Source of the DNA: a virus
Length of the DNA: 49,694 nt
Direction: 5' to 3' (one strand)
IMG/VR virus record: IMGVR_UViG_3300007734_000950
Coordinates: 1 to 49,694 of that record
Shown: piece after piece, positions 1-49,694 of the stretch
Layout: every line of letters starts with the position of its first letter
How positions within the stretch are numbered: the stretch's first letter is position 1
The notes under the pieces: generated by a model
Database searches by the model: none
Told to the model about the DNA's origin: nothing
What the model saw: only the letters and a program-made list of their open reading frames with translations
Made by a program: the position numbers and the translations under genes

Positions 1-1160
1 TAGCTAAAATTCTTGAAGGATGGTTTAATAAACGAGAGCATTATCGAGGTTTAAAGAAAAAAGCTGGTAAAGAAGAAGATTGGGTTAATTATAAATCATA
101 TGACCTATTTCAACATGCATTTAAAATTTTACAGAATGCTATGTATGGTACATTTGCTATTAGTGGATGGCGCTATACGGATGGTCAATTAATCTGTAGC
201 GCTGCTATTACTAATACAGGACAATCATTAACACAAAATTCAATTAAATTTGTTAATAATAAACTAAACACTGAACTAGACTCAAATAAACAATACATTT
301 GTATTAGTGATACTGACTCTATGTATATTGAATTAGGTGATCTATTAAAACATAGACACCCAAATTCAACCTCAGAAGACAAAGATAAACATATTTTAGA
401 ATTAGCAACAGAAATCCAAGATGAATCAAATAATCATTTAAATAATCTTTGTAAAGAAATATTTAATATTGATCCTACAAAACATTATTTTCAATTAAAA
501 CAAGAAGTAATTGCTAAAGGTATTTTAGTTACTGGTAAGCGAAGATATGCTATGTATATTACTAATAAAGAAGGTGTTGCTGTTGATGAATTGGATATGA
601 AAGGACTTGAATTAATGAAGTCCAATATGAATAAATTGTTTAAAAAGTTTGGTGAAAACTTTATTAAGGATATTCTATTTGGCAAACCAAAACATGAATT
701 AGATTCTTCAATTATTGATTTTTATAAATCCCTTAAATCAACAGACCCTAAACAATTAGGCAAACCTACAGGAGTAAAACAAATCAATACCTATGCTACC
801 CCAGCACGAGCAGGAGAAATGTTTAGTAGCTTTAAATTAAAAGCTCCTGCAAATACTAAAGCTGCAGTTAGATATAACGATTTACTTAAGTTTAAAAGGC
901 TAGATAAACAATATGAATCAATTGTAGAAGGAGATAAAATCTTTATCATTAATTTAAAACCAAATATGTACAAATTAGAAACAATTGGTTTACCAAATGC
1001 TAAAGTACCGGATGAAATAGAAAAATTTGTTAAGACATATATTGATATAGATGAAATCTTTGAATCATTATTGTTAAACAAATTAAAGGAACTTTATAGA
1101 GATTTAAAATGGGAATTTCCTCCTTTAAATGCTAATGTAACTAAATTTTTTAGTTTTTAA
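1..1160 (+). CDS. Family B DNA polymerase, C-terminal part (5' truncated by window edge)
   Basis: The reading frame is open from base 3, so the gene starts upstream of the window; about 385 C-terminal residues remain of a protein that in T4 (gp43) is about 900. Two polymerase motifs are visible: motif B, K-x3-N-x2-YG, at bases 123-149 (KILQNAMYGTF), and motif C, the metal-binding DTDS, at bases 309-320 (CISDTDSMYIE). These define the palm and fingers of replicative family B enzymes. A clamp and clamp-loader genes follow within 6 kb, as expected for a T4-like replisome. The C-terminal end (VTKFFSF) could be the clamp-binding tip, which is an inference. Confidence 0.95.
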   Translation, partial: AKILEGWFNKREHYRGLKKKAGKEEDWVNYKSYDLFQHAFKILQNAMYGTFAISGWRYTDGQLICSAAITNTGQSLTQNSIKFVNNKLNTELDSNKQYICISDTDSMYIELGDLLKHRHPNSTSEDKDKHILELATEIQDESNNHLNNLCKEIFNIDPTKHYFQLKQEVIAKGILVTGKRRYAMYITNKEGVAVDELDMKGLELMKSNMNKLFKKFGENFIKDILFGKPKHELDSSIIDFYKSLKSTDPKQLGKPTGVKQINTYATPARAGEMFSSFKLKAPANTKAAVRYNDLLKFKRLDKQYESIVEGDKIFIINLKPNMYKLETIGLPNAKVPDEIEKFVKTYIDIDEIFESLLLNKLKELYRDLKWEFPPLNANVTKFFSF

Positions 1161-1194
1161 TGGTATGTATAATATATAACAAACTACATTTCCA

Positions 1195-1533
1195 ATGAAT
1201 AAAGAATTTAAAAGAATGCAAAAACTTGCAGGTATAATCACTGAAGGAAACTATACCGGACAGTCAGATATGATAATTACTCTTGATTATGATAATGAAA
1301 TAACAAAAATCGAAGACAAACATTATCATTTTGGCCCTGATGGAGCTATAGAATTTGAAATAGATACTATAGAATCAAACTTTGATCCTGATGATACAAT
1401 GAATATAGTTCAAGACCTTGTAAACCAACATAAGTGGGGTAAAATCATTTTAAATGTAATTCATGATGGTGAAGAAATGGAAGATGAGTTTAACATGAGT
1501 AATTGGAAAGGAATTAGTTACTGGGTAAAATAA
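1195..1533 (+). CDS. Hypothetical protein with capsid-targeting-like leader
   Basis: An acidic protein of 112 residues with no recognised fold. The first 18 residues differ from the rest: a basic amphipathic segment (MNKEFKRMQKLAGI) followed by ITE-G. This resembles the leader of T4 internal head proteins, which direct cargo into the prohead and are cut by the prohead protease after (I/L)-x-E. Similar N-termini occur on other proteins in the window, including the next gene. Cleavage and packaging are inferred. The gene sits 34 bases after the polymerase. Confidence 0.8.
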   Translation: MNKEFKRMQKLAGIITEGNYTGQSDMIITLDYDNEITKIEDKHYHFGPDGAIEFEIDTIESNFDPDDTMNIVQDLVNQHKWGKIILNVIHDGEEMEDEFNMSNWKGISYWVK

Positions 1534-1538
1534 TAAAC

Positions 1539-2312
1539 TTGATTAAACTTCTTGACATATTAAAAGAAATACATATTGATGAAGGAATTGTAAAAGTTCC
1601 TCAAGAAGTTTTATCTAAAATTAAGGATGTTTATGATTATGTTTCTAAAAACTTAGAAAATTTAAAATCTAAATCTAAAGGAAAAAATTGGGATAATCCT
1701 TATATTAGTTCTAAATTTAAAAACTACTTCCAATTTAAGGATCTTAAAGGACAAGACCTAAAAATCACTATTGGCTTCTATAACAACCCAGAAGATGCAG
1801 GAGCAGGTAGAATGGACACTACAACAGACATTCTTTTAATTAACCTGCCCTTTTTTACAGACTTTGAAGACTTTGAAGATCTTATAGAACATGAATTGGT
1901 TCATGCTATGGATCCTAAAGTAAGGGATGTAAAAATTTTTGGAAAAATGTATGCTAAAAAAGGAGCAGAACCTGATGAGTTTGAAAAGTATGCTAAGTCT
2001 CCTTGGGAATTTGATGCATTTACTGCCCCACTAGTAAATAAACTCGCATTAAATTTAAATAGAGTCCCAAACTTTAAAAATACTCTTCTTCAATTACTAT
2101 CAGATATACGTTCTAAAAGTATAAACGATATTGTAAATGATGAAAAATATGAGCAGTTGCCTTATTTGTTTTCTAAAAGAGAATGGACAGAAGAAAACTA
2201 CCCTAAAATATTTCAAGAGTATACATTTGAGTTACAAAAAATGAAAACGTGGGCTACAAAACCAACTTTGTATAAAAGGTTTACCTCAAGGTTAGGAAAA
2301 GAATTAGCATAA
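1539..2312 (+). CDS. Putative zinc metallopeptidase with capsid-targeting-like leader
   Basis: A protein of 257 residues that starts at TTG, five bases after the previous stop. It carries a zincin motif HELVH at residues 118-122. A likely third ligand is Glu156, in SPWEFDAF, about 33 residues downstream, which is gluzincin-like spacing. The N-terminus (MIKLLDILKEIHIDE-G) is an amphipathic helix ending in I-D-E-G, compatible with a T4-type prohead protease site. If that reading is right, the peptidase would be packaged and injected. Substrate unknown. The metallopeptidase call rests on the motif only; there is no signal peptide, so it should act in the cytoplasm. Confidence 0.75.
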   Translation: MIKLLDILKEIHIDEGIVKVPQEVLSKIKDVYDYVSKNLENLKSKSKGKNWDNPYISSKFKNYFQFKDLKGQDLKITIGFYNNPEDAGAGRMDTTTDILLINLPFFTDFEDFEDLIEHELVHAMDPKVRDVKIFGKMYAKKGAEPDEFEKYAKSPWEFDAFTAPLVNKLALNLNRVPNFKNTLLQLLSDIRSKSINDIVNDEKYEQLPYLFSKREWTEENYPKIFQEYTFELQKMKTWATKPTLYKRFTSRLGKELA

Positions 2313-2313
2313 A

Positions 2314-2344
2314 TTGGATTTTTAAAAAGGTTTTATTATATTAA
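2314..2344 (+). promoter_or_regulatory. Bacteroidota-type promoter for the clamp gene
   Basis: A TTGGATTTTT -33 element starts at 2314. Exactly 20 bases separate its TTG from TATATTAA (2337-2344). The downstream sequence AAAGGTTATG holds the clamp start codon. It matches the consensus shared by about ten other intergenic sites in the window. Confidence 0.7.
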
Positions 2345-2349
2345 AGGTT

Positions 2350-3072
2350 ATGATATCAAAATTAAAACTTCAATCTGTTATAGAAAAATACCATTTAGGT
2401 GGTTTAGTTGAAAATGTTAAATGGGATATTAGTAGTGATAAACAACTTACTATTAATTTTATGGCTCCAAGCCGTGAAATGATAGGTAAAGTTATATATA
2501 AAGATTTTCCTCTCCCTGAATCATCTATAGGAATTAGTAATACAACTCAATTAGCAAAACTACTTTCTATTACTAGTGGTGATTTAATTCTTGATTATGT
2601 TAAAGAACATAAATTAATCACTAAACTTCTTGTAGCTGATGAACAGTTTAATTTAAATTATACATTAGCAGATCTTCTTACTGTTCCTAAACCTGGAGAA
2701 TACAACGGACCTGAAGAATACGATATTGAAACTTCACTTACCGATGAAATTATTGTAGCATTAATTAAAGCTAAAAATGCTCTTAATAATAGTGAAAATG
2801 TAGTTGTAGAACCAAGTTTAATAGGATTAGAATTTAATTTTGGAGGAGATGTAGAATACTCTAATAAAGTAAGTTATACTATTCAAAATGTATCTCCCCC
2901 ATCTACAAATTTTAAACTAACCTATAATTCAGACTTACTAAAAAATATATTATCTTGTAATAAAGATATGCAAAATGGAAAATTATATATCAAACATAAT
3001 GGATTAATGAAATTAGTGTTTGATCATGAAAATATACAAAGTGTTTATTATATTGTTGCAAAAGAACAATAA
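2350..3072 (+). CDS. Sliding clamp (T4 gp45-like)
   Basis: A protein of 240 residues, close to T4 gp45 (228). Such clamps form a trimeric ring that tethers the polymerase to DNA; in T4 the clamp also activates late transcription. Similarity is weak by eye and clearest in the C-terminal third: a strand-rich YTIQNV...NFKLTYNSDLLK segment, then a short GKLYIKHNG hairpin and a terminal YYIVAKE strand, matching the gp45 order. Position supports the call: polymerase upstream, clamp-loader subunits downstream. A chaperone block is inserted between clamp and loader. Confidence 0.75.
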   Translation: MISKLKLQSVIEKYHLGGLVENVKWDISSDKQLTINFMAPSREMIGKVIYKDFPLPESSIGISNTTQLAKLLSITSGDLILDYVKEHKLITKLLVADEQFNLNYTLADLLTVPKPGEYNGPEEYDIETSLTDEIIVALIKAKNALNNSENVVVEPSLIGLEFNFGGDVEYSNKVSYTIQNVSPPSTNFKLTYNSDLLKNILSCNKDMQNGKLYIKHNGLMKLVFDHENIQSVYYIVAKEQ

Positions 3073-3086
3073 TCAATATATGTATA
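3056..3086 (+). promoter_or_regulatory. Possible promoter for the small heat-shock gene
   Basis: TTG at 3056-3058 lies inside the 3' end of the clamp gene, followed 20 bases later by TATGTATA (3079-3086). The spacing matches the other promoters, but the -7 box lacks the usual TTT, so this is a weaker candidate. Confidence 0.4.
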
Positions 3087-3088
3087 AT

Positions 3089-3105
3089 AAAACAGACCTT
3101 AGGGC
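3089..3105. repeat. Left arm of an inverted repeat flanking the hsp20 gene
   Basis: The sequence AAAACAGACCTTAGGGC is repeated in inverted orientation at 3583-3600 (GCCCTAAGGTTCTGTTTT), with a single extra T in the right arm. The two arms enclose exactly the hsp20 gene and its leader. Confidence 0.75.
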
Positions 3106-3151
3106 AAATTAGTTATATTAAAAATTAAGTTTAACATTTAAAAACCATCTT

Positions 3152-3158
3152 AGGAGGT
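3152..3158 (+). promoter_or_regulatory. Unusually strong Shine-Dalgarno site of hsp20
   Basis: AGGAGGT lies seven bases before the ATG at 3166. Most genes in this window have no Shine-Dalgarno sequence or only AAAGGTT, as is usual in Bacteroidota, so this perfect site stands out and suggests high expression or a foreign origin. Confidence 0.8.
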
Positions 3159-3165
3159 AAAAATT

Positions 3166-3576
3166 ATGAGTATCAATTTTCACGAATCACCCTTTGACAT
3201 TCTTGTCAAAAACTTTTTTGAGGCTAATTCTAAATTCTACCCTGCAGCCGAAACAAAATCTCCCCACCCAATAGACATTTATGAAAACCTACATGGACTT
3301 TGTCTTGAAATAGCATGTACTGGTTTATCTAGAGAGGATGTAGAGATTAATCTTGAACATGATATCATTAGGATATCATATAATAAACAAACAAACCCAA
3401 ATGAAGATAGAGTATATCAAGTAAAAAATATTGCTCAACGTTCATTTAATTTAGGTTATAAAATATCATCTCGTTTTAATTTATCTAAAGCTGAAGCTGA
3501 AATGAAAAATGGTTTATTAGTCATTTCAATTCCATTTGCTGAAGAAGCAAAACCTAAAACTTTAAAAATTAAATAA
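3166..3576 (+). CDS. Small heat-shock protein, Hsp20 / alpha-crystallin family
   Basis: A protein of 136 residues, typical for the family. Residues about 45-130 form the alpha-crystallin domain; the hallmark near its end is MKNGLLVISIP. The C-terminal LKIK supplies the L/I-x-I tail that mediates oligomer assembly. These proteins hold unfolding proteins for refolding by other chaperones, here plausibly the GroEL/ES genes 380 bases downstream. It has the strongest ribosome-binding site in the window and lies between a pair of inverted repeats. Small heat-shock proteins are known from T4-like cyanophages, so a phage copy is not exceptional by itself. Confidence 0.93.
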   Translation: MSINFHESPFDILVKNFFEANSKFYPAAETKSPHPIDIYENLHGLCLEIACTGLSREDVEINLEHDIIRISYNKQTNPNEDRVYQVKNIAQRSFNLGYKISSRFNLSKAEAEMKNGLLVISIPFAEEAKPKTLKIK

Positions 3577-3582
3577 AGTAAA

Positions 3583-3600
3583 GCCCTAAGGTTCTGTTTT
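3583..3600. repeat. Right arm of the inverted repeat flanking hsp20
   Basis: GCCCTAAGGTTCTGTTTT, the reverse complement (one inserted T) of bases 3089-3105. The arm ends in a T run, so it could also form a terminator-like RNA, but it has no local hairpin partner. Confidence 0.75.
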
Positions 3601-3605
3601 TTAAT

Positions 3606-3636
3606 TTGGAAAATTATAAAAAGGTTATTATCTTTA
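3606..3636 (+). promoter_or_regulatory. Promoter for the chaperonin operon
   Basis: TTGGAAAATT starts at 3606. The TTG is followed after exactly 20 bases by TATCTTTA (3629-3636), one of the best -7 boxes in the window. It would drive the genes at 3653, groES and groEL. Confidence 0.75.
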
Positions 3637-3652
3637 GAGAAAATTAAAACAT

Positions 3653-3955
3653 ATGAGTCAACAAAAACAAGAATTATCAAGCGTTACCTTGATTAAAGAT
3701 CCCATCCTGGAACCTTATTTTATTGGTAAGGACACTTACTGTTATACTGTCTATGAAAATGCAGTATCTTCAGAAAGCCCTAATAAAACTTATCTTAGAT
3801 CATGGGGTCACCATAACAATTTAGGATCTTGTCTTAAGGGAATAGCTAGACTTAAACTCAGCAAAACCAAAGAATACAATTCAATTCGTGAATACATTTC
3901 AGAATGGAATTCAATCCAAGAAAAATTTGAACAATTAGTTAATCCAGAAATATGA
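3653..3955 (+). CDS. Conserved phage protein, unknown function
   Basis: A soluble protein of 100 residues and the first gene of the chaperonin operon. It overlaps groES by four bases (ATGA). The central part reads DPILEPYFIGKDTYCYTVYE and then a GHHNNLGSCLKGIARLKL segment, which may be a small alpha/beta fold. From memory, similar small proteins occur in other phages, but I cannot assign a function. Coupling to groES suggests co-expression only. Confidence 0.75.
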   Translation: MSQQKQELSSVTLIKDPILEPYFIGKDTYCYTVYENAVSSESPNKTYLRSWGHHNNLGSCLKGIARLKLSKTKEYNSIREYISEWNSIQEKFEQLVNPEI

Positions 3956-4251
3956 AACAATTAAAAGCAACATTTAACGCAGTTATTGTAAAACCTCGTG
4001 AAGAAGAGGAAACAATGTATGGTGGAATTATAGTTCCAGACCTAGGCAAAGAAAAAGCCCTTATTGGTACTATTGTATCAGTAGGACCAGGACAATCCTC
4101 TATTACAGGTGAACTTATTCCTACATCCTTAAAAGAAGGAATGGAAGTTATGCTCCCAGCTTTAGGACCTAATAAAATTGAATTAGAAGGTCAAGAATAT
4201 TGGGTATGCCCTGAAAATCAAGTATTAGCAATTATAACAGAAACAGAATAA
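3952..4251 (+). CDS. groES: Co-chaperonin GroES
   Basis: A protein of 99 residues, the usual GroES length (97) and shorter than the T4 functional analogue gp31 (111). The beta-barrel start FNAVIVKPREEEE leads into a mobile loop TMYGGIIVPD, whose GGIIVP is the GroEL-contacting segment. A basic cap loop is less clear. It overlaps the preceding gene by four bases and ends one base before groEL, so the two subunits are co-translated. GroES forms the heptameric lid of the GroEL folding chamber. Confidence 0.95.
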   Translation: MKQLKATFNAVIVKPREEEETMYGGIIVPDLGKEKALIGTIVSVGPGQSSITGELIPTSLKEGMEVMLPALGPNKIELEGQEYWVCPENQVLAIITETE

Positions 4252-4252
4252 T

Positions 4253-5872
4253 ATGAGCAAAATTATCGAATTTGGACCCGAAGCAAGGAAAAAACTCGTA
4301 AACGGTATCGATAAGTTATCGAATGCTGTTACGTCAACATTAGGACCTAATGGTCGCAATGTTGTTATATCAAAACAAAACGACTACCCTGCATCTACAA
4401 AAGATGGTGTAACTGTAGCTAAAAACATTATATTGGAAGACCCAATTGAAGAATTAGGTGCTCAACTAGTAAAACAAGCAGCTATTAAAACAGCTGATGG
4501 TGCTGGTGATGGTACAACTACTTCTACATTATTGGCTCAAGAAATGGTAAAAGCCGGTTTAACTCACCTTAACAATGGAGTAAATGCAGTTAAGGTTAAA
4601 CGTGAAATTGATTTAGCAGTTAAAGAGGTAGTTAATGCTCTTCGTAAAGAAATTTCTCAAGATGTTAGTTCCGAAGACCAACTCAAACAAGTTGCTACAA
4701 TCTCAGCAAATAATGACCCCGAAATTGGAGAATTAATTGCTACAGCAATGCAAAAAGTAGGTCGTGAAGGTGTAGTACATATTGAAGAATCAAAATCAGG
4801 TGAAACATACCTTGAAACCGTAGAAGGTATGCAATTTGATCGTGGTTATAAGTCACATTATTTTGTTACTGATAATAACACAATGACTTGTACTCTTGAA
4901 AATCCATTAGTTCTTATTGCTGATAAGCGTTTTACTACTATTAAGGAACTACTTCCTATCCTTGAAGCAGTATCAAATCAAAATAAATCATTACTTATTG
5001 TAGCTGATGATATTGAAGGAGAAGCTCTTGCTACTCTTATTGTAAATAAAATTAGAGGTACTATTAAAGTAGCAGCAGTAAAAGCACCTGATTTTGGTGA
5101 TCGTAAAAAACTTCTTCTTGAAGATATTGCTATTTTAACTGGTGGTGAAGTATTCAATCCTGATAAGGGTATGAAACTAGATAAATTTGATTGGAAATGG
5201 TTTGGTGAAGCTCGATTAGTTACTATTAGTAAAGATGAAACTACTATTGTAGATGGTAAAGGCGAAGCAGCTAAAATCGAAACCCGCATCTCAGAACTTC
5301 AACAACAAATTGAAAAATCAAAAACACCATATGAACAAGAAAAACTACAAGAACGTTTAGCTAAGTTTGTAGGTGGAGTAGCAATCATCCATGTTGGTGG
5401 TAATACTGAAACTGAGGTTAAAGAAAAGAAAGACCGTGTAGATGATGCTTTACAAGCAACTAAAGCTGCAATTGAAGAAGGTATTGTACCTGGTGGAGGG
5501 GTTGCTTTGCTTTATGCTAGAGAAGCAATTTTTAACCTAAATAGTATTGGAGGAAACATTGTTTGGAGAGCTTGTTCTTCACCTTTTGTAAAAATCCTTA
5601 TTAATGCTGGTTATGAAGAAATGGAAATTTATTCACTTATTAATAAATTAGGTGAAGCTGAATTTGATAACTGGAAAGGATATAATCTTGAAACTGAGGC
5701 ATTTGTTAATATGGGAGAAGCAGGAATTATTGACCCAACCAAAGTTACCCGCACAGCTCTAGAAAATGCAGCTTCAGTAGCAGGAACAATTCTATTAACT
5801 GAATGTACAGTAGTAGATAAACCTGAAGAAAAATCTAAAGATGAATTTGCAGAAATGCAAAGTATGTTTTAA
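4253..5872 (+). CDS. groEL: Chaperonin GroEL
   Basis: A full-length GroEL of 539 residues (E. coli 548). Family motifs are in order: [19 protein letters not shown] (ATP-site Asp), the nucleotide loop DGAGDGTTT near residue 85, and [18 protein letters not shown] around residue 400 with the catalytic Asp. The hinge glycines [13 protein letters not shown] are present. The C-terminus is [15 protein letters not shown]; the Gly-Gly-Met repeat tail of bacterial GroEL is absent, which should change the chamber floor. Together with its own GroES it could form a complete phage chaperonin dedicated to phage proteins. Confidence 0.97.
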
Positions 5873-5886
5873 TTTTAAAACAAGTT

Positions 5887-6147
5887 ATGTCTACAGAAAT
5901 TAAGTTATTTGATGAATTAATTGCAGTTCGCGTACCACCTGGAGACAGGTGGGCGCTAACTAGCAATAAAGATAAGGTTTATAATTCACTAACTGATACT
6001 TTAGAAGCATATTTTCAACAATCTCAACAACCTTGTGATTTTAAATTATCTCCTTTAAATGGAGCTTTATATGCTATTAAAGAAATAGAACTAGAAAAAG
6101 TACCTGAACCTCCTAAAAAATATAATCTCTATGGAGATTATGAATAA
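5887..6147 (+). CDS. Hypothetical protein
   Basis: A protein of 86 residues between groEL (14 bases upstream) and the clamp-loader gene (8 bases downstream). It begins with a likely beta strand (IKLFDELIAVRVPPGDRWAL) and ends in a proline/tyrosine-rich tail (PEPPKKYNLYGDYE). No recognised domain. Its operon position suggests co-expression with replication and folding genes. Confidence 0.7.
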   Translation: MSTEIKLFDELIAVRVPPGDRWALTSNKDKVYNSLTDTLEAYFQQSQQPCDFKLSPLNGALYAIKEIELEKVPEPPKKYNLYGDYE

Positions 6148-6155
6148 TTAGTTAT

Positions 6156-7076
6156 ATGAAAGAAAACAGTTTATACGTAGAAAAGTATCGTTCTAAAACG
6201 CTAAATGAATATGTTGGTAATGATCAACTAAAACAAATCATCCACCAATATATAAAAAACAATGATATCCAAAATTTATTGTTATATGGCACACCGGGTA
6301 CAGGTAAAACTACATTAGCAAAACTAATTGTTAATAATATAAATTGTGATTTTCTTTATATTAATGCAAGTGATGAGAGAGGTATTGATACAATTAGAGA
6401 TAAAGTACAAGGATTTGCTTCAAGTGCTTCATTTAAACCTATTAAAGTTATCATTTTAGATGAAGCTGATTTCTTAACTATTCAAGCCCAAGCATCACTT
6501 CGAAACATTATTGAAACATATTCTCGCACTACTAGATTTATATTAACTTGTAATTATCTTGAACGTATTATTGATCCACTCCAATCACGTTGCCAGGTAT
6601 TAAAAATTACTCCTCCATCTAAAAAAGAAGTAGCACAACATATTTCTACTATTTTAGATCAAGAGAATATATATTATGAAGTATCTGATTTAGCTTTAGT
6701 AGTTAATAAACATTACCCTGATGTTAGAAAAATACTTAATACCTGCCAAGTAAATGCAGTTGATAATAAATTAAAAGTTGATAATTCAATTTTAACATCA
6801 AGTGGTTATAAAGATGCTATTCTAAAAGAATTAAAATCACCATCTAAAAACAGCTTTAAAAACATTAGACAAATACTTGCTGATAGTAATTTGGATGATT
6901 TTGAAGAAATTTATAGATTCCTATATGATAGTTTAGATGAATATGGTAATAATGATTTAACTAAAGCAATGATTGTTATCGAAATAGAAAACTATATGTA
7001 TCATGCTAATTTTAGAATCGATAAAGAAATAAATGTTATGGCTTTAATATGTTCAATTTTAAAAACAATAAATTAA
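6156..7076 (+). CDS. Clamp-loader large subunit (T4 gp44 / RFC-like AAA+ ATPase)
   Basis: A protein of 306 residues (T4 gp44 is 319). It has a Walker A GTPGTGKTT with Lys51, Walker B ILDEAD at residues 100-105, and the arginine-finger motif SRC at 144-146, which together define RFC/gp44 ATPases. These load the sliding clamp using ATP. The small subunit follows 236 bases downstream, as in T4 (44 then 62), with a small gene between. Confidence 0.95.
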   Translation: MKENSLYVEKYRSKTLNEYVGNDQLKQIIHQYIKNNDIQNLLLYGTPGTGKTTLAKLIVNNINCDFLYINASDERGIDTIRDKVQGFASSASFKPIKVIILDEADFLTIQAQASLRNIIETYSRTTRFILTCNYLERIIDPLQSRCQVLKITPPSKKEVAQHISTILDQENIYYEVSDLALVVNKHYPDVRKILNTCQVNAVDNKLKVDNSILTSSGYKDAILKELKSPSKNSFKNIRQILADSNLDDFEEIYRFLYDSLDEYGNNDLTKAMIVIEIENYMYHANFRIDKEINVMALICSILKTIN

Positions 7077-7080
7077 ATAA

Positions 7081-7326
7081 ATGGAAAAAACAGCAACCCC
7101 AAAAATGAATCTTAACATAGATTTAAAAGCAACACAACCTATTACCTCACCAGATGGAAATCATGTGTTTGCTGAAGGAATGATTCTTAGAAAAGTTTCT
7201 AAATTTGTAGCAGGTACTTCTGAAGATGCAATTGTTCCTATTCCTGTAATGTATGATGTTAAAACAGGTAAAATCTTAATTGAAATGTTACCTAAAGATA
7301 TTCGAGACGAATATGCAAATATTTGA
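7081..7326 (+). CDS. Conserved hypothetical protein between clamp-loader genes
   Basis: A protein of 81 residues four bases after the clamp-loader gene. Strand-rich, with NLNIDLKATQPITSPDG followed by FAEGMILRKVSKF and an IVPIPVMYD strand. From memory, relatives in other T4-like marine phages carry paired cysteines in a zinc ribbon; this copy has no cysteine at all, but I could not verify the relationship. It overlaps the following gene's ATG at 7313 by 14 bases. Confidence 0.7.
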   Translation: MEKTATPKMNLNIDLKATQPITSPDGNHVFAEGMILRKVSKFVAGTSEDAIVPIPVMYDVKTGKILIEMLPKDIRDEYANI

Positions 7327-7723
7327 TTGGCTTAAACAAATCACCCTTGAAAAACAACCTTGGAATTCTTTTACTGAGGAAGACAAAGCATCATTTAGCC
7401 CATATATGATACATCGCTTCCTCAGTATGAATTCTGAGTACATTGAGTTTGTAAATTTAGTCCAAACAATACCTTATACTGAAAAAGAAAAAATTTATAC
7501 ACTTTATTTACGCATGGTACCAAAGAAAAATGTATTTTTAAAATATATTAAATCATCTAAAACAAAAAGGCAGGAATCATTATTAAAACATATTGCTTCA
7601 TATTATGAATGTTCTTTAGGTGAAGCTGAAGAATATATAGATCTTATAGGGTCTACTGGAGTAAGAGGTATTTTAGTTAAATTAGGTGTTGAAGAAAAAG
7701 AAATTAAAAAATTACTAAAATAA
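7313..7723 (+). CDS. Clamp-loader small subunit (T4 gp62-like)
   Basis: I start at ATG 7313 (MQIFDWLKQITL) rather than the in-frame TTG at 7280, which would overlap the previous gene more. The product is 136 residues, shorter than T4 gp62 (187). The segment YMIHRFLSMNSEYIEFVNL resembles the conserved region of phage gp62 homologues, and the C-terminal half is helical. It is the non-ATPase partner that stacks with gp44 in the loader. The call leans on gene order as well as this motif. Confidence 0.75.
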   Translation: MQIFDWLKQITLEKQPWNSFTEEDKASFSPYMIHRFLSMNSEYIEFVNLVQTIPYTEKEKIYTLYLRMVPKKNVFLKYIKSSKTKRQESLLKHIASYYECSLGEAEEYIDLIGSTGVRGILVKLGVEEKEIKKLLK

Positions 7724-7917
7724 TGGATAGTATTGTTACATCAATTATAAAACAATTTGAAGAACGTAGTATTAAAGGTAAAGAAAAATACGGAGTTGAT
7801 CTAGATAGAACAGATTTATCTTTATTAGAATGGATTGAACATGCTAAACAAGAACACATGGATGCTATTCTTTATTTAGAAAAAATCAAACAACAATACC
7901 TCCAAGAACAAAAATAA
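7723..7917 (+). CDS. Small conserved phage protein, MazG-like motif
   Basis: A helical protein of 64 residues whose ATG overlaps the previous stop by one base. It reads ERSIKGKEKYGVDLDRTDL, then EWIEHAKQEHMDAILYLEKI. The KYG plus W..H..QE..DA.LYL pattern recurs in many phage proteins and looks like a MazG-type metal-binding helix pair, but the E-x-x-D arrangement is only partial. No activity is claimed. Confidence 0.75.
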   Translation: MDSIVTSIIKQFEERSIKGKEKYGVDLDRTDLSLLEWIEHAKQEHMDAILYLEKIKQQYLQEQK

Positions 7918-7919
7918 TT

Positions 7920-8855
7920 TTGAAGAAAAAAACTCCATCATTAATTAAGGAAATAAAAAATTTTGTTCCTTTAGAGGTAAATTATTCTTACCAAAAATCT
8001 ATATCATATTCTCAATTTTCTACTTGGAGACAATGTCCTCGTAAATGGGAGTTAATGTATAAAGAAGGTCACCAAATCTATGCTCCTTCTATTCATACTG
8101 TTTTTGGTACAGCTTTTCATGAAACATTACAACATTATTTAACTATAATGTATGAAGAAAGTGGTGCTGCTGCTGATCGCATTAACATAGAAGAATTTCT
8201 AGAAGATCGTCTTAGAACTGTTTACTCCGAAGAATACAAACTTAACAATAACACCCACTTTAGTTCCCCAGGTGAACTAAGAGAGTTTTATGATGATGGA
8301 GTAGCAATATTAAATTATTTTAAAAAGAAAAAAGGTCAATATTTTAATAAAAAGAATTGGCAATTAGTAGGATGTGAATTACCATTAATTATAGTCCCTG
8401 ATACTCGTTATAGTAATGTTATATTAAAAGGATATATCGATTTAATATTATATAATGAAAATTCAAATAAATTAAAAATATACGATATTAAAACATCTAC
8501 TAGGGGATGGAATGATGCTACTAAAAAAGATGAAGACAAACAATTCCAAGTTTTATTCTATAAACACTATTATGGAAAACAATTTAACATTCCCGAAGAT
8601 AACATTGATGTTGAGTTTTTTATAGTTAAAAGAAAAATTTGGGAAGAAAGTGAGTTTCCACAAAGTCGAATTCAAGAATTTTCTCCGGCTAGTGGTAAAA
8701 TTAAAATAAAAAAAGCAGTAACAGCACTAACAGAATTTTTAGAAGAATGTTTTAATTATGATGGAAGTTATAAAGATGTTTCTCATAAAACTACTCCAAA
8801 TAAAAATTGCCAATGGTGCCCATTTAATGAAATGAAAAATCTGTGTGTAAAGTAA
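7920..8855 (+). CDS. PD-(D/E)XK nuclease with Fe-S cluster (RecB/Cas4-like)
   Basis: A protein of 311 residues starting at TTG. The nuclease core is visible: GTAFHE (His67), GYIDLI (Asp174), IYDIKTS (Asp189, Lys191) and the QFQVLFY helix. Four cysteines, Cys39 in QCPRKW and Cys297, Cys300, Cys309 in a C-terminal CQWC...C cluster, match the 4Fe-4S arrangement of Cas4, AddB and related exonucleases. Likely acts on DNA ends in phage recombination or replication. No cas genes are nearby, so it should not be read as CRISPR-associated. Confidence 0.88.
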   Translation: MKKKTPSLIKEIKNFVPLEVNYSYQKSISYSQFSTWRQCPRKWELMYKEGHQIYAPSIHTVFGTAFHETLQHYLTIMYEESGAAADRINIEEFLEDRLRTVYSEEYKLNNNTHFSSPGELREFYDDGVAILNYFKKKKGQYFNKKNWQLVGCELPLIIVPDTRYSNVILKGYIDLILYNENSNKLKIYDIKTSTRGWNDATKKDEDKQFQVLFYKHYYGKQFNIPEDNIDVEFFIVKRKIWEESEFPQSRIQEFSPASGKIKIKKAVTALTEFLEECFNYDGSYKDVSHKTTPNKNCQWCPFNEMKNLCVK

Positions 8856-8883
8856 CATGTTTCCTTAATCCGTATATATTTAT

Positions 8884-9102
8884 ATGAGAATATTAAAAAT
8901 AAATTCTATGGATAAAAAAGACATGACACTTACTAGTGTTAAAATTCAAAGTGAGTTATTCGAAAGTTTTAAAATAGCTTGCGTAAAACATAAATTTTCT
9001 CTTCAAAAGCTTGCAGATAGATGTATTCATTTGTATCTTACTGATGAAGAATTTAGAAGACAAATTCACGGTCACATTAATTTAGAAATAAAAGAAAATT
9101 AA
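8884..9102 (+). CDS. Ribbon-helix-helix-like small regulator
   Basis: A protein of 72 residues. The core SVKIQSELFESFKIACVKHK followed by SLQKLADRCIHLYL fits a beta-strand plus two helices, as in Arc/MetJ-type ribbon-helix-helix proteins. The start could also be ATG 8908 (MDKKDMTL); the first ATG lies directly after a TATATTTA box (8875-8882), which would leave almost no leader, so 8908 deserves attention. DNA-binding is inferred from the pattern. Confidence 0.75.
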   Translation: MRILKINSMDKKDMTLTSVKIQSELFESFKIACVKHKFSLQKLADRCIHLYLTDEEFRRQIHGHINLEIKEN

Positions 9103-9107
9103 AATTT

Positions 9108-10544
9108 ATGAAAGAAGGTTATATTCCTCGTGAACAACGAAAAAAGATTCTCCTTATTACTGACGATATTAGAGCTAACTCTGGAGTAGGAGGAATAGGT
9201 AGAGAAATAGTTATTCATACTGCCCATCATTATAATTGGGTGTGTATTGGAGGTTCAATGAATCATCCTGATAAAGGAAAACGATTTGACTTATCTGAAG
9301 ATACTAATAAAAACAATGGTATTGAAGATGCTAGCGTTATTTTATATCCAACAGATGGATATGGAAACCCGGATTTGGTTAGGTTTTTAATTAAAGAAGA
9401 AAAAATTGATGCTATTTTTCTTATAACAGACCCAAGATATTTTGTGTGGTTATTCCAAATGGAAGGAGAAATTAGAAAAAGAATTCCAATTGTTTATTTA
9501 AATATTTGGGATGATTTGCCCGCTCCTATGTACAACAAAGAGTTTTATGAGTCGTGTGATGCGCTATTGGCTATTTCTAAGCAAACACTTAATATTAATA
9601 AAGTAGTATTAGGTGATAAGGCTAAAGGAAAAGTTATTGAGTATCTTCCTCATGGATTAAATAATGATTATTTCTTTACTATTGAAAATAATCATCCTTC
9701 ATACGGTGATTTTACAGCATTTAAAGAACAACTTTTTGGTAAAAAAGAACCTAAATTTGTTACTTTATTTAATTCTAGAAATATACATAGGAAACATCTC
9801 CCGGATGCTATTTTGGCTTGGAGGATATTTTGTGATAAAATAGGTCCTGAAAAAGCAAAGGATTGTGCTTTTGTATTACATACTCAAGCAATAGATGATC
9901 ATGGAACAGATATTCCTGCTGTATTGGATTATTTTTTCCCAAATGATTGTAATGTTTATATTACTAATGGGCATCTTCCTATTAATCAAATGAATTACTT
10001 ATATAATTTAGCAGATATAGGAATGTTATTATCCTCTAATGAAGGATGGGGATTAATGCTTACAGAATGTTTGCTTACTGGTACTCCATTTATAGCAAAC
10101 GTAACTGGAGGTATGCAAGATCAAATGAGATTTGAAAATAAAGAAGGTGAATGGGTTGATTTTGATGAAAACATTCCTTCTAACCATAGAGGTACATATA
10201 AAACCTCAGGAGAATGGGCATTCCCAGTATTTCCTTCTAGTTTATCATTACAAGGATCTGTACCTACTCCTTATATTTTTGATGATAGATGTAAACCCGA
10301 AGATGCTGCTGAACAGTTATTTAAAGCATATAACATGCCTAAAGAAGAACTAAAAGCTAAAGGATTAAAAGGGCAACAGTGGGCATTAAGTGATGAAGCA
10401 GGTTTTACTTCTAAACATCAAGCATCTAGAGTTATATCTTATGTAGATAAATTGTTTTCTACTTGGGCTCCTAGAAAAAAATATGAGCTTGTAGCTGATA
10501 CTGATTATGAAAAAAGAGTTTTAAAACATAAATTAATTTATTAA
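9108..10544 (+). CDS. GT4-type glycosyltransferase (GT-B fold)
   Basis: A protein of 478 residues opening the glycan cluster. The N-terminal Rossmann half has ILLITDDIRANSGVGGIGRE (the glycine-rich acceptor loop). The C-terminal half has LLSSNEGWGLMLTECLLTG followed by GTPFIANVTGG, the E-x7-E donor-sugar motif of retaining GT-B enzymes (family GT4). Donor and acceptor cannot be told. It is six bases from the previous gene and its stop overlaps the start of a second GT-B gene by one base, suggesting that they act in sequence. Confidence 0.88.
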   Translation: MKEGYIPREQRKKILLITDDIRANSGVGGIGREIVIHTAHHYNWVCIGGSMNHPDKGKRFDLSEDTNKNNGIEDASVILYPTDGYGNPDLVRFLIKEEKIDAIFLITDPRYFVWLFQMEGEIRKRIPIVYLNIWDDLPAPMYNKEFYESCDALLAISKQTLNINKVVLGDKAKGKVIEYLPHGLNNDYFFTIENNHPSYGDFTAFKEQLFGKKEPKFVTLFNSRNIHRKHLPDAILAWRIFCDKIGPEKAKDCAFVLHTQAIDDHGTDIPAVLDYFFPNDCNVYITNGHLPINQMNYLYNLADIGMLLSSNEGWGLMLTECLLTGTPFIANVTGGMQDQMRFENKEGEWVDFDENIPSNHRGTYKTSGEWAFPVFPSSLSLQGSVPTPYIFDDRCKPEDAAEQLFKAYNMPKEELKAKGLKGQQWALSDEAGFTSKHQASRVISYVDKLFSTWAPRKKYELVADTDYEKRVLKHKLIY

Positions 10545-11863
10545 TGAAAAATACGTTTGTTATAAGTTGTCCTATTGACACTTACAGCGGGTATGGTGCT
10601 CGCAGTAGAGATTTAGTTAAAGCCATTATAGAAACTAATAAGTATAATGTAAAGGTTTTACCTCAAAGATGGGGAAACACGCCTTTTGGGTTTATAGATG
10701 ATAATCATGAACAATGGGGATTTTTATCTCAACATCTTCTCCCCCAAAACCAACCACTTCAATTCCAACCAGATATTTGGATGCAAATTACAGTTCCTAA
10801 TGAATTTCAATCTATAGGTAAATATAATATTGGAGTAACAGCAGGAATTGAAACTACAATTTGTCATCCTTCATGGATAGAAGGAATAAATCGTATGAAT
10901 TTAACTTTAGTTTCTTCTAATCATGCTAAAAAAGTGTTTCAAGACTGTGTTTTTGAGGTTAAAGATAATAATTCTTCACCGTCACGTACTATAAAATTAG
11001 AAAAACCAATTGAGGTATTATTTGAAGGAGCAGATGATAATGTATATAAAATAATTGAAAAAGAAAAAAATTCTCAAATTATTAACTTAGATTCCATTAA
11101 AGAATCATTCTGTTACCTATTTGTAGGCCACTGGCTCCCAGGCCAATTAGGAGCAGATAGAAAAAATGTAGGATTTTTAATTAAAGCATTTTATGAAACA
11201 TTTAAAAACAAAAAAGATGCTCCAGCTTTAATTTTAAAAACTTCTCAAGTTGGAATTTCATATGTAGATAGAAGAGAAATTCTTCATAGAATTAATCAAA
11301 TTAAAAGTAATATTAAAGCTAATTCTTTACCTAAAATTTATCTACTTCATGGTGAATTTACAGATACAGAGATAAATGAACTGTATAATCATCCTAAAGT
11401 AAAAGCTATGGTTAGTTTAACTAAAGGAGAAGGATTTGGACGCCCATTGCTAGAATTTAGTTTTGTTAATAAACCAATAATCACTAGTAATTGGTCAGGT
11501 CATTTAGATTTTCTTTCTCCTGAATTTACTTCTTTAGTAAATGGGAATTTAGAAAATGTACACCAATCTGCTGCTCAAGAAGGAATTATTTTACCTGAAG
11601 CTCAATGGTTTAATCCCAATTTAACTGAAGTAAATTATCATTTTAAAAATGTATTTGATAATTACAAATCATTTTTAGAATTAGCTAAACGTCAAGGGTA
11701 TAAAAATCGTAAAGAATTTAATTGGGATAAAATGAAAGAAAAACTAGATACATTACTTACTCAATATCTTCCTGATTTTCCAAAACCAGTACAACTCAAA
11801 TTACCACAATTAAAGAAAATTGAATTACCAAAACTTAAAAAAGTAGAAGAAAATGCTGGATAA
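10544..11863 (+). CDS. GT4-type glycosyltransferase (GT-B fold)
   Basis: A protein of 439 residues. The N-terminus contains DTYSGYGARSRDLVKAI, a typical acceptor-side loop. The donor site is at about residues 290-310: LTKGEGFGRPLLEFSFVNKP, again the E-x7-E pattern. The last 35 residues are a low-complexity tail of repeated lysine, leucine and proline (QLKLPQLKKIELPKLKKVEE) that may anchor the enzyme or bind a partner. Donor and acceptor are unknown. Confidence 0.88.
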   Translation: MKNTFVISCPIDTYSGYGARSRDLVKAIIETNKYNVKVLPQRWGNTPFGFIDDNHEQWGFLSQHLLPQNQPLQFQPDIWMQITVPNEFQSIGKYNIGVTAGIETTICHPSWIEGINRMNLTLVSSNHAKKVFQDCVFEVKDNNSSPSRTIKLEKPIEVLFEGADDNVYKIIEKEKNSQIINLDSIKESFCYLFVGHWLPGQLGADRKNVGFLIKAFYETFKNKKDAPALILKTSQVGISYVDRREILHRINQIKSNIKANSLPKIYLLHGEFTDTEINELYNHPKVKAMVSLTKGEGFGRPLLEFSFVNKPIITSNWSGHLDFLSPEFTSLVNGNLENVHQSAAQEGIILPEAQWFNPNLTEVNYHFKNVFDNYKSFLELAKRQGYKNRKEFNWDKMKEKLDTLLTQYLPDFPKPVQLKLPQLKKIELPKLKKVEENAG

Positions 11864-12329
11864 TTTAGTTATTTGTGATAAATGTGGCTCAAATGCTTGT
11901 TATCACACCCAAATTACTACTGCTGATCCTAATAATCCAACAATTAATTCATATTGGTGTTATGGATGTGGGTTTACCTCTAATGACCTACTAACAGAAG
12001 GATCAGAATATTATACAATGCAAACTGAATTGTTTCCTGAATTGTATAAAGATTTAATTCAAAAAGATTTAAAAGATAAATGTTGGATTCCTTCTAATAT
12101 AAATCTCCCTGAAAAAGGAATGGTGTTTATTGATGGAACAGGAATAGATAACTGGCAATGGGCTGGAGTAAAAGCAATTGAAATAAATGAAGAAGAAAAA
12201 GCAAAGTATCCTATCCCTAATAAAAAAGGTGAATTTTATAAATGGAGAATGGATATGACTACTTTAAAATACTTTGGTCAAGAAGGATATATGGACGCTT
12301 TAGAGTATATAGGCTTGTTTTCTGAGTAA
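11853..12329 (+). CDS. Zinc-ribbon protein, unknown function
   Basis: A protein of 158 residues overlapping the previous gene by 11 bases. The N-terminus has a four-cysteine zinc ribbon, CDKCGSNAC near residue 8 and CYGCGF near residue 36. The rest is acidic and aromatic-rich (WIPSNINLP, WQWAGVKAI). Lies between glycosyltransferase genes but no catalytic motif is visible. Confidence 0.75.
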   Translation: MLDNLVICDKCGSNACYHTQITTADPNNPTINSYWCYGCGFTSNDLLTEGSEYYTMQTELFPELYKDLIQKDLKDKCWIPSNINLPEKGMVFIDGTGIDNWQWAGVKAIEINEEEKAKYPIPNKKGEFYKWRMDMTTLKYFGQEGYMDALEYIGLFSE

Positions 12330-12345
12330 AAATTTATTATATTAT
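12315..12345 (+). promoter_or_regulatory. Promoter for the 12.3-16.8 kb glycan operon
   Basis: TTG at 12315-12317, inside the end of the zinc-ribbon gene, is followed after 20 bases by TATATTAT (12338-12345). The following start codon at 12351 would leave a very short leader. Confidence 0.55.
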
Positions 12346-12350
12346 CAAAT

Positions 12351-12974
12351 ATGAAAATTAGTTATGCTATTACAGTTTGTAATGAACTAGAAGAAATCAA
12401 ACGTTTAGTTCCGTTTCTTCATAAACGTAAACGTCCTGAAGATGAAATTTGTGTTTTACTGGATAAGCCAAAAGCGTCTCAATCATTATTAGATATACTT
12501 TATTGGTGGTCATCAAATAATTGGATTATCTTAAAAGAAAGTGCATTCCAAGGACATTTCGCTGATTGGAAAAATGAGTTAACTAGAATGTGTTCTGGTG
12601 ATTACATTTTTCAAATTGATGCTGATGAAATTCCTCATATCAACCTAATACAAAATCTACCAGCGTTACTAGAAGAAAATCAATTGATTGATATGATCAG
12701 AGTACCTAGAGTTAATACTGTAGAAGGATTAACTGAGGAACATATACATCGTTGGGGATGGAATGTAAATGAAAGAGGATGGGTAAACTGGGCAGATTGG
12801 CAAACGCGTATTTATAAAAATACTCCTGATATAAAATGGAAAAATAAAGTTCATGAAGTTTTAGATGGATTTAAAACACACGGGATGCTTCCTATAGAAG
12901 AAGAGTGGGCTTTATATCATCCTAAAACAATAGAACGTCAAGAAAAACAAAACAATTATTATAATACATTATAA
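12351..12974 (+). CDS. GT2-like glycosyltransferase (GT-A fold)
   Basis: A compact GT-A protein of 207 residues. ISYAITVCNELEEIKRLV is the family opening; the metal-binding DxD region is FQIDADEIPH near residue 92. A C-terminal WKNKVHEVLDGF segment resembles the acceptor side of GT2 enzymes that work on lipopolysaccharide-type cores. Its stop overlaps the next ATG (TAATG), coupling it to the nucleotidyltransferase. Confidence 0.85.
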   Translation: MKISYAITVCNELEEIKRLVPFLHKRKRPEDEICVLLDKPKASQSLLDILYWWSSNNWIILKESAFQGHFADWKNELTRMCSGDYIFQIDADEIPHINLIQNLPALLEENQLIDMIRVPRVNTVEGLTEEHIHRWGWNVNERGWVNWADWQTRIYKNTPDIKWKNKVHEVLDGFKTHGMLPIEEEWALYHPKTIERQEKQNNYYNTL

Positions 12975-13360
12975 TGAGAGTATGGGTTAATGGTTCTTTT
13001 GATGTTGTTCATATAGGGCATATAAAATTATTAGAATATGCTTTCTCTTTAGGTGAAGTTATAGTTGGTATAGACTCAGATAAAAGAATTAAACAATTAA
13101 AAGGTAACACTAGGCCATTTAATTCTGAGCAAGATAGACTTGATTTTCTCTCTAGTATTAAATACATTAGTAGAGTTAGTGTATTCAATTCAGATGAAGA
13201 ATTAATTAATTTAATACAATTGTTTCAACCTGATTATATGGTCATAGGAAGTGATTACAAAAATAAACCTATTATAGGATCAGAATATATAGGTAAAATA
13301 TTGTATTTTGATAGAATAAAAAACAAATCAACAACCGAAATTTTAAATTATGAAAAATAG
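12974..13360 (+). CDS. Nucleotidyltransferase, HldE C-terminal / TagD-like
   Basis: A protein of 128 residues, the size of a single cytidylyltransferase-like domain. The nucleotide-binding motif HIGH is at residues 13-16 (GSFDVVHIGH). The C-terminal KSTTEIL resembles the STT-x-I segment of HldE/RfaE. A kinase resembling the other half of HldE lies at 25831, so the pair could make ADP-heptose from heptose 7-phosphate. A glycerol-3-phosphate cytidylyltransferase (TagD) is the main alternative. No separate heptose-bisphosphate phosphatase or isomerase is seen. Confidence 0.85.
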   Translation: MRVWVNGSFDVVHIGHIKLLEYAFSLGEVIVGIDSDKRIKQLKGNTRPFNSEQDRLDFLSSIKYISRVSVFNSDEELINLIQLFQPDYMVIGSDYKNKPIIGSEYIGKILYFDRIKNKSTTEILNYEK

Positions 13361-13766
13361 AAAGTATCTACCAACATTAAGTGAATTGATAGACAGATTA
13401 TCAATTGTGCAATTAAAAGAAGTATTCATCCCAGAACATAAAGATGAATATGCTAAAGAAATAGCTGATATAGTTTATGATATCCAAGCCCACATTAATG
13501 AAAACAAATCAGAAATTACGGCTGAAACAATTCGTGCTATTGTGGTTTTAAGTCAAATGAATTTACATATTTGGCATAATGAATCTAATTATCGTAAAGG
13601 TATTAAGGACGGTAATAATCTTGAATTAACTCACGGATTAAATGGTATTCGTAATACTGCTAAAAATAAAATACAAGAAGTAGTTGGTGGTCGTAAAGAT
13701 TATAAAATTGATTGTTTAGCAGCTGAATTTAAAGATTGGGAAATATCATGGGGAAAAAATTTATAA
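13350..13766 (+). CDS. Hypothetical protein of the glycan cluster
   Basis: A mainly helical protein of 138 residues overlapping the previous gene by 11 bases. It reads TLSELIDRLSIVQLKEVFIP at the start and has LHIWHNESNYRKGIKDGN in the middle. Small proteins with a similar opening occur in glycan clusters, from memory, but I cannot name the family. The tight coupling to sugar genes suggests an accessory role. Confidence 0.7.
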   Translation: MKNRKYLPTLSELIDRLSIVQLKEVFIPEHKDEYAKEIADIVYDIQAHINENKSEITAETIRAIVVLSQMNLHIWHNESNYRKGIKDGNNLELTHGLNGIRNTAKNKIQEVVGGRKDYKIDCLAAEFKDWEISWGKNL

Positions 13767-13780
13767 AAACAAATAAAAAT

Positions 13781-14002
13781 ATGGAACAAAGTTATCCAAA
13801 TATGAAGTCAACTGTTACCACTCAAGGTGAAGTAGTTACTCAAATTATTCATTTTGTAGGAGGAGTTAAAAGAACATACCATAGTATAATATCATCTTCA
13901 ATAAAACAAGGACAATTCACTAAATTTAAATGTGTTGATGGTAGTATGGTTATGATTAATGATATTAATGTTTTGTGCATAGAAGTTTTTACCGAAAAAT
14001 AA
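13781..14002 (+). CDS. Hypothetical small protein
   Basis: A protein of 73 residues. I prefer ATG 13781 (MEQSYPNMKSTV), 14 bases after the previous stop, over the in-frame TTG 13736 or ATG 13748 that overlap it. The sequence alternates strands (VTTQGEVVTQIIHFVGGVKR, then FKCVDGSMVMINDINVLCIE), suggesting a small beta-barrel. No function assigned. Confidence 0.6.
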   Translation: MEQSYPNMKSTVTTQGEVVTQIIHFVGGVKRTYHSIISSSIKQGQFTKFKCVDGSMVMINDINVLCIEVFTEK

Positions 14003-14009
14003 TAAAATT

Positions 14010-14513
14010 ATGATTATAGGTAACGGCAGCATAGCTACAGTACTCCCAGATAAAGATGATATAGTATTCTTTGCTTCAGGTGTTAGCAATAGTTCTTGTA
14101 TTGATGAAAAAGAATATGAAAGAGAATTTAATCTTCTTAAAACTGTCCCTATAAATAAACATATAGTCTATTTTTCTAATCTAGGAATTTACTATAAAAA
14201 AGATAGATATACTCAACATAAAATTGATATTGAAGAATACATTCGAAACCATTATTTAAGTTATACTATTGTTAGAATAGAAGTATGTGAATGGGTAAAA
14301 ACTCCTCATACTATATTAAATGTGTTTAAATCTCAATTAAGTAAAGGTATTGAGCCTATTATTCAAGATACAACTAGATATGTTTTAAGTTTGTCTGAAT
14401 TTTTGTATTGGATAAACTTAATTCAACCTGGTGTAAAAAATGAAATGAATATTTTGGGTAGAAAATTAACTATAGCTCAAATTGTTGATGAAATAAAACA
14501 AGGTAAAATATGA
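14010..14513 (+). CDS. NAD-dependent epimerase-like protein
   Basis: A protein of 167 residues. It opens with a truncated dinucleotide-binding signature (MIIGNGSIATVL) and the FFASGVSNSS strand-turn, followed by EYEREFNLLKTV. The pattern recalls short SDR-like proteins of O-antigen clusters, about half the normal epimerase length, and no YxxxK catalytic pair is evident. The stop overlaps the next gene by four bases. Confidence 0.65.
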   Translation: MIIGNGSIATVLPDKDDIVFFASGVSNSSCIDEKEYEREFNLLKTVPINKHIVYFSNLGIYYKKDRYTQHKIDIEEYIRNHYLSYTIVRIEVCEWVKTPHTILNVFKSQLSKGIEPIIQDTTRYVLSLSEFLYWINLIQPGVKNEMNILGRKLTIAQIVDEIKQGKI

Positions 14514-15430
14514 CACGGGTTAAAATATTTTATTTGATAATGCCTTGGCAAATAGATTATGCATTATTATCATATACACAATTTAAAAAATCTAAATATT
14601 ATTTGAAAGATGATGTTGAAATAACTATTGATACACACCTTAATCTTTCTAGTTATATAACTGATTGGAATAAAAGTAAATTACCCAAAGAGTTTTTTAT
14701 TAAAAAATATAATGATTTAGCTGTTCTTCTTAAAGACTATAAACATAACTCTATCATATATGATGGGGAAGAAAATTATGGTCTTTTAGATATGCAAAAA
14801 ATAGCATACGGAAAAGAATTTGACTACTACATACCAGTATGTCCAGACATGTATTTTAGTGAACACCTTCTTTTTTCATTAATAGAATCAGCTAAATTAG
14901 TACAAAATAAATATTTTGTTATAACTCCTGAGATACATAAAATGTGGGATTACACTTGGGATGAAATTACTAATAAAGAATACATGGGTATTCCTTATAA
15001 AAGTTGGAATGAAACTGATATTTTTGATATTAGGTACAATTTAAAAGCATCTAATAGTGATTTATATTTAGAACCTACTCAAAAAAGCAAATGGGCCATC
15101 TGGTTTGACCTATACAATAAAGCATTTTATGAAAACCTATGCCCAGTACATGATGATTGGGTAGGATATGGTCCTTGGGATTGGTATTCCAATATGCTTT
15201 CAGAGCATGTTAAAAATCTTGGAGTTGATTTTCAACAATATGTTTTAAGAGGACAAACTATTTTTGAATATTCTATTGGACCTTGGAAAGATAGAGACAT
15301 TACTAGTTCTTATAAAGATTTTTTAAAAATTAAAGTAGGAGCTAAAGAACAAAGAGAAAAATTTGAATCTAAAATGCAAGAATATTTAAATAAAGGATTT
15401 CAAATGGTTAAAGAAAAAAATATATTATGA
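14510..15430 (+). CDS. Putative glycan-modifying enzyme, unknown family
   Basis: A protein of 306 residues rich in aromatic residues. DYYIPVCPDMYFSEHLLFSL and VHDDWVGYGPWDWYSNM are the most distinctive segments; the latter resembles sites near the acceptor region of GT-A enzymes, but no clear DxD with a preceding strand can be assigned. It overlaps both neighbours by four bases and is therefore part of the same glycan pathway. I treat glycosyltransferase as the leading guess only. Confidence 0.6.
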   Translation: MTRVKIFYLIMPWQIDYALLSYTQFKKSKYYLKDDVEITIDTHLNLSSYITDWNKSKLPKEFFIKKYNDLAVLLKDYKHNSIIYDGEENYGLLDMQKIAYGKEFDYYIPVCPDMYFSEHLLFSLIESAKLVQNKYFVITPEIHKMWDYTWDEITNKEYMGIPYKSWNETDIFDIRYNLKASNSDLYLEPTQKSKWAIWFDLYNKAFYENLCPVHDDWVGYGPWDWYSNMLSEHVKNLGVDFQQYVLRGQTIFEYSIGPWKDRDITSSYKDFLKIKVGAKEQREKFESKMQEYLNKGFQMVKEKNIL

Positions 15431-16317
15431 AGATATTTTCAAATTTTAGAAATTCTGAAACAGACCCATATTTAACTTTTATTAGACAAAAATATGAGAA
15501 TAAACCAATTACTTTTTGGTATGACAAATTCCCTGATAATATTTCTCAATTAAACATTAATCCATATAATATTTTATTTTTACATGAACCTAATGAATTT
15601 TTTGGGTTTTCTTCTTATGCTATACAACACCATCATTTATATACAGCTATACTATCATGGGATCAAAATTTGTTAGATAATTGTTTTAATGGAATTAAAT
15701 TTACTTACAATGGGTGTACTTTAGATTTAGATTATATAGAACAAATAAAAGATAAAGAAAAACAATTTAAAACTAGTTTTTTATGTGGTACTAAAAATTT
15801 AATAGAAGGACACAAATTAAGACATGAAATTTTTTCTTTAAAAAATCAACTCACAACCCCTAATGATTGGTACTATGTTCTAGAAGATTTTGACCATAAC
15901 AATAATGTCAGACCTGGATATGAAGGATACAGTAAAGATTTATCACATATTCCACCTGGAGTAGATATTATAGGATATGGGCGTAGAGTTTTGTTTGAAC
16001 AATGTATGTTTAATGTTGTTGTAGAAAATGTTAATCATTTAAACTGGTATAATAAAATCGGAGATAATTTTTTAACTAAAACTATCCCTATTTACTGGGG
16101 GTGCTCTAACATAAGTGATTTTGGTTATGATGAAAGAGGAATAATAAAATTCAACTCTTCAGAGGAATTATTGTACATTGTAAATAATTTAACTTCTAAT
16201 GATTATTATGATAGATTACCGTATATCAATTATAATTATGAATTAGCTAAATTAGATACTTTTGAAAATAATATAAGCCAATTTTTTGATGAATTTATTA
16301 AACTAAATAACCTATGA
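15427..16317 (+). CDS. GT10-like (fucosyltransferase-type) glycosyltransferase
   Basis: A protein of 296 residues. The C-terminal half carries the GT10 signature: FNVVVENVNHLNWYNKIGD followed by FLTKTIPIYWGCSNI, corresponding to the EN...TEKI...PIYWG region that binds the nucleotide-fucose donor. The usual TEK is altered to GDN. The cluster also has a GDP-mannose-dehydratase-like gene, which would supply GDP-deoxyhexoses. A GDP-6-deoxysugar other than fucose is possible. Confidence 0.78.
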   Translation: MKIFSNFRNSETDPYLTFIRQKYENKPITFWYDKFPDNISQLNINPYNILFLHEPNEFFGFSSYAIQHHHLYTAILSWDQNLLDNCFNGIKFTYNGCTLDLDYIEQIKDKEKQFKTSFLCGTKNLIEGHKLRHEIFSLKNQLTTPNDWYYVLEDFDHNNNVRPGYEGYSKDLSHIPPGVDIIGYGRRVLFEQCMFNVVVENVNHLNWYNKIGDNFLTKTIPIYWGCSNISDFGYDERGIIKFNSSEELLYIVNNLTSNDYYDRLPYINYNYELAKLDTFENNISQFFDEFIKLNNL

Positions 16318-16805
16318 TTTTCCCCGAAGTAAAAACCTACCAACCAGATTCATTTGAAGACTATAGAGGTGAATTATATACTTTATACAAACAAGAAGAT
16401 TTTAATTTAGTTTTTAATCATGATAAGGTATCTATATCAAGAAAAAATGTTTTAAGAGGATTACATGGTGATGATAAATCCTGGAAGTTAATTTCTTGTT
16501 TAGCAGGTGAGGTATATTTAGTTGTAGTTGATTATAGACCTGAGTCTCCTAATTATTTAAAATGGGATTCGATTATTTTAACATGTAAAAATAAAAAATC
16601 AATTTTAATTCCTCCAAGATTTGCTAATGGTCATCTTGTATTAAGCAATAAAGCTACATTTTTTTATAAATGGTCTTATTTAGGAGAATATCCTGATGTT
16701 AAAGATCAATTTACTTTAAAATGGGATGATCCTAATATAGGGATTGACTGGCCTATTTTAAATCCTATTATGTCTAAAAGAGATAAATTTGGTCATTTTA
16801 AATAA
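16314..16805 (+). CDS. RmlC-like sugar 3,5-epimerase (cupin)
   Basis: A protein of 163 residues overlapping the previous gene by four bases; typical RmlC is about 180. Family segments are clear: EDYRGELYTLY, the catalytic-His strand ISRKNVLRGLHG (His51), and IPPRFANGHLVLS. The end IGIDWPI is also characteristic. RmlC inverts C3 and C5 of dTDP-4-keto-6-deoxyglucose, but no dTDP-glucose synthase or dehydratase is seen here, so the real substrate may be another 4-keto sugar. Confidence 0.88.
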   Translation: MIFPEVKTYQPDSFEDYRGELYTLYKQEDFNLVFNHDKVSISRKNVLRGLHGDDKSWKLISCLAGEVYLVVVDYRPESPNYLKWDSIILTCKNKKSILIPPRFANGHLVLSNKATFFYKWSYLGEYPDVKDQFTLKWDDPNIGIDWPILNPIMSKRDKFGHFK

Positions 16806-16819
16806 ATTTATTATATTAA
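16789..16819 (+). promoter_or_regulatory. Promoter for the 16.8-19.9 kb genes
   Basis: TTG at 16789-16791 lies inside the end of the RmlC-like gene. After 20 bases comes TATATTAA (16812-16819), just before the ATG at 16824. Confidence 0.55.
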
Positions 16820-16823
16820 TAAT

Positions 16824-17741
16824 ATGAATAAAATTACATATAAAGATATAGAAGAAATTGTTGGTTTCCCAATAAGTAATAATTGTAAATCATTAATCGA
16901 TAGTTTAGATACTAGTTTTATATATTTAAATCAACAAGAACGTGATAATATTATTTTAAATATAATTAATCATATTAATTTAGATTTAGAAAAAGCAGGT
17001 CAACATAGGTTAACAAAATGGGAAAAAGGATGGTATGAAAATTTTGAGTTATTAAAAAATGGTCAAAATATAAATAACTTAGTACCTAAATATTTTGGTA
17101 AATATGATGTAGCAAGATGGAAAGGAGATTTTGTAAAAGTCCAAAATAAACATTTTGATTATTACCAAATTATTATTTTAGTTGATGCTATATTGCATGA
17201 ATATATAGGTACTAAATATGACAACGTATATGAATTTGGATGTGGTCCTGCCTATCATTTACTACGATTTGGTCAATTTAATCCTAATATTAATTTGATA
17301 GGTTTAGATTGGACTTCATCATCTCAATATATTATTCAAGAAATATATGAATTGGGTATAAACACTAAAATTAAAGGATATAATTTTAACTTTTTTAAAC
17401 CCGATTATAACATCCAAATTCATAATAATTCTGCTGTATTTACAGTTAATGCTTTAGAACAAGTTGGAAACAATTATAAAGAATTTGTTAATTTTCTCCT
17501 AGAGAAAAAACCAGATTTGTGTATTAATTTTGAGCCTATGCCTGAATTGTTAAGTAATACTTTAGTAGATCAACTTAGTGTAATGTATTCTGAAAAAAGA
17601 AATTATTTAAAAGGATATTTATCTTATTTAGAGCAACTAGAAAAGGAAAATAAGATAGAAATCATTCTTAAAAAACGTCTCTATGCTGGCTCTTTATATC
17701 TAGAAGGATACCCAGTCATTATATGGAAACCTAAAAAATAA
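16824..17741 (+). CDS. SAM-dependent methyltransferase-like protein
   Basis: A protein of 305 residues. The Rossmann motif I is VYEFGCGPAYHLLRFGQ near residue 136, and acidic LIGLDWTSSSQ follows, as in class I methyltransferases. The later VFTVNALEQVG strand fits motif IV. An unusually long N-terminal half (135 residues) of unknown type precedes the domain. Target is probably a sugar or a sugar nucleotide, given its neighbours. Confidence 0.8.
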   Translation: MNKITYKDIEEIVGFPISNNCKSLIDSLDTSFIYLNQQERDNIILNIINHINLDLEKAGQHRLTKWEKGWYENFELLKNGQNINNLVPKYFGKYDVARWKGDFVKVQNKHFDYYQIIILVDAILHEYIGTKYDNVYEFGCGPAYHLLRFGQFNPNINLIGLDWTSSSQYIIQEIYELGINTKIKGYNFNFFKPDYNIQIHNNSAVFTVNALEQVGNNYKEFVNFLLEKKPDLCINFEPMPELLSNTLVDQLSVMYSEKRNYLKGYLSYLEQLEKENKIEIILKKRLYAGSLYLEGYPVIIWKPKK

Positions 17742-17744
17742 AAT

Positions 17745-18632
17745 ATGGATGATATTATTAAAATAAGAAAAAAAATTTATCAAGCATTTCCTAAAGAAAA
17801 ATTAAACAAATCACTATCTGATTTAGTTTTACTGTATGATATTGATAAAAATAAATACAATGAATTAATTGAAGCTACTAAATTATTTTTATTAAAATCA
17901 ATGGAGGTTGCGTATGATAAAAAATTTATATGGACTGATACTTTTTTAGAAGATTATGATAATTTAATTAATAATCTTCCTAATAAAACTCCAAATGGAT
18001 TATTAAATCCTAAAAAAGAAATAGTTAAAGAATTTGAACAAATCCAAATAAAATCAAATAACATACTAAAAGATTTAAATCTTCTTAAATATATAAATAA
18101 ATCTGCTATTCCTAATATAAGATACAAAAGCCCAACAGAACCTACATCCGCCACAACCAGACCTTATTACACAGGAAAATACCACTCAGATGCTTGGGTC
18201 GGTCATATAGGTGATTCTGTTTTACTTATTGGGCTTTTAGGAGATATTGATAACAACACTGTAGAATTTAATGAACCATTTAATGTAAAACCTAATTATT
18301 TAAGTAAAAGTAAAGACTTTGAAGAAGGGAATAATCGTTATGAGTATTTAAATTATTTAGGGGTATTAACTGCTGGTAAATTGGGTATTATGGATCATGC
18401 TTGTATTCATAGAACATTGATAAATAAAAATAGCAAGCCTAGGATTTCTATGGATTTTGCAATTATAATTAATAGTGAATATTCATTATCTCATACTCAA
18501 GATTATATTAATCAAAGAACAACATATTACGATATAGATATTTTAAACTCAATAGGTAAAAAAAATTCATTTGAAATTGAAGAACCCATAAATTCTACAA
18601 CTACAACACTAAATATTATAAATCAATGTTAA
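17745..18632 (+). CDS. Putative 2OG-Fe(II) oxygenase
   Basis: A protein of 295 residues. The C-terminal half fits a double-stranded beta-helix oxygenase: His147-x-Asp149 in GKYHSDAWVG as iron ligands, a distal His (218 or 222 in MDHACIHRT) and Arg233 in PRISMDF for the 2-oxoglutarate carboxylate. The N-terminal 120 residues are helical. Placed among glycan genes it may hydroxylate a sugar or a lipid. The motif spacing is acceptable but the assignment is by eye. Confidence 0.68.
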   Translation: MDDIIKIRKKIYQAFPKEKLNKSLSDLVLLYDIDKNKYNELIEATKLFLLKSMEVAYDKKFIWTDTFLEDYDNLINNLPNKTPNGLLNPKKEIVKEFEQIQIKSNNILKDLNLLKYINKSAIPNIRYKSPTEPTSATTRPYYTGKYHSDAWVGHIGDSVLLIGLLGDIDNNTVEFNEPFNVKPNYLSKSKDFEEGNNRYEYLNYLGVLTAGKLGIMDHACIHRTLINKNSKPRISMDFAIIINSEYSLSHTQDYINQRTTYYDIDILNSIGKKNSFEIEEPINSTTTTLNIINQC

Positions 18633-19261
18633 TAGAAAAATATCCCGGAGAACTAACTGAAAGTTTAATTAAATTTTTTAAACTTAAAATTAAGGGTATT
18701 CTCCATGTAGGAGCACATAAGTGTGAAGAACAAAATACTTATTTAAAGTATACAACAAACGATAACATATATTGGATTGAAGCCATTCAAGATCTAATAA
18801 ACCAAAACTTAACCAAAAACCCAGAACTAAACATTATTAATGAATGTATTGGAAAAGTAGATGGTGAAGATGTTACTTTTAAAATTACTAATAATACTTT
18901 AAGTTCTTCTTTATTAGAATTAAAAGACCATAAAGATATTCATCCTCAAGTTATTGTTACTGATGTTTTAAATATGAAAACTAAAACACTAAAAACAATA
19001 TTAATTGAAAATAACTTAATTGATAAATTTAATTTATTAGTTTTGGATTTACAAGGAGCAGAATTATTAGCTTTAAAAGGATTAGATAACTATATCAAAT
19101 ATTTTGATATAATTTACACAGAAGTAAATGAAAGAGAAATTTATCAAAATTGTGCTTTATTAAAAGATTTAGATGTATATTTAAATAATTTTAATTTTGA
19201 AAGAAAATACTTAAATACATTAAATAGTTATGGAAATGCTTTATACATCCGAAAACATTAA
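18626..19261 (+). CDS. FkbM-family methyltransferase
   Basis: A protein of 211 residues. The motif GILHVGAHKCEE near residue 30 is the SAM-binding loop and VLDLQGAELLALKGL near 140 is the FkbM signature (DIEG/DLQG...LLGL). These enzymes usually O-methylate sugars or polyketides. It overlaps both neighbours (by 7 and 32 bases), implying translational coupling. Confidence 0.88.
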   Translation: MLIEKYPGELTESLIKFFKLKIKGILHVGAHKCEEQNTYLKYTTNDNIYWIEAIQDLINQNLTKNPELNIINECIGKVDGEDVTFKITNNTLSSSLLELKDHKDIHPQVIVTDVLNMKTKTLKTILIENNLIDKFNLLVLDLQGAELLALKGLDNYIKYFDIIYTEVNEREIYQNCALLKDLDVYLNNFNFERKYLNTLNSYGNALYIRKH

Positions 19262-19853
19262 TCAACTTAATACTAAAGGATTCACGATTATAGATAACAT
19301 TTTACCTTTAGAATTAGCTAATAATTTATATGAAACTTATAAACAAGAATCTAAGTGGGAATTATTTAATCAAATAAGAGAAACTCACTATAATCATGTT
19401 TTTAAATCTCCTAATCCTTTCCTACCCCAAGAAGGAGAAGCATACTCAGCTAAATTTAACAGATCTAACAACTTAGAAAATTCAACAGTAGTTAAAAATG
19501 TTTTTGATAATTATTTAGTACCTTTATTAAAAGCAATTTCCCCATTTGAAATAAATGAATATGATGTTAGATGTTATAAGTTAAATATTGGTGACTATTA
19601 TAGAACTCATATTGATGATTATGCTGGTGCTGTTAATATGATTTATTATGTTAATAAAGAATGGAGATGGGATTGGGGAGGAGTTTTAAATGTTTATTCT
19701 CATGAAGATTTAGAATTTTGTGAGTCTATACTTCCTAGATTTAATAGAGTTGTTTTATTAAATAATAAAATTTTTAGAGCACCACATAGTGTAAGCACAG
19801 TAGAAACATATGCTTTAAATCCTAGATATACAATAGTTTCTTTTAATAAATAG
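19230..19853 (+). CDS. 2OG-Fe(II) oxygenase (prolyl-hydroxylase-like)
   Basis: A protein of 207 residues with all expected ligands: His127-x-Asp129 in YYRTHIDDYAG, His186 in RAPHSVSTV and Arg199 in NPRYTIVSF. The DWGGVLNVY segment between them is typical of the P4H/Tpa1-like group. Such phage-encoded oxygenases are common in large phages; substrate is unknown. An alternative start is the ATG six bases downstream. Confidence 0.88.
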   Translation: MEMLYTSENINQLNTKGFTIIDNILPLELANNLYETYKQESKWELFNQIRETHYNHVFKSPNPFLPQEGEAYSAKFNRSNNLENSTVVKNVFDNYLVPLLKAISPFEINEYDVRCYKLNIGDYYRTHIDDYAGAVNMIYYVNKEWRWDWGGVLNVYSHEDLEFCESILPRFNRVVLLNNKIFRAPHSVSTVETYALNPRYTIVSFNK

Positions 19854-19854
19854 T

Positions 19855-19885
19855 TTGGCAAATACAAAAAAATTTTATATATTCA
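19855..19885 (+). promoter_or_regulatory. Promoter for the TPP-enzyme / dideoxysugar operon
   Basis: TTTGGCAAAT is placed right at the preceding stop. Its TTG (19855-19857) is 20 bases from TATATTCA (19878-19885). The same TTTGGCAAA form of the -33 element occurs at the 28373 promoter. Confidence 0.65.
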
Positions 19886-19892
19886 ATTTAAT

Positions 19893-20519
19893 ATGAAAAT
19901 TCCTCAACATTATCAAAAAGTTAGAGATGTTAAGACAACACCTCAAGAACTTATAGCTTTTGAAGACAAAGTAAAAGAAGCTTATGAAGCTGGAAAAATA
20001 AAAGGACCCATTCATCTATCCAAAAACAATGAAGATCACCTAATTGATCTATTCCAGTACATTCATCCTGATGATTGGGTTTTATCTGCTTGGAGAAACC
20101 ACTACCATGCTTTACTCCATGGAGTTAATCCTGATAAATTATTTGAATGGATTAGTGAAGGAAGAAGTATGGGGACTAATAATATAAAACCTAATTTTTA
20201 TGCTTCTTCTATTGTAGGAGGAATTATTCCTATCTCTTTAGGAGTAGCTATGGGACTTAAAAGAAAAAATTCACCTAGACGAGTTTGGTGTTTTATAGGT
20301 GATATGACTATGGAAACAGGAATATTCTATGAAGCATATAAGTATTCTCAAAACTTTAATTTGCCTTTACAATTTGTAGTTGAAGACAATAACTTAAGTG
20401 TCCACACACCTACAGATGTAGCTTGGGGTAAACGAATGAAAGCCCCAGAAAATGTAATTTATTATTCATACAAAATGTCTTATCCCCATCACGGAACAGG
20501 TAAATGGGTTAATTTTTAA
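19893..20519 (+). CDS. TPP-dependent enzyme, pyrophosphate-binding (E1 alpha-like) subunit
   Basis: A protein of 208 residues corresponding to one transketolase/E1 alpha diphosphate-binding domain. The thiamine-diphosphate motif is GDMTMETG ... EDNNLSV, a variant of GDG-x(~25)-NN with Met in place of the third Gly. The companion gene at 20530 supplies the pyrimidine-binding domain. In this setting, next to a ColD-like dehydratase, it could transfer a carbon unit to a keto-dideoxysugar, as in branched-sugar pathways; this is inferred. Confidence 0.85.
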   Translation: MKIPQHYQKVRDVKTTPQELIAFEDKVKEAYEAGKIKGPIHLSKNNEDHLIDLFQYIHPDDWVLSAWRNHYHALLHGVNPDKLFEWISEGRSMGTNNIKPNFYASSIVGGIIPISLGVAMGLKRKNSPRRVWCFIGDMTMETGIFYEAYKYSQNFNLPLQFVVEDNNLSVHTPTDVAWGKRMKAPENVIYYSYKMSYPHHGTGKWVNF

Positions 20520-20529
20520 AATTAAAATT

Positions 20530-21066
20530 ATGAAATACTTTGACGAATTAAAAAGAGCAATGGAATGGTTAGGAACTAAACCTAACACAGTATTTACAGG
20601 TCAAGCAATAGGTTTTAGTGGACATGCTATTTCAAATACAATGGCTAATGTACCTCAAGATAAAAGAATAGAATTACCTGTTTTTGAAGAATTACAATTA
20701 GGGATAGCTACTGGTATGGCTTTAGAAGGTTGGGTGCCGGTTACATGTTATCCTCGATTTGATTTTTTTATTTTAGGATTAAATCAATTGGTTAACCATT
20801 TAGATAAAATGCAAGATATGTCTAAAGGAGATATGAAACCAAAAGCTATTATTCGAGTAGCAGTTGGCTCTAAAGTCCCATTCAGTGCTGGTCCTCAACA
20901 TACTCAAAACCATACTGAAGCAATTAGGCAAATGCTAACCGAAGTAGAAGTAGTTGAATTAACAGAACCAGACCAGATTTTCGAAGCATTTAAAACAGCA
21001 TATGAACGTGAAGACGGAAAATCAACATTAATTATTGAACATAGTGAATATTATGGAACAAAATAG
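20530..21066 (+). CDS. TPP-dependent enzyme, pyrimidine-binding (E1 beta-like) subunit
   Basis: A protein of 178 residues, only the Pyr domain; the C-terminal transketolase domain found in normal E1 beta or transketolase is missing. The conserved Glu of the Pyr domain is in ELPVFEELQLGIATGMA, and VPFSAGPQHTQNHTEA is a typical transketolase loop. With the preceding gene it would form a minimal alpha2beta2 TPP enzyme. Confidence 0.85.
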   Translation: MKYFDELKRAMEWLGTKPNTVFTGQAIGFSGHAISNTMANVPQDKRIELPVFEELQLGIATGMALEGWVPVTCYPRFDFFILGLNQLVNHLDKMQDMSKGDMKPKAIIRVAVGSKVPFSAGPQHTQNHTEAIRQMLTEVEVVELTEPDQIFEAFKTAYEREDGKSTLIIEHSEYYGTK

Positions 21067-22225
21067 TTTTAATTGGCCTTTAATAAATGACAACGTTACT
21101 CCCTCAGATAGAAAAGTATTATCTGATTTTATTTTAAGTGGAGAAAGACTTACAAATGGTCCTAAAGTAAAAGAATTTGAAAAACTTTGGTCTAACTGGC
21201 TAGGAGTTAAACATAGTGTTATGGTTAATTCTGGGGCTTCTGCTAATTATATTTCTATTGCTATGGTTAAAGAATTACTTGGCGAAGGAGAAATTATAGT
21301 ACCCCCATTAGGATGGGTTTCAGACATTTCATCCGTAGTTCAACTAGGAATGACCCCGGTATTTGTAGATATTAGTATGAATAATTTAGCTATAACAGCT
21401 GAGAATATTAAAAATGCTATTACTTCAAAAACAAAAGCAATTGTTTTAGTTCATTGTTTAGGATTTAACGGTTTAACAGATGAAATTGTATCTATAGCTA
21501 AACAACATAATTTAATATTAATTGAAGATTGTTGTGAATCACATGGTGCTGTTTTTAAAGATCAAAAAATAGGTACATATGGAGATATTTCTTTATTTTC
21601 ATTTTATTTTGGTCATCATATTACTACAGTTGAAGGTGGTACTATATGTGTAAATGATGATAAATTATATGATTTAGCTAAACTATTTCGTTCCCATGGT
21701 ATGACTCGAGAAGCATCCCAAGAATTACAAACCGAATATCAAACCAAATATCCTCATTTAAATCCACTTTTTACGTTTGCTGTAGCAGGATTTAACATGC
21801 GCAGTACAGAAATTAATGCCGTATTAGGTATTGAGCAAATGAAACGTATAGATTACAACATCCAAAAACGTACTGATAATTTAAATGTTTGGTTAGATAA
21901 TCTTAATAGAAGCAAATTTATGGTTGATTTTAACACTAAAGGAAGTAGTAATTTTGCTTTACCTTTAGTATTACAAGCATCACAAATAGATAAATTAAAA
22001 GATATATGTAATATTCTTGAACAAGAAAAAGTTGAATATAGATTAGGAACAGCAGGAGGTGGTAATCAAGCATTACAACCTTATTTAAAGAAATTTCCCC
22101 ACAGAATAGAGGGTATTTTATCTATTGCTAATTATATTCATTCTAATGCATTATATATAGGAAATCATCCTGAATTAACCAAAGAACAAATTATTAATCT
22201 GTGTAAAAAATTAAATAATGTTTAA
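21053..22225 (+). CDS. PLP-dependent sugar 3-dehydratase, ColD/RfbH-like (His in place of Lys)
   Basis: A protein of 390 residues from ATG 21053 (a TTG at 21035 is also in frame). The fold is DegT/DnrJ/EryC1, with cofactor Asp159 in LIEDCCESHG. At the place where aminotransferases carry the PLP-binding Lys (SFxxxKxxxxGEGG), this protein reads FYFGHHITTVEGG, with His188-His189. A His here is diagnostic of ColD and RfbH, which remove the 3-hydroxyl of 4-keto-6-deoxysugars rather than transaminate. With the GDP-mannose-dehydratase-like gene at 24824, the likely product is a GDP-4-keto-3,6-dideoxyhexose. Confidence 0.9.
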   Translation: MEQNSFNWPLINDNVTPSDRKVLSDFILSGERLTNGPKVKEFEKLWSNWLGVKHSVMVNSGASANYISIAMVKELLGEGEIIVPPLGWVSDISSVVQLGMTPVFVDISMNNLAITAENIKNAITSKTKAIVLVHCLGFNGLTDEIVSIAKQHNLILIEDCCESHGAVFKDQKIGTYGDISLFSFYFGHHITTVEGGTICVNDDKLYDLAKLFRSHGMTREASQELQTEYQTKYPHLNPLFTFAVAGFNMRSTEINAVLGIEQMKRIDYNIQKRTDNLNVWLDNLNRSKFMVDFNTKGSSNFALPLVLQASQIDKLKDICNILEQEKVEYRLGTAGGGNQALQPYLKKFPHRIEGILSIANYIHSNALYIGNHPELTKEQIINLCKKLNNV

Positions 22226-23189
22226 ATATCAAAAAGTTTTAGTTACCGGGGGTGGGGGCATGATTGGCCGCTCTTTAGTAAAATTCCTTTTAGAACGAGG
22301 AGCAAATATTACAATAGCTGATTTAACTACACCTACTGATCTACCCCATGGGGTTAAATTTATTAAAGTAGACTTACGTTACTTTGATCAATGTGAAGCA
22401 ATTTGTAACGGAATGGATTATGTATTTAATCTAGTAGGTATTAAAGGCTCACCCAAAATGTGTGCAGAACAACCAGCAGATTTTATGGTACCTATGCTCC
22501 AGTTTAATACTAATATGATGGAAGCCGCTCGCAGAGCAAATGTAAAATGGTATTTATACACTAGTTCAGTTGGAGTATATGCACCTGCTGAAGTATTTAA
22601 AGAAGATGATGTATTAAATACTGTTCCTTCTCCAAATGATAAATTTGCAGGTTGGGCTAAACGAATGGGAGAAATGCAAGCCGAAGCTTACTCAATCCAG
22701 TATGGATGGAATAAAGTATCTATTGTTAGACCTGCTAATGTTTACGGGGCTTATGATAATTTTAACCCAGCTAACGCTATGGTTATTCCTTCATTAATTA
22801 GAAAGGCCCAAGAAAACGAAGTATTAGAAGTATGGGGTGATGGATCAACAATTAGAGATTTTATTCATGCTGATGATGTTGCTTTAGGAATGATATTTGC
22901 AGTTGAAAACCAAATTACTCAACCTATAAATTTAGGTTCAGGCGAAGGATATTCTATTAAAGAAGTAGTAGATATGGTAGTAAAATATGCTAATAAACCT
23001 TTAGAAGTAAAATGGTTAACAGATAAACCTGCTGGGGATAAAATTCGTTTATTTGATATGACTCGAGCTAAAAATTATGGATTTAATACTTTAATATCAC
23101 TAGAAGAAGGAATTAAAAGAACTACTGAATGGTTTTTAAATAATAAGGAAATTTTAGATAAACGCTATAATGCTTTTGTAAATCACTAA
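22218..23189 (+). CDS. NAD-dependent sugar epimerase/dehydratase (extended SDR)
   Basis: A protein of 323 residues. The cofactor motif VTGGGGMIGRSL opens the chain, and SIVRPANVYGAYDNF and VWGDGSTIRDFIHADD are typical of extended SDR sugar enzymes. The catalytic helix reads DKFAGWAKRMGE: the Lys is present but the Tyr expected four residues before it is Ala. This may define a subfamily or an altered chemistry. It overlaps the dehydratase gene by eight bases. Confidence 0.88.
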   Translation: MFKYQKVLVTGGGGMIGRSLVKFLLERGANITIADLTTPTDLPHGVKFIKVDLRYFDQCEAICNGMDYVFNLVGIKGSPKMCAEQPADFMVPMLQFNTNMMEAARRANVKWYLYTSSVGVYAPAEVFKEDDVLNTVPSPNDKFAGWAKRMGEMQAEAYSIQYGWNKVSIVRPANVYGAYDNFNPANAMVIPSLIRKAQENEVLEVWGDGSTIRDFIHADDVALGMIFAVENQITQPINLGSGEGYSIKEVVDMVVKYANKPLEVKWLTDKPAGDKIRLFDMTRAKNYGFNTLISLEEGIKRTTEWFLNNKEILDKRYNAFVNH

Positions 23190-23878
23190 TGGAAAAATTT
23201 TTAATAACCGGGATAGGGAGTGGGTTAGGTAAATACCTTTATAGTAATATTCCTAATGCTGTTGGGTTAAATAGAAATAACTTTACAGAAATAAAAACTC
23301 AAAGTTATGATACAATTGTGCACTGTGCTTTTAATAAAGAAAATGATATAACTGATTATAAAAAATATTTAGATGACAATATATTTTTAACCCAACGATT
23401 AAAAGCATTAAACTATAAAAAATTTATTTATATATCTACTATAGATATCTACCAGGATTTTTGTAATTCATATATTCAATTTAAAAAATTCTCTGAATCA
23501 ATGTTAGAGGATAATGATTTAATATTGCGATGCTCTATGATGTTAGGGGATACTATGAAACCTAATCATATTACTAAAATTAAAAGCAATATTGATTCTA
23601 TATCCCTATCAGAAGAATCAACTTTTAATTATATATTAATGGATAGTTTAGTTGAATTTTTTGTTAGTCAAGATTACCAGCATTATAATGGAGTACTTGA
23701 CTTTGTCTCTAACACAGAAATTAAATTAAAAAAAGTAAAAGAATATTTTAATTCATCTACATTATTAGGAGAATATGTTTATAAAAGTAATTTGGATTTT
23801 TATAATCCTATTTTTATATTAGATAAAAAATATAGTAAATCATCATTTGAAAATTTAAGACAATATTATGAAAAGTAA
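23189..23878 (+). CDS. Short NAD-dependent epimerase-like protein (SDR)
   Basis: A protein of 229 residues. LITGIGSGLGKYLYSN is the nucleotide-binding loop; IYISTIDIYQ and the following YIQFKKFSESML give a YxxxK pair (Tyr, then Lys four later). It is shorter than a standard extended SDR, with a reduced C-terminal substrate domain. Likely a keto-reductase of the sugar pathway. Its ATG overlaps the preceding stop by one base. Confidence 0.82.
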   Translation: MEKFLITGIGSGLGKYLYSNIPNAVGLNRNNFTEIKTQSYDTIVHCAFNKENDITDYKKYLDDNIFLTQRLKALNYKKFIYISTIDIYQDFCNSYIQFKKFSESMLEDNDLILRCSMMLGDTMKPNHITKIKSNIDSISLSEESTFNYILMDSLVEFFVSQDYQHYNGVLDFVSNTEIKLKKVKEYFNSSTLLGEYVYKSNLDFYNPIFILDKKYSKSSFENLRQYYEK

Positions 23879-24827
23879 TTTTTTTAAGGATAAAAAAGTA
23901 GTAGTTACAGGAGGCTCAGGATTTATTGGCACTCATTATATTTTAGAATTATTAGAAAGAGGAGCTAAGGTTAAAACTCATACCCATGAAAAACCACTTC
24001 AGATACAAGATGATAGAATTGAAATTGTAGAAAATATTGATCTAACTAATTTGGATGATTGTTTTAAACTTATAGATGGAGCTGATTATGTTATACATTC
24101 TGGAGGGAAAATTGCTCACCCATCAACTGTCCCAACTGATATCCAAATATCAATGCAAAATATTATGGTATTAGGAAATGTATTAGAGGCTTCTTATAAA
24201 TCTAATGTTAAAAGATTTTTAGACTTAAATAGCTCAACAGGCTACCCAGACATTAGAAGACCATTAACTGAAGATGAATTTTGGGTAGATGAACCATATA
24301 AATCTTACTTTGGATATGGCTGGATGAGACGATATAGAGAAAAGTTAATGGAGCATGTTTCTAAATTCTCAAAAATGGAAATAGCTCTAGCCCGTGGAAC
24401 TGCAATTTATGGACCAAATGATAATTTTGATCCTAAAACATGCCATGTAGTACCGGCTTTAATTAAAAGAGTATTAGATGGTGAAGACCCATTTATTGTT
24501 TGGGGCACTGCAGACGTAGTTAGAGATTTTTTATATGTTAAAGATGTAGTAAAAGCAGCATTGTTAGTATTAGAAAAAGGTGAATCTATGAGACCTTATA
24601 ATGTTGGTTCTGGGGTAGCAATTACTGTTGGGGATATTGTTAATGCTATTTTAAAAGCCACCAATAAAACCCCAGAAGTAATTTATGATGCCTCAAAACC
24701 AACAACAATTCCATTTAGAATGGTTAGTACAGAAAGATTAAATAATGAATTAGGATTTACACCTGACTATACATTTGAAGAAGGCATTAAAGAAACAGTT
24801 GAATGGTATATTAAAAATAAAATATGA
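23868..24827 (+). CDS. NAD-dependent sugar epimerase/dehydratase (extended SDR)
   Basis: A protein of 319 residues. VVVTGGSGFIGTHYIL is the cofactor loop, and ARGTAIYGPNDNFDP and VWGTADVVRDFLYVKD are family landmarks. In the catalytic helix, YFGYGWMRRYRE, Tyr is kept but the Lys four residues later is Arg. It is a near paralogue of the 22218 product, suggesting duplication and divergence for successive steps. Overlaps the preceding gene by 11 bases and the next by four. Confidence 0.88.
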   Translation: MKSNFFKDKKVVVTGGSGFIGTHYILELLERGAKVKTHTHEKPLQIQDDRIEIVENIDLTNLDDCFKLIDGADYVIHSGGKIAHPSTVPTDIQISMQNIMVLGNVLEASYKSNVKRFLDLNSSTGYPDIRRPLTEDEFWVDEPYKSYFGYGWMRRYREKLMEHVSKFSKMEIALARGTAIYGPNDNFDPKTCHVVPALIKRVLDGEDPFIVWGTADVVRDFLYVKDVVKAALLVLEKGESMRPYNVGSGVAITVGDIVNAILKATNKTPEVIYDASKPTTIPFRMVSTERLNNELGFTPDYTFEEGIKETVEWYIKNKI

Positions 24828-25834
24828 ATAGAGTACTAATTACAGGCATTACGGGGATGGTAGGGTCACACTTGGCTGATTACCTCCTAAAAAATACAGA
24901 TTGGAAAATCTATGGTTTAACCCGATGGAATGATTCATTAGAAAATATTGAACATTTGGTTGAAGAAATAAATAAAAAAGAACGAATTGAACTCGTTTAT
25001 GGTGATTTAAATGATTTAGCATCACTAAATGTTGCAGTAAACAAATCTAAGCCTAATTATGTATTCCATTTAGCTGCTCAATCTTACCCCCAAACTAGTT
25101 TTGATTCACCAATTGAAACACTTCAAACAAATATTTTAGGAACAACTAACTTATTAGAAGCTTTAAGGTACTCAAATTATAAAAATGCAATAATTCATGT
25201 TTGTGCTTCAAGTGAAGTTTTTGGTAGAGTACCTAAAGAAAAACTTCCAATCAATGAAGAATGTTCATTCCATCCTGCATCACCATATGCTATATCTAAA
25301 GTAGGGACAGACTTAGTAGGTAGATATTATGCCGAAGCATATGGAATGACTATTATGACTACTAGAATGTTTACTCATACTGGCCCAAGAAGAGGAGATG
25401 TATTTTCAGAATCAACATTTGCTAAACAAATAGCTATGATTGAAGCAGGGTTGCAAGAACCTAAAATTTATGTTGGAAATTTAGAATCATTAAGAACATA
25501 TGCTGATGTAAGAGATGCAGTTAATGCTTATTACATGCTAGTTACTATTAATCCTACATCTGGTGAGTATTATAATATAGGAGGTACCTATACTTGTAAA
25601 ATTAGTGATATGCTTAATTATTTAATTAGCCAATCAACAGTTAAAAATATTGAAATAATAATAGACCCAGAACGCTTGAGACCAATTGATGCTGATTTGC
25701 AAATACCAAATTGTGATAAATTTAAAAACCACACAGGATGGGAACCTAAAATTTCATTTGAAACAACAATGGATGATTTATTAAATTATTGGAGAGATAA
25801 AATTAAATCTGGACGTAAATTTTTAAGACGATGA
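24824..25834 (+). CDS. GDP-mannose 4,6-dehydratase-like enzyme
   Basis: A protein of 336 residues (Gmd is about 350). Diagnostic segments: LITGITGMVGSHLADYLL, the active-site ASSEVFG, YAISKVGTDLVGRYY with the YxxxK pair, TRMFTHTGPRRGD, and LRPIDADLQIP near the end, which is typical of GDP-mannose dehydratases. Converts GDP-mannose to GDP-4-keto-6-deoxymannose, the substrate for a ColD-type dehydratase and for GDP-fucose synthesis. Confidence 0.88.
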   Translation: MNRVLITGITGMVGSHLADYLLKNTDWKIYGLTRWNDSLENIEHLVEEINKKERIELVYGDLNDLASLNVAVNKSKPNYVFHLAAQSYPQTSFDSPIETLQTNILGTTNLLEALRYSNYKNAIIHVCASSEVFGRVPKEKLPINEECSFHPASPYAISKVGTDLVGRYYAEAYGMTIMTTRMFTHTGPRRGDVFSESTFAKQIAMIEAGLQEPKIYVGNLESLRTYADVRDAVNAYYMLVTINPTSGEYYNIGGTYTCKISDMLNYLISQSTVKNIEIIIDPERLRPIDADLQIPNCDKFKNHTGWEPKISFETTMDDLLNYWRDKIKSGRKFLRR

Positions 25835-26571
25835 AAATATTAGTTATAGGAGATAAATGTGATGATGTATTTCGTTATGGGGAAGTAAATAGATTAGCCC
25901 CCGAAGCACCTATCCCCATTATTATACCCGAAAGAGAAACCTCTAACCCAGGAATGGCAGGAAATGTAGTACGAAATTTAGAAGTATTAGGTGCTGAGGT
26001 GGAATTTATTCATAATCATTACCCAATTAGAAAAATTAGATATGTTTGTTCAAAATATAATCATTTACTTTTACGAGTTGATGAAAATGATAAATGTGAA
26101 AATATTAGTGAATATTATGATTTAACTCCTCTAAAATGGGAGCAATATGATGCTGTTGTGATTAGTGATTACTGCAAAGGGTTTCTGAATGAAGATGATA
26201 TTGAATATATTTCTTCAAAGCATCCCTTAACATTTTTAGATAGTAAAAAACTATTAGGAAATTGGGCACATAATATTAGTTTTATTAAAATTAACTATAA
26301 TGAATATGAAAAAAATAAAAATGTTTTTTTAATAGATAATATACTTAAAAACAAAACAATTACTACTAGAGGAAAATATGGATGTGATTATCAAAACAAA
26401 AATTACCCCACTAAAGAAGTACCAGTAAAAGATGTTTCTGGAGCAGGGGACACATTCCTTGCAGGGTTAGTAGTAGAATATATTAAATCAAAAAATATAG
26501 AGTCTGCTATTAATTTTGCTCAAGAATGCACTACCATTGTTGTCCAGAAATTAGGAGTATCAACAATTTAG
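25831..26571 (+). CDS. PfkB-type sugar kinase, HldE N-terminal-like
   Basis: A protein of 246 residues, shorter than the HldE kinase domain (about 320) but with its hallmarks: RLAPEAPIPIIIPERE, NPGMAGNVVRNLEVLGAEV, LLRVDEND, SDYCKG and the catalytic DVSGAGDTFLAG with the base Asp. The end VVQKLGVSTI also matches HldE. It would phosphorylate heptose 7-phosphate at C1; the nucleotidyltransferase partner is at 12974, 12 kb away. Other hexose or pentose phosphates remain possible. Confidence 0.85.
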   Translation: MKILVIGDKCDDVFRYGEVNRLAPEAPIPIIIPERETSNPGMAGNVVRNLEVLGAEVEFIHNHYPIRKIRYVCSKYNHLLLRVDENDKCENISEYYDLTPLKWEQYDAVVISDYCKGFLNEDDIEYISSKHPLTFLDSKKLLGNWAHNISFIKINYNEYEKNKNVFLIDNILKNKTITTRGKYGCDYQNKNYPTKEVPVKDVSGAGDTFLAGLVVEYIKSKNIESAINFAQECTTIVVQKLGVSTI

Positions 26572-26595
26572 TAATAAAAAATAAATAATATAATA

Positions 26596-27453
26596 ATGGA
26601 AACAACAGCCGTGTTATTAAATTGCCGAAATGACGGTTATAAAGAGGATGATAGATTTATAGTTTGTATTAATTCTATGTTAGAAACATTTGATGAAGTA
26701 TGGTACTGTGATTGGAATTCCCCTTCTGATAAAGGATCTATGTTATGGAAATTAAAAGATTATATCCCCAAGACTGGTAAAATTAGACATTTTGTAATAG
26801 ACCCAGCTACAACAGATTTATTAACAGGGCATGATCCTAGAATAGGAGATTTTTCCTATATTATTCCTCAAAATATATTACTTCGAAGATGTAAAGCGGA
26901 TTGGATTGTAAGTTCGGCTATAGACATTATTGCTCCTAAAAAAGAATATTTGGATAATTTTTTATCTAAAGCAAATAAGAATACTTTTTACTCAATTTCA
27001 AGGCGTGATGTTGAATATGAAGATTTAGAAAAAATAGGATTTGATAAATGGAGAGAATTTAGAGATAAAATGGATAAAACATCCCAACCCAGAATATTCC
27101 CAACCAAAGTTACTCCTAATGATGAATATAGTCTAATTAATTGTTGTGGTGATTTTCAAACAGCACATAGAGATGTTTGGAATAAAATAAAAGGATTTGA
27201 AGAGCAAATGATATATGCTTGTTTTCAAGATACTAATATACAGAAAAAAGCAGTTTTAAATGGATATAATTTAGAAGCTCATTTTAATTTACCCTTATAT
27301 CATATGTCTCATAAAGGTATGGGAAATGACGGATCATCTCCTTCAAAACAACACTACAATGACGCGTGGAAATGGGTAGAATTTTTTACAGAATCTGAAA
27401 ATGACGAAAATTGGGGGTTAGCTAGTACTGAAATTGAATTTGAGATTATTTAA
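26596..27453 (+). CDS. GT-A glycosyltransferase-like protein
   Basis: A protein of 285 residues. The N-terminus AVLLNCRNDGYKEDDRFIVC resembles GT2 openings; ADWIVSSAIDIIAP occupies the metal-binding position (a degenerate DxD). The NCCGDFQTAHRDVWNKIKGF segment with FQDTNIQKKAVLNGY matches the C-terminal part of galactosyltransferase-like GT-A proteins. Last gene of the glycan cluster. Confidence 0.75.
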   Translation: METTAVLLNCRNDGYKEDDRFIVCINSMLETFDEVWYCDWNSPSDKGSMLWKLKDYIPKTGKIRHFVIDPATTDLLTGHDPRIGDFSYIIPQNILLRRCKADWIVSSAIDIIAPKKEYLDNFLSKANKNTFYSISRRDVEYEDLEKIGFDKWREFRDKMDKTSQPRIFPTKVTPNDEYSLINCCGDFQTAHRDVWNKIKGFEEQMIYACFQDTNIQKKAVLNGYNLEAHFNLPLYHMSHKGMGNDGSSPSKQHYNDAWKWVEFFTESENDENWGLASTEIEFEII

Positions 27454-27469
27454 TAAATTAATATATTTA
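27440..27469 (+). promoter_or_regulatory. Promoter candidate upstream of the small-gene region
   Basis: TTG at 27440-27442 followed after 19 bases by TATATTTA (27462-27469). Spacing is one base shorter than at most sites. Confidence 0.5.
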
Positions 27470-27484
27470 TAATAAAGTTACAAT

Positions 27485-27799
27485 ATGGAAAAGGAAAAAC
27501 CCTCTCGCAAGCCTTTAACTTTAGAAATTCTTTTCCAACAAAAAGAAGATATTCAAGATTTAATAAACAATAAAGAATATTCTTCTTTAATTCTAAAAGA
27601 AAGTTTTAGTGCTTTAAAAGAAGCTATTAAGAAAAAACAATCCACTATTCAATTATTTAATATATCTAATTTAGGATTTATTATTTCTATTAAAAAAGAA
27701 AACTATAAACTTTGTTTAGAAAATATTTTAAAATATTATGAAACATTGGAAGATTATAAAACTTGTTCCCAAATTACTAATCTAATAAAAAAGCTCTAA
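27485..27799 (+). CDS. Hypothetical protein with UVR-like C-terminal motif
   Basis: A protein of 104 residues. The C-terminal helix pair NILKYYETLEDYKTCSQITN recalls the UvrB/UvrC interaction motif (Y..LE.Y..C..I). The protein at 29527 shares this tail (YEKQELYEDCIKIQNAI) and similar length, so the two look paralogous. The N-terminus is highly charged. No function assigned. Confidence 0.75.
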   Translation: MEKEKPSRKPLTLEILFQQKEDIQDLINNKEYSSLILKESFSALKEAIKKKQSTIQLFNISNLGFIISIKKENYKLCLENILKYYETLEDYKTCSQITNLIKKL

Positions 27800-27800
27800 T

Positions 27801-27962
27801 ATGTGTTTCTATTTTTATAGCATAAATGATCCTAAAAAAGAACCTATTGTTAAACATAACTTTGATTCTTATTTTGAAGCTTTGGAATATTTTTCTGCTC
27901 TAAAAAAATTCTCCCCTAGTCAATTTTTACAAATATTTGAAATTGGAAGTTATGATGAATGA
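27801..27962 (+). CDS. Small hypothetical protein
   Basis: A 53-residue frame starting with MCFYFYSINDPKKEPIVKHN, one base after the previous stop. It fills an otherwise empty interval and ends overlapping the next start by 11 bases, a packing typical of this genome. Aromatic-rich; no homology recognised. Confidence 0.6.
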   Translation: MCFYFYSINDPKKEPIVKHNFDSYFEALEYFSALKKFSPSQFLQIFEIGSYDE

Positions 27963-28371
27963 ACCAAATGAATTAGAATTTGATGATATTAAAGAAATCA
28001 AAAATGCCTTTGAAACTATTCTAGGATCTCCTGTAGAAATTGAATACACATCTGAATTAGTCAAGGAAAGGGAAGTGTTTATTTCTATTATAGAGGATTT
28101 ACTTAACCTTACTTCTCAAAACAACTTAGTATTCACCACTACAGGAATAGATATTAATTCTATTGTTGATCCATATTTAGGAGTAATAGAAAAACTATTT
28201 GTTTTACACTTTGGAGACGAAGCATTTGATATAATTATTTGGTTTCTTACCAAAACCAATTCCCCAGGAGGCACTAAAACTAAACTAGAAGATATAGATG
28301 GAAATCTATATAAAATAGATACTCCTGAAGAATTATGGGAATTTCTTACCAAAAGATTTTATTCAGAATAA
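27952..28371 (+). CDS. Conserved phage protein, paralogue of the 39207 gene
   Basis: I start at ATG 27952 (TTATGATG) rather than TTG 27937; product 139 residues. The C-terminal half, DPYLGVIEKLFVLHFGDEAF ... ELWEFLTK, aligns by eye with the 39207 product (DPYHQIISTLIEEIYGKEGL ... SLWEYLEK). The family seems to be a small acidic alpha/beta protein. Function unknown. Confidence 0.72.
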   Translation: MMNEPNELEFDDIKEIKNAFETILGSPVEIEYTSELVKEREVFISIIEDLLNLTSQNNLVFTTTGIDINSIVDPYLGVIEKLFVLHFGDEAFDIIIWFLTKTNSPGGTKTKLEDIDGNLYKIDTPEELWEFLTKRFYSE

Positions 28372-28372
28372 T

Positions 28373-28403
28373 TTGGCAAAAGTTAATTTTTATCGTATAT
28401 TTA
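28373..28403 (+). promoter_or_regulatory. Promoter for the DksA-like gene
   Basis: TTTGGCAAA with TTG at 28373-28375, 20 bases, then TATATTTA (28396-28403). Strong match to the window consensus. Confidence 0.7.
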
Positions 28404-28420
28404 CATAAAATTAATTTTAT

Positions 28421-28756
28421 ATGGCAATTAAACACTGTAAATCTTGTGGAGTAGAAATTGATCCACGTCGTTTGGCAATTCTTCCAACAACTGAAACTTG
28501 TACTCAACACTCTACTATTGAGAAAAAAGTTGCAGTTACTAAACAAATGGGTGAAGGTGATCACACCTGGACTGAAACATTTGTATTAGAAAGAGATGAA
28601 TTTGAGAAACTAGAAGCTTTAGAGAAAAATCTTCGTAAAATTTCAAATGCTTCTCCTAAAGTTGATGCTATTGACTTTGAGGAAGAAGATGAAGAAGAAG
28701 AAAAAGAAGAAGATTTGAAAAATAATCTTAATTTATTAGACGATCTTATAGACTAA
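28421..28756 (+). CDS. DksA/TraR-like zinc-finger protein
   Basis: A protein of 111 residues. The N-terminal CKSCGVEIDPRRLAILPTTE followed by CTQH matches the zinc finger of DksA/TraR, with His replacing the last Cys. The C-terminus is a run of Asp/Glu (residues 85-100). DksA-type proteins bind RNA polymerase through its secondary channel; here the usual coiled coil is missing or placed differently, so a general zinc-finger role is safer. One base separates it from the next gene. Confidence 0.68.
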   Translation: MAIKHCKSCGVEIDPRRLAILPTTETCTQHSTIEKKVAVTKQMGEGDHTWTETFVLERDEFEKLEALEKNLRKISNASPKVDAIDFEEEDEEEEKEEDLKNNLNLLDDLID

Positions 28757-28757
28757 A

Positions 28758-29393
28758 ATGCCAAAAGCAAAGCCCCTTACTAAAGAATATATCTTAGCAG
28801 CTATGAATAAGACTAAGTCTAATCGTGCTGCAGCTAGATATCTTAATGTTAGTTATATTCATTATAAAAAATGGGCTAAATTTTATAAAGATGAACCCAC
28901 AGGTGTAAGTTTATTTGAAAAACACAAAAACCAAAGTGGAAAAGGCATCCCTAAATTCTTAAATCAAGGAAAAAAAGACCCTGCCCTCATAGATGTTATT
29001 GAGGGTAGGGTCGATCCTGCTCATTTTAGCCCACAAAAAATCAAATATAGATTGTTAGAAGAGGGGTATTTAAAAGAAGAATGCTCTTTGTGTGGGTTCC
29101 ATGAACGTCGAGTTTTAGATTATAAAATGCCACTTATAATGCATTTTAAAGATGGAAATAAAAAACACTATCGCCTAGAGAACCTTGAAATGTTGTGTTA
29201 TAATTGTTATTTTTTAACAATTGGAGACATATTTACCGGTAAACAACTGGATGGTTTAGAAGACCATAAACCTATGAATAGCAGCCAGGTTGATTGGGAA
29301 GTAGATGATTATACTACTCAACGCTTAAAAGAACTAGGATTAGGTGACCCTCCAGATGTTGATGATGATTATGATTTAATATCTAGAATATGA
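28758..29393 (+). CDS. HNH-like zinc protein with N-terminal HTH
   Basis: A protein of 211 residues. Residues about 15-45 (NRAAARYLNVSYIHYKKWAK) look like a helix-turn-helix. The C-terminal half has CSLCGFHERR ... IMHFKDGNKKHYRLENLE ... CYNCYF: the four-Cys zinc frame and the H...N order of an HNH nuclease. The final catalytic His is Tyr (CYNCY), so it may be inactive or a DNA-binding derivative. Endonuclease or late regulator are both possible. Confidence 0.75.
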   Translation: MPKAKPLTKEYILAAMNKTKSNRAAARYLNVSYIHYKKWAKFYKDEPTGVSLFEKHKNQSGKGIPKFLNQGKKDPALIDVIEGRVDPAHFSPQKIKYRLLEEGYLKEECSLCGFHERRVLDYKMPLIMHFKDGNKKHYRLENLEMLCYNCYFLTIGDIFTGKQLDGLEDHKPMNSSQVDWEVDDYTTQRLKELGLGDPPDVDDDYDLISRI

Positions 29394-29545
29394 AGCATAA
29401 AAAACATGATAAAATTAAAAATGATTATTCTAAACAAAAGAGTAAACATTTAGAAGATTTAGCTTCACAATTACTTAGAAATGAAGAAAAATCTAGTCAA
29501 TTAAAAGGATATGATATCAATGATGAATGGCTAAATCTATTTTAA
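29390..29545 (+). CDS. Small basic hypothetical protein
   Basis: A 51-residue frame starting with MKHKKHDKIKNDYSKQKSKH, overlapping the previous stop by four bases (ATGA) and the next start by 19. Lys/His-rich first half, helical LEDLASQLLRNEE second half. The overlaps on both sides argue that it is translated. Confidence 0.6.
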   Translation: MKHKKHDKIKNDYSKQKSKHLEDLASQLLRNEEKSSQLKGYDINDEWLNLF

Positions 29546-29850
29546 CAAATAAAGAATTTAATTGTAACACCATTGAAGATTTTTATCAAATGGCTGAAAA
29601 CAATGACTTTAGAATAGCTAAAGCAGTAGTAGAAACCATTCTGAGTAATTTAAATACTAAAAAAAGATTTGTTAATGTTATGTCTATAAACATCCTTAAT
29701 ACAGGAGAAGTTATAGATCTAACAGCTGATAGAAAAGAATTTATAAGTATTTTAAAGAAAAACATAGTTCACTATGAAAAACAAGAGTTATATGAGGATT
29801 GTATAAAAATCCAAAATGCTATAGAATATCTTATTTCTAAACAAAGCTAG
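29527..29850 (+). CDS. Hypothetical protein, paralogue of the 27485 product
   Basis: A protein of 107 residues. Its C-terminal segment ILKKNIVHYEKQELYEDCIK corresponds to the UVR-like tail of the 27485 protein. The central NVMSINILNTGEVIDLTAD is strand-rich. Function unknown; a shared protein-protein contact is a reasonable inference. Confidence 0.75.
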   Translation: MAKSILTNKEFNCNTIEDFYQMAENNDFRIAKAVVETILSNLNTKKRFVNVMSINILNTGEVIDLTADRKEFISILKKNIVHYEKQELYEDCIKIQNAIEYLISKQS

Positions 29851-29894
29851 GTTATGTATCAAATTTTTATTAACTTATACACTAACCAATAGCA

Positions 29895-30044
29895 ATGGCA
29901 GCTAAAGCAAAAACTAACACAGTATCTACATTTAGAAAAAAACCAAAAGTAAAAAGACCAGGAGTAGTAGCAAAAACTAAAACCAGTAAAAATAAAAATA
30001 GTAAAAATTATAAAAAACCCTATAAAGGACAGGGTAAAAATTAA
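29895..30044 (+). CDS. Small Lys-rich basic protein
   Basis: A 49-residue frame (MAAKAKTNTVSTFRKKPKVK ... PYKGQGKN) that is almost wholly Lys, Thr, Gly and Asn. The composition suggests a nucleic-acid-binding tail protein, similar to small basic proteins I recall from other phages. Located 44 bases after the previous gene and not overlapped. Confidence 0.65.
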   Translation: MAAKAKTNTVSTFRKKPKVKRPGVVAKTKTSKNKNSKNYKKPYKGQGKN

Positions 30045-30057
30045 AAATTAAAATGTT

Positions 30058-30216
30058 ATGAGTAAAAACAGTGCTTTACAAAATTATGAAAGTGTAAAAC
30101 TTTGGACTGCTGATCTAGAAAAAAGACGTAAACAAAAACCTTCTTATCAAAAAACTGAAAAGAGAGCAGCTAAAAAACTTCTTAAATATCATCCTGCTTT
30201 AGAATATGAAGGATAA
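30058..30216 (+). CDS. Small hypothetical protein
   Basis: A 52-residue helical, basic frame (MSKNSALQNYESVKLWTADL ...). Start context GTTATG is the commonest one in this genome. It overlaps the next frame by 11 bases. Function unknown. Confidence 0.6.
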   Translation: MSKNSALQNYESVKLWTADLEKRRKQKPSYQKTEKRAAKKLLKYHPALEYEG

Positions 30217-30373
30217 AAATGGGTTAGTAAACTATTTTGATTCTCTTTCTGATAAAGAACTAACATTGTTAGTACAATACAACCCTAAAGGATTAGAACA
30301 ATTCTGTATATTACTTACCCTTGACATCCAGATTAATAAAGAAGCCTCAGATTCCCCAAAATTCTTTTGCTAG
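30206..30373 (+). CDS. Small hypothetical protein
   Basis: A 55-residue frame (MKDKNGLVNYFDSLSDKELT ... SPKFFC) overlapping the preceding frame by 11 bases. It fills the interval before the next promoter. Composition looks coding, but no relatives are recognised. Confidence 0.55.
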   Translation: MKDKNGLVNYFDSLSDKELTLLVQYNPKGLEQFCILLTLDIQINKEASDSPKFFC

Positions 30374-30401
30374 GATTTTAGGGATTTTGAGCGTATATTT
30401 A
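30371..30401 (+). promoter_or_regulatory. Weak promoter candidate
   Basis: TAGGATTTTA (one mismatch to TTGGATTTT) is followed at the usual 20-base spacing by TATATTTA (30394-30401), 17 bases before an ATG. Confidence 0.45.
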
Positions 30402-30417
30402 TAGAAAATTATAAGTT

Positions 30418-30642
30418 ATGAGATTTACATTAGATCAAGCAATTAAAAACCATTGGAGAAAAGCAAATGAAGCTTTAAAAGCAAATGAAAAAGAACAAGC
30501 AGCTGAATCTTTGGATAGATGTTTATTAGTATTAGCTAAGGCTACTGAAAACAACCAAAAAGAATTAGCTGGTGTAAAATTAGAGCTTTGGAAAGAAAGA
30601 GTATGGTATGCTTTAGAAAACAATGAACTTCTTATAGATTAA
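30418..30642 (+). CDS. Small helical hypothetical protein
   Basis: A protein of 74 residues, almost entirely helical: NHWRKANEALKANEKEQAAE then RCLLVLAKATENNQKELAG. The pattern resembles one TPR-like helix pair. It follows a promoter and precedes another small frame by three bases. Confidence 0.7.
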   Translation: MRFTLDQAIKNHWRKANEALKANEKEQAAESLDRCLLVLAKATENNQKELAGVKLELWKERVWYALENNELLID

Positions 30643-30645
30643 TAA

Positions 30646-30783
30646 ATGAAACAAAATTCAACCATAGAAGGATTAAATGAACGTCATGTGGCTCAAATTA
30701 TTAGAAGAAAAATGATTCAAAAAATAAAGCCATCAGGCAAAGTTTATTCCCGAAAAAACAAAACCCGAAATTATGAGATATAA
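30646..30783 (+). CDS. Small basic hypothetical protein
   Basis: A 45-residue frame (MKQNSTIEGLNERHVAQIIR ...), rich in Arg and Lys in its second half. It begins three bases after the preceding stop and overlaps the next start by 11 bases. Function unknown. Confidence 0.6.
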   Translation: MKQNSTIEGLNERHVAQIIRRKMIQKIKPSGKVYSRKNKTRNYEI

Positions 30784-31009
30784 CTCAATTAGACAACCTA
30801 AAGTTGTTAACGTTACTTACATCAGAGACACATCTCCAAACCAAGTAGCCCCACCTACACCTGATCTCCAGGAACAGCCTAAAGCAGAAGAAACATCTAA
30901 ACCTGAAGACCAAATTGATCCTCAGTCTTCTAGTTCTAATCAGACACCGACAAATGAATCAACCTCAAGTACTCCCTCCAAAGGTTCAACATCTGGAAAC
31001 AGCAAATAA
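30773..31009 (+). CDS. Low-complexity Pro/Ser/Thr-rich protein
   Basis: A protein of 78 residues. After a short basic start (MRYNSIRQPKVVNVTYIRD) the chain is a disordered Pro, Gln, Glu, Ser, Thr tail. There is no signal peptide. The last 56 bases overlap the next gene in another frame. Confidence 0.62.
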   Translation: MRYNSIRQPKVVNVTYIRDTSPNQVAPPTPDLQEQPKAEETSKPEDQIDPQSSSSNQTPTNESTSSTPSKGSTSGNSK

Positions 31010-31163
31010 GTACGCTGTTTTTATAGATAACGACCAGTTTACATTAATCCATTATCAAACTGAAGAACTAGAAGAATCATTTGAAATTCTAGATCTTAAT
31101 CAAAATCCTGTGGATGAAAAAACGTTTGATGAAGTATTAGAATATTGGGAAGATAATTTTTAA
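30954..31163 (+). CDS. Hypothetical protein, start nested in the previous gene
   Basis: I prefer ATG 30954 (MNQPQVLPPKVQHLETANKY) over TTG 30915; product 69 residues. The core YAVFIDNDQFTLIHYQTEEL and acidic C-terminus ending YWEDNF look like a compact domain. The overlap of 56 bases with the Pro/Ser-rich gene is the longest between two apparently real genes here. Confidence 0.65.
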   Translation: MNQPQVLPPKVQHLETANKYAVFIDNDQFTLIHYQTEELEESFEILDLNQNPVDEKTFDEVLEYWEDNF

Positions 31164-31183
31164 TTAATTATTTAATAAAGGTT

Positions 31184-31387
31184 ATGAAACGATTAGTTCC
31201 TGTATCTGAGGAAAAGGATATTCCTTTTTATGTAATGAATGAGTTTGCCCAATATTGGTGTGGACTCAAATATGGAAAAGCTAAATTTAGTGATAATTTC
31301 TCAGAAGCTAGAACACTTCAACGTGATGGACAATTTAGATCTCTCCAACACGTAAGTGATTACCGAATAGAAAAAATATATTTATGA
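31184..31387 (+). CDS. Small hypothetical protein
   Basis: A protein of 67 residues with start context AAAGGTTATG. Sequence KDIPFYVMNEFAQYWCGLKY then FSEARTLQRDGQFRSLQH. No recognised domain. Overlaps the membrane-protein gene by four bases. Confidence 0.65.
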   Translation: MKRLVPVSEEKDIPFYVMNEFAQYWCGLKYGKAKFSDNFSEARTLQRDGQFRSLQHVSDYRIEKIYL

Positions 31388-31722
31388 AACTATTAATAGG
31401 GATAGGGGTGGGAATATTAGCCCAACTACTAACATTCCTTCAATTACAGGGAAGATGGAAATTTCCTTGGATGAAAGAACATCCCCATATAGTTGTTTGG
31501 TTAGGTATTCCTATTTCATATCTATTTATGTATTCTGTTCAAAATATGGTTGAACACTTTGGTGGACAACTTTGGCCTTCTCGACTAATAGGCTTTGCTA
31601 TTGGAACTATTGTTTTTACATTTATGTCAATAAATTGGTTTAGTGAACCTATTAGTGTAAAAACAGGTATTTGTTTATTACTAAGTATTTGTATTCTATG
31701 TGTTCAACTATTTATGAAATAA
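31384..31722 (+). CDS. Multi-pass membrane protein
   Basis: A protein of 112 residues with four predicted membrane segments: GIGVGILAQLLTFL, VVWLGIPISYLFMY, LIGFAIGTIVFTFMS and GICLLLSICILCVQLF. A conserved-looking loop WKFPWMKEHPH sits between the first two. Could be a holin or small transporter; proximity to the lytic transglycosylase (580 bases) makes a lysis role worth testing, but nothing proves it. Confidence 0.7.
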   Translation: MKLLIGIGVGILAQLLTFLQLQGRWKFPWMKEHPHIVVWLGIPISYLFMYSVQNMVEHFGGQLWPSRLIGFAIGTIVFTFMSINWFSEPISVKTGICLLLSICILCVQLFMK

Positions 31723-31723
31723 C

Positions 31724-32020
31724 ATGGCTGAAAAAAAAGGTAGTACTGTAAAATTGATTTATGATTTTCCAACTCAATTGTCTACTGAAGTATTCACAGA
31801 TGATTGGGTTAGGGTAACATGTAAAAATTTTAGAAGTTTTTATGGTCCGAGACGCATTCTAAAATTTAATAAAAATGAATCATACTATGAAGAATATAAC
31901 GGACCAACATATTATTTTGAAACTAATATAAAAGTAAATAACCCCCCAACTTCAGGATTTCAATATCTAAATGGTAGAAAACCTGAATCAAAATTAAGAC
32001 AATATGAAAATTACTCCTAA
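31724..32020 (+). CDS. Hypothetical protein
   Basis: A protein of 98 residues, basic and Tyr/Phe-rich (NFRSFYGPRRILKFNKNES, YYEEYNGPTYYFE). No signal peptide or membrane segment. One base after the preceding stop; overlaps the next gene by 17 bases. Function unknown. Confidence 0.65.
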   Translation: MAEKKGSTVKLIYDFPTQLSTEVFTDDWVRVTCKNFRSFYGPRRILKFNKNESYYEEYNGPTYYFETNIKVNNPPTSGFQYLNGRKPESKLRQYENYS

Positions 32021-32243
32021 ATCAAATGTTTTGATGTTCAATGTAGAACACGAAGAAAAAAATTACACTTTGTATGTAGACTTAGATTACGTTGAAAACG
32101 TAACTAGACTAGTTATGGAAGATGAACAACAAACACTAGTTGAAGATGTAGAATTTGTAGATAAAGCATTCCAACAAGTTAAAGATGTATATTTTTCTAC
32201 TTCTACTCTTCAAACAGAAGCAGATCATCCATATACTACTTAA
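32004..32243 (+). CDS. Small acidic hypothetical protein
   Basis: A protein of 79 residues with alternating strands (NVLMFNVEHEEKNYTLYVDL) and an acidic middle (VMEDEQQTLVEDVEFVD). No recognised family. Confidence 0.68.
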   Translation: MKITPKSNVLMFNVEHEEKNYTLYVDLDYVENVTRLVMEDEQQTLVEDVEFVDKAFQQVKDVYFSTSTLQTEADHPYTT

Positions 32244-32302
32244 GTTTTCAGTAAGGACTTAGGTTAGGCTTAGCTGTATTTATAAAAATAAAAAAAACTA
32301 TT

Positions 32303-32905
32303 ATGAAAAAAAGAACTATTTTTATTGCCCTCGGCTTGCTTTTTATTACTTTATTACTTTATAGTAACCATGGAGACCCAATTGATCCTCGACCTTTAAC
32401 ACCTGCTGAGCGTTTATACAGAGCAATTCATACTTATGCTCCTATGTATAATATCCCGTTACATGTTGCATTTAATGTAGCTAGAATTGAAACTGGGTAT
32501 TTAGGTCCATATCATGTAACATATAACCATAAGCAAACATCTCATTGTGGTGCTGAAGGTGCTATGCAAATCATGCCTCAATACGCTCCTTATTATGCTG
32601 GGTTTAAAGTAACGAAACAGCAATTAAGAGACAGCATTGAATTGAATGTAGAAATATCTATGAAAATGCTTCGTGATTGGCATAACAGATATAAAGACTG
32701 GAGCAAAGCCACCGGAGCGTATAATACCGGCAAACCAGTACTGAATAAGTATGCTCAAAATGCTGTTAAGTATGGTTATGAAAATCATTGGGTAAAACCT
32801 GATTCTGCATTGTTAGCTAAAGTAGATACTTCCTATCTAAAACTAGGATTATTTTACGCAGAAATACCTGATAGTTTATTAACAGAAGTAAAAGTAGGGG
32901 AATAA
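32303..32905 (+). CDS. Lytic transglycosylase (SLT domain), membrane-anchored
   Basis: A protein of 200 residues. Residues 5-20 form a signal anchor or signal peptide. The SLT domain follows: catalytic Glu63 in VARIETG, then GAMQIMP and ATGAYNTG, all in the family order. It cleaves the peptidoglycan glycan strand between MurNAc and GlcNAc, and would serve in lysis or in DNA entry. The stop codon lies inside the loop of a downstream terminator. Small membrane proteins on both sides could complete a lysis module. Confidence 0.92.
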   Translation: MKKRTIFIALGLLFITLLLYSNHGDPIDPRPLTPAERLYRAIHTYAPMYNIPLHVAFNVARIETGYLGPYHVTYNHKQTSHCGAEGAMQIMPQYAPYYAGFKVTKQQLRDSIELNVEISMKMLRDWHNRYKDWSKATGAYNTGKPVLNKYAQNAVKYGYENHWVKPDSALLAKVDTSYLKLGLFYAEIPDSLLTEVKVGE

Positions 32906-32921
32906 AAACCCCTATTTTTTT
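32895..32921 (+). terminator. Rho-independent terminator after the transglycosylase gene
   Basis: TAGGGG (32895-32900) pairs with CCCCTA (32909-32914) around an eight-base loop containing the stop codon, followed by a run of seven T. Three bases later a new promoter begins. Confidence 0.85.
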
Positions 32922-32923
32922 AC

Positions 32924-32954
32924 TTGGATTTTAAAAAGAAAATTATTATATTTA
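32924..32954 (+). promoter_or_regulatory. Promoter downstream of the terminator
   Basis: TTGGATTTTA, its TTG followed after 20 bases by TATATTTA (32947-32954). One of the best consensus matches; start codon at 32980 with AAAGGTT upstream. Confidence 0.75.
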
Positions 32955-32979
32955 CAATATAAATTAAAAAATAAAGGTT

Positions 32980-33315
32980 ATGACAAGAACAGTTTCACTT
33001 CCAGACAATTACACAATGCATTTTATTGCAGACAATTGGGAAAAAAATGTTAATGTGTGGTTAACTGATAATATGAGTAATTCCACTACTATTTTAGCTA
33101 CATGGGAAAATGGAAAATGGACTTCATGTACGTTAAATAACATTAATAAGTTTTTTGGTTTAATGAAATTTAACCATAAAGCTAAACGTAGACTTAAAGA
33201 AGCATTTATGGATATGAATACTAAAGGTTCTGATGAACAGATTAGATCTATGTCTAAAACATGGAAGTGTTTTCGTCGTAGATTTAGAATTGAAATTTAT
33301 AAAATGATAAAATGA
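32980..33315 (+). CDS. Hypothetical protein
   Basis: A protein of 111 residues. The N-terminal half is strand-rich (YTMHFIADNWEKNVNVWLTD), the C-terminal half a basic helix region (KCFRRRFRIEIYKMIK). First gene after a promoter; overlaps the next by four bases. No function assigned. Confidence 0.7.
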   Translation: MTRTVSLPDNYTMHFIADNWEKNVNVWLTDNMSNSTTILATWENGKWTSCTLNNINKFFGLMKFNHKAKRRLKEAFMDMNTKGSDEQIRSMSKTWKCFRRRFRIEIYKMIK

Positions 33316-33569
33316 TAAAACTATATTTTAGGGTACTATTTAGATCATACCCGTATCACTTTGCTGTATCATTATTTATAACAATAGCAGCAATATGGAA
33401 TGTATTTGTAACCACAGAAGATCGTCTTAGTCTTTGGTATACTCATGGGTGGCTTTCTTTACCACTTATTATTTTACCTGGAGGAGCAATGATTACTTTA
33501 CTAATATGGTCGTGGAAGCATTTCAAAAGTATTAAAAAATATTATGATAAAAACGGAAACAGATTATGA
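33312..33569 (+). CDS. Small membrane protein, two segments
   Basis: A protein of 85 residues with two predicted membrane helices, FAVSLFITIAAIWNVFV and WLSLPLIILPGGAMITLLI. The C-terminus is basic. A class II holin-like topology is possible next to the transglycosylase gene, but there is no sequence proof. Overlaps neighbours by four bases each. Confidence 0.68.
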   Translation: MIKLYFRVLFRSYPYHFAVSLFITIAAIWNVFVTTEDRLSLWYTHGWLSLPLIILPGGAMITLLIWSWKHFKSIKKYYDKNGNRL

Positions 33570-33775
33570 ATAACTACATCCAAGCATTTGGCTTTTTAGC
33601 CATAACCGCGTTTACAATTTTCATATGTCTTTGGACATATCACTCATTTACATCGATGCCATCTGAACCAGAATGTAAAACAGATAGTACATCTACTGAT
33701 TGTTGTGATACCATTCAAGCATGTGATACAACCCAAATTTATGTTTATGAAACAGATAGTTGCTGCAAGCACTAA
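33566..33775 (+). CDS. Single-pass Cys-rich membrane protein
   Basis: A protein of 69 residues: one N-terminal membrane helix (FGFLAITAFTIFICLWTY), then a Cys/Thr/Asp-rich tail with six cysteines (Cys37, 46, 47, 53, 66, 67). If the tail is periplasmic it could be disulfide-bonded. A spanin-like lysis component is conceivable but unproven. Confidence 0.65.
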   Translation: MNNYIQAFGFLAITAFTIFICLWTYHSFTSMPSEPECKTDSTSTDCCDTIQACDTTQIYVYETDSCCKH

Positions 33776-33854
33776 ACTTTGGAAGTTTATTAACTTTGTA
33801 CTAGACGAAGTAGATTATATCCAAAAGAATACAACCTATGGTAATAAATTTTGA
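33741..33854 (+). CDS. Possible very small protein
   Basis: A 37-residue frame (MFMKQIVAASTKLWKFINFV ...; ATG at 33741 or 33747) spanning the gap between the Cys-rich gene and the next. Its stop is four bases before the alternative start ATG 33859 of the next gene. The packing is suggestive but the evidence is thin. Confidence 0.35.
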   Translation: MFMKQIVAASTKLWKFINFVLDEVDYIQKNTTYGNKF

Positions 33855-34371
33855 TATCATGTTTTATTATATTAAAGATTTTTTTCGTAGAATAAAAAAT
33901 GTATTACGATGGCTACCAACTATTTGGAAAGATAGAGACTGGGATCATAGCTACATTACAGAAATCTTAATCAGGAAGCTTGAATTTACTCGAGACTTCT
34001 ACCTATCAGATAAACCCTACAGTTCGGAGGCTAAAAGAACTGCTGATGAGATTCAAGAAGCTATTACCCGTCTCTATCAAACCAGAGACTCGTGGGAGTT
34101 CTATGAAGATCCAGCTTTGGAACAACTAGAACTGAAGTGGGGTCGAACAACCCTCAAAGCCGTACCCTACGAGTATGCTGAGGATGGTAGTGTTTTAACT
34201 TACCAAATGGAAACGGTATACGACACAGAAAAAGTTTATACACCTGAGCAGAAGGAGCAGTACTCAAAAGAGTATCGCGAAACTTTTAAGCAGGTTCGTA
34301 AGCAGCATATGAAGGATAAAGTGAAAGCGTATGAATACATTGCAAAGAATATTGAGAAGTGGTGGGACTGA
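33838..34371 (+). CDS. Conserved phage protein of unknown function
   Basis: A protein of 177 residues (or 170 from ATG 33859). Residues about 10-40 read FFRRIKNVLRWLPTIWKDRD, and the DWDHSYITEILIRKLEF that follows is a pattern I recall from many phage proteins. The middle and end are highly charged helices. The gene is visibly less AT-rich than its neighbours from about 33950 to 34330, which may indicate a separate origin. No function known. Confidence 0.75.
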   Translation: MVINFDIMFYYIKDFFRRIKNVLRWLPTIWKDRDWDHSYITEILIRKLEFTRDFYLSDKPYSSEAKRTADEIQEAITRLYQTRDSWEFYEDPALEQLELKWGRTTLKAVPYEYAEDGSVLTYQMETVYDTEKVYTPEQKEQYSKEYRETFKQVRKQHMKDKVKAYEYIAKNIEKWWD

Positions 34372-34768
34372 TCTACGTCAGTGGTATAAAAGGAATATAA
34401 AGAAACCTATTGTACTTTGGTGGGAACGTAAAACTAACTTCAATCCCTATGGTGTATGGCCTGAAGGAGCTTGTCCTGTACAAGCAGAAGGGTATACTGA
34501 GGATGGTAAGTGGTATTATTTTAGAGCAAGAGGTAACCGTGCTCGATTTATAATATCTGAGTCTGAGGAAGAATATTTTAAGGTTGAAGGATTAATTTTG
34601 TTTGAGCGTGAATTATTTTATGGAATACATGATTACCAAGCAGGTTGGATGGCACATGAAGATGCTGTACGATTAATTACAGTATGGTTAAATGAATATT
34701 ATGTCATGCAACAGGATTTTAAGGTTTCGAAAAAAACTATAAAATGGCTCAAAAATAAAAAATCTTAA
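34331..34768 (+). CDS. Hypothetical protein
   Basis: A protein of 145 residues overlapping the previous gene by 41 bases. Basic, Trp-rich N-terminus (LRQWYKRNIKKPIVLWWERK), then an alpha/beta region (CPVQAEGYTEDGKWYYFRAR). No recognised domain. The shift in base composition of the preceding gene fades out here. Confidence 0.7.
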   Translation: MNTLQRILRSGGTDLRQWYKRNIKKPIVLWWERKTNFNPYGVWPEGACPVQAEGYTEDGKWYYFRARGNRARFIISESEEEYFKVEGLILFERELFYGIHDYQAGWMAHEDAVRLITVWLNEYYVMQQDFKVSKKTIKWLKNKKS

Positions 34769-34771
34769 ACT

Positions 34772-34800
34772 ATGTATATTCGGCATGGCCTGATATACAT
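34772..34800. repeat. Nested palindrome between genes
   Basis: ATGTATAT (34772-34779) and ATATACAT (34793-34800) are perfect inverted repeats. Inside them GGC-ATG-GCC forms a second short dyad. Could be an operator or an RNA hairpin; the next gene starts at a TTG that overlaps its end. Confidence 0.6.
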
Positions 34801-35033
34801 TGGGATTAAGATTAGATAGAAAACTTGAGTTCCAAAATAAAACATTTATTGCAGACGATATAATAGATGAAATTATTATGGAAACACTTCGACTAACCGA
34901 AGAAGAATATCGTTTCCTTAATGAAAACACATCTGATGAAAATTTAGAGTTATTAACATTAATAATCCCAACATTTTCCCAAAAGAAAAAAATACTTAAG
35001 TACCTTCAAGAATTCATTTATGATAAAATTTAG
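34800..35033 (+). CDS. Small acidic hypothetical protein (TTG start)
   Basis: A protein of 77 residues from TTG 34800; an in-frame stop lies just upstream, and the first internal ATG would leave only about half. Helical, Glu-rich (DDIIDEIIMETLRLTEEEYR). Its end overlaps the T9SS-domain gene by 14 bases. The start is uncertain because the TTG lies at the edge of a palindrome. Confidence 0.55.
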   Translation: MGLRLDRKLEFQNKTFIADDIIDEIIMETLRLTEEEYRFLNENTSDENLELLTLIIPTFSQKKKILKYLQEFIYDKI

Positions 35034-35355
35034 GTTTGTAAACATATTTTTAGGTTGCATCATTAGTATTAGTTCTTATTCTCAAATATATGTTCCTAAT
35101 ACTTTTACTCCTAATGGAGATAATAAAAACGATCATTTTCAAGTAATAACTGATGATACTTTAAGTTTTTATGAGTTACAAATATATAATCCTAGTGGTG
35201 AAAAAATATTTTTCTCTAATGATCCTAGCCAAGTTTGGTTAGGTGGTGTGTATTATTATTCTCCCAATGATGTTTATTCTTATAAATTAAGCTATAAGTA
35301 CCCTGACAATCCTGTGCTTTACACAAAATGGGGGTCTATATTATTGTTGCGTTAA
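35020..35355 (+). CDS. Secreted protein consisting of little but a T9SS type B sorting domain
   Basis: A protein of 111 residues. Residues 1-22 are a signal peptide ending SYS-Q. The mature part starts at once with IYVPNTFTPNGDNKNDHF, then YELQIYNPSGEKIFF, and ends WGSILLLR: the gliding-motility-associated C-terminal (CHU_C) domain, in order and at normal length. This domain normally follows a large passenger and directs it through the type 9 secretion system. Here there is no passenger. It may be a fibre subunit, or a decoy that occupies host T9SS components. The type B assignment is firm; the role is inferred. Confidence 0.88.
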   Translation: MIKFRFVNIFLGCIISISSYSQIYVPNTFTPNGDNKNDHFQVITDDTLSFYELQIYNPSGEKIFFSNDPSQVWLGGVYYYSPNDVYSYKLSYKYPDNPVLYTKWGSILLLR

Positions 35356-35370
35356 GTTTAAAAATCAAAT

Positions 35371-35401
35371 TTGGATTTTTAATTTATTGTTATTATCTTT
35401 A
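35371..35401 (+). promoter_or_regulatory. Promoter for the HYR-like secreted protein and GH16 genes
   Basis: TTGGATTTTT, 20 bases after its TTG, TATCTTTA (35394-35401). The -33 region also forms the right arm of an AAAAATC / GATTTTT dyad (35360-35380). Confidence 0.75.
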
Positions 35402-35417
35402 TATTAAATAAAAAACT

Positions 35418-36386
35418 ATGAAAAAACTAACTTTAATTTTTATTGCTTTTGTAATAAGCATATTTACTTATGCTCAATGTGATTATGATATTACTAATCC
35501 TTGGTTTGACAATCTTGTAACAGACATTACTGTAGAATGTAATGATGATTTGTCGTTTTTAATTCCAACTGCGTATGATGATTGTGATACTTTAGTAGAT
35601 ATTGCGTGGTATGAAGAAATAACCCCAAGTAATTGGTGTCCCAATTCATATACTATATTTAGAATTTATAGAGCATATGATGATTTTGGAAACCAATCAG
35701 TTGAATCACAAACAGTATATGTTGTTGATGAAACTGCCCCTACATTTTTATATGTTCCATTAGATATAAATGCAGGATGTTATCAAAATTTTGTTTTAGA
35801 AGAACCAATTATTGAAGATAATTGTAGTAATTATACACTAATAGATACATTTGTTGTTATCACCGATGACCCATGTAATTACACAGCATATAGAACCTGG
35901 ACTGCAACCGATGCTTGTGGAAATTCAGAAACTAAAACTCAATATATTACACTTATTGACACTATTCCTCCTACAATCATAGGAGATATGTATATTGAAG
36001 TATCTCCCAATCAAAATTTAGATACTGCATTTATTAGTATGTCTGATAATTGTAGTGAACCATATGTGTATTATACTGATTTAGAAACATCTGGTAATAA
36101 TATCATTAGGACATATAGGGTTTATGATGATTGTGGTAACCAAGCAGTATTTGAACAAATTATTCATATTAATACCAACAATAATCATGTAACAATATGT
36201 CATAGATTAGGTAATGGAGGATGGATCCAATTAAGTGTTGCTCAACCAGCAGTACAAGCCCATCTTAATCATGGAGATTATTTAGGCCCATGTAATGAAA
36301 GTGCTCAAAATGAAATTTTACCATATGGAGTAAAACTAGAACAAACCCCAAATGGTACTATAAAAAAATATACTAGATGCAAATAA
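35418..36386 (+). CDS. Secreted HYR/Ig-like repeat protein
   Basis: A protein of 322 residues with a signal peptide ending TYA-Q. Three roughly 80-residue repeats follow, each with a Cys-x-D/N start and an R.(W/Y)...D.(C/F)GN... motif (RIYRAYDDFGNQ, RTWTATDACGNS, RTYRVYDDCGNQ) like HYR adhesin domains. A C-terminal module reads HVTICHRLGNGGWIQLSVAQ then AHLNHGDYLGPC, a pattern seen in Bacteroidota surface proteins. No sorting domain is visible, so it may stay periplasmic or associate with other exported proteins. Confidence 0.85.
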   Translation: MKKLTLIFIAFVISIFTYAQCDYDITNPWFDNLVTDITVECNDDLSFLIPTAYDDCDTLVDIAWYEEITPSNWCPNSYTIFRIYRAYDDFGNQSVESQTVYVVDETAPTFLYVPLDINAGCYQNFVLEEPIIEDNCSNYTLIDTFVVITDDPCNYTAYRTWTATDACGNSETKTQYITLIDTIPPTIIGDMYIEVSPNQNLDTAFISMSDNCSEPYVYYTDLETSGNNIIRTYRVYDDCGNQAVFEQIIHINTNNNHVTICHRLGNGGWIQLSVAQPAVQAHLNHGDYLGPCNESAQNEILPYGVKLEQTPNGTIKKYTRCK

Positions 36387-37051
36387 ATTTTTCCGGATAT
36401 CTATGGAGATCAGGCCAAATTTGGGGAGATTTTCATCCTAATAATCCTACATGGTGGTATGATCCTGAATGTGTAGATGTAACTGATGGTGTTTTAAGAC
36501 TACAAACCAAATATCATCGAAGAGAAAATAATGGTGTAGTTAATACTTTAGGAGTAGGATTAATATCATCTATTGATTCATTTGGATACGGAACCTTTAG
36601 TGCTGATATAATGTTACCTAAAGGTACAGGTTTATTTCCTGCATTTTGGCTTTCAGCTACAAATAGTTGGCCCCCAGAAATTGATATATTTGAAGCTTGG
36701 AGTAGAAAATCTGGGTTGTACACTTCAAATTATATACCTTATTACTCTTTAGCTAGTAATGTACATTATGGGAATAATGATAACAATCATAAAATGATTA
36801 AATCAAAATCCCATATGTTATGGAAATGTTTGGATGATAAATGGACTAATTTTAAACTAGAATGGTTCCCAGATCGTATTAGTATTTTTTATGATGGTAA
36901 ACTTGTACGGGAAGTAAAAGATCAATCTATTTTAAAGTGGTTTGAAAATATACAAATGCAAGTCATAATCAATAATGGTTTAGAAAAACTTGAAGACTAT
37001 ACTAATGACTCAGTAATGTTAACTAAGAATTTTAAGTATATAAAATATTAA
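36377..37051 (+). CDS. Glycoside hydrolase family 16-like endo-glucanase/galactanase
   Basis: A protein of 224 residues. The catalytic signature E-x-D-x-x-E is Glu101-Ile-Asp103-Ile-Phe-Glu106 (PPEIDIFEAW), preceded by FSADIMLPKGTGLFPAFWL, the standard GH16 strand. The C-terminal FKLEWFPDRISIFYDGK also matches. GH16 enzymes cut laminarin, agar, carrageenan or related beta-glycans. It lacks a signal peptide although both neighbours are secreted, so a virion-borne depolymerase or release by lysis is likely. Overlaps the HYR gene by ten bases. Confidence 0.9.
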   Translation: MQINFSGYLWRSGQIWGDFHPNNPTWWYDPECVDVTDGVLRLQTKYHRRENNGVVNTLGVGLISSIDSFGYGTFSADIMLPKGTGLFPAFWLSATNSWPPEIDIFEAWSRKSGLYTSNYIPYYSLASNVHYGNNDNNHKMIKSKSHMLWKCLDDKWTNFKLEWFPDRISIFYDGKLVREVKDQSILKWFENIQMQVIINNGLEKLEDYTNDSVMLTKNFKYIKY

Positions 37052-37434
37052 TGTTTCGTTATATATTATTAATAATTTTAAGTTTTAAATTAACTTTAGG
37101 TTTTAGTCAATCTGATTTTGATCCTTACTACTATATTAAAGTATTAGAGCGTAAAACAGAACTACAGGCTGACAGCATACATGTGTTAGAATATAAACTT
37201 TCTAATGCAAAAATAATCATATTAAAAGAAAACCTATATAAAAAAGCTTGGATAAAAGTAACAATAGCTGAAGCTGTAATACTTGGAGGAGCATTTATTA
37301 TTATTACTACTGGAGCCGTAGTTCCCGTGATTATGGGAGTAGCAATGGTAGAAGTATTTTTATTATTAGAAAGTAAATATCGTTTCAATATAAAACAATT
37401 AAAATCTATTAAAAGAAAACCATTAAATTTATGA
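37051..37434 (+). CDS. Secreted/membrane protein with coiled coil
   Basis: A protein of 127 residues. Signal peptide ending GFS-Q, then a helical KVLERKTELQADSIHVLEYK coiled coil, then one membrane segment (AVILGGAFIIITTGAVVPVI) and a basic tail. Its ATG shares one base with the GH16 stop. The layout could suit a spanin or a membrane-anchored stalk; neither is proven. Confidence 0.7.
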   Translation: MFRYILLIILSFKLTLGFSQSDFDPYYYIKVLERKTELQADSIHVLEYKLSNAKIIILKENLYKKAWIKVTIAEAVILGGAFIIITTGAVVPVIMGVAMVEVFLLLESKYRFNIKQLKSIKRKPLNL

Positions 37435-37916
37435 TTAACTTACTTCTTATTATTAGTGCTCTTATGTTAGCCGGTCATTTTAAAGGTAGAATGGATGCGT
37501 ATGCTGATACTGGTATTAAAAACAATGATTGGCATAACAAATATGATTTTACTAAGCATGGAAACACAAAACATTGGTGGTATTTTGGATTCTACACCCC
37601 TAAATTCCCAGAAAAATTTCCATTTAGTGCTACAATGTTAGTATTTTTAACAGATAGATGGCATGAAGCACAATTTTTTATGTTACGTTCTTTTTATGTG
37701 GCAATAAGTTTAGCAGTTACTTCTAGTTTTTGGTGGGGACTTATTTTAACATTCATTATATTTCCCATGATTGTAGGATTATTTTTTGAAGTTTCATATC
37801 AAACTAAAAAAGAAGAAATTTTAAATAAAAATAACGATGCTACCCCAACAGGTGATGAACCAAATGATAACCCACAAGTAACAAGTGTACCTGAAAAACA
37901 AATAACAGATCTATGA
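37431..37916 (+). CDS. Integral membrane protein
   Basis: A protein of 161 residues with an N-terminal hydrophobic segment (INLLLIISALMLAGHF), a hydrophilic His/Trp-rich middle (KHGNTKHWWYFGFYTPKFPE) and two further membrane spans near residues 85-125. The C-terminal 35 residues are disordered and acidic. Conserved-looking DRWHEAQFFM lies before the second span. Function unknown. Confidence 0.7.
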   Translation: MINLLLIISALMLAGHFKGRMDAYADTGIKNNDWHNKYDFTKHGNTKHWWYFGFYTPKFPEKFPFSATMLVFLTDRWHEAQFFMLRSFYVAISLAVTSSFWWGLILTFIIFPMIVGLFFEVSYQTKKEEILNKNNDATPTGDEPNDNPQVTSVPEKQITDL

Positions 37917-38116
37917 TATCAGACGACTTCCAAATTGGACCTAATGGTGCTTATGAACACACAAATGAGCATGAAATAATTGCTATTCAAAAACAACTAA
38001 TTGATTTACTTTACTCTCAAATGATAGACTTATCAATGATGTCTAAAATTGAATTGGGTGATGATGTAATTGAAGAAATTAAACGATTAAAAGGGTTATT
38101 AAATGAATACAATTGA
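37913..38116 (+). CDS. Small acidic hypothetical protein
   Basis: A helical protein of 67 residues (EHEIIAIQKQLIDLLYSQMI). It overlaps the preceding gene by four bases and the thymidylate synthase start by 14. Function unknown. Confidence 0.68.
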   Translation: MISDDFQIGPNGAYEHTNEHEIIAIQKQLIDLLYSQMIDLSMMSKIELGDDVIEEIKRLKGLLNEYN

Positions 38117-39200
38117 TTATCGTTATCAAACACTACTCCAAGACATTTTAGACAACGGAATAGAAAAGAAAGACAGAACGGGTACAGGCACCTTATCAGT
38201 ATTCGGAAGACAAATCAGACATAAAATGTCAGATGGCTTTCCATTGCTTACAACTAAAAAGATGGCTTGGAAGACAATGGTAACTGAGTTGTTATGGTTT
38301 TTGAGAGGCGATACTGATATAAGATTTCTTTGGAAAAACAACTGTACTATATGGGATGGAGATTGGTATAAACATTACAAAACTACATGCTCAGAACCAT
38401 ATAGTTTAGATGAAATGAAAAAATTTGCATTAGCAGGTGATAGTTCATTTCACGAATCTACTTGGGATTTAGGACCAATTTATGGTAAGCAATGGAGAAG
38501 TTGGTCAACTTACCCATCAGATTATTTAACTAATCCAATAGACCAAATCGCAAACCTAATCTCTGAACTCAAAACAAACCCAGACTCAAGACGACTAATG
38601 GTTTCAGCTTGGAATGTAGGTGAATTAGACCAAATGGTGTTACCTCCTTGTCATTATGGATTTCAAGTTTATACAAGAGAGTTGAGTGATGAGGAAAGAA
38701 TTAAATTGTTTACTAAACTAGAAAATCCAAAAGGATATGAAGGTGAACAAATAACAAATACAGTTCAAGAGAGACTGAATATGAATAACATACCAACCAG
38801 AGCAATCTCTTTAATGTGGAATCAACGCTCAGTAGATACATTTTTAGGCTTACCATTCAACATTGCTAGTTATGGATTACTACTCGAGCTTATTGCTACA
38901 GCAGTTAATATGGTACCGGATGAGTTGATTGGTAACTTAGGCGATGTACACCTTTATAGTAATCACATTGAACAAGCAAAAGAACAAATAAGTAGAACAC
39001 CTTACGAATTACCCAAGCTCAATATCAATACTGAGTTTTGGCCAACTGAGAATGGATCTTGTGGTGAAGGTCCTTTGGATGCTGTAGCAGTATTTAACTC
39101 ATTTAAAGATGATAACTTCTGTAAGTGTTTGTTAGAAGAGGATATTCAGTTAGGAAACTATCAATCATACCCAACAATTAAAGCGCCTTTATCAAATTAA
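38103..39200 (+). CDS. thyA: Thymidylate synthase (ThyA type)
   Basis: A protein of 365 residues, longer than E. coli ThyA (264). All core motifs are present: KDRTGTGTLSVFGRQIRH, LGPIYGKQWRSW, the catalytic Cys183 in LPPCHYGFQ, and GNLGDVHLYSNH near the C-terminus. The extra length is mainly an insertion after the catalytic loop (about residues 192-230) and one near residue 95. It makes dTMP from dUMP using methylene-tetrahydrofolate, supplying phage DNA synthesis. Confidence 0.96.
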   Translation: MNTIDYRYQTLLQDILDNGIEKKDRTGTGTLSVFGRQIRHKMSDGFPLLTTKKMAWKTMVTELLWFLRGDTDIRFLWKNNCTIWDGDWYKHYKTTCSEPYSLDEMKKFALAGDSSFHESTWDLGPIYGKQWRSWSTYPSDYLTNPIDQIANLISELKTNPDSRRLMVSAWNVGELDQMVLPPCHYGFQVYTRELSDEERIKLFTKLENPKGYEGEQITNTVQERLNMNNIPTRAISLMWNQRSVDTFLGLPFNIASYGLLLELIATAVNMVPDELIGNLGDVHLYSNHIEQAKEQISRTPYELPKLNINTEFWPTENGSCGEGPLDAVAVFNSFKDDNFCKCLLEEDIQLGNYQSYPTIKAPLSN

Positions 39201-39206
39201 AAAGTT

Positions 39207-39515
39207 ATGAAATACGAAACATTTGCTCAAATAATAATACAACTACAAAAACAAGAACAAGTTATAAATAACTTATATAAAAACAATGTTGATTTACTTG
39301 AATTTGTAGACCCATACCATCAAATTATTTCTACTTTAATTGAAGAAATTTATGGTAAAGAAGGTTTAGATTGGTGGGGGTGGTTTTGTTATGAAAATGA
39401 ATTTGGACTAGGTGAGTTAGAAGCTTGGGATGAAAATAAGAAACCAATTTGTTATGATATTAAATCATTGTGGGAATATTTAGAAAAAAATAAACGTCTT
39501 TATTTAACTAATTGA
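39207..39515 (+). CDS. Conserved phage protein, paralogue of the 27952 gene
   Basis: A protein of 102 residues with DPYHQIISTLIEEIYGKEGL, WWGWFCYENEFGLGELE and SLWEYLEK. By eye it is the same family as the product at 27952. Acidic, with many Trp/Tyr. Function unknown. Confidence 0.75.
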   Translation: MKYETFAQIIIQLQKQEQVINNLYKNNVDLLEFVDPYHQIISTLIEEIYGKEGLDWWGWFCYENEFGLGELEAWDENKKPICYDIKSLWEYLEKNKRLYLTN

Positions 39516-39538
39516 TATTTATTATAAAAAATAAAAAT

Positions 39539-39820
39539 ATGAATCATTTAGAGTTAAAAAACCTTATTAAAAATCTTATAAAAGAAAATATAGAAGAAAA
39601 TGATGATCCTATTATTTCTGCATTAAGATTAAATAAATATTTTAGTAATGATGATGGTATCACTTGGTCTCTAGGTAATTCAAATAATAAAATAGTATAC
39701 AAAAAAGGTAATTTATTTATCCAAATTGGTAATAAAACCCCTCAAACTATACCTCCTTTTTTAGGTGATCTTAAAAATAGATTATCTATTGCTATGTTTA
39801 TAGATAGTTTAGTATCTTAA
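39539..39820 (+). CDS. Hypothetical protein with amphipathic N-terminal leader
   Basis: I start at ATG 39539 rather than upstream 39512; product 93 residues. The N-terminus MNHLELKNLIKNLIKENIEE is a basic amphipathic helix like those at 1195, 1539 and 42946. I-E-E at its end could be read as a prohead-protease site. The rest is a compact strand-rich domain (WSLGNSNNKIVYKKGNLFIQ). Function unknown. Confidence 0.68.
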   Translation: MNHLELKNLIKNLIKENIEENDDPIISALRLNKYFSNDDGITWSLGNSNNKIVYKKGNLFIQIGNKTPQTIPPFLGDLKNRLSIAMFIDSLVS

Positions 39821-39832
39821 TTAAAATAATCT

Positions 39833-40213
39833 GTGAAAACATTAGGTAGAATAGGATTATTTCTAATAGCCGCTATTTTATCTCCTCTTCTATTAGTTGG
39901 CATAATTTGGACTTTTTTTAAACTAATGATTGGAGTTAAAATATCTCAATGGTGGGATAGACTAGGATCCTATTTTTTCACTAGTGCTAAAGCTATAGAC
40001 CAATTAGGTAACGTAATGTGTCAAGATTTATTTAATAGTCTATTAATTAAAAACAACTCATCCCCGTTTGGAAATGAAGATGAAACTATTAGTTCAGTAA
40101 TGGGAAAAAATCAAGTTAAAAATAACTTGACTCTTTTAGGAAAATTATTAAATTGGTTATTAAATAAAATTGACCCTAATCATTCAATAGATGCTATAGA
40201 AGATAATCCTTGA
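39833..40213 (+). CDS. Conserved membrane-associated phage protein (GTG start)
   Basis: A protein of 126 residues with a GTG start. One N-terminal membrane segment (IGLFLIAAILSPLLLVGIIW), then a cytoplasmic or periplasmic part with AIDQLGNVMCQDLFNSLLIK and FGNEDETISSVMGKNQ, a pattern I recall from other phage proteins. Function unknown. Confidence 0.7.
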   Translation: MKTLGRIGLFLIAAILSPLLLVGIIWTFFKLMIGVKISQWWDRLGSYFFTSAKAIDQLGNVMCQDLFNSLLIKNNSSPFGNEDETISSVMGKNQVKNNLTLLGKLLNWLLNKIDPNHSIDAIEDNP

Positions 40214-40229
40214 ATGTAATAAGTTATAA

Positions 40230-41378
40230 ATGCTCCACCCAAAATTAGTTATAATTTTATTATTAGTATCTTCCTTAAACCTTTTTAGCCAATGCCCAAA
40301 TTCTAATTTTGAATATGGAAACTTTACAGGCTGGACTGGGAAAAGAGGAACTTGTTGCCCATTAAATCTTGGCACTACAGGTATAATAGCTGGAAGACAA
40401 ACTATAATGACTCAAGGAATAGATCCCCACAGTTGTGGAGGATTACCTACAGTATATCAGGGTAGTTTTTCAGCTAGATTAGGGAATGATGGAGTTGGGA
40501 GTAGAGCCGAAGCACTGTATTATACATTCACTGTTACTCCTCAAAATACTCTTATACAATATGCATATGCTGTTGTACTACAAGACCCAGGACATAATGA
40601 TGGAGATCAACCTGCTTTTCAATCCAGAGTAAGATTACCCAATGGTAATATAGTCCCATGTACTGAATATTACGTCTCAGCAGGCCCCAACTTACCAGGA
40701 TATCATTATTGCCCTGAAATAGATGCTTTGGGAGCTCCAGTACTGGTAGCGTGGAGTGATTGGAGGGTTATTACTTTAGATGTTTCGGCTTATGTGGGCC
40801 AAACCCTAACCTTAGAGTTTATAACTAATGATTGTGCTTTAGGAAGACATTATGGCTATGCCTATATAGATGCAATATCTTGTGGACCAATCGAAACAGA
40901 AATTCGTTATTGTCAGGCTAGTGATTCAATATTAGTAATGGGCCCTTCAGGATTTGCTACTTACGAATGGGAACCTACAGGCGATACTACCCAAACAATC
41001 ATTATTCCATCAGGGATATATTCGTCTTTAACTCTTCATGTAACTACAGTAACAGGATGTGCTTTAGACTTACCTGTAGAGTTGGATCCAATCCCATTAT
41101 TTGCATCTATAGCATGTGAAGATATTTGTTTAGAAGAAATTAGTAATTTTATAAATTTAACCATGCCCGTTCCTGGATATAATACATCATATCTATGGGA
41201 TTTTGGTGATGGTACTACCTCTACTCAATTTCAACCTAGTCATCTTTATATAAATCCGGGAACATATACTGTTACTATGACTGCTAGTGTAGTTGGGGCA
41301 ACATGTACTGATATAACTACTTGTGAGGTTACAGTTAATCCTCCGATGTCTCCTCTTACTCGTATATGGCATGACTAA
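40230..41378 (+). CDS. Secreted PKD-domain adhesin-like protein
   Basis: A protein of 382 residues with a signal peptide ending LFS-Q. Residues about 25-225 are a Cys-containing carbohydrate-binding-like beta domain (NSNFEYGNFTGW start, FTVTPQNTLIQYAYAVVL core). Two Ig-like modules follow, the last a PKD repeat (SYLWDFGDGTTS ... GTYTVTMTA). The chain ends VTVNPPMSPLTRIWHD; the next gene ends in a related tail. No full sorting domain, so it may be assembled with the CHU_C-bearing protein two genes later. Confidence 0.85.
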   Translation: MLHPKLVIILLLVSSLNLFSQCPNSNFEYGNFTGWTGKRGTCCPLNLGTTGIIAGRQTIMTQGIDPHSCGGLPTVYQGSFSARLGNDGVGSRAEALYYTFTVTPQNTLIQYAYAVVLQDPGHNDGDQPAFQSRVRLPNGNIVPCTEYYVSAGPNLPGYHYCPEIDALGAPVLVAWSDWRVITLDVSAYVGQTLTLEFITNDCALGRHYGYAYIDAISCGPIETEIRYCQASDSILVMGPSGFATYEWEPTGDTTQTIIIPSGIYSSLTLHVTTVTGCALDLPVELDPIPLFASIACEDICLEEISNFINLTMPVPGYNTSYLWDFGDGTTSTQFQPSHLYINPGTYTVTMTASVVGATCTDITTCEVTVNPPMSPLTRIWHD

Positions 41379-41465
41379 TCTATGAAAAATATTAATTCGT
41401 CTCCCAATTGATTTATTAATTTCTTTTTTAATATTTATTACCAAACCACCCAAAAAAAACAATTT

Positions 41466-42029
41466 ATGAGAAAACTCTTATCGTTACTGCTACTAATACT
41501 CCCAGTTACATTAGTAGCTCAATTATCAAATACAAACCCTGATACTGTTTGTTATCAAAACACTATTAATTCAACCTATGTAACAGATTTAGTTGCAGGT
41601 TATACCTATACTTGGTCAGTATCCGCCCCAGGTGTTATTACTTCAGGTCAAGGAACAGAAACAATTACTGTTGATTGGTCAACAGCTGCTCCTGGATTAA
41701 TAAATGGAGCTGTTAGTGTTTTTGCTACAAGTGCTGAAGGATGTGTAGGTCCTCCAATCAATATTGATGTATTTGTGTTACAGGTTGTTCCAACTGCTAC
41801 TCCACTTACATTTTGTGAAGATGATCCTTGTGCTCCACTTATTGGAACCCCACTTGGAGGTACATGGTCAGGATCACCATATATTAGTGGCAACCAATTT
41901 TGCCCTACAGACCCAGGAACATATAATGTGACATACACATATGATATTCCAGGATGTGGTCCTGTAGCTGTAGTAACAACAATAACTGTTAATCCAACTC
42001 CTGTGCTAAATGAAATAACCCATGATTAA
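41466..42029 (+). CDS. Secreted Ig/PKD-like protein
   Basis: A protein of 187 residues with a signal peptide ending LVA-Q. One PKD-like module (GYTYTWSVSAPGVITSGQ ... ETITVDWSTAAPG) and a second Cys-bounded module (FCEDDPCAPLIGTPLGG ... GTYNVTYTYD). It ends ITVNPTPVLNEITHD, matching the I-x-H-D end of the 40230 product. The stop overlaps the next ATG (TAATG), coupling it to the type B protein. Confidence 0.85.
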   Translation: MRKLLSLLLLILPVTLVAQLSNTNPDTVCYQNTINSTYVTDLVAGYTYTWSVSAPGVITSGQGTETITVDWSTAAPGLINGAVSVFATSAEGCVGPPINIDVFVLQVVPTATPLTFCEDDPCAPLIGTPLGGTWSGSPYISGNQFCPTDPGTYNVTYTYDIPGCGPVAVVTTITVNPTPVLNEITHD

Positions 42030-42598
42030 TGAAATACCTATTGACATTACTTTTAGTTTTTGTCTATAAGGTTATATGTGCTCAACAAGAAATAGTTTTA
42101 TGCGAAGAAGAAAGAACAGAATTTACTTATACTGTAAGCGCTAATGTACCATTAACTTCAATTTATTGGTATGTGGATGGTGTATTACAATTTGGTCAAC
42201 AATTGACCATTAATTGGCAAAATTACGATCCTGGAGAACATACTCTTTTAGTGTATGGATTTGTAGGAGAATGTAGATCAGCCCCATTAAGCTACAAAGT
42301 TTTTCTTTCGGGTTGTTCTACAATTTATATACCAAATGTGTTTACCCCTAGTGGTAAAGATGGTATAAATGATACTTGGTATCCTATAGGAACAGGATGG
42401 AGAGGAATACAAGTGATGGTATTTGATAGATGGGGAGAATTAGTTTTTGAATCCACAGATATAAACGGACAGTGGATTGGAAATTTTAGAGGAGGAGAAT
42501 ATTATGTCCAAAATGATGTATATGTTTATAAAGTAATATGGACTAACCATGAGTATGAAACAGAAACAATATACGGACATGTAACAGTAGTAAGATAA
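42029..42598 (+). CDS. Secreted protein with T9SS type B (CHU_C) sorting domain
   Basis: A protein of 189 residues. Signal peptide ending ICA-Q, one Ig-like module of about 75 residues, then a textbook gliding-motility-associated C-terminal domain: IYIPNVFTPSGKDGINDTW, IQVMVFDRWGELVFES, a WIG turn, NDVYVYKVIW and YGHVTVVR at the end. In Flavobacteria this directs export through the type 9 system and surface attachment. It probably carries the two preceding Ig-like proteins, an inference from coupling and shared tails. Confidence 0.92.
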   Translation: MKYLLTLLLVFVYKVICAQQEIVLCEEERTEFTYTVSANVPLTSIYWYVDGVLQFGQQLTINWQNYDPGEHTLLVYGFVGECRSAPLSYKVFLSGCSTIYIPNVFTPSGKDGINDTWYPIGTGWRGIQVMVFDRWGELVFESTDINGQWIGNFRGGEYYVQNDVYVYKVIWTNHEYETETIYGHVTVVR

Positions 42599-42610
42599 AA
42601 ATTTAAAAAT

Positions 42611-42943
42611 ATGTACGAATATAAAGCAAAAGTAGTAGATGTATATGATGGTGATACTTTAACTGTTGAAGTAGATTTAGGATTTCACATTCAATATACT
42701 GCAAAAGTTAGATTGTTCAATATTGATGCTCCTGAAATAAGAGGAGAAGAAAAAACCGATGGAATAAAAACCAAAAATCGTTTAGCTGAGTTAGTTTTAG
42801 GGAAAGAGATTGTTCTTAAAACATATAAAGATAAACAAGAAAAATACGGTAGATGGCTAGGAGACATATACCTACCCACAGATATGAATAGATCAATTAA
42901 TAATCTCTTAATAGAAGAAGGATTAGCAAAACCATATTTATAA
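42611..42943 (+). CDS. Thermonuclease-like (SNase) nuclease
   Basis: A protein of 110 residues, the size of a bare SNase domain. Motifs: VVDVYDGDTLTVEVDLG, VRLFNIDAPEIRG with Arg34 and Glu42, and YGRWLGDIY with Arg81, the residues equivalent to the staphylococcal nuclease catalytic trio. No signal peptide, so it should act inside the cell, for example on host DNA or RNA. Confidence 0.9.
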   Translation: MYEYKAKVVDVYDGDTLTVEVDLGFHIQYTAKVRLFNIDAPEIRGEEKTDGIKTKNRLAELVLGKEIVLKTYKDKQEKYGRWLGDIYLPTDMNRSINNLLIEEGLAKPYL

Positions 42944-42945
42944 TT

Positions 42946-43350
42946 ATGAAAAAACAAGATATAAAAAAATACATCAAAGAAGAACTTAGTAAAATCCTAG
43001 AAAAAAAAGGAAAAGACCAAGATGGTGATGGCGATAAGGATTTTGCTGATGTAATGATTGCCAGAATGATGGCTGCTGGGAAAAGTAAAGAAGACGCCAT
43101 TAAAGCTACTAAAAATAAATCATACAACAAAGAGTCTTTAAGTGAACTCAATATTGAAATGCTTGAAAACTATATGTTTTTTGGAAACTTAAAACAAATG
43201 AAGCGTCAAATTGAAATCATGTTAGAGATGGATCCTCGAATGGTTGATCAAGTTTTACAAAATGGACATGATTGGGCTGATGATCATATATCAGAAGCAA
43301 AACAAAACGTAGATCAGGTGTTTGATTTTTTTATGAATAAATTCAAATAA
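42946..43350 (+). CDS. Hypothetical protein with amphipathic leader and EF-hand-like loop
   Basis: A protein of 134 residues. The N-terminus MKKQDIKKYIKEELSKILE is a basic amphipathic helix of the kind seen on likely packaged proteins. It is followed by DQDGDGDKDFADV, close to an EF-hand calcium loop. The C-terminal half is helical (MLENYMFFGNLKQMKRQIEI). Two bases after the nuclease stop. Confidence 0.75.
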   Translation: MKKQDIKKYIKEELSKILEKKGKDQDGDGDKDFADVMIARMMAAGKSKEDAIKATKNKSYNKESLSELNIEMLENYMFFGNLKQMKRQIEIMLEMDPRMVDQVLQNGHDWADDHISEAKQNVDQVFDFFMNKFK

Positions 43351-43378
43351 ACCCTTAATTAAATCTCCCCCCTTTCAC

Positions 43379-45649
43379 ATGAAAAAGTCGTTTTTTACTT
43401 TGTTATTTATTATGTTTTCTTTATTAGGTTTTTCTCAAAACTTAGTTGAAAATGTAAACAGTCAAGTATTATTAACCCCTAAGAGCCCAACCGAAAATAA
43501 TTTGGTTGAAGCATTTTTTGAATTCTACAATATTGAAGTAGTCCAGTATTTTGACCAACTCAATATTTACCTTGTTAAATCCGATAATTATGATGAATTA
43601 GCATCCCATTGTCAGGAAAGTAGTTTGTTTGCTATTGTTGAAAAAGACAGATTAGAAGAAATTAAAATGGATTATATTCCAAATGATCCTGAGTTTGCTT
43701 CTGCATGGCATTTAAGACAGTCAACAGATAAAGATATTGATGCTGATGAAGCTTGGGATTTACTTCCTACCACTAACCAGTGGGTATCAGTAGCAATGCT
43801 TGATGGTGGTTTAGATATGACAATGCCTGAATTTGTAGGCAATGTTGATAGTCCATTTAATGCTGTTAACGGTACCAATTCTATTCCTTATGTTAATGCT
43901 GAAGATAAACATGGTACTGCTTGTTCAGGTACAATTGCTGCTAAAACTAATAATGGTATTGGTGTTAGTAGTGTAGGTAATAATTATGTTAAAGTTATGC
44001 CAATTTGTATCATGTCGCAAGTATATGCTGGTGGTAGTTTTGCTACTACATCTGCTATTCAAATTGCGGCAGTTAACGCTGCAATGGCTAATCCTAATTG
44101 TGTTGCAATCGCAATGTCATATGGTGGTAGTGGCTACTCAGCAACCCTAGAAGCAGCCTTCCTTTCAGCCAGAACAAATGGACGTGGTGGTAAAGGTATG
44201 ATGATATTTGCTTCATCTGGTAATGGATATTCAGGTACAGCAGCTCAATACCCAGCTAATTATAATGGAGTTTGGGGAGTAGGTGCCACAACAAGTACAG
44301 ATGTTAGAGCTTCTTTCTCCAACTACGGACAAATTTGTGATATATCAGCCCCAGGTCAAAGTATTAGAACCACAGACCGTTTAGGTGCTGATGGTTATAA
44401 CACTACTGATTATACTTCAATTAGTGGTACTTCATTTAGTTGTCCTATCACAGCAGCAGCATCAGCTGTTATTGCATATAAGAACTGGGAATTAACTGAT
44501 GATGAAATTTTACAAATATTATCTAATACTTGTGAAAAAGTAGGAGGTTATGTTTATAATAATGACCCTGCTTGGCCGTATAGTACTCGTAGTAATGAAT
44601 TAGGATATGGTCGTATTAATTTAAAAGATGCTGTTATAGCTACCCCCAATCCAGGTGGAACACCACCACCTCCTCCAACCCCAATAGCCAACTTTACTAT
44701 TAATAATATGATAGTAACCCCAGCTAGTGTTAATTTAGGTGAAGTTATTCTTGTAAATTATAATGCTATTACTACAGAACCTACTTTACCTGAAGCTTCT
44801 GTAAAAATACAGTATCGTTATTCAAACAATGCTACCTTTGGTGATAGTGATGATATTATTATTGGGATCGATAGTGTAACTTTAGGAGGAGGTATTGCCT
44901 CAGTTACTAAATCATTTTCATACACAGTTGGAGGTATAGCAGGTGTGCGTTATGTATTCGCAACAATAAACTATGATAATGCTGTTGGAGAAGCAATGTC
45001 TACTGATAATAATGCTTCTAGATCATTTAATGTTGTTAATCCTTCCATTGCTGGAACTGATATTAGACTTGAATTAGTACAACCTACAGCTAATCCTTGG
45101 ACAACTTCTTTACAAATAGTCAATTGCCAATGGAGAGCAGTTAATACCGGTACTACTACTATTACTCAAATTAACTGGTCTAGGCGTTGGGTAAATTGCA
45201 CATCACAATTTGGTTGTGTAAGTAATTCAACCTGGAATGGCACACTACTCCCAGGACAATCAATATTACTACCTGGTACTAATTCATATGTTAGTGTAAA
45301 TTTATGTCATCCTACTTTCTGTGCGGTTCCTGTAGGGAGTTCAAATACGTATAGAGCGGATGTGATAAGTGTTAATGGTAGTACTGGAGATGCTGATTTA
45401 ACAAACAATAGAGTTGATTTAGTATTTAACAGAATTTCTACAAACGAAGAAGATATAATGGGTAATCATGTTATTTTAGAGGACCCAAACTCAACCTCTA
45501 CTGAAGATGAGTATCCATTATCAATTCAGATTTATACAGTAACCGGAATGTTATTAGATGTAAATAGGTATAATGAATTACCTAGTGGTATTTATATAAT
45601 TAAGGAAAATTATACAAATAAATCTAAAACATACAAATGGGCAAAATAA
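43379..45649 (+). CDS. Secreted subtilisin-like protease with T9SS type A sorting domain
   Basis: A protein of 756 residues. Signal peptide ending GFS-Q; residues 21-100 look like an I9-type propeptide. The S8 catalytic domain has Asp142 (AMLDGG), His178 (DKHGTACSGT), oxyanion Asn282 (SSGNG) and Ser352 (SGTSFSCP). A Pro-rich linker near 425-435 leads to two beta-sandwich domains, the second CARDB-like (DLTNNRVDLVF). The last about 60 residues (YPLSIQIYTVTGMLL ... LPSGIYIIKEN ... KTYKWAK) are a T9SS type A sorting domain. Likely exported by the host to its surface or medium. Confidence 0.93.
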   Translation: MKKSFFTLLFIMFSLLGFSQNLVENVNSQVLLTPKSPTENNLVEAFFEFYNIEVVQYFDQLNIYLVKSDNYDELASHCQESSLFAIVEKDRLEEIKMDYIPNDPEFASAWHLRQSTDKDIDADEAWDLLPTTNQWVSVAMLDGGLDMTMPEFVGNVDSPFNAVNGTNSIPYVNAEDKHGTACSGTIAAKTNNGIGVSSVGNNYVKVMPICIMSQVYAGGSFATTSAIQIAAVNAAMANPNCVAIAMSYGGSGYSATLEAAFLSARTNGRGGKGMMIFASSGNGYSGTAAQYPANYNGVWGVGATTSTDVRASFSNYGQICDISAPGQSIRTTDRLGADGYNTTDYTSISGTSFSCPITAAASAVIAYKNWELTDDEILQILSNTCEKVGGYVYNNDPAWPYSTRSNELGYGRINLKDAVIATPNPGGTPPPPPTPIANFTINNMIVTPASVNLGEVILVNYNAITTEPTLPEASVKIQYRYSNNATFGDSDDIIIGIDSVTLGGGIASVTKSFSYTVGGIAGVRYVFATINYDNAVGEAMSTDNNASRSFNVVNPSIAGTDIRLELVQPTANPWTTSLQIVNCQWRAVNTGTTTITQINWSRRWVNCTSQFGCVSNSTWNGTLLPGQSILLPGTNSYVSVNLCHPTFCAVPVGSSNTYRADVISVNGSTGDADLTNNRVDLVFNRISTNEEDIMGNHVILEDPNSTSTEDEYPLSIQIYTVTGMLLDVNRYNELPSGIYIIKENYTNKSKTYKWAK

Positions 45650-45987
45650 TAAGCTTAACATTTTTATTATTAATTCCTTACATAACATGGTCTCAAGATG
45701 GTTTATATACTTATTTTGATGGACCTAAACAAGATACAATATTTAGTATTTACAATTGTGACCCACACGTTTTAGGAGCTGTGGGAGACGAAATAGTAAT
45801 TCAATTTAAAAATGAAGAATTAACTATAGGCAATTATGCTTTTGAAACATGCGGAGCTACTGTATTTGGAGAAGTATTTATATATTACCACAGAAAACAC
45901 ATATTAATTGATTATTATGTTGATGAAATATATTATGGAAGTGGATTTGTATATAAAGCAAACCGAATACCTAAACCTATAGAATAA
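45637..45987 (+). CDS. Secreted hypothetical protein
   Basis: A protein of 116 residues overlapping the protease gene by 13 bases. Signal peptide ending TWS-Q, then a beta-rich domain with Cys pairs (FSIYNCDPHVLGAVGDE, YAFETCGATVFGEVF). Could be a protease inhibitor or partner given the overlap, but this is only position-based. Confidence 0.75.
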   Translation: MGKIISLTFLLLIPYITWSQDGLYTYFDGPKQDTIFSIYNCDPHVLGAVGDEIVIQFKNEELTIGNYAFETCGATVFGEVFIYYHRKHILIDYYVDEIYYGSGFVYKANRIPKPIE

Positions 45988-46010
45988 AGATTTTTAAATT
46001 TTCCCTATTA

Positions 46011-46038
46011 GAGAGCTTGGATTTCCGAGCTCTCTTTT
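46011..46038 (+). terminator. Terminator whose hairpin contains a promoter element
   Basis: GAGAGCTTGG (46011-46020) pairs with CCGAGCTCTC (46025-46034), one T-G wobble, with an ATTT loop and a TTTT tail. The -33 TTGGATTT of the next promoter overlaps its left arm and loop. Confidence 0.85.
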
Positions 46039-46047
46039 GTATCTTTA
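46017..46047 (+). promoter_or_regulatory. Promoter overlapping the preceding terminator
   Basis: TTGGATTT starts at 46017, its TTG lying 20 bases before TATCTTTA (46040-46047). The start codon of the next gene is at 46069. Confidence 0.7.
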
Positions 46048-46068
46048 TATTATAAGATTAATAAACAC

Positions 46069-46341
46069 ATGGCTTACAAATCTATTGAAACCAAATTCAT
46101 TCGTGAATTTAAAAACGCAGATGGATCTTTATCTAAATGGCATTACAATCCTGAAGTATTCCCAAATGGGCCTTTTAAGGTTGAATTTGAGTATGCAGAT
46201 GACGATCAAGATGTATTAGTTGAAGAAGAAACAGATACATCTAAAAACACCTCAATCCCCATTACAAAACGCAAATGGACCAACCCAGCTAATGGTAAAT
46301 TAGTAGGTTATGCCAGAGCTAAAGGATTAGGATTAATTTAA
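46069..46341 (+). CDS. Hypothetical protein
   Basis: A protein of 90 residues, with RKWTNPANGKLVGYARAKGL at the C-terminus and an acidic middle. It directly precedes the tRNA cluster and has its own promoter. No recognised domain. Confidence 0.7.
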   Translation: MAYKSIETKFIREFKNADGSLSKWHYNPEVFPNGPFKVEFEYADDDQDVLVEEETDTSKNTSIPITKRKWTNPANGKLVGYARAKGLGLI

Positions 46342-46345
46342 ACCA

Positions 46346-46480
46346 GGTCAAGTGGCGGAATGAGTCGGGGCACCGGCCATGGGAGACGCGACAGATGGTT
46401 ATAGCACTGTGGGTAAAAAAAGTCATTGCGACCTGTCACTATAATGACAGCCCGTGAAGGTTCGAATCCTTCCTTGACCA
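46346..46480 (+). tRNA. tRNA-like gene with expanded D loop and variable region
   Basis: A perfect seven-pair acceptor stem, GGTCAAG (46346-46352) with CTTGACC (46473-46479), plus a canonical T arm GAAGG-TTCGAAT-CCTTC immediately before it. The D stem GCG/CGC encloses 29 bases (46358-46386) instead of about 11. The anticodon arm is unclear: ACAG/CTGT encloses 12 bases. A long variable region includes GTCATT/AATGAC. At 135 bases it is far too long for a normal class II tRNA. The termini argue for a tRNA origin; anticodon and function are unresolved. Confidence 0.55.
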
Positions 46481-46654
46481 CTTAAAGGATTGAGTAGCTA
46501 TCAATCCCCCTATACTTACAATACTCAAGGTAAACTCGAGCACTCCTTGTGAGTAGTATAGGTTCTAATTGTGTTGTTCCCTTGAGAAAGGAATGATTGC
46601 TAATAAGAGGATAAATCTAATCCTACAACACAGAGGACTTCTCATCCTCAACAT
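46481..46654 (+). ncRNA. Highly structured RNA between tRNA genes
   Basis: No coding frame is convincing here. Hairpins follow one another: GGATTGA/TCAATCC (7-base loop), CCTATACT/AGTATAGG enclosing ACTCAAGG/CCTTGTGAGT, then GTGTTGT (46571-46577) with ACAACAC (46625-46631) enclosing TTCC/GGAA and AGGAT/ATCCT (7-base loop), then GAGGA/TCCTC (7-base loop). The third element has a tRNA-like layout, its last arm abutting the 3' acceptor strand, but lacks a TTCG loop. Either decayed tRNAs or an unrecognised RNA. Confidence 0.5.
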
Positions 46655-46727
46655 AGTCAGGTGTACTTAATTGGTAAAGTACCTAACGCTTAATTAGGGA
46701 ATGCAGGTTCGAATCCTGTCTTGACTA
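46655..46727 (+). tRNA. tRNA-Lys (CTT), with G at position 33
   Basis: Acceptor AGTCAGG with CTTGACT (one G-T), T arm GCAGG-TTCGAAT-CCTGT, anticodon stem CCTAA/TTAGG. The loop CGCTTAA places CTT at 34-36; position 33, almost always T, is G. The D arm has a short TAC/GTA stem. Confidence 0.72.
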
Positions 46728-46816
46728 CGCCTCATAGTGAACCATCTATGAACACAAACCGAAGAGTAACATTGGAGGAACTATCAAAGTGGTGACAGCT
46801 GGAAAGACAGCAACAT
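46728..46816 (+). other. Spacer between tRNA genes with short hairpins
   Basis: No gene seen. Contains CATAG/CTATG and GCTG/CAGC hairpins. Probably part of the tRNA precursor transcript. Confidence 0.4.
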
Positions 46817-46888
46817 ACCTCTATAGTTAAAGGGATATAACCACAGATTTCTAATCTGTTATTCCTGGTTCGAGTCCAGGTAGGAGTA
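46817..46888 (+). tRNA. tRNA-Arg (TCT)
   Basis: Anticodon arm ACAGA-TTTCTAA-TCTGT gives TCT, reading AGA. T arm CCTGG-TTCGAGT-CCAGG is canonical. Acceptor ACCTCTA/TAGGAGT has one C-A mismatch and one T-G pair. AGA is a favoured Arg codon in this AT-rich genome. Confidence 0.83.
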
Positions 46889-46905
46889 CAACTTAATTAA
46901 CCAAA

Positions 46906-47421
46906 ATGAATAGATTATTTTTTGTATTATTGTGTTTTATAACGTTTAATGTATTAGGTCAACAAGTTTCCTACAAATCGGATATATCATTTAAATCAGA
47001 TTTGTGGTTAATAATAACAGCTGAAGAAGCAGTACGTACTGAGGGAGATACAATTGGAGTTAAATGGGTACCACGTACTGTAAGGAAAAAACAAAATGCT
47101 ATTTATATTGATATTTCAAAAAATGGCACTTTAGTTGGATTAAAATATCCTCGTGAAATGAAACTTTCTTCTGAGGGGCTACCTAATAATGGGTTTATAG
47201 GAGAAAAATGGTATAACCCATATAATATGCACATCCAAGCGTATGCTAAAGATGAAACAGGAAACATATGGGAAATATCTGTAGGTAAAGACAGATTAAC
47301 ACATGACCTAAACACTGACCCAACAGATCAAGGACGTGTTTATATCACTATACAGGACACAAAAGGAATTCAGTCTGGGTGGTATTTTACTATTGATACT
47401 TTTGGGAAACAAAAAGGATAG
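46906..47421 (+). CDS. Secreted hypothetical protein
   Basis: A protein of 171 residues with a signal peptide ending VLG-Q. The mature part is beta-rich (LWLIITAEEAVRTEGDTI, NAIYIDISKNGTLVGLKY) and ends with a WYFTIDTFGKQKG strand. Starts 17 bases after tRNA-Arg, so it may be transcribed with the tRNAs. Function unknown. Confidence 0.75.
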   Translation: MNRLFFVLLCFITFNVLGQQVSYKSDISFKSDLWLIITAEEAVRTEGDTIGVKWVPRTVRKKQNAIYIDISKNGTLVGLKYPREMKLSSEGLPNNGFIGEKWYNPYNMHIQAYAKDETGNIWEISVGKDRLTHDLNTDPTDQGRVYITIQDTKGIQSGWYFTIDTFGKQKG

Positions 47422-47452
47422 AGGAATACTATTTATGATAAATTGACTTGTT

Positions 47453-47908
47453 ATGGAATTAAAATTTAGATCTTTAACTACTAAGAATGAAGTAGATTTA
47501 ATTCCCTATATTAAAGACTTTTTATCTAAAAATGATAATACGAGTATTTTTGTAGGAAGTGATTCTCAAAATGGTAGAGCTACTACTTATGCTGTTGTAA
47601 TTGTGTTACATAACTTTGGAAAAGGAGGACATGTTCTTTATTCTAAAGATATTGTACCTATAATCCAAGATAGGTTTACTAGATTATGGGGAGAAGTAGA
47701 ATATTCACTGCAAACAGCTAATTATTTAGTTGAACATGGAATACAAAAACCTAATTTTATAGATATAGATCTGAACCCTGATCCAAGATATAAATCGAAT
47801 CAGGTATTAAGAGCAGCATTAGGTTATGTTGAATCTATGGGTTATATACCTAGATGTAAACCAAATGCAGTTGTAGCTTCATATGTAGCAGATGCTATCT
47901 GTAAATAA
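47453..47908 (+). CDS. RNase H-like nuclease family protein (YkuK / DUF458-like)
   Basis: A protein of 151 residues. SIFVGSDSQNG is the first acidic strand, TTYAVVIVLHNFGKGGHVLY the second, and FIDIDLNPDPRYKSNQVLRA with the terminal VVASYVADAI complete the pattern of the YkuK family, a predicted RNase H fold. Enzyme activity of the family is not firmly known to me. It ends at the tRNA-Met gene. Confidence 0.85.
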   Translation: MELKFRSLTTKNEVDLIPYIKDFLSKNDNTSIFVGSDSQNGRATTYAVVIVLHNFGKGGHVLYSKDIVPIIQDRFTRLWGEVEYSLQTANYLVEHGIQKPNFIDIDLNPDPRYKSNQVLRAALGYVESMGYIPRCKPNAVVASYVADAICK

Positions 47909-47982
47909 GCACCTATAGCTCAGTAGGTTAGAGCAACTGACTCATAATCAGTAGGTCCCTGGTTCGAACCCAGGTGGGTGCA
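47909..47982 (+). tRNA. tRNA-Met or tRNA-Ile2 (CAT)
   Basis: A canonical 74-base cloverleaf: acceptor GCACCTA/TGGGTGC, D arm with AGTAGGTTA, anticodon arm ACTGA-CTCATAA-TCAGT, T arm CCTGG-TTCGAAC-CCAGG. CAT reads AUG, or AUA if lysidine-modified. Confidence 0.93.
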
Positions 47983-48023
47983 CTAAAAGTTTTTTGAAAT
48001 TTTGGAGAAAAAATAAAGAAAAT

Positions 48024-48054
48024 TTGGATTTTTTAAAAAATCTTATTATCTTTA
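48024..48054 (+). promoter_or_regulatory. Promoter for tRNA-Leu and downstream tRNA
   Basis: TTGGATTTTTTA, its TTG followed after 20 bases by TATCTTTA (48047-48054). The spacer holds the perfect palindrome GATTTTTTAAAAAATC. The tRNA begins 33 bases downstream of the -7 box. Confidence 0.75.
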
Positions 48055-48086
48055 TATTATAAGAAAAATTGATAAATTTAAAATTT

Positions 48087-48171
48087 GGTCGGATGGTGGA
48101 ATTGGTAGACACGAAGGACTTAAAATCCTTTGGCTATTGCAGCTGTGAGGGTTCGAGTCCCTCTCCGACTA
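48087..48171 (+). tRNA. tRNA-Leu (TAA)
   Basis: An 85-base class II tRNA. Acceptor GGTCGGA/TCCGACT, D arm GTG/CAC, anticodon arm AAGGA-CTTAAAA-TCCTT giving TAA, short variable arm, T arm GAGGG-TTCGAGT-CCCTC. Reads UUA, a frequent codon here. Confidence 0.94.
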
Positions 48172-48225
48172 CAAAGTACTACAATGCTTCCCATAAGAAC
48201 AGCACACTTTGTGGTAGTTTCAGTT

Positions 48226-48342
48226 AGTCAGGTGGCGGAATTGGTTAGACGCTGCTGTGGGGCGACACCACTTTAAAAACAGCGTAAGCTCTTGCAGTGA
48301 TGTACACATTGCAAGGTACGGGTTCGAGTCCTGTCCTGACTA
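48226..48342 (+). tRNA. Class II tRNA with 20-base anticodon loop (possible insertion)
   Basis: Acceptor AGTCAGG/CCTGACT, D stem GCG/CGC and T arm ACGGG-TTCGAGT-CCTGT are normal. The anticodon stem GCTGT/ACAGC (48254-48258, 48279-48283) encloses 20 bases (48259-48278). Within it GGGGCGACACCAC precedes TTTAAAA; if the first 13 bases are extra, a normal seven-base loop with TAA would result. The variable arm CTTGCA/TGCAAG is also long. Confidence 0.68.
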
Positions 48343-48370
48343 CTAAAAATAAAAGTTTTTTAAATATAGG

Positions 48371-48400
48371 TTGGAAGTTTAAGTATAGTTATTAAATTTA
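48371..48400 (+). promoter_or_regulatory. Promoter with candidate operator repeats for the HTH gene
   Basis: TTG at 48371-48373, 19 bases, then TAAATTTA (48393-48400). Two identical TTTAAGTATA repeats (48378-48387 and 48397-48406), 19 bases apart, overlap the spacer and -7 region. Confidence 0.55.
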
Positions 48401-48439
48401 AGTATAATTTTAAAACCAAAATAAATTAAATTCAAAGTT

Positions 48440-48703
48440 ATGAACAAAATGTCAGCAAACCGTCGTGGCTCAAATCGCAACAATCGTCGTCGTTCTTACC
48501 GTCGTTTGACTAGCACAGCAAAACAAGCGTTTTATGTTGCTCGTCGTCGTGAAGGTGATGTTTCTCGAATCGCCGAAATGAGTGGTTATTCTGAAAGCCA
48601 CGTATCAAACATTATTGCAGGTCGTCGCTCAGTAAATCCTGAGGTTGCAAATGCAATGTATAATATCTCTCGTCGTCGCCAGCGTACGAGTGAAATGGCC
48701 TAA
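48440..48703 (+). CDS. Small Arg-rich HTH DNA-binding protein
   Basis: A protein of 87 residues. A strongly basic N-terminus (RRGSNRNNRRRSYRR) leads to a Cro/CI-like helix-turn-helix, DVSRIAEMSGYSESHVSNII then AGRRSVNPEVANAMYNI. Codon use is richer in CGT/CGC than neighbours. It lies behind direct repeats that could be its own operator. Followed by a strong terminator, so it is a single-gene unit. Confidence 0.82.
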   Translation: MNKMSANRRGSNRNNRRRSYRRLTSTAKQAFYVARRREGDVSRIAEMSGYSESHVSNIIAGRRSVNPEVANAMYNISRRRQRTSEMA

Positions 48704-48731
48704 ACGTAGGTCAAGTTGCCATGTGTGTAAG

Positions 48732-48760
48732 GGAAGGGGGGTAAAACCCCTTTCTTTTTT
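48732..48760 (+). terminator. Rho-independent terminator after the HTH gene
   Basis: GGAAGGGG (48732-48739) pairs with CCCCTTTC (48747-48754, one G-T), with a run of six T after it. The strongest terminator in the window. Confidence 0.88.
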
Positions 48761-48798
48761 CCATGGTTTATGTGCCGAGATTCTAAAATTAAAATTTA

Positions 48799-48806
48799 TA
48801 TCTTTA
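48799..48806 (+). promoter_or_regulatory. -7-like box before the 48811 gene
   Basis: TATCTTTA stands five bases before the ATG. The -33 region is poor (CGAGATTCT at the expected place), so this is a weak promoter call; transcription would be nearly leaderless. Confidence 0.4.
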
Positions 48807-48810
48807 CACT

Positions 48811-49290
48811 ATGAATATTTTTTATGTACACCAAGATCCAGTAATTGCTGCTAGACAGCTTGCAGATGATCATATTCGTAAAATGCAAATTGAATCAGCA
48901 CAAATGCTTTGCACAGCACATCACGAATCAGGTGGGAGTGCTCCTTATAAACGAGCTCATGTAAATCATCCAAGTACAAAATGGACTCGCCAATCTATAG
49001 AACATTATAATTGGTTGGTAAAACATGGTTTAGAGATATGCTATGAGTTTGAGAAACGATATGGAAAACAACATGCGACACAAGCCATATTAGAATGGTG
49101 TGAACGCAATATACCAAATATTCCTAATAATGGATTTGTAGAACCTCCACTGTGTATGCCTGATGAATTTAAGGTTGGAGATGCTATTGAATCATATAGG
49201 AATTTTTATATTAATGATAAAATAAAAGTAAAAGGTTTAGGATGGAGAAAAAATCCTGAGTGTAAACCTAGTTGGGTATTAGAAATATAG
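48811..49290 (+). CDS. Conserved phage protein, possibly pyrimidine-dimer-glycosylase-like
   Basis: A protein of 159 residues with MNIFYVHQDPVIAARQLADD, then HIRKMQIESAQMLCTAHH and HVNHPSTKWTRQSIEHYNWL. The His/Lys/Glu-rich helices and the YGKQHATQAILEWCERN segment are a pattern I recall from many phage proteins, some annotated as distant pyrimidine-dimer DNA glycosylases. I cannot confirm catalytic residues and regard function as unknown. Confidence 0.8.
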   Translation: MNIFYVHQDPVIAARQLADDHIRKMQIESAQMLCTAHHESGGSAPYKRAHVNHPSTKWTRQSIEHYNWLVKHGLEICYEFEKRYGKQHATQAILEWCERNIPNIPNNGFVEPPLCMPDEFKVGDAIESYRNFYINDKIKVKGLGWRKNPECKPSWVLEI

Positions 49291-49302
49291 TTATTATCTT
49301 TA
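49272..49302 (+). promoter_or_regulatory. Promoter for the metallophosphoesterase gene
   Basis: TTGGGTATTA, its TTG followed after 20 bases by TATCTTTA (49295-49302). The ATG is five bases further, so transcripts would be nearly leaderless or the start site lies very close. Confidence 0.6.
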
Positions 49303-49306
49303 TAGT

Positions 49307-49694
49307 ATGAGTAAATTAGTAGCAATAGGAGATATTCATGGACGTGATATTTGGAAACAGATTCTAGATAAAGAACAACCCGATATTGCTGTATTTGTAG
49401 GAGATTATTTTGATAGTTTTACCATCCCAGGCCTAGACCAAATCTATAATTTTCAAAATATCATACATTGGAAACTTAATAACCCACAATGTAAAGTTAT
49501 GATGTTGATTGGTAATCATGATTTTCATTATATGAATGTTTGTAATGAATACTATAGTGGTTTTCAAAGAGATTTATATCTTGAGATTGGTAGAGCATTA
49601 GAAACAAACAGACATCATTTAAGAATAGCTTACAGGTGTGATAATTTAATTTTTAGTAATGCTGGTATCACTCCTGAGTTTTTACTTAACAATG
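49307..49694 (+). CDS. Metallophosphoesterase (calcineurin-like), 3' truncated by window edge
   Basis: About 129 residues are visible; the gene continues beyond the window. Three metal-binding blocks are in order: GDIHGRD near the N-terminus, VGDYFDS, and GNHDFHY. These define the calcineurin-like phosphoesterases; the GDxHG form is shared with bacterial and phage protein phosphatases such as lambda PP. Substrate could be phosphoprotein, RNA or nucleotide. Confidence 0.9.
   Translation, partial: MSKLVAIGDIHGRDIWKQILDKEQPDIAVFVGDYFDSFTIPGLDQIYNFQNIIHWKLNNPQCKVMMLIGNHDFHYMNVCNEYYSGFQRDLYLEIGRALETNRHHLRIAYRCDNLIFSNAGITPEFLLNN

Follow-up and report, generated by a model that had tools for sequence, protein, structure and literature searches.

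Large clusters of sugar genes are already in print for cyanophages (PMC7824862, PMC3037559), and the 'LPS' clusters of P-SSM2 and S-SSM7 are among those known. Their purpose is an old question, and in published accounts large phage sugar clusters have been called possible 'stuffer DNA' (PMC3037559) or modifiers of the host surface (PMC7824862). In Campylobacter jejuni, a GDP-3,6-dideoxyheptose pathway has been established biochemically for HS:5 (PMC10440746); the HS:5/HS:11 set, as described there, includes a 4,6-dehydratase, a PLP C3-dehydratase, an RmlC-type epimerase and a GDP-fucose-synthase-like SDR. Elsewhere, a PDH-like alpha/beta pair (AviB1/B2 and Pau11/12, of the E1 type) or an ALS-type enzyme (YerE, for yersiniose) is reported to serve a 4-keto sugar (PMC4425429, PMC4753412, PMC12247030). 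According to the last of these sources, the E1, YerE/ALS and transketolase types of TPP enzyme are known or proposed to branch sugars. Virus-coded transferases have been described for chloroviruses, with a conserved core and variable additions (PMC7826918), and for mycobacteriophage virions (Freeman 2023).

Here, we describe a sugar cluster in a 49,694-nucleotide stretch of viral DNA (IMG/VR record IMGVR_UViG_3300007734_000950), referred to below as the window. The analysis confirmed that this 18-kb cluster in a phage genome is real. Positions 9108-27453 hold 24 ORFs (g01-g24), every one on the + strand; the region is 99.3% coding, 16 of its 23 gene junctions overlap, and the longest open frame on the minus strand is 89 codons. 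The assigned sugar-enzyme families comprise two GT4, one GT2, one GT10 and two GT-A-fold transferases, an HldE-type kinase and nucleotidyltransferase, an RmlC-type epimerase, three nucleotide-sugar SDRs, a DegT-family protein and a TPP-enzyme pair. The first-pass annotation, which had proposed about 20 sugar genes with overlapping starts and transferases of several folds, is borne out on both points, the GT10 family by profile and the GT-A fold by predicted structure. Family searches gave no confident assignment for g03, g06, g07, g08 and g20. Both flanks are phage DNA, with a polymerase C-terminus, GroES/GroEL, a gp44-like clamp loader and a PD-(D/E)XK exonuclease upstream, and thymidylate synthase and four tRNAs downstream.

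Like the cyanophage 'LPS' clusters of S-SM2, P-TIM68 and S-CAM7, the cluster in the window comprises about 20 sugar genes and belongs to a T4-like phage. S-SM2 and P-TIM68 also carry a kinase, nucleotidyltransferases and a TPP protein with 43-45% identity to g16; S-CAM7 has a trio of gmd, GDP-fucose synthetase and a ColD-like gene. The scale had been thought unusual for a phage; S-SM2, P-TIM68 and the related loci examined here, in which 10-24 kb separate the nuclease from the HNH border, are comparable. The cyanophage clusters differ in genome position and host, and their E1 alpha and beta parts are fused into one protein. The signs in the window do not point to a phage of picocyanobacteria: its closest synteny is with a Flavobacterium phage, it has a CHU_C type IX signal, and its GroEL is nearest to that of the phage immuto. 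The host of this phage and of the immuto-like lineage is probably a member of the Bacteroidota.

The same slot is present in the cultured Flavobacterium phage vB_FspM_immuto (Immutovirus) and in 31 other phage loci, giving 33 bordered loci for comparison when the window is included. The immuto locus runs through a nuclease, two GTs, a small protein, a GT2, sugar genes and a GT2 of family F14 to a DksA-like DnaK-suppressor protein and an HNH endonuclease. It has no interior families in common with the window (0/25), carries WecE-type aminotransferases where the window has its heptose/TPP module, and has a polymerase annotated as family A. The borders are kept in nearly all 33 loci. On the 5' side is the exonuclease (7920-8855, + strand; PF12705, E 6e-23; PHROG exonuclease), found in 31 loci. 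It is followed by the GT4 transferases g01 (9108-10544) and g02 (10544-11863), both matching PF00534 and each in 32 loci, by g03 (11853-12329), a small protein and possible zinc ribbon (weak PF01096 match, E 0.004), and by the GT2 transferase g04 (12351-12974; PF00535, E 1.6e-7), the last two in all 33. The best profile match of g01 is the glycosyltransferase B736L (3oy2, E 7e-11), which we take to be a chlorovirus protein. On the 3' side, a DksA/TraR-type zinc-finger protein (d3, in 32 of the 33) and an HNH endonuclease-like protein (d4) lie at 28421-29393 (+ strand), both below Pfam cut-offs. Just inside this border, the GT-A-fold transferase g24 (26596-27453; AF2 pLDDT 75; Foldseek matches K4CP, SpsA and GalNAc-T) shares its position with F14: 16 loci have g24, 15 have F14, two have neither and none has both.

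Between these borders, exchange of the sugar genes does not follow the phage backbone. Interior gene sharing shows no correlation with backbone identity over 495 pairs (Spearman -0.016), a set that includes near-duplicates. Loci L173 and L176 are 88.8% identical in backbone and have 0/20 interior families in common, and the window and G008 are 62.3% identical and have 17/19 in common. Because loci selected through g17 were picked for having the module in common, their co-occurrence counts are inflated; the 21 loci not picked by g17 alone give a Spearman value of -0.09 (p 0.17). The immuto-like lineage has a fixed slot with a constant 5' transferase block (g01, g02 and g04, plus g03), a 3' transferase position filled by g24 or F14, and interior genes that are exchanged freely. 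Such a cluster is a serotype-like glycan locus, and related viruses could swap their sugar coat as bacteria change serotype.

The glycan had been placed either on virions or on the host envelope, and the gene content favors the former, since the 33 phage loci contain no flippase, polymerase or exporter of the type found in bacterial O-antigen or capsule loci. Proteins with at least three predicted membrane spans are absent from the 707 ORFs of the bordered loci and from the 1917 ORFs of 80 viral g17 loci, while a bacterial control has 69 among 1378 ORFs, spread over 42 of 80 loci. These counts argue against the main alternative, that the cluster remodels the LPS or capsule of the host during infection and blocks superinfection, with activated sugars and transferases made by the phage and a lipid carrier and flippase supplied by the host. 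This is the published reading of cyanophage and jumbo-phage clusters (in PMC7824862), the same TPP and ColD-type genes occur in the bacterial loci, of which 42 of 80 have multi-span proteins, and the absence of exporter genes is compatible with use of the host's own flippase. The conserved cytosolic transferase block, however, would fit a phage-coded acceptor better, and we regard envelope remodeling as rather unlikely. The sugar most likely decorates the virus particle, with soluble assembly on a virion protein. As in chloroviruses and mycobacteriophages, the transferases g01, g02, g04 and g10 are virus-coded; compared with those virion glycans, the exchange of sugar genes is larger, and attachment to the virion is predicted.

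Several interior enzymes point to a heptose. The dehydratase-like g22 (24824-25834) matches GDP-D-glycero-D-manno-heptose 4,6-dehydratase (7us5) with 361 bits, against 201 for the next match and 145 for GDP-mannose 4,6-dehydratase (1db3). For g11 (16314-16805), a GDP-4-keto-heptose C3/C5-epimerase-like protein of RmlC fold, the top eight PDB matches are epimerases of heptose-pathway type (150-161 bits) and the next is RmlC (95 bits). By sequence, both are thus closer to the GDP-heptose enzymes of Campylobacter capsules than to hexose enzymes and resemble the corresponding enzymes of the C. jejuni-type pathway. That pathway's PLP C3-dehydratase has its sequence counterpart in g18 (21035-22225), a DegT-family protein of ColD type (2gms, E 1e-54), in which His replaces the aminotransferase Lys and the ColD His188 column is conserved. 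Among the 80 viral g17 loci, a g22-like gene occurs in only 27 and a g11-like gene in 60.

The window departs from HS:5/HS:11 in its extra TPP enzyme, in SDRs without the full catalytic pair, in its HldE-like enzymes, and in lying in a phage without export genes rather than in a bacterial capsule locus. In the GDP-fucose-synthase-like g19 (22218-23189; 1bsv, 115 bits) the catalytic Tyr column is Ala, as in 37 of 48 homologues; its relative g21 (23868-24827; 1bws, 112 bits) keeps Tyr but has Arg in the Lys column, a combination found in 19 of 42. Neither is a C4-reductase with a complete Ser-Tyr-Lys set, which weakens the assignment of their step; MlghC itself has Phe (PMC7949155). Between them lies the short SDR-like g20 (23189-23878; PF01370, E 0.023 only). 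C. jejuni makes GDP-heptose through the HddA/HddC branch, whereas the kinase-like g23 (25831-26571; TIGR02198, E 2e-37) and the nucleotidyltransferase-like g05 (12974-13360; TIGR02199, E 4e-29), both below the family cut-offs, resemble the HldE branch to ADP-heptose. Family searches of the 24 ORFs found no gmhA, hddA or hddC, and no sedoheptulose-7-phosphate isomerase or phosphatase was recognized, so that some of the steps must come from the host, unless the nucleotide is a different one. The earlier idea that these genes form a route to one specific, decorated glycan finds support, but 'near-complete' was too strong.

The TPP enzyme is split into a compact PDH-E1-alpha-like subunit, g16 (19893-20519; PF00676, E 5e-15; PDB matches to PDH E1 alpha), and an E1-beta-like subunit, g17 (20530-21066; PF02779, E 1.7e-10), which in a 22-sequence alignment has no transketolase C domain. 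They resemble AviB1/AviB2 as paired subunits beside ketosugar enzymes, and two-carbon transfer to a ketosugar is predicted for them; the differences are that g16/g17 are phage-encoded, with a shortened beta subunit and a predicted heptose acceptor. The missing domain counts against the proposed mechanism. Of 100 g18 homologues, 70 have a TPP-enzyme neighbor and all 70 carry the dehydrase His; none of the seven Lys-type homologues has such a neighbor, and in bacterial loci two of 42 TPP-near cases break the rule. Three TPP classes occur beside His-type dehydrases: the E1 pair, the YerE/ALS superfamily and a split transketolase. This exchange of classes, together with the adjacency of g16, g17 and g18 in most viral g17 loci, indicates a shared ketosugar step. 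It speaks against a known, unbranched pathway to ordinary GDP-3,6-dideoxyheptose as in HS:5, with g16/g17 acting elsewhere, for example in sugar-phosphate supply. That pathway would account for g22, g18, g11 and a GDP-fucose-synthase-like SDR, which make up the HS:5 set, and in cyanophages genes for heptose kinase and phosphoheptose isomerase do lie close to that of the fused TPP protein; nevertheless, we consider this pathway unlikely.

Taken together, heptose-type g22 and g11, ColD-type g18 and the minimal TPP enzyme lead us to predict a C-branched 3,6-dideoxyheptose, of which we found no description in the literature. A GDP-linked heptose would be 4,6-dehydrated by g22, lose its C3 hydroxyl through g18 and perhaps be epimerized at C5 by g11; g16/g17 would then add a two-carbon unit to the 4-keto group, much as in yersiniose or avilamycin branching, and g19/g21 would finish the nine-carbon sugar. 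If g19 or g21 is a C4-reductase, that step competes with branching. Transfer could involve the GT10 protein g10 (15427-16317; profile match to the alpha1,3-fucosyltransferase 2nzw, E 8e-11) and its neighbors. The protein g09 (14510-15430) is a putative GT-A-fold transferase that had no match in sequence searches; its model (AF2 pLDDT 93.5) gives remote Foldseek hits (best LARGE1 and COLGALT1, E ~1e-7, TM ~0.4). Decoration would fall to the FkbM-type methyltransferase g14 (18626-19261; PF05050, E 7e-12) and the 2OG-Fe(II) oxygenase g15 (19230-19853; PF13640, E 2.6e-11). The annotation had counted two of each; the second members, g12 and g13 (16824-18632), are only candidates, g12 with a weak PF02390 match (E 0.046) and g13 with no Pfam family and a motif seen by eye. 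The small proteins g06, g07 and g08 (13350-14513), the last an NAD-binding-like fragment, occur in 11, 8 and 7 of the 33 loci, respectively. The glycan would be assembled in the cytoplasm on a virion protein through the conserved transferase block. A phage-borne, serotype-like locus whose cassette product is a branched heptose built onto a virion protein is, in our judgment, evenly poised between right and wrong.

The locus lies in a region of replication genes, next to an exonuclease, clamp loader and polymerase, and the transferases might instead place sugars on hydroxymethylated bases of the phage DNA as protection against nucleases. A TS-family base hydroxymethylase was found neither in the window, itself a fragment, nor in its relative G021 (160,798 bases, possibly incomplete), in a search covering TS-family routes. 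The sole TS-family protein of the window keeps the Asn that presumably marks a true thymidylate synthase, and G021 has the GT4 pair in the slot and no TS-family gene. Hypermodification of DNA with glycans by phage glycosyltransferases has been published (Pyle 2024), but for this locus we find the explanation improbable. An assembly chimera or host island, suggested by gene content like that of bacterial polysaccharide clusters, is refuted to near certainty by synteny, the same junctions recurring in a cultured phage and in numerous phage contigs independent of one another; uniform composition and the placement of g17 in an all-phage clade of 29 also speak against it.

More tentatively, and with less than even confidence, we propose that immuto-like phages possess a true serotype locus, with a constant transferase core, exchangeable cassettes and a distinct virion glycan for each phage, that three TPP classes have been recruited beside ColD-type dehydrases, and that the product of the present cassette is an undescribed branched 3,6-dideoxyheptose with nine carbons. 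In its compact form, the E1 pair would also represent a new, small type of carboligase with ketosugars as substrates. The locus offers a concrete and testable answer to the question of why phages carry large sugar clusters, and because a cultured phage has the same slot, the acceptor can be sought directly. Swapping the interior would alter the virion coat and, with it, interactions with hosts, competitors or grazers. If virions do carry cassette-specific glycans, phages would have serotypes exchanged by recombination, with a bearing on host recognition and competition.

The window spans a complete IMG/VR virus record (49,694 bases), and its sugar cluster at 9108-27453 consists of 24 ORFs (g01 to g24), all on the + strand, 99.3% coding and overlapping at 16 of 23 junctions. 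GC content, measured over 2-kb windows, runs from 24 to 36% and does not shift abruptly where the cluster begins or ends. Upstream lie the C-terminus of a phage DNA polymerase, a clamp loader, a PD-(D/E)XK exonuclease and GroES (Cpn10; 3952-4251, an earlier assignment to 5887-6147 being wrong); the GroES and GroEL genes adjoin at 3952-5872, and most related loci keep GroEL next to the clamp loader. Downstream are an endolysin-like protein, a thymidylate synthase (ThyA-type family by Pfam PF00303, not ThyX) and four tRNAs. ORFs of at least 80 aa are sparse at 29850-31384, directly past the 3' border, and a 'gp32-like' reading of 48811-49290, taken from phrog_624, was dropped in favor of Pfam Pyr_excise. 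Ten cluster proteins compared with PHROGs gave five generic names and five without a match. A near DNA search of 1-24900 against phages found no match, and a distant search of 20530-28500 turned up nothing beyond short fragments from five Synechococcus phage records. The first-pass annotation read the cluster as a phage one, to be refuted if the region were host DNA in a chimeric assembly; synteny of the locus in other phage contigs and in the cultured Flavobacterium phage vB_FspM_immuto, whose recorded host is Flavobacterium sp. LMO8, rules out such a chimera. Proteins at 35418-45649 carry HYR-like, GH16, PKD, CHU_C type IX secretion and subtilase domains, and are possibly structural or secreted host-surface proteins. 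The PKD, GH16, subtilase and CHU_C domains, together with the 60.8% identity between GroEL and its immuto counterpart, suggest a Bacteroidota host.

To compare the locus across phages, we drew on two viral-contig scans, with g17 (80 kept of 107 relatives) and with the clamp loader (80 kept of at least 594), and on regions taken from longer contigs. Two of the 35 loci tried lacked a border, leaving 33 with both, including the window and immuto; L016 and L018 are copies, and further near-duplicates are present. The exonuclease occurs in 31 of the 33, the GT4 transferases g01 and g02 in 32 each, the small protein g03 and the GT2 transferase g04 in all, and the DksA-like protein at the 3' border in 32, with cut ends explaining some misses. 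Counted over their full extent, the loci comprise 170 protein families, and 69 of these recur in at least two loci. At the 3' transferase slot, g24 is found in 16 loci, a GT2 family (F14) in 15, neither in two and both in none. Interior sharing is decoupled from backbone identity (exonuclease, g01 and g02) over 495 locus pairs (Spearman -0.016, p 0.73) and in a 21-locus subset of 210 pairs (-0.09, p 0.17), the p-values being descriptive because pairs are non-independent. This subset comprises those loci that came from the clamp-loader sample, plus the window, and two members (G008 and G032) are also g17 hits; nothing is shared in 73 of its pairs, including 6 of the 18 with a backbone identity of at least 80%. 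Among 18 listed g17-selected loci, the cassette median (74-86%) exceeds the backbone median (53-65%) in all 15 with backbone values, a gap that rests on one to three backbone genes and to which differing gene rates contribute. We consider the decoupling over 495 pairs to be the stronger evidence. In three loci (L032, L033 and L034), g16, g17 and g20 lie between GroEL and the exonuclease, ahead of g01-g03, perhaps a second insertion site. The polymerase homologue matches as two separate pieces in L087 and L093, perhaps through an insertion or intein.

The pathway was first read as a hexose one (yersiniose or colitose), which was replaced by heptose after the matches of g22 and g11 to solved proteins. 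The dehydratase-like g22 scores 361 bits against 7us5 (GDP-D-glycero-D-manno-heptose 4,6-dehydratase), 201 against the next and 145 against 1db3 (GDP-mannose 4,6-dehydratase). For g11, the eight top matches (150-161 bits; RmlC 95) are heptose-pathway-type epimerases, although three of them (7ang, 7an4 and 7ani) bear only an RmlC-like name as deposited and are taken as DdahB/MlghB-type by score and length. The g18 protein is nearest to ColD and keeps the residue altered in ColD mutant entries, His188. The g23 protein resembles one half of HldE and g05 the other, both scoring below the curated cut-offs, and g10 is a GT10 transferase by profile, a family that uses GDP-sugars. PDB profile searches with the putative GT-A-fold proteins g09 and g24 gave no useful match. 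By sequence, the window has a dehydratase (g22), C3-dehydratase (g18) and epimerase (g11) similar to those of Campylobacter jejuni HS:5, whose GDP-3,6-dideoxyheptose is made, according to PMC10440746, by a 4,6-dehydratase, a PLP C3-dehydratase, a C5-epimerase and a C4-reductase.

The g16 and g17 proteins are compact relatives of PDH-E1 alpha and beta, encoded as separate genes at 19893-21066; one longer protein matches both in cyanophages S-SM2 and P-TIM68, as also noted for L003 and L004. Another E1-pair type, in cassettes L049 and L055, adjoins a B12-binding radical SAM protein (7864-9408 and 7861-9408, respectively; Pfam of the L049 copy). A TPP motif pattern (GD-x ... NN) matches 46 of 80 g16 homologues, 45 with GDM rather than GDG, and in this strict form misses the other 34; TPP binding by g16 is likely. 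Active-site residues of 100 g18 homologues (at least 300 aa, 186 loci) were read from the alignment column, an earlier regular expression having missed many rows. Of these, 70 have His and a TPP enzyme no more than four ORFs away, and 23 have His but no such neighbour; seven have Lys, none of them near a TPP enzyme. The partner is an E1 pair or single subunit in 63 cases, which are non-independent since the g17 scan chose E1 loci and the count includes loci that overlap or nearly duplicate one another, an ALS/YerE superfamily member in six and a split transketolase in one. Example ALS and transketolase partners were confirmed in Pfam, and L171, which ends at its transketolase gene, was scored as having no partner. 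The g18 homologue of L010 matches as two pieces, perhaps a frameshift. In 80 bacterial loci found with an E1-beta alignment, the counts are 40 (His, near), 8 (His, far), 2 (Lys, near) and 4 (Lys, far); given the two Lys cases near a TPP enzyme, the rule that a TPP neighbour goes with His is strong yet has exceptions. A review from 2025 (PMC12247030) ties three ketone-accepting ThDP superfamilies to sugar branching, namely YerE-like decarboxylases, transketolases and alpha-ketoacid dehydrogenases 2, and for avilamycin and paulomycin, PMC4425429 and PMC4753412 propose that an E1-type enzyme attaches a C2 unit at C4. From the g18 pairing and these precedents, we predict that g16/g17 would add C2 at C4 of a 3,6-dideoxy-4-keto-heptose.

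Counting against a simple pathway are the GDP-fucose-synthase-like proteins g19 and g21 (22218-24827), each missing one member of the Tyr-Lys pair, as are many of their phage homologues. The catalytic Tyr column of g19 holds Ala in 37 of 48 homologues, Tyr in 10 and Gly in one, and the window copy lacks Tyr, as does MlghC of C. jejuni. For g21, 42 homologues divide into Tyr-Arg (19), Val-Lys (16), Tyr-Lys (6) and Ala-Lys (1), and the window copy lacks Lys. The two may act as a pair.

Phage versions of the module share accessory genes absent from bacterial ones. The 80 viral g17 loci contain relatives of g18 (71), g11 (60), g06 (49), g10 (48), g23 (44), g19 (42), g22 (27) and g05 (23); the 80 bacterial loci contain g18 (49), g19 (36), g22 (26) and g11 (16), and none has g23, g05, g10 or g06. 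Not every locus, then, carries the complete heptose set. A phylogeny, the check proposed for host origin, was run on g17 with 61 phage and 63 bacterial sequences. The window copy falls within a clade (95/91) of 29 sequences, all from phages, and the enclosing group (100/99) includes 17 Pelagibacteraceae, Chloroflexota and gammaproteobacterial sequences, not Bacteroidota; a second clade unites 20 phage sequences with one labelled Bacteroidales. The starred branches force at least three phage/bacterial label changes, which implies repeated transfer of the module between bacteria and phages. The window copy appears to have long been phage-borne: its nearest relative is viral (94%), and its best bacterial match reaches 58%.

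As to the acceptor, multi-span ORFs (at least three Kyte-Doolittle segments, proteins of at least 150 aa) number 0 of 707 in the 33 loci and 0 of 1917 in the 80 viral g17 loci, versus 69 of 1378, spread over 42 of 80 loci, in bacteria; single-segment ORFs number 7 of 707, none convincing. No exporter, flippase or polymerase can therefore be recognised among the genes of the phage loci. The simplest reading is that the glycan would be assembled in the cytosol onto a phage protein, much as chlorovirus capsid glycans are made by virus-coded enzymes and have a conserved core (PMC7826918), and as the mycobacteriophage capsid and tail tube are reported to be glycosylated in work cited in PMC12619734. 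Use of the phage sugars on the host envelope is possible. Glycosylation of phage DNA is less likely, as the Asn motif in the window's thymidylate synthase is the ordinary one and the related contig G021 has no TS-family gene.

The scale of the cluster had been called unusual for a phage, but large sugar clusters are already known in T4-like phages. Our literature searches, which are no proof of absence, turned up no publication describing this locus or a C-branched dideoxyheptose. As far as they go, the predicted branched 3,6-dideoxyheptose would be new, and so is the finding that immuto-like phages have a hypervariable slot at a fixed place, together with a conserved block of transferases.

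Follow-up and report, generated by a model that had tools for sequence, protein, structure and literature searches.

Proteins that consist of a signal peptide (SP) joined directly to a type B (CHU_C) sorting domain of the type 9 secretion system (T9SS), with no passenger between the two, are a real and recurrent protein type of phages, and in the best-sampled clade they are under purifying selection. The case from which this analysis starts is encoded at 35020-35355 of a 49.7-kb IMG/VR fragment of a large virus of Bacteroidota (the window, meaning the whole stretch of DNA analysed), whose genes include those for a DNA polymerase, GroEL, thymidylate synthase and an HNH protein, along with sugar-nucleotide and glycosyltransferase genes and four tRNAs. 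As argued below, such an empty cargo may act by occupying the surface-protein carriers of its host.

Architecture and fold of the 35020-35355 protein

The reading frame opens with an ATG, and its N-terminus comprises an n-region with K/R residues, a hydrophobic core and an ISSYSQ end, after which the protein runs from IYVPNTFTPNGD to ILLLR. The signal peptide was assigned by eye and from homologues (MKKLLVIAAMFVGATAFAQ followed by DVYIPNAF). The CHU_C domain lies at the extreme C-terminus and reaches the final residue, and because there is no passenger, the mature form being the domain alone (Table 1), the protein is classed as the bearer of a sorting domain and not as an ordinary cargo protein. 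Residues 24-93 match the Pfam family PF13585 (CHU_C; E 6e-12, 46 bits, cut-off 27). The NCBIfam model TIGR04131 gives 32.8 bits, slightly under its cut-off of 35, which is passed by all five phage homologues tested, one of them marginally (38.3 bits). The conserved motifs are altered in the window copy, where NRWG reads NPSG and WDG reads WLG; WDG is retained in the homologues.

An AlphaFold2 model built on a 57-row alignment (pLDDT 86, pTM 0.73) has as its best PDB match 8glk_D (TM 0.69 by target, probability 1.00, Foldseek E 0.006), a T9SS substrate C-terminal domain (CTD) within its translocon complex, and RemA-CTD and RemZ complexes appear lower among the matches. An earlier note on this DNA had described a CHU_C domain that follows a signal peptide with no passenger in between and had proposed structure prediction as a check; the Pfam score, the length of the mature form and the match to 8glk_D bear this description out. 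Among viral models in BFVD there are seven significant matches, mainly CHU_C-type proteins. One BFVD entry with a matching fold, A0A8D9CF28 (108 aa), is named 'putative lyase' and is possibly a misannotated passenger-free CHU_C protein. No PHROG family matched the CHU_C proteins tested, the 35020-35355 protein included, and a PADLOC search with this protein gave no credible match (best 13.6 bits, E 0.0096). A chance match to CHU_C is ruled out by the profile, the fold and the recurrence described next.

Table 1. Features of the window (all on the + strand)
Feature	Coordinates	Strand	Evidence or remark
Small ORF, no confident family	34800..35033	+	3' end overlaps CHU_C gene start by 14 nt
Passenger-free T9SS type B (CHU_C) protein, 111 aa	35020..35355	+	PF13585, TIGR04131, AlphaFold2 model and Foldseek matches to T9SS CTDs
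Predicted Sec signal peptide, ~22 residues, MIKFRFVNIFLGCIISISSYSQ	35020..35085	+	Sequence; alignment with signal peptides of homologues
CHU_C domain, the entire mature protein (~89 aa)	35086..35352	+	Pfam match, alignments
A+T-rich 9-bp hairpin followed by T-rich sequence	35358..35382	+	Directly past CHU_C stop; fold -5.1 kcal/mol
SP + PKD protein without CTD, ends IWHD; first subunit of split adhesin	40230..41378	+	PF18911
SP + PKD-like protein without CTD, ends ITHD; middle subunit	41466..42029	+	PF19408; 1-nt overlap with next start
Second CHU_C protein: SP + ~75-aa Ig-like domain + CHU_C	42029..42598	+	PF13585, E 1.9e-11
Secreted subtilase, SP, weak T9SS type A tail	43379..45649	+	PF00082, E 8.8e-31

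Recurrence in other viruses

The earlier note had also proposed a search for passenger-free CHU_C proteins in other phage genomes, and a survey of viral contigs, using alignment-based scans and a degenerate pattern and then a profile search of all ORFs, found SP+CHU_C proteins of 106-126 aa in about ten further viral records. Such loci are L012, L013, L009, L008, L010, L024, L038/L040/L041 and L055, and two uncultured huge phages of ~640 kb each have one passenger-free gene (L007, LR756502, and L334, LR745206). Three queries of 50,697 phage records found no cultured phage with the protein, the only matches being these two huge phages. A single-sequence search of viral contigs returned no close relative of the 35020-35355 protein, and alignment queries were needed; its homologues diverge down to ~30% identity, and every one has a predicted signal peptide. 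The idea that the protein is unique to this phage is ruled out by these homologues.

The passenger-free form has more than one origin. In a tree of 126 domains, built on a short domain, with many open forks and with L334 absent, no fewer than three shifts to the passenger-free form are needed to account for the supported branches; eight of the IMG/VR passenger-free domains make up one supported clade, and L007 and the window protein are placed elsewhere. These branches rule out that all passenger-free phage proteins go back to one origin. For close pairs in the best-sampled clade dN/dS is 0.06-0.29, which indicates purifying selection. Furthermore, the passenger-free gene is the sole CHU_C gene in three contigs of 148.8, 176 and 141 kb (G006, G007 and G008), so that these contigs hold no long CHU_C adhesin from which it could have arisen locally.

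The genes that flank the passenger-free gene vary between phages, as is expected for an independently acquired accessory gene. In L135 it follows the tail sheath, tail tube and minor coat protein genes, and other loci adjoin GroEL, a CCA-adding-type enzyme or unknown genes; neither one conserved neighbour nor a cognate carrier gene was found beside it across the phages examined. The position in L135, together with the frequency of Ig-like domains in tails, is what speaks for a minor virion or fibre subunit, the alternative offered by the earlier note. This alternative is highly improbable, because every homologue has a predicted signal peptide, tail genes adjoin the gene in no locus other than L135, the significant BFVD matches are mainly CHU_C-type and the nearest structures are secreted CTD proteins.

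The window copy itself may have arisen by passenger loss. At the corresponding place ahead of thyA the closest relative, L094, with which the window shares 16 genes, encodes a 513-aa CHU_C protein (7751-9292), and in the tree the window domain, on a long branch, is loosely grouped with that of L094 (98/74 and 87/60). Together with the altered WDG and NRWG and the sub-threshold TIGR04131 score, this would fit a 35020-35355 gene that is what decay has left of a gene for a long CHU_C adhesin. The ORF is nevertheless intact, the signal peptide clean and the fold predicted at the pLDDT given above, and remnants would not recur under purifying selection in other lineages, so that decay is unlikely. 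Because of the altered WDG and the score under the cut-off it keeps some probability for the window copy, and the argument from recurrence rests on the other lineages.

Carrier occupancy as a proposed mechanism

Type B cargo is held by a dedicated carrier of the PorP/SprF type (PMC9143113, PMC12618676, PMC12635249); it is anchored by, or kept on, this PorP-like carrier independently of PorU/PorV (PMC9143113, PMC12635249), and type B substrates require the carrier that is cognate to them (PMC12618676). In F. johnsoniae the type B carriers are of low abundance, stoichiometric and not recycled (PMC12618676). Overproduced type B CTD fusions remain unsecreted unless the carrier is co-expressed, and crosstalk among related CTDs occurs (PMC12618676). 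No PorP/SprF gene was found in the window or in 23 other phage records examined, whereas two host genomes have 15 and 4 such genes; given this lack in the phage records, the empty domain must depend on the carriers of the host.

An empty type B cargo that occupies host carriers is the best explanation of the protein, and one that we advance tentatively. Its signal peptide would take it to the periplasm via Sec, where the mature domain would, by homology and fold, be recognised by the host SprA translocon and by PorP/SprF-type carriers. Each empty domain that bound would cost the host one carrier, because the few type B carriers present are produced in step with cargo, remain attached to it and are not recycled. 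The same scarcity, stoichiometry and lack of recycling make carrier occupancy the likeliest mechanism. Host type B adhesins, for example gliding or attachment proteins, would then be displayed in smaller numbers on the infected cell, and the phage might gain superinfection exclusion, or a host that has lost gliding or adhesion during infection, although this gain is speculative. That unrelated viruses evolved an empty tag several times suggests jamming or occupation of host surface-protein carriers. The broader claim, that a stand-alone type B label which titrates PorP/SprF carriers and shuts off the display of host adhesins has arisen again and again in large phages of Bacteroidota, as an anti-host or superinfection-exclusion strategy, is possible but doubtful.

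The earlier note began from the premise that T9SS mutants are phage resistant, for which the partial literature search turned up no documentation, and had the decoy strip receptors from the cell surface; receptor loss with superinfection exclusion by the empty domain is speculative. As the target of the decoy it had named the translocon or an attachment enzyme. This target should give way to the carrier as the likely one, because the sortase acts on type A and not on type B cargo, the latter being PorU/PorV-independent and carrier-held (PMC9143113, PMC12618676, PMC12635249).

Several findings limit the proposal. The minimal type B secretion signal can reach 235 aa, and SprB secretion requires each of five CTD motifs (PMC12618676). 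As such a signal is longer than the mature phage protein, export is not assured, and a domain of ~89 aa that binds without efficient export might be a plug and not cargo. Carrier pairing is selective, and a host can have as many as 64 CHU_C genes along with several carriers, so that one decoy may affect few of them. The NRWG Trp is missing in most of the phage proteins and the window copy lacks the WDG Asp as well, which too counts against carrier occupancy. Of the decoy reading there thus remains a passenger-free type B domain that is recurrent and selected in one clade; its target has shifted to the carrier, and it is weakened by the 235-aa signal and by the short host forms described next. 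So corrected, as carrier occupancy, it is plausible.

Host counterparts and the NRWG tryptophan

Similar short proteins are found in hosts, and the architecture alone is therefore no proof of an antagonist. In five host genomes, 5 of the ~155 CHU_C proteins listed (about 3%) consist of a signal peptide, a linker of at most ~30 aa and CHU_C (L291-L295). Among these five listed short forms only L294 is truly passenger-free, and two of the five keep the NRWG Trp. Absence of the form from bacteria is ruled out by these short proteins, although the first 92 complete bacterial ORFs had none. The passenger-free form makes up 4 of 41 loci in the pattern-based viral set as against one strict case among the ~155 host proteins listed (Fisher p 0.007), or as against all five short host cases among the ~155 listed (Fisher p 0.09), in a comparison whose viral and host sampling schemes differ. 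The enrichment in phages is suggestive, not overwhelming.

The NRWG Trp is present in 104/106 other viral CHU_C domains and in 0/11 of the passenger-free or near-passenger-free ones of the first set (ten plus L060). L334, found later, retains it, and universal loss of the Trp in passenger-free phage proteins is thereby ruled out. Kinship inflates these counts, and collapsed to four lineages they become 1/4 versus 104/106 (p about 2e-4). The absence of an Ig domain in front of CHU_C, with which the Trp would otherwise be in contact, may explain the loss, as may an altered carrier interface. CHU_C matches were also seen in L212 (Glaciecola amylolytica, complete chromosome), L285 (Saccharospirillaceae MAG) and L215 (Kuenenia MAG). 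No T9SS would be expected in these organisms, and the matches may stem from contamination or from transfer.

The host counterparts and the Trp signature bear on a different reading, in which the domain is a displayed mini-protein that is exported, anchored on its carrier and functional through its own surface, by capping a PorP-like barrel, masking a receptor or serving as a small ligand, with carrier occupancy incidental. The near-passenger-free proteins among the host CHU_C proteins listed are consistent with it, a cap role has been proposed for PG1035 (PMC9143113), and the replacement of the NRWG Trp in nearly all passenger-free phage domains suggests a specialised surface. No conserved exposed patch was identified in the phage proteins, however, and they diverge to the ~30% identity noted above, so that this reading seems somewhat unlikely.

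Genome surroundings and a split CHU_C adhesin

The overlap of the small ORF with the CHU_C gene start makes translational coupling possible. The hairpin past the CHU_C stop is a possible, though weak, candidate for a transcript end, and a terminator scan that requires G+C found no terminator after the gene. Directly downstream, at 35418, lies a HYR protein gene whose product has a signal peptide and no CTD; other neighbours of secreted type are HYR, PKD and subtilase proteins, and a protein with a GH16 domain, in which no signal peptide is obvious, is encoded nearby as well. The type A tail of the subtilase scores 17.1 bits with TIGR04183 (cut-off 23) and 12 bits with PF18962. Elsewhere in the window, a long run at 9108-27453 includes glycosyltransferase, aminotransferase and nucleotide-sugar epimerase genes and suggests phage remodelling of surface sugars. 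A GroEL homologue is encoded at 4253-5872, and in L129 and L131, too, a GroEL gene lies close to the passenger-free one. A conserved four-gene cluster with an HNH endonuclease (27937-29850) is common to several of these phages.

At 40230-42598 a CHU_C adhesin is divided among three consecutive genes, each encoding a protein with a signal peptide, and the two CTD-less products share a conserved IxH(D/N) ending, found only in phage proteins of such operons. In other phages the relatives of the middle and last parts of this operon belong to single CHU_C chains of ~730-860 aa, those related to the middle part being ~820 aa long; the last part, the second CHU_C protein, has ~20 viral relatives and an AlphaFold2 pLDDT of 90. 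Among ORFs of at least 120 aa, the IxH(D/N) C-terminus occurs in 17/430 signal-peptide-like viral ORFs, in addition to those of the window, and in 0/908 other viral ORFs and 0/1,106 bacterial ORFs. Seven of the 17 genes are directly upstream of an SP-Ig-CHU_C gene, as are 41466-42029 in the window and a shorter L091 ORF, and the ending was found in none of 81 genes upstream of long CHU_C genes. The IxH(D/N) tail could be an assembly or sorting tail.

A split adhesin of this kind suggests that its own CTD-less subunits are anchored in trans, and the HYR protein at 35418, with its signal peptide and no CTD, would be a candidate partner if the empty domain of 35020-35355 held separate CTD-less secreted subunits on the cell surface. 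No conserved signal-peptide-bearing partner adjoins the passenger-free gene in other phages, though, and the weak hairpin stands between the CHU_C gene and 35418; anchoring in trans is distinctly unlikely.

Comparison with known systems

If carrier occupancy is correct, the protein would be a virus-encoded cargo mimic that inhibits type 9 secretion, as well as a small, ready-made probe of recognition between type B CTDs and carriers, and the retention by phages of a sorting signal without cargo would be accounted for. Even as a mere displayed mini-protein it would make export via the host T9SS a recurrent phage strategy. In a full-text literature search of partial coverage, no account came up of type B or passenger-free domains that are encoded by phages.

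The phage protein shares with T9SS type B proteins (PF13585/TIGR04131; SprB, PG1035) a predicted signal peptide, a C-terminal CHU_C domain, a T9SS CTD-like fold and an R/K end; unlike SprB and PG1035 it has no passenger, altered NRWG and WDG motifs and no adjacent PorP/SprF gene. The short host proteins L291-L295 resemble it in architecture, but they are bacterial and mostly keep a short linker. Three viral UniProt entries of 108-199 aa (A0A6J5L8Z9, A0A6J5NJX2 and A0A8D9CF28) have the same fold, under names that are automatic only. 'Cryophage' encodes T9SS type A cargo, for which superinfection exclusion has been suggested (Bellas 2020, PMC7468147). In both cases the phage supplies proteins tagged for export by the host T9SS, with enzyme or PA14 passengers on type A tails in Cryophage, and a type B domain with no passenger here.
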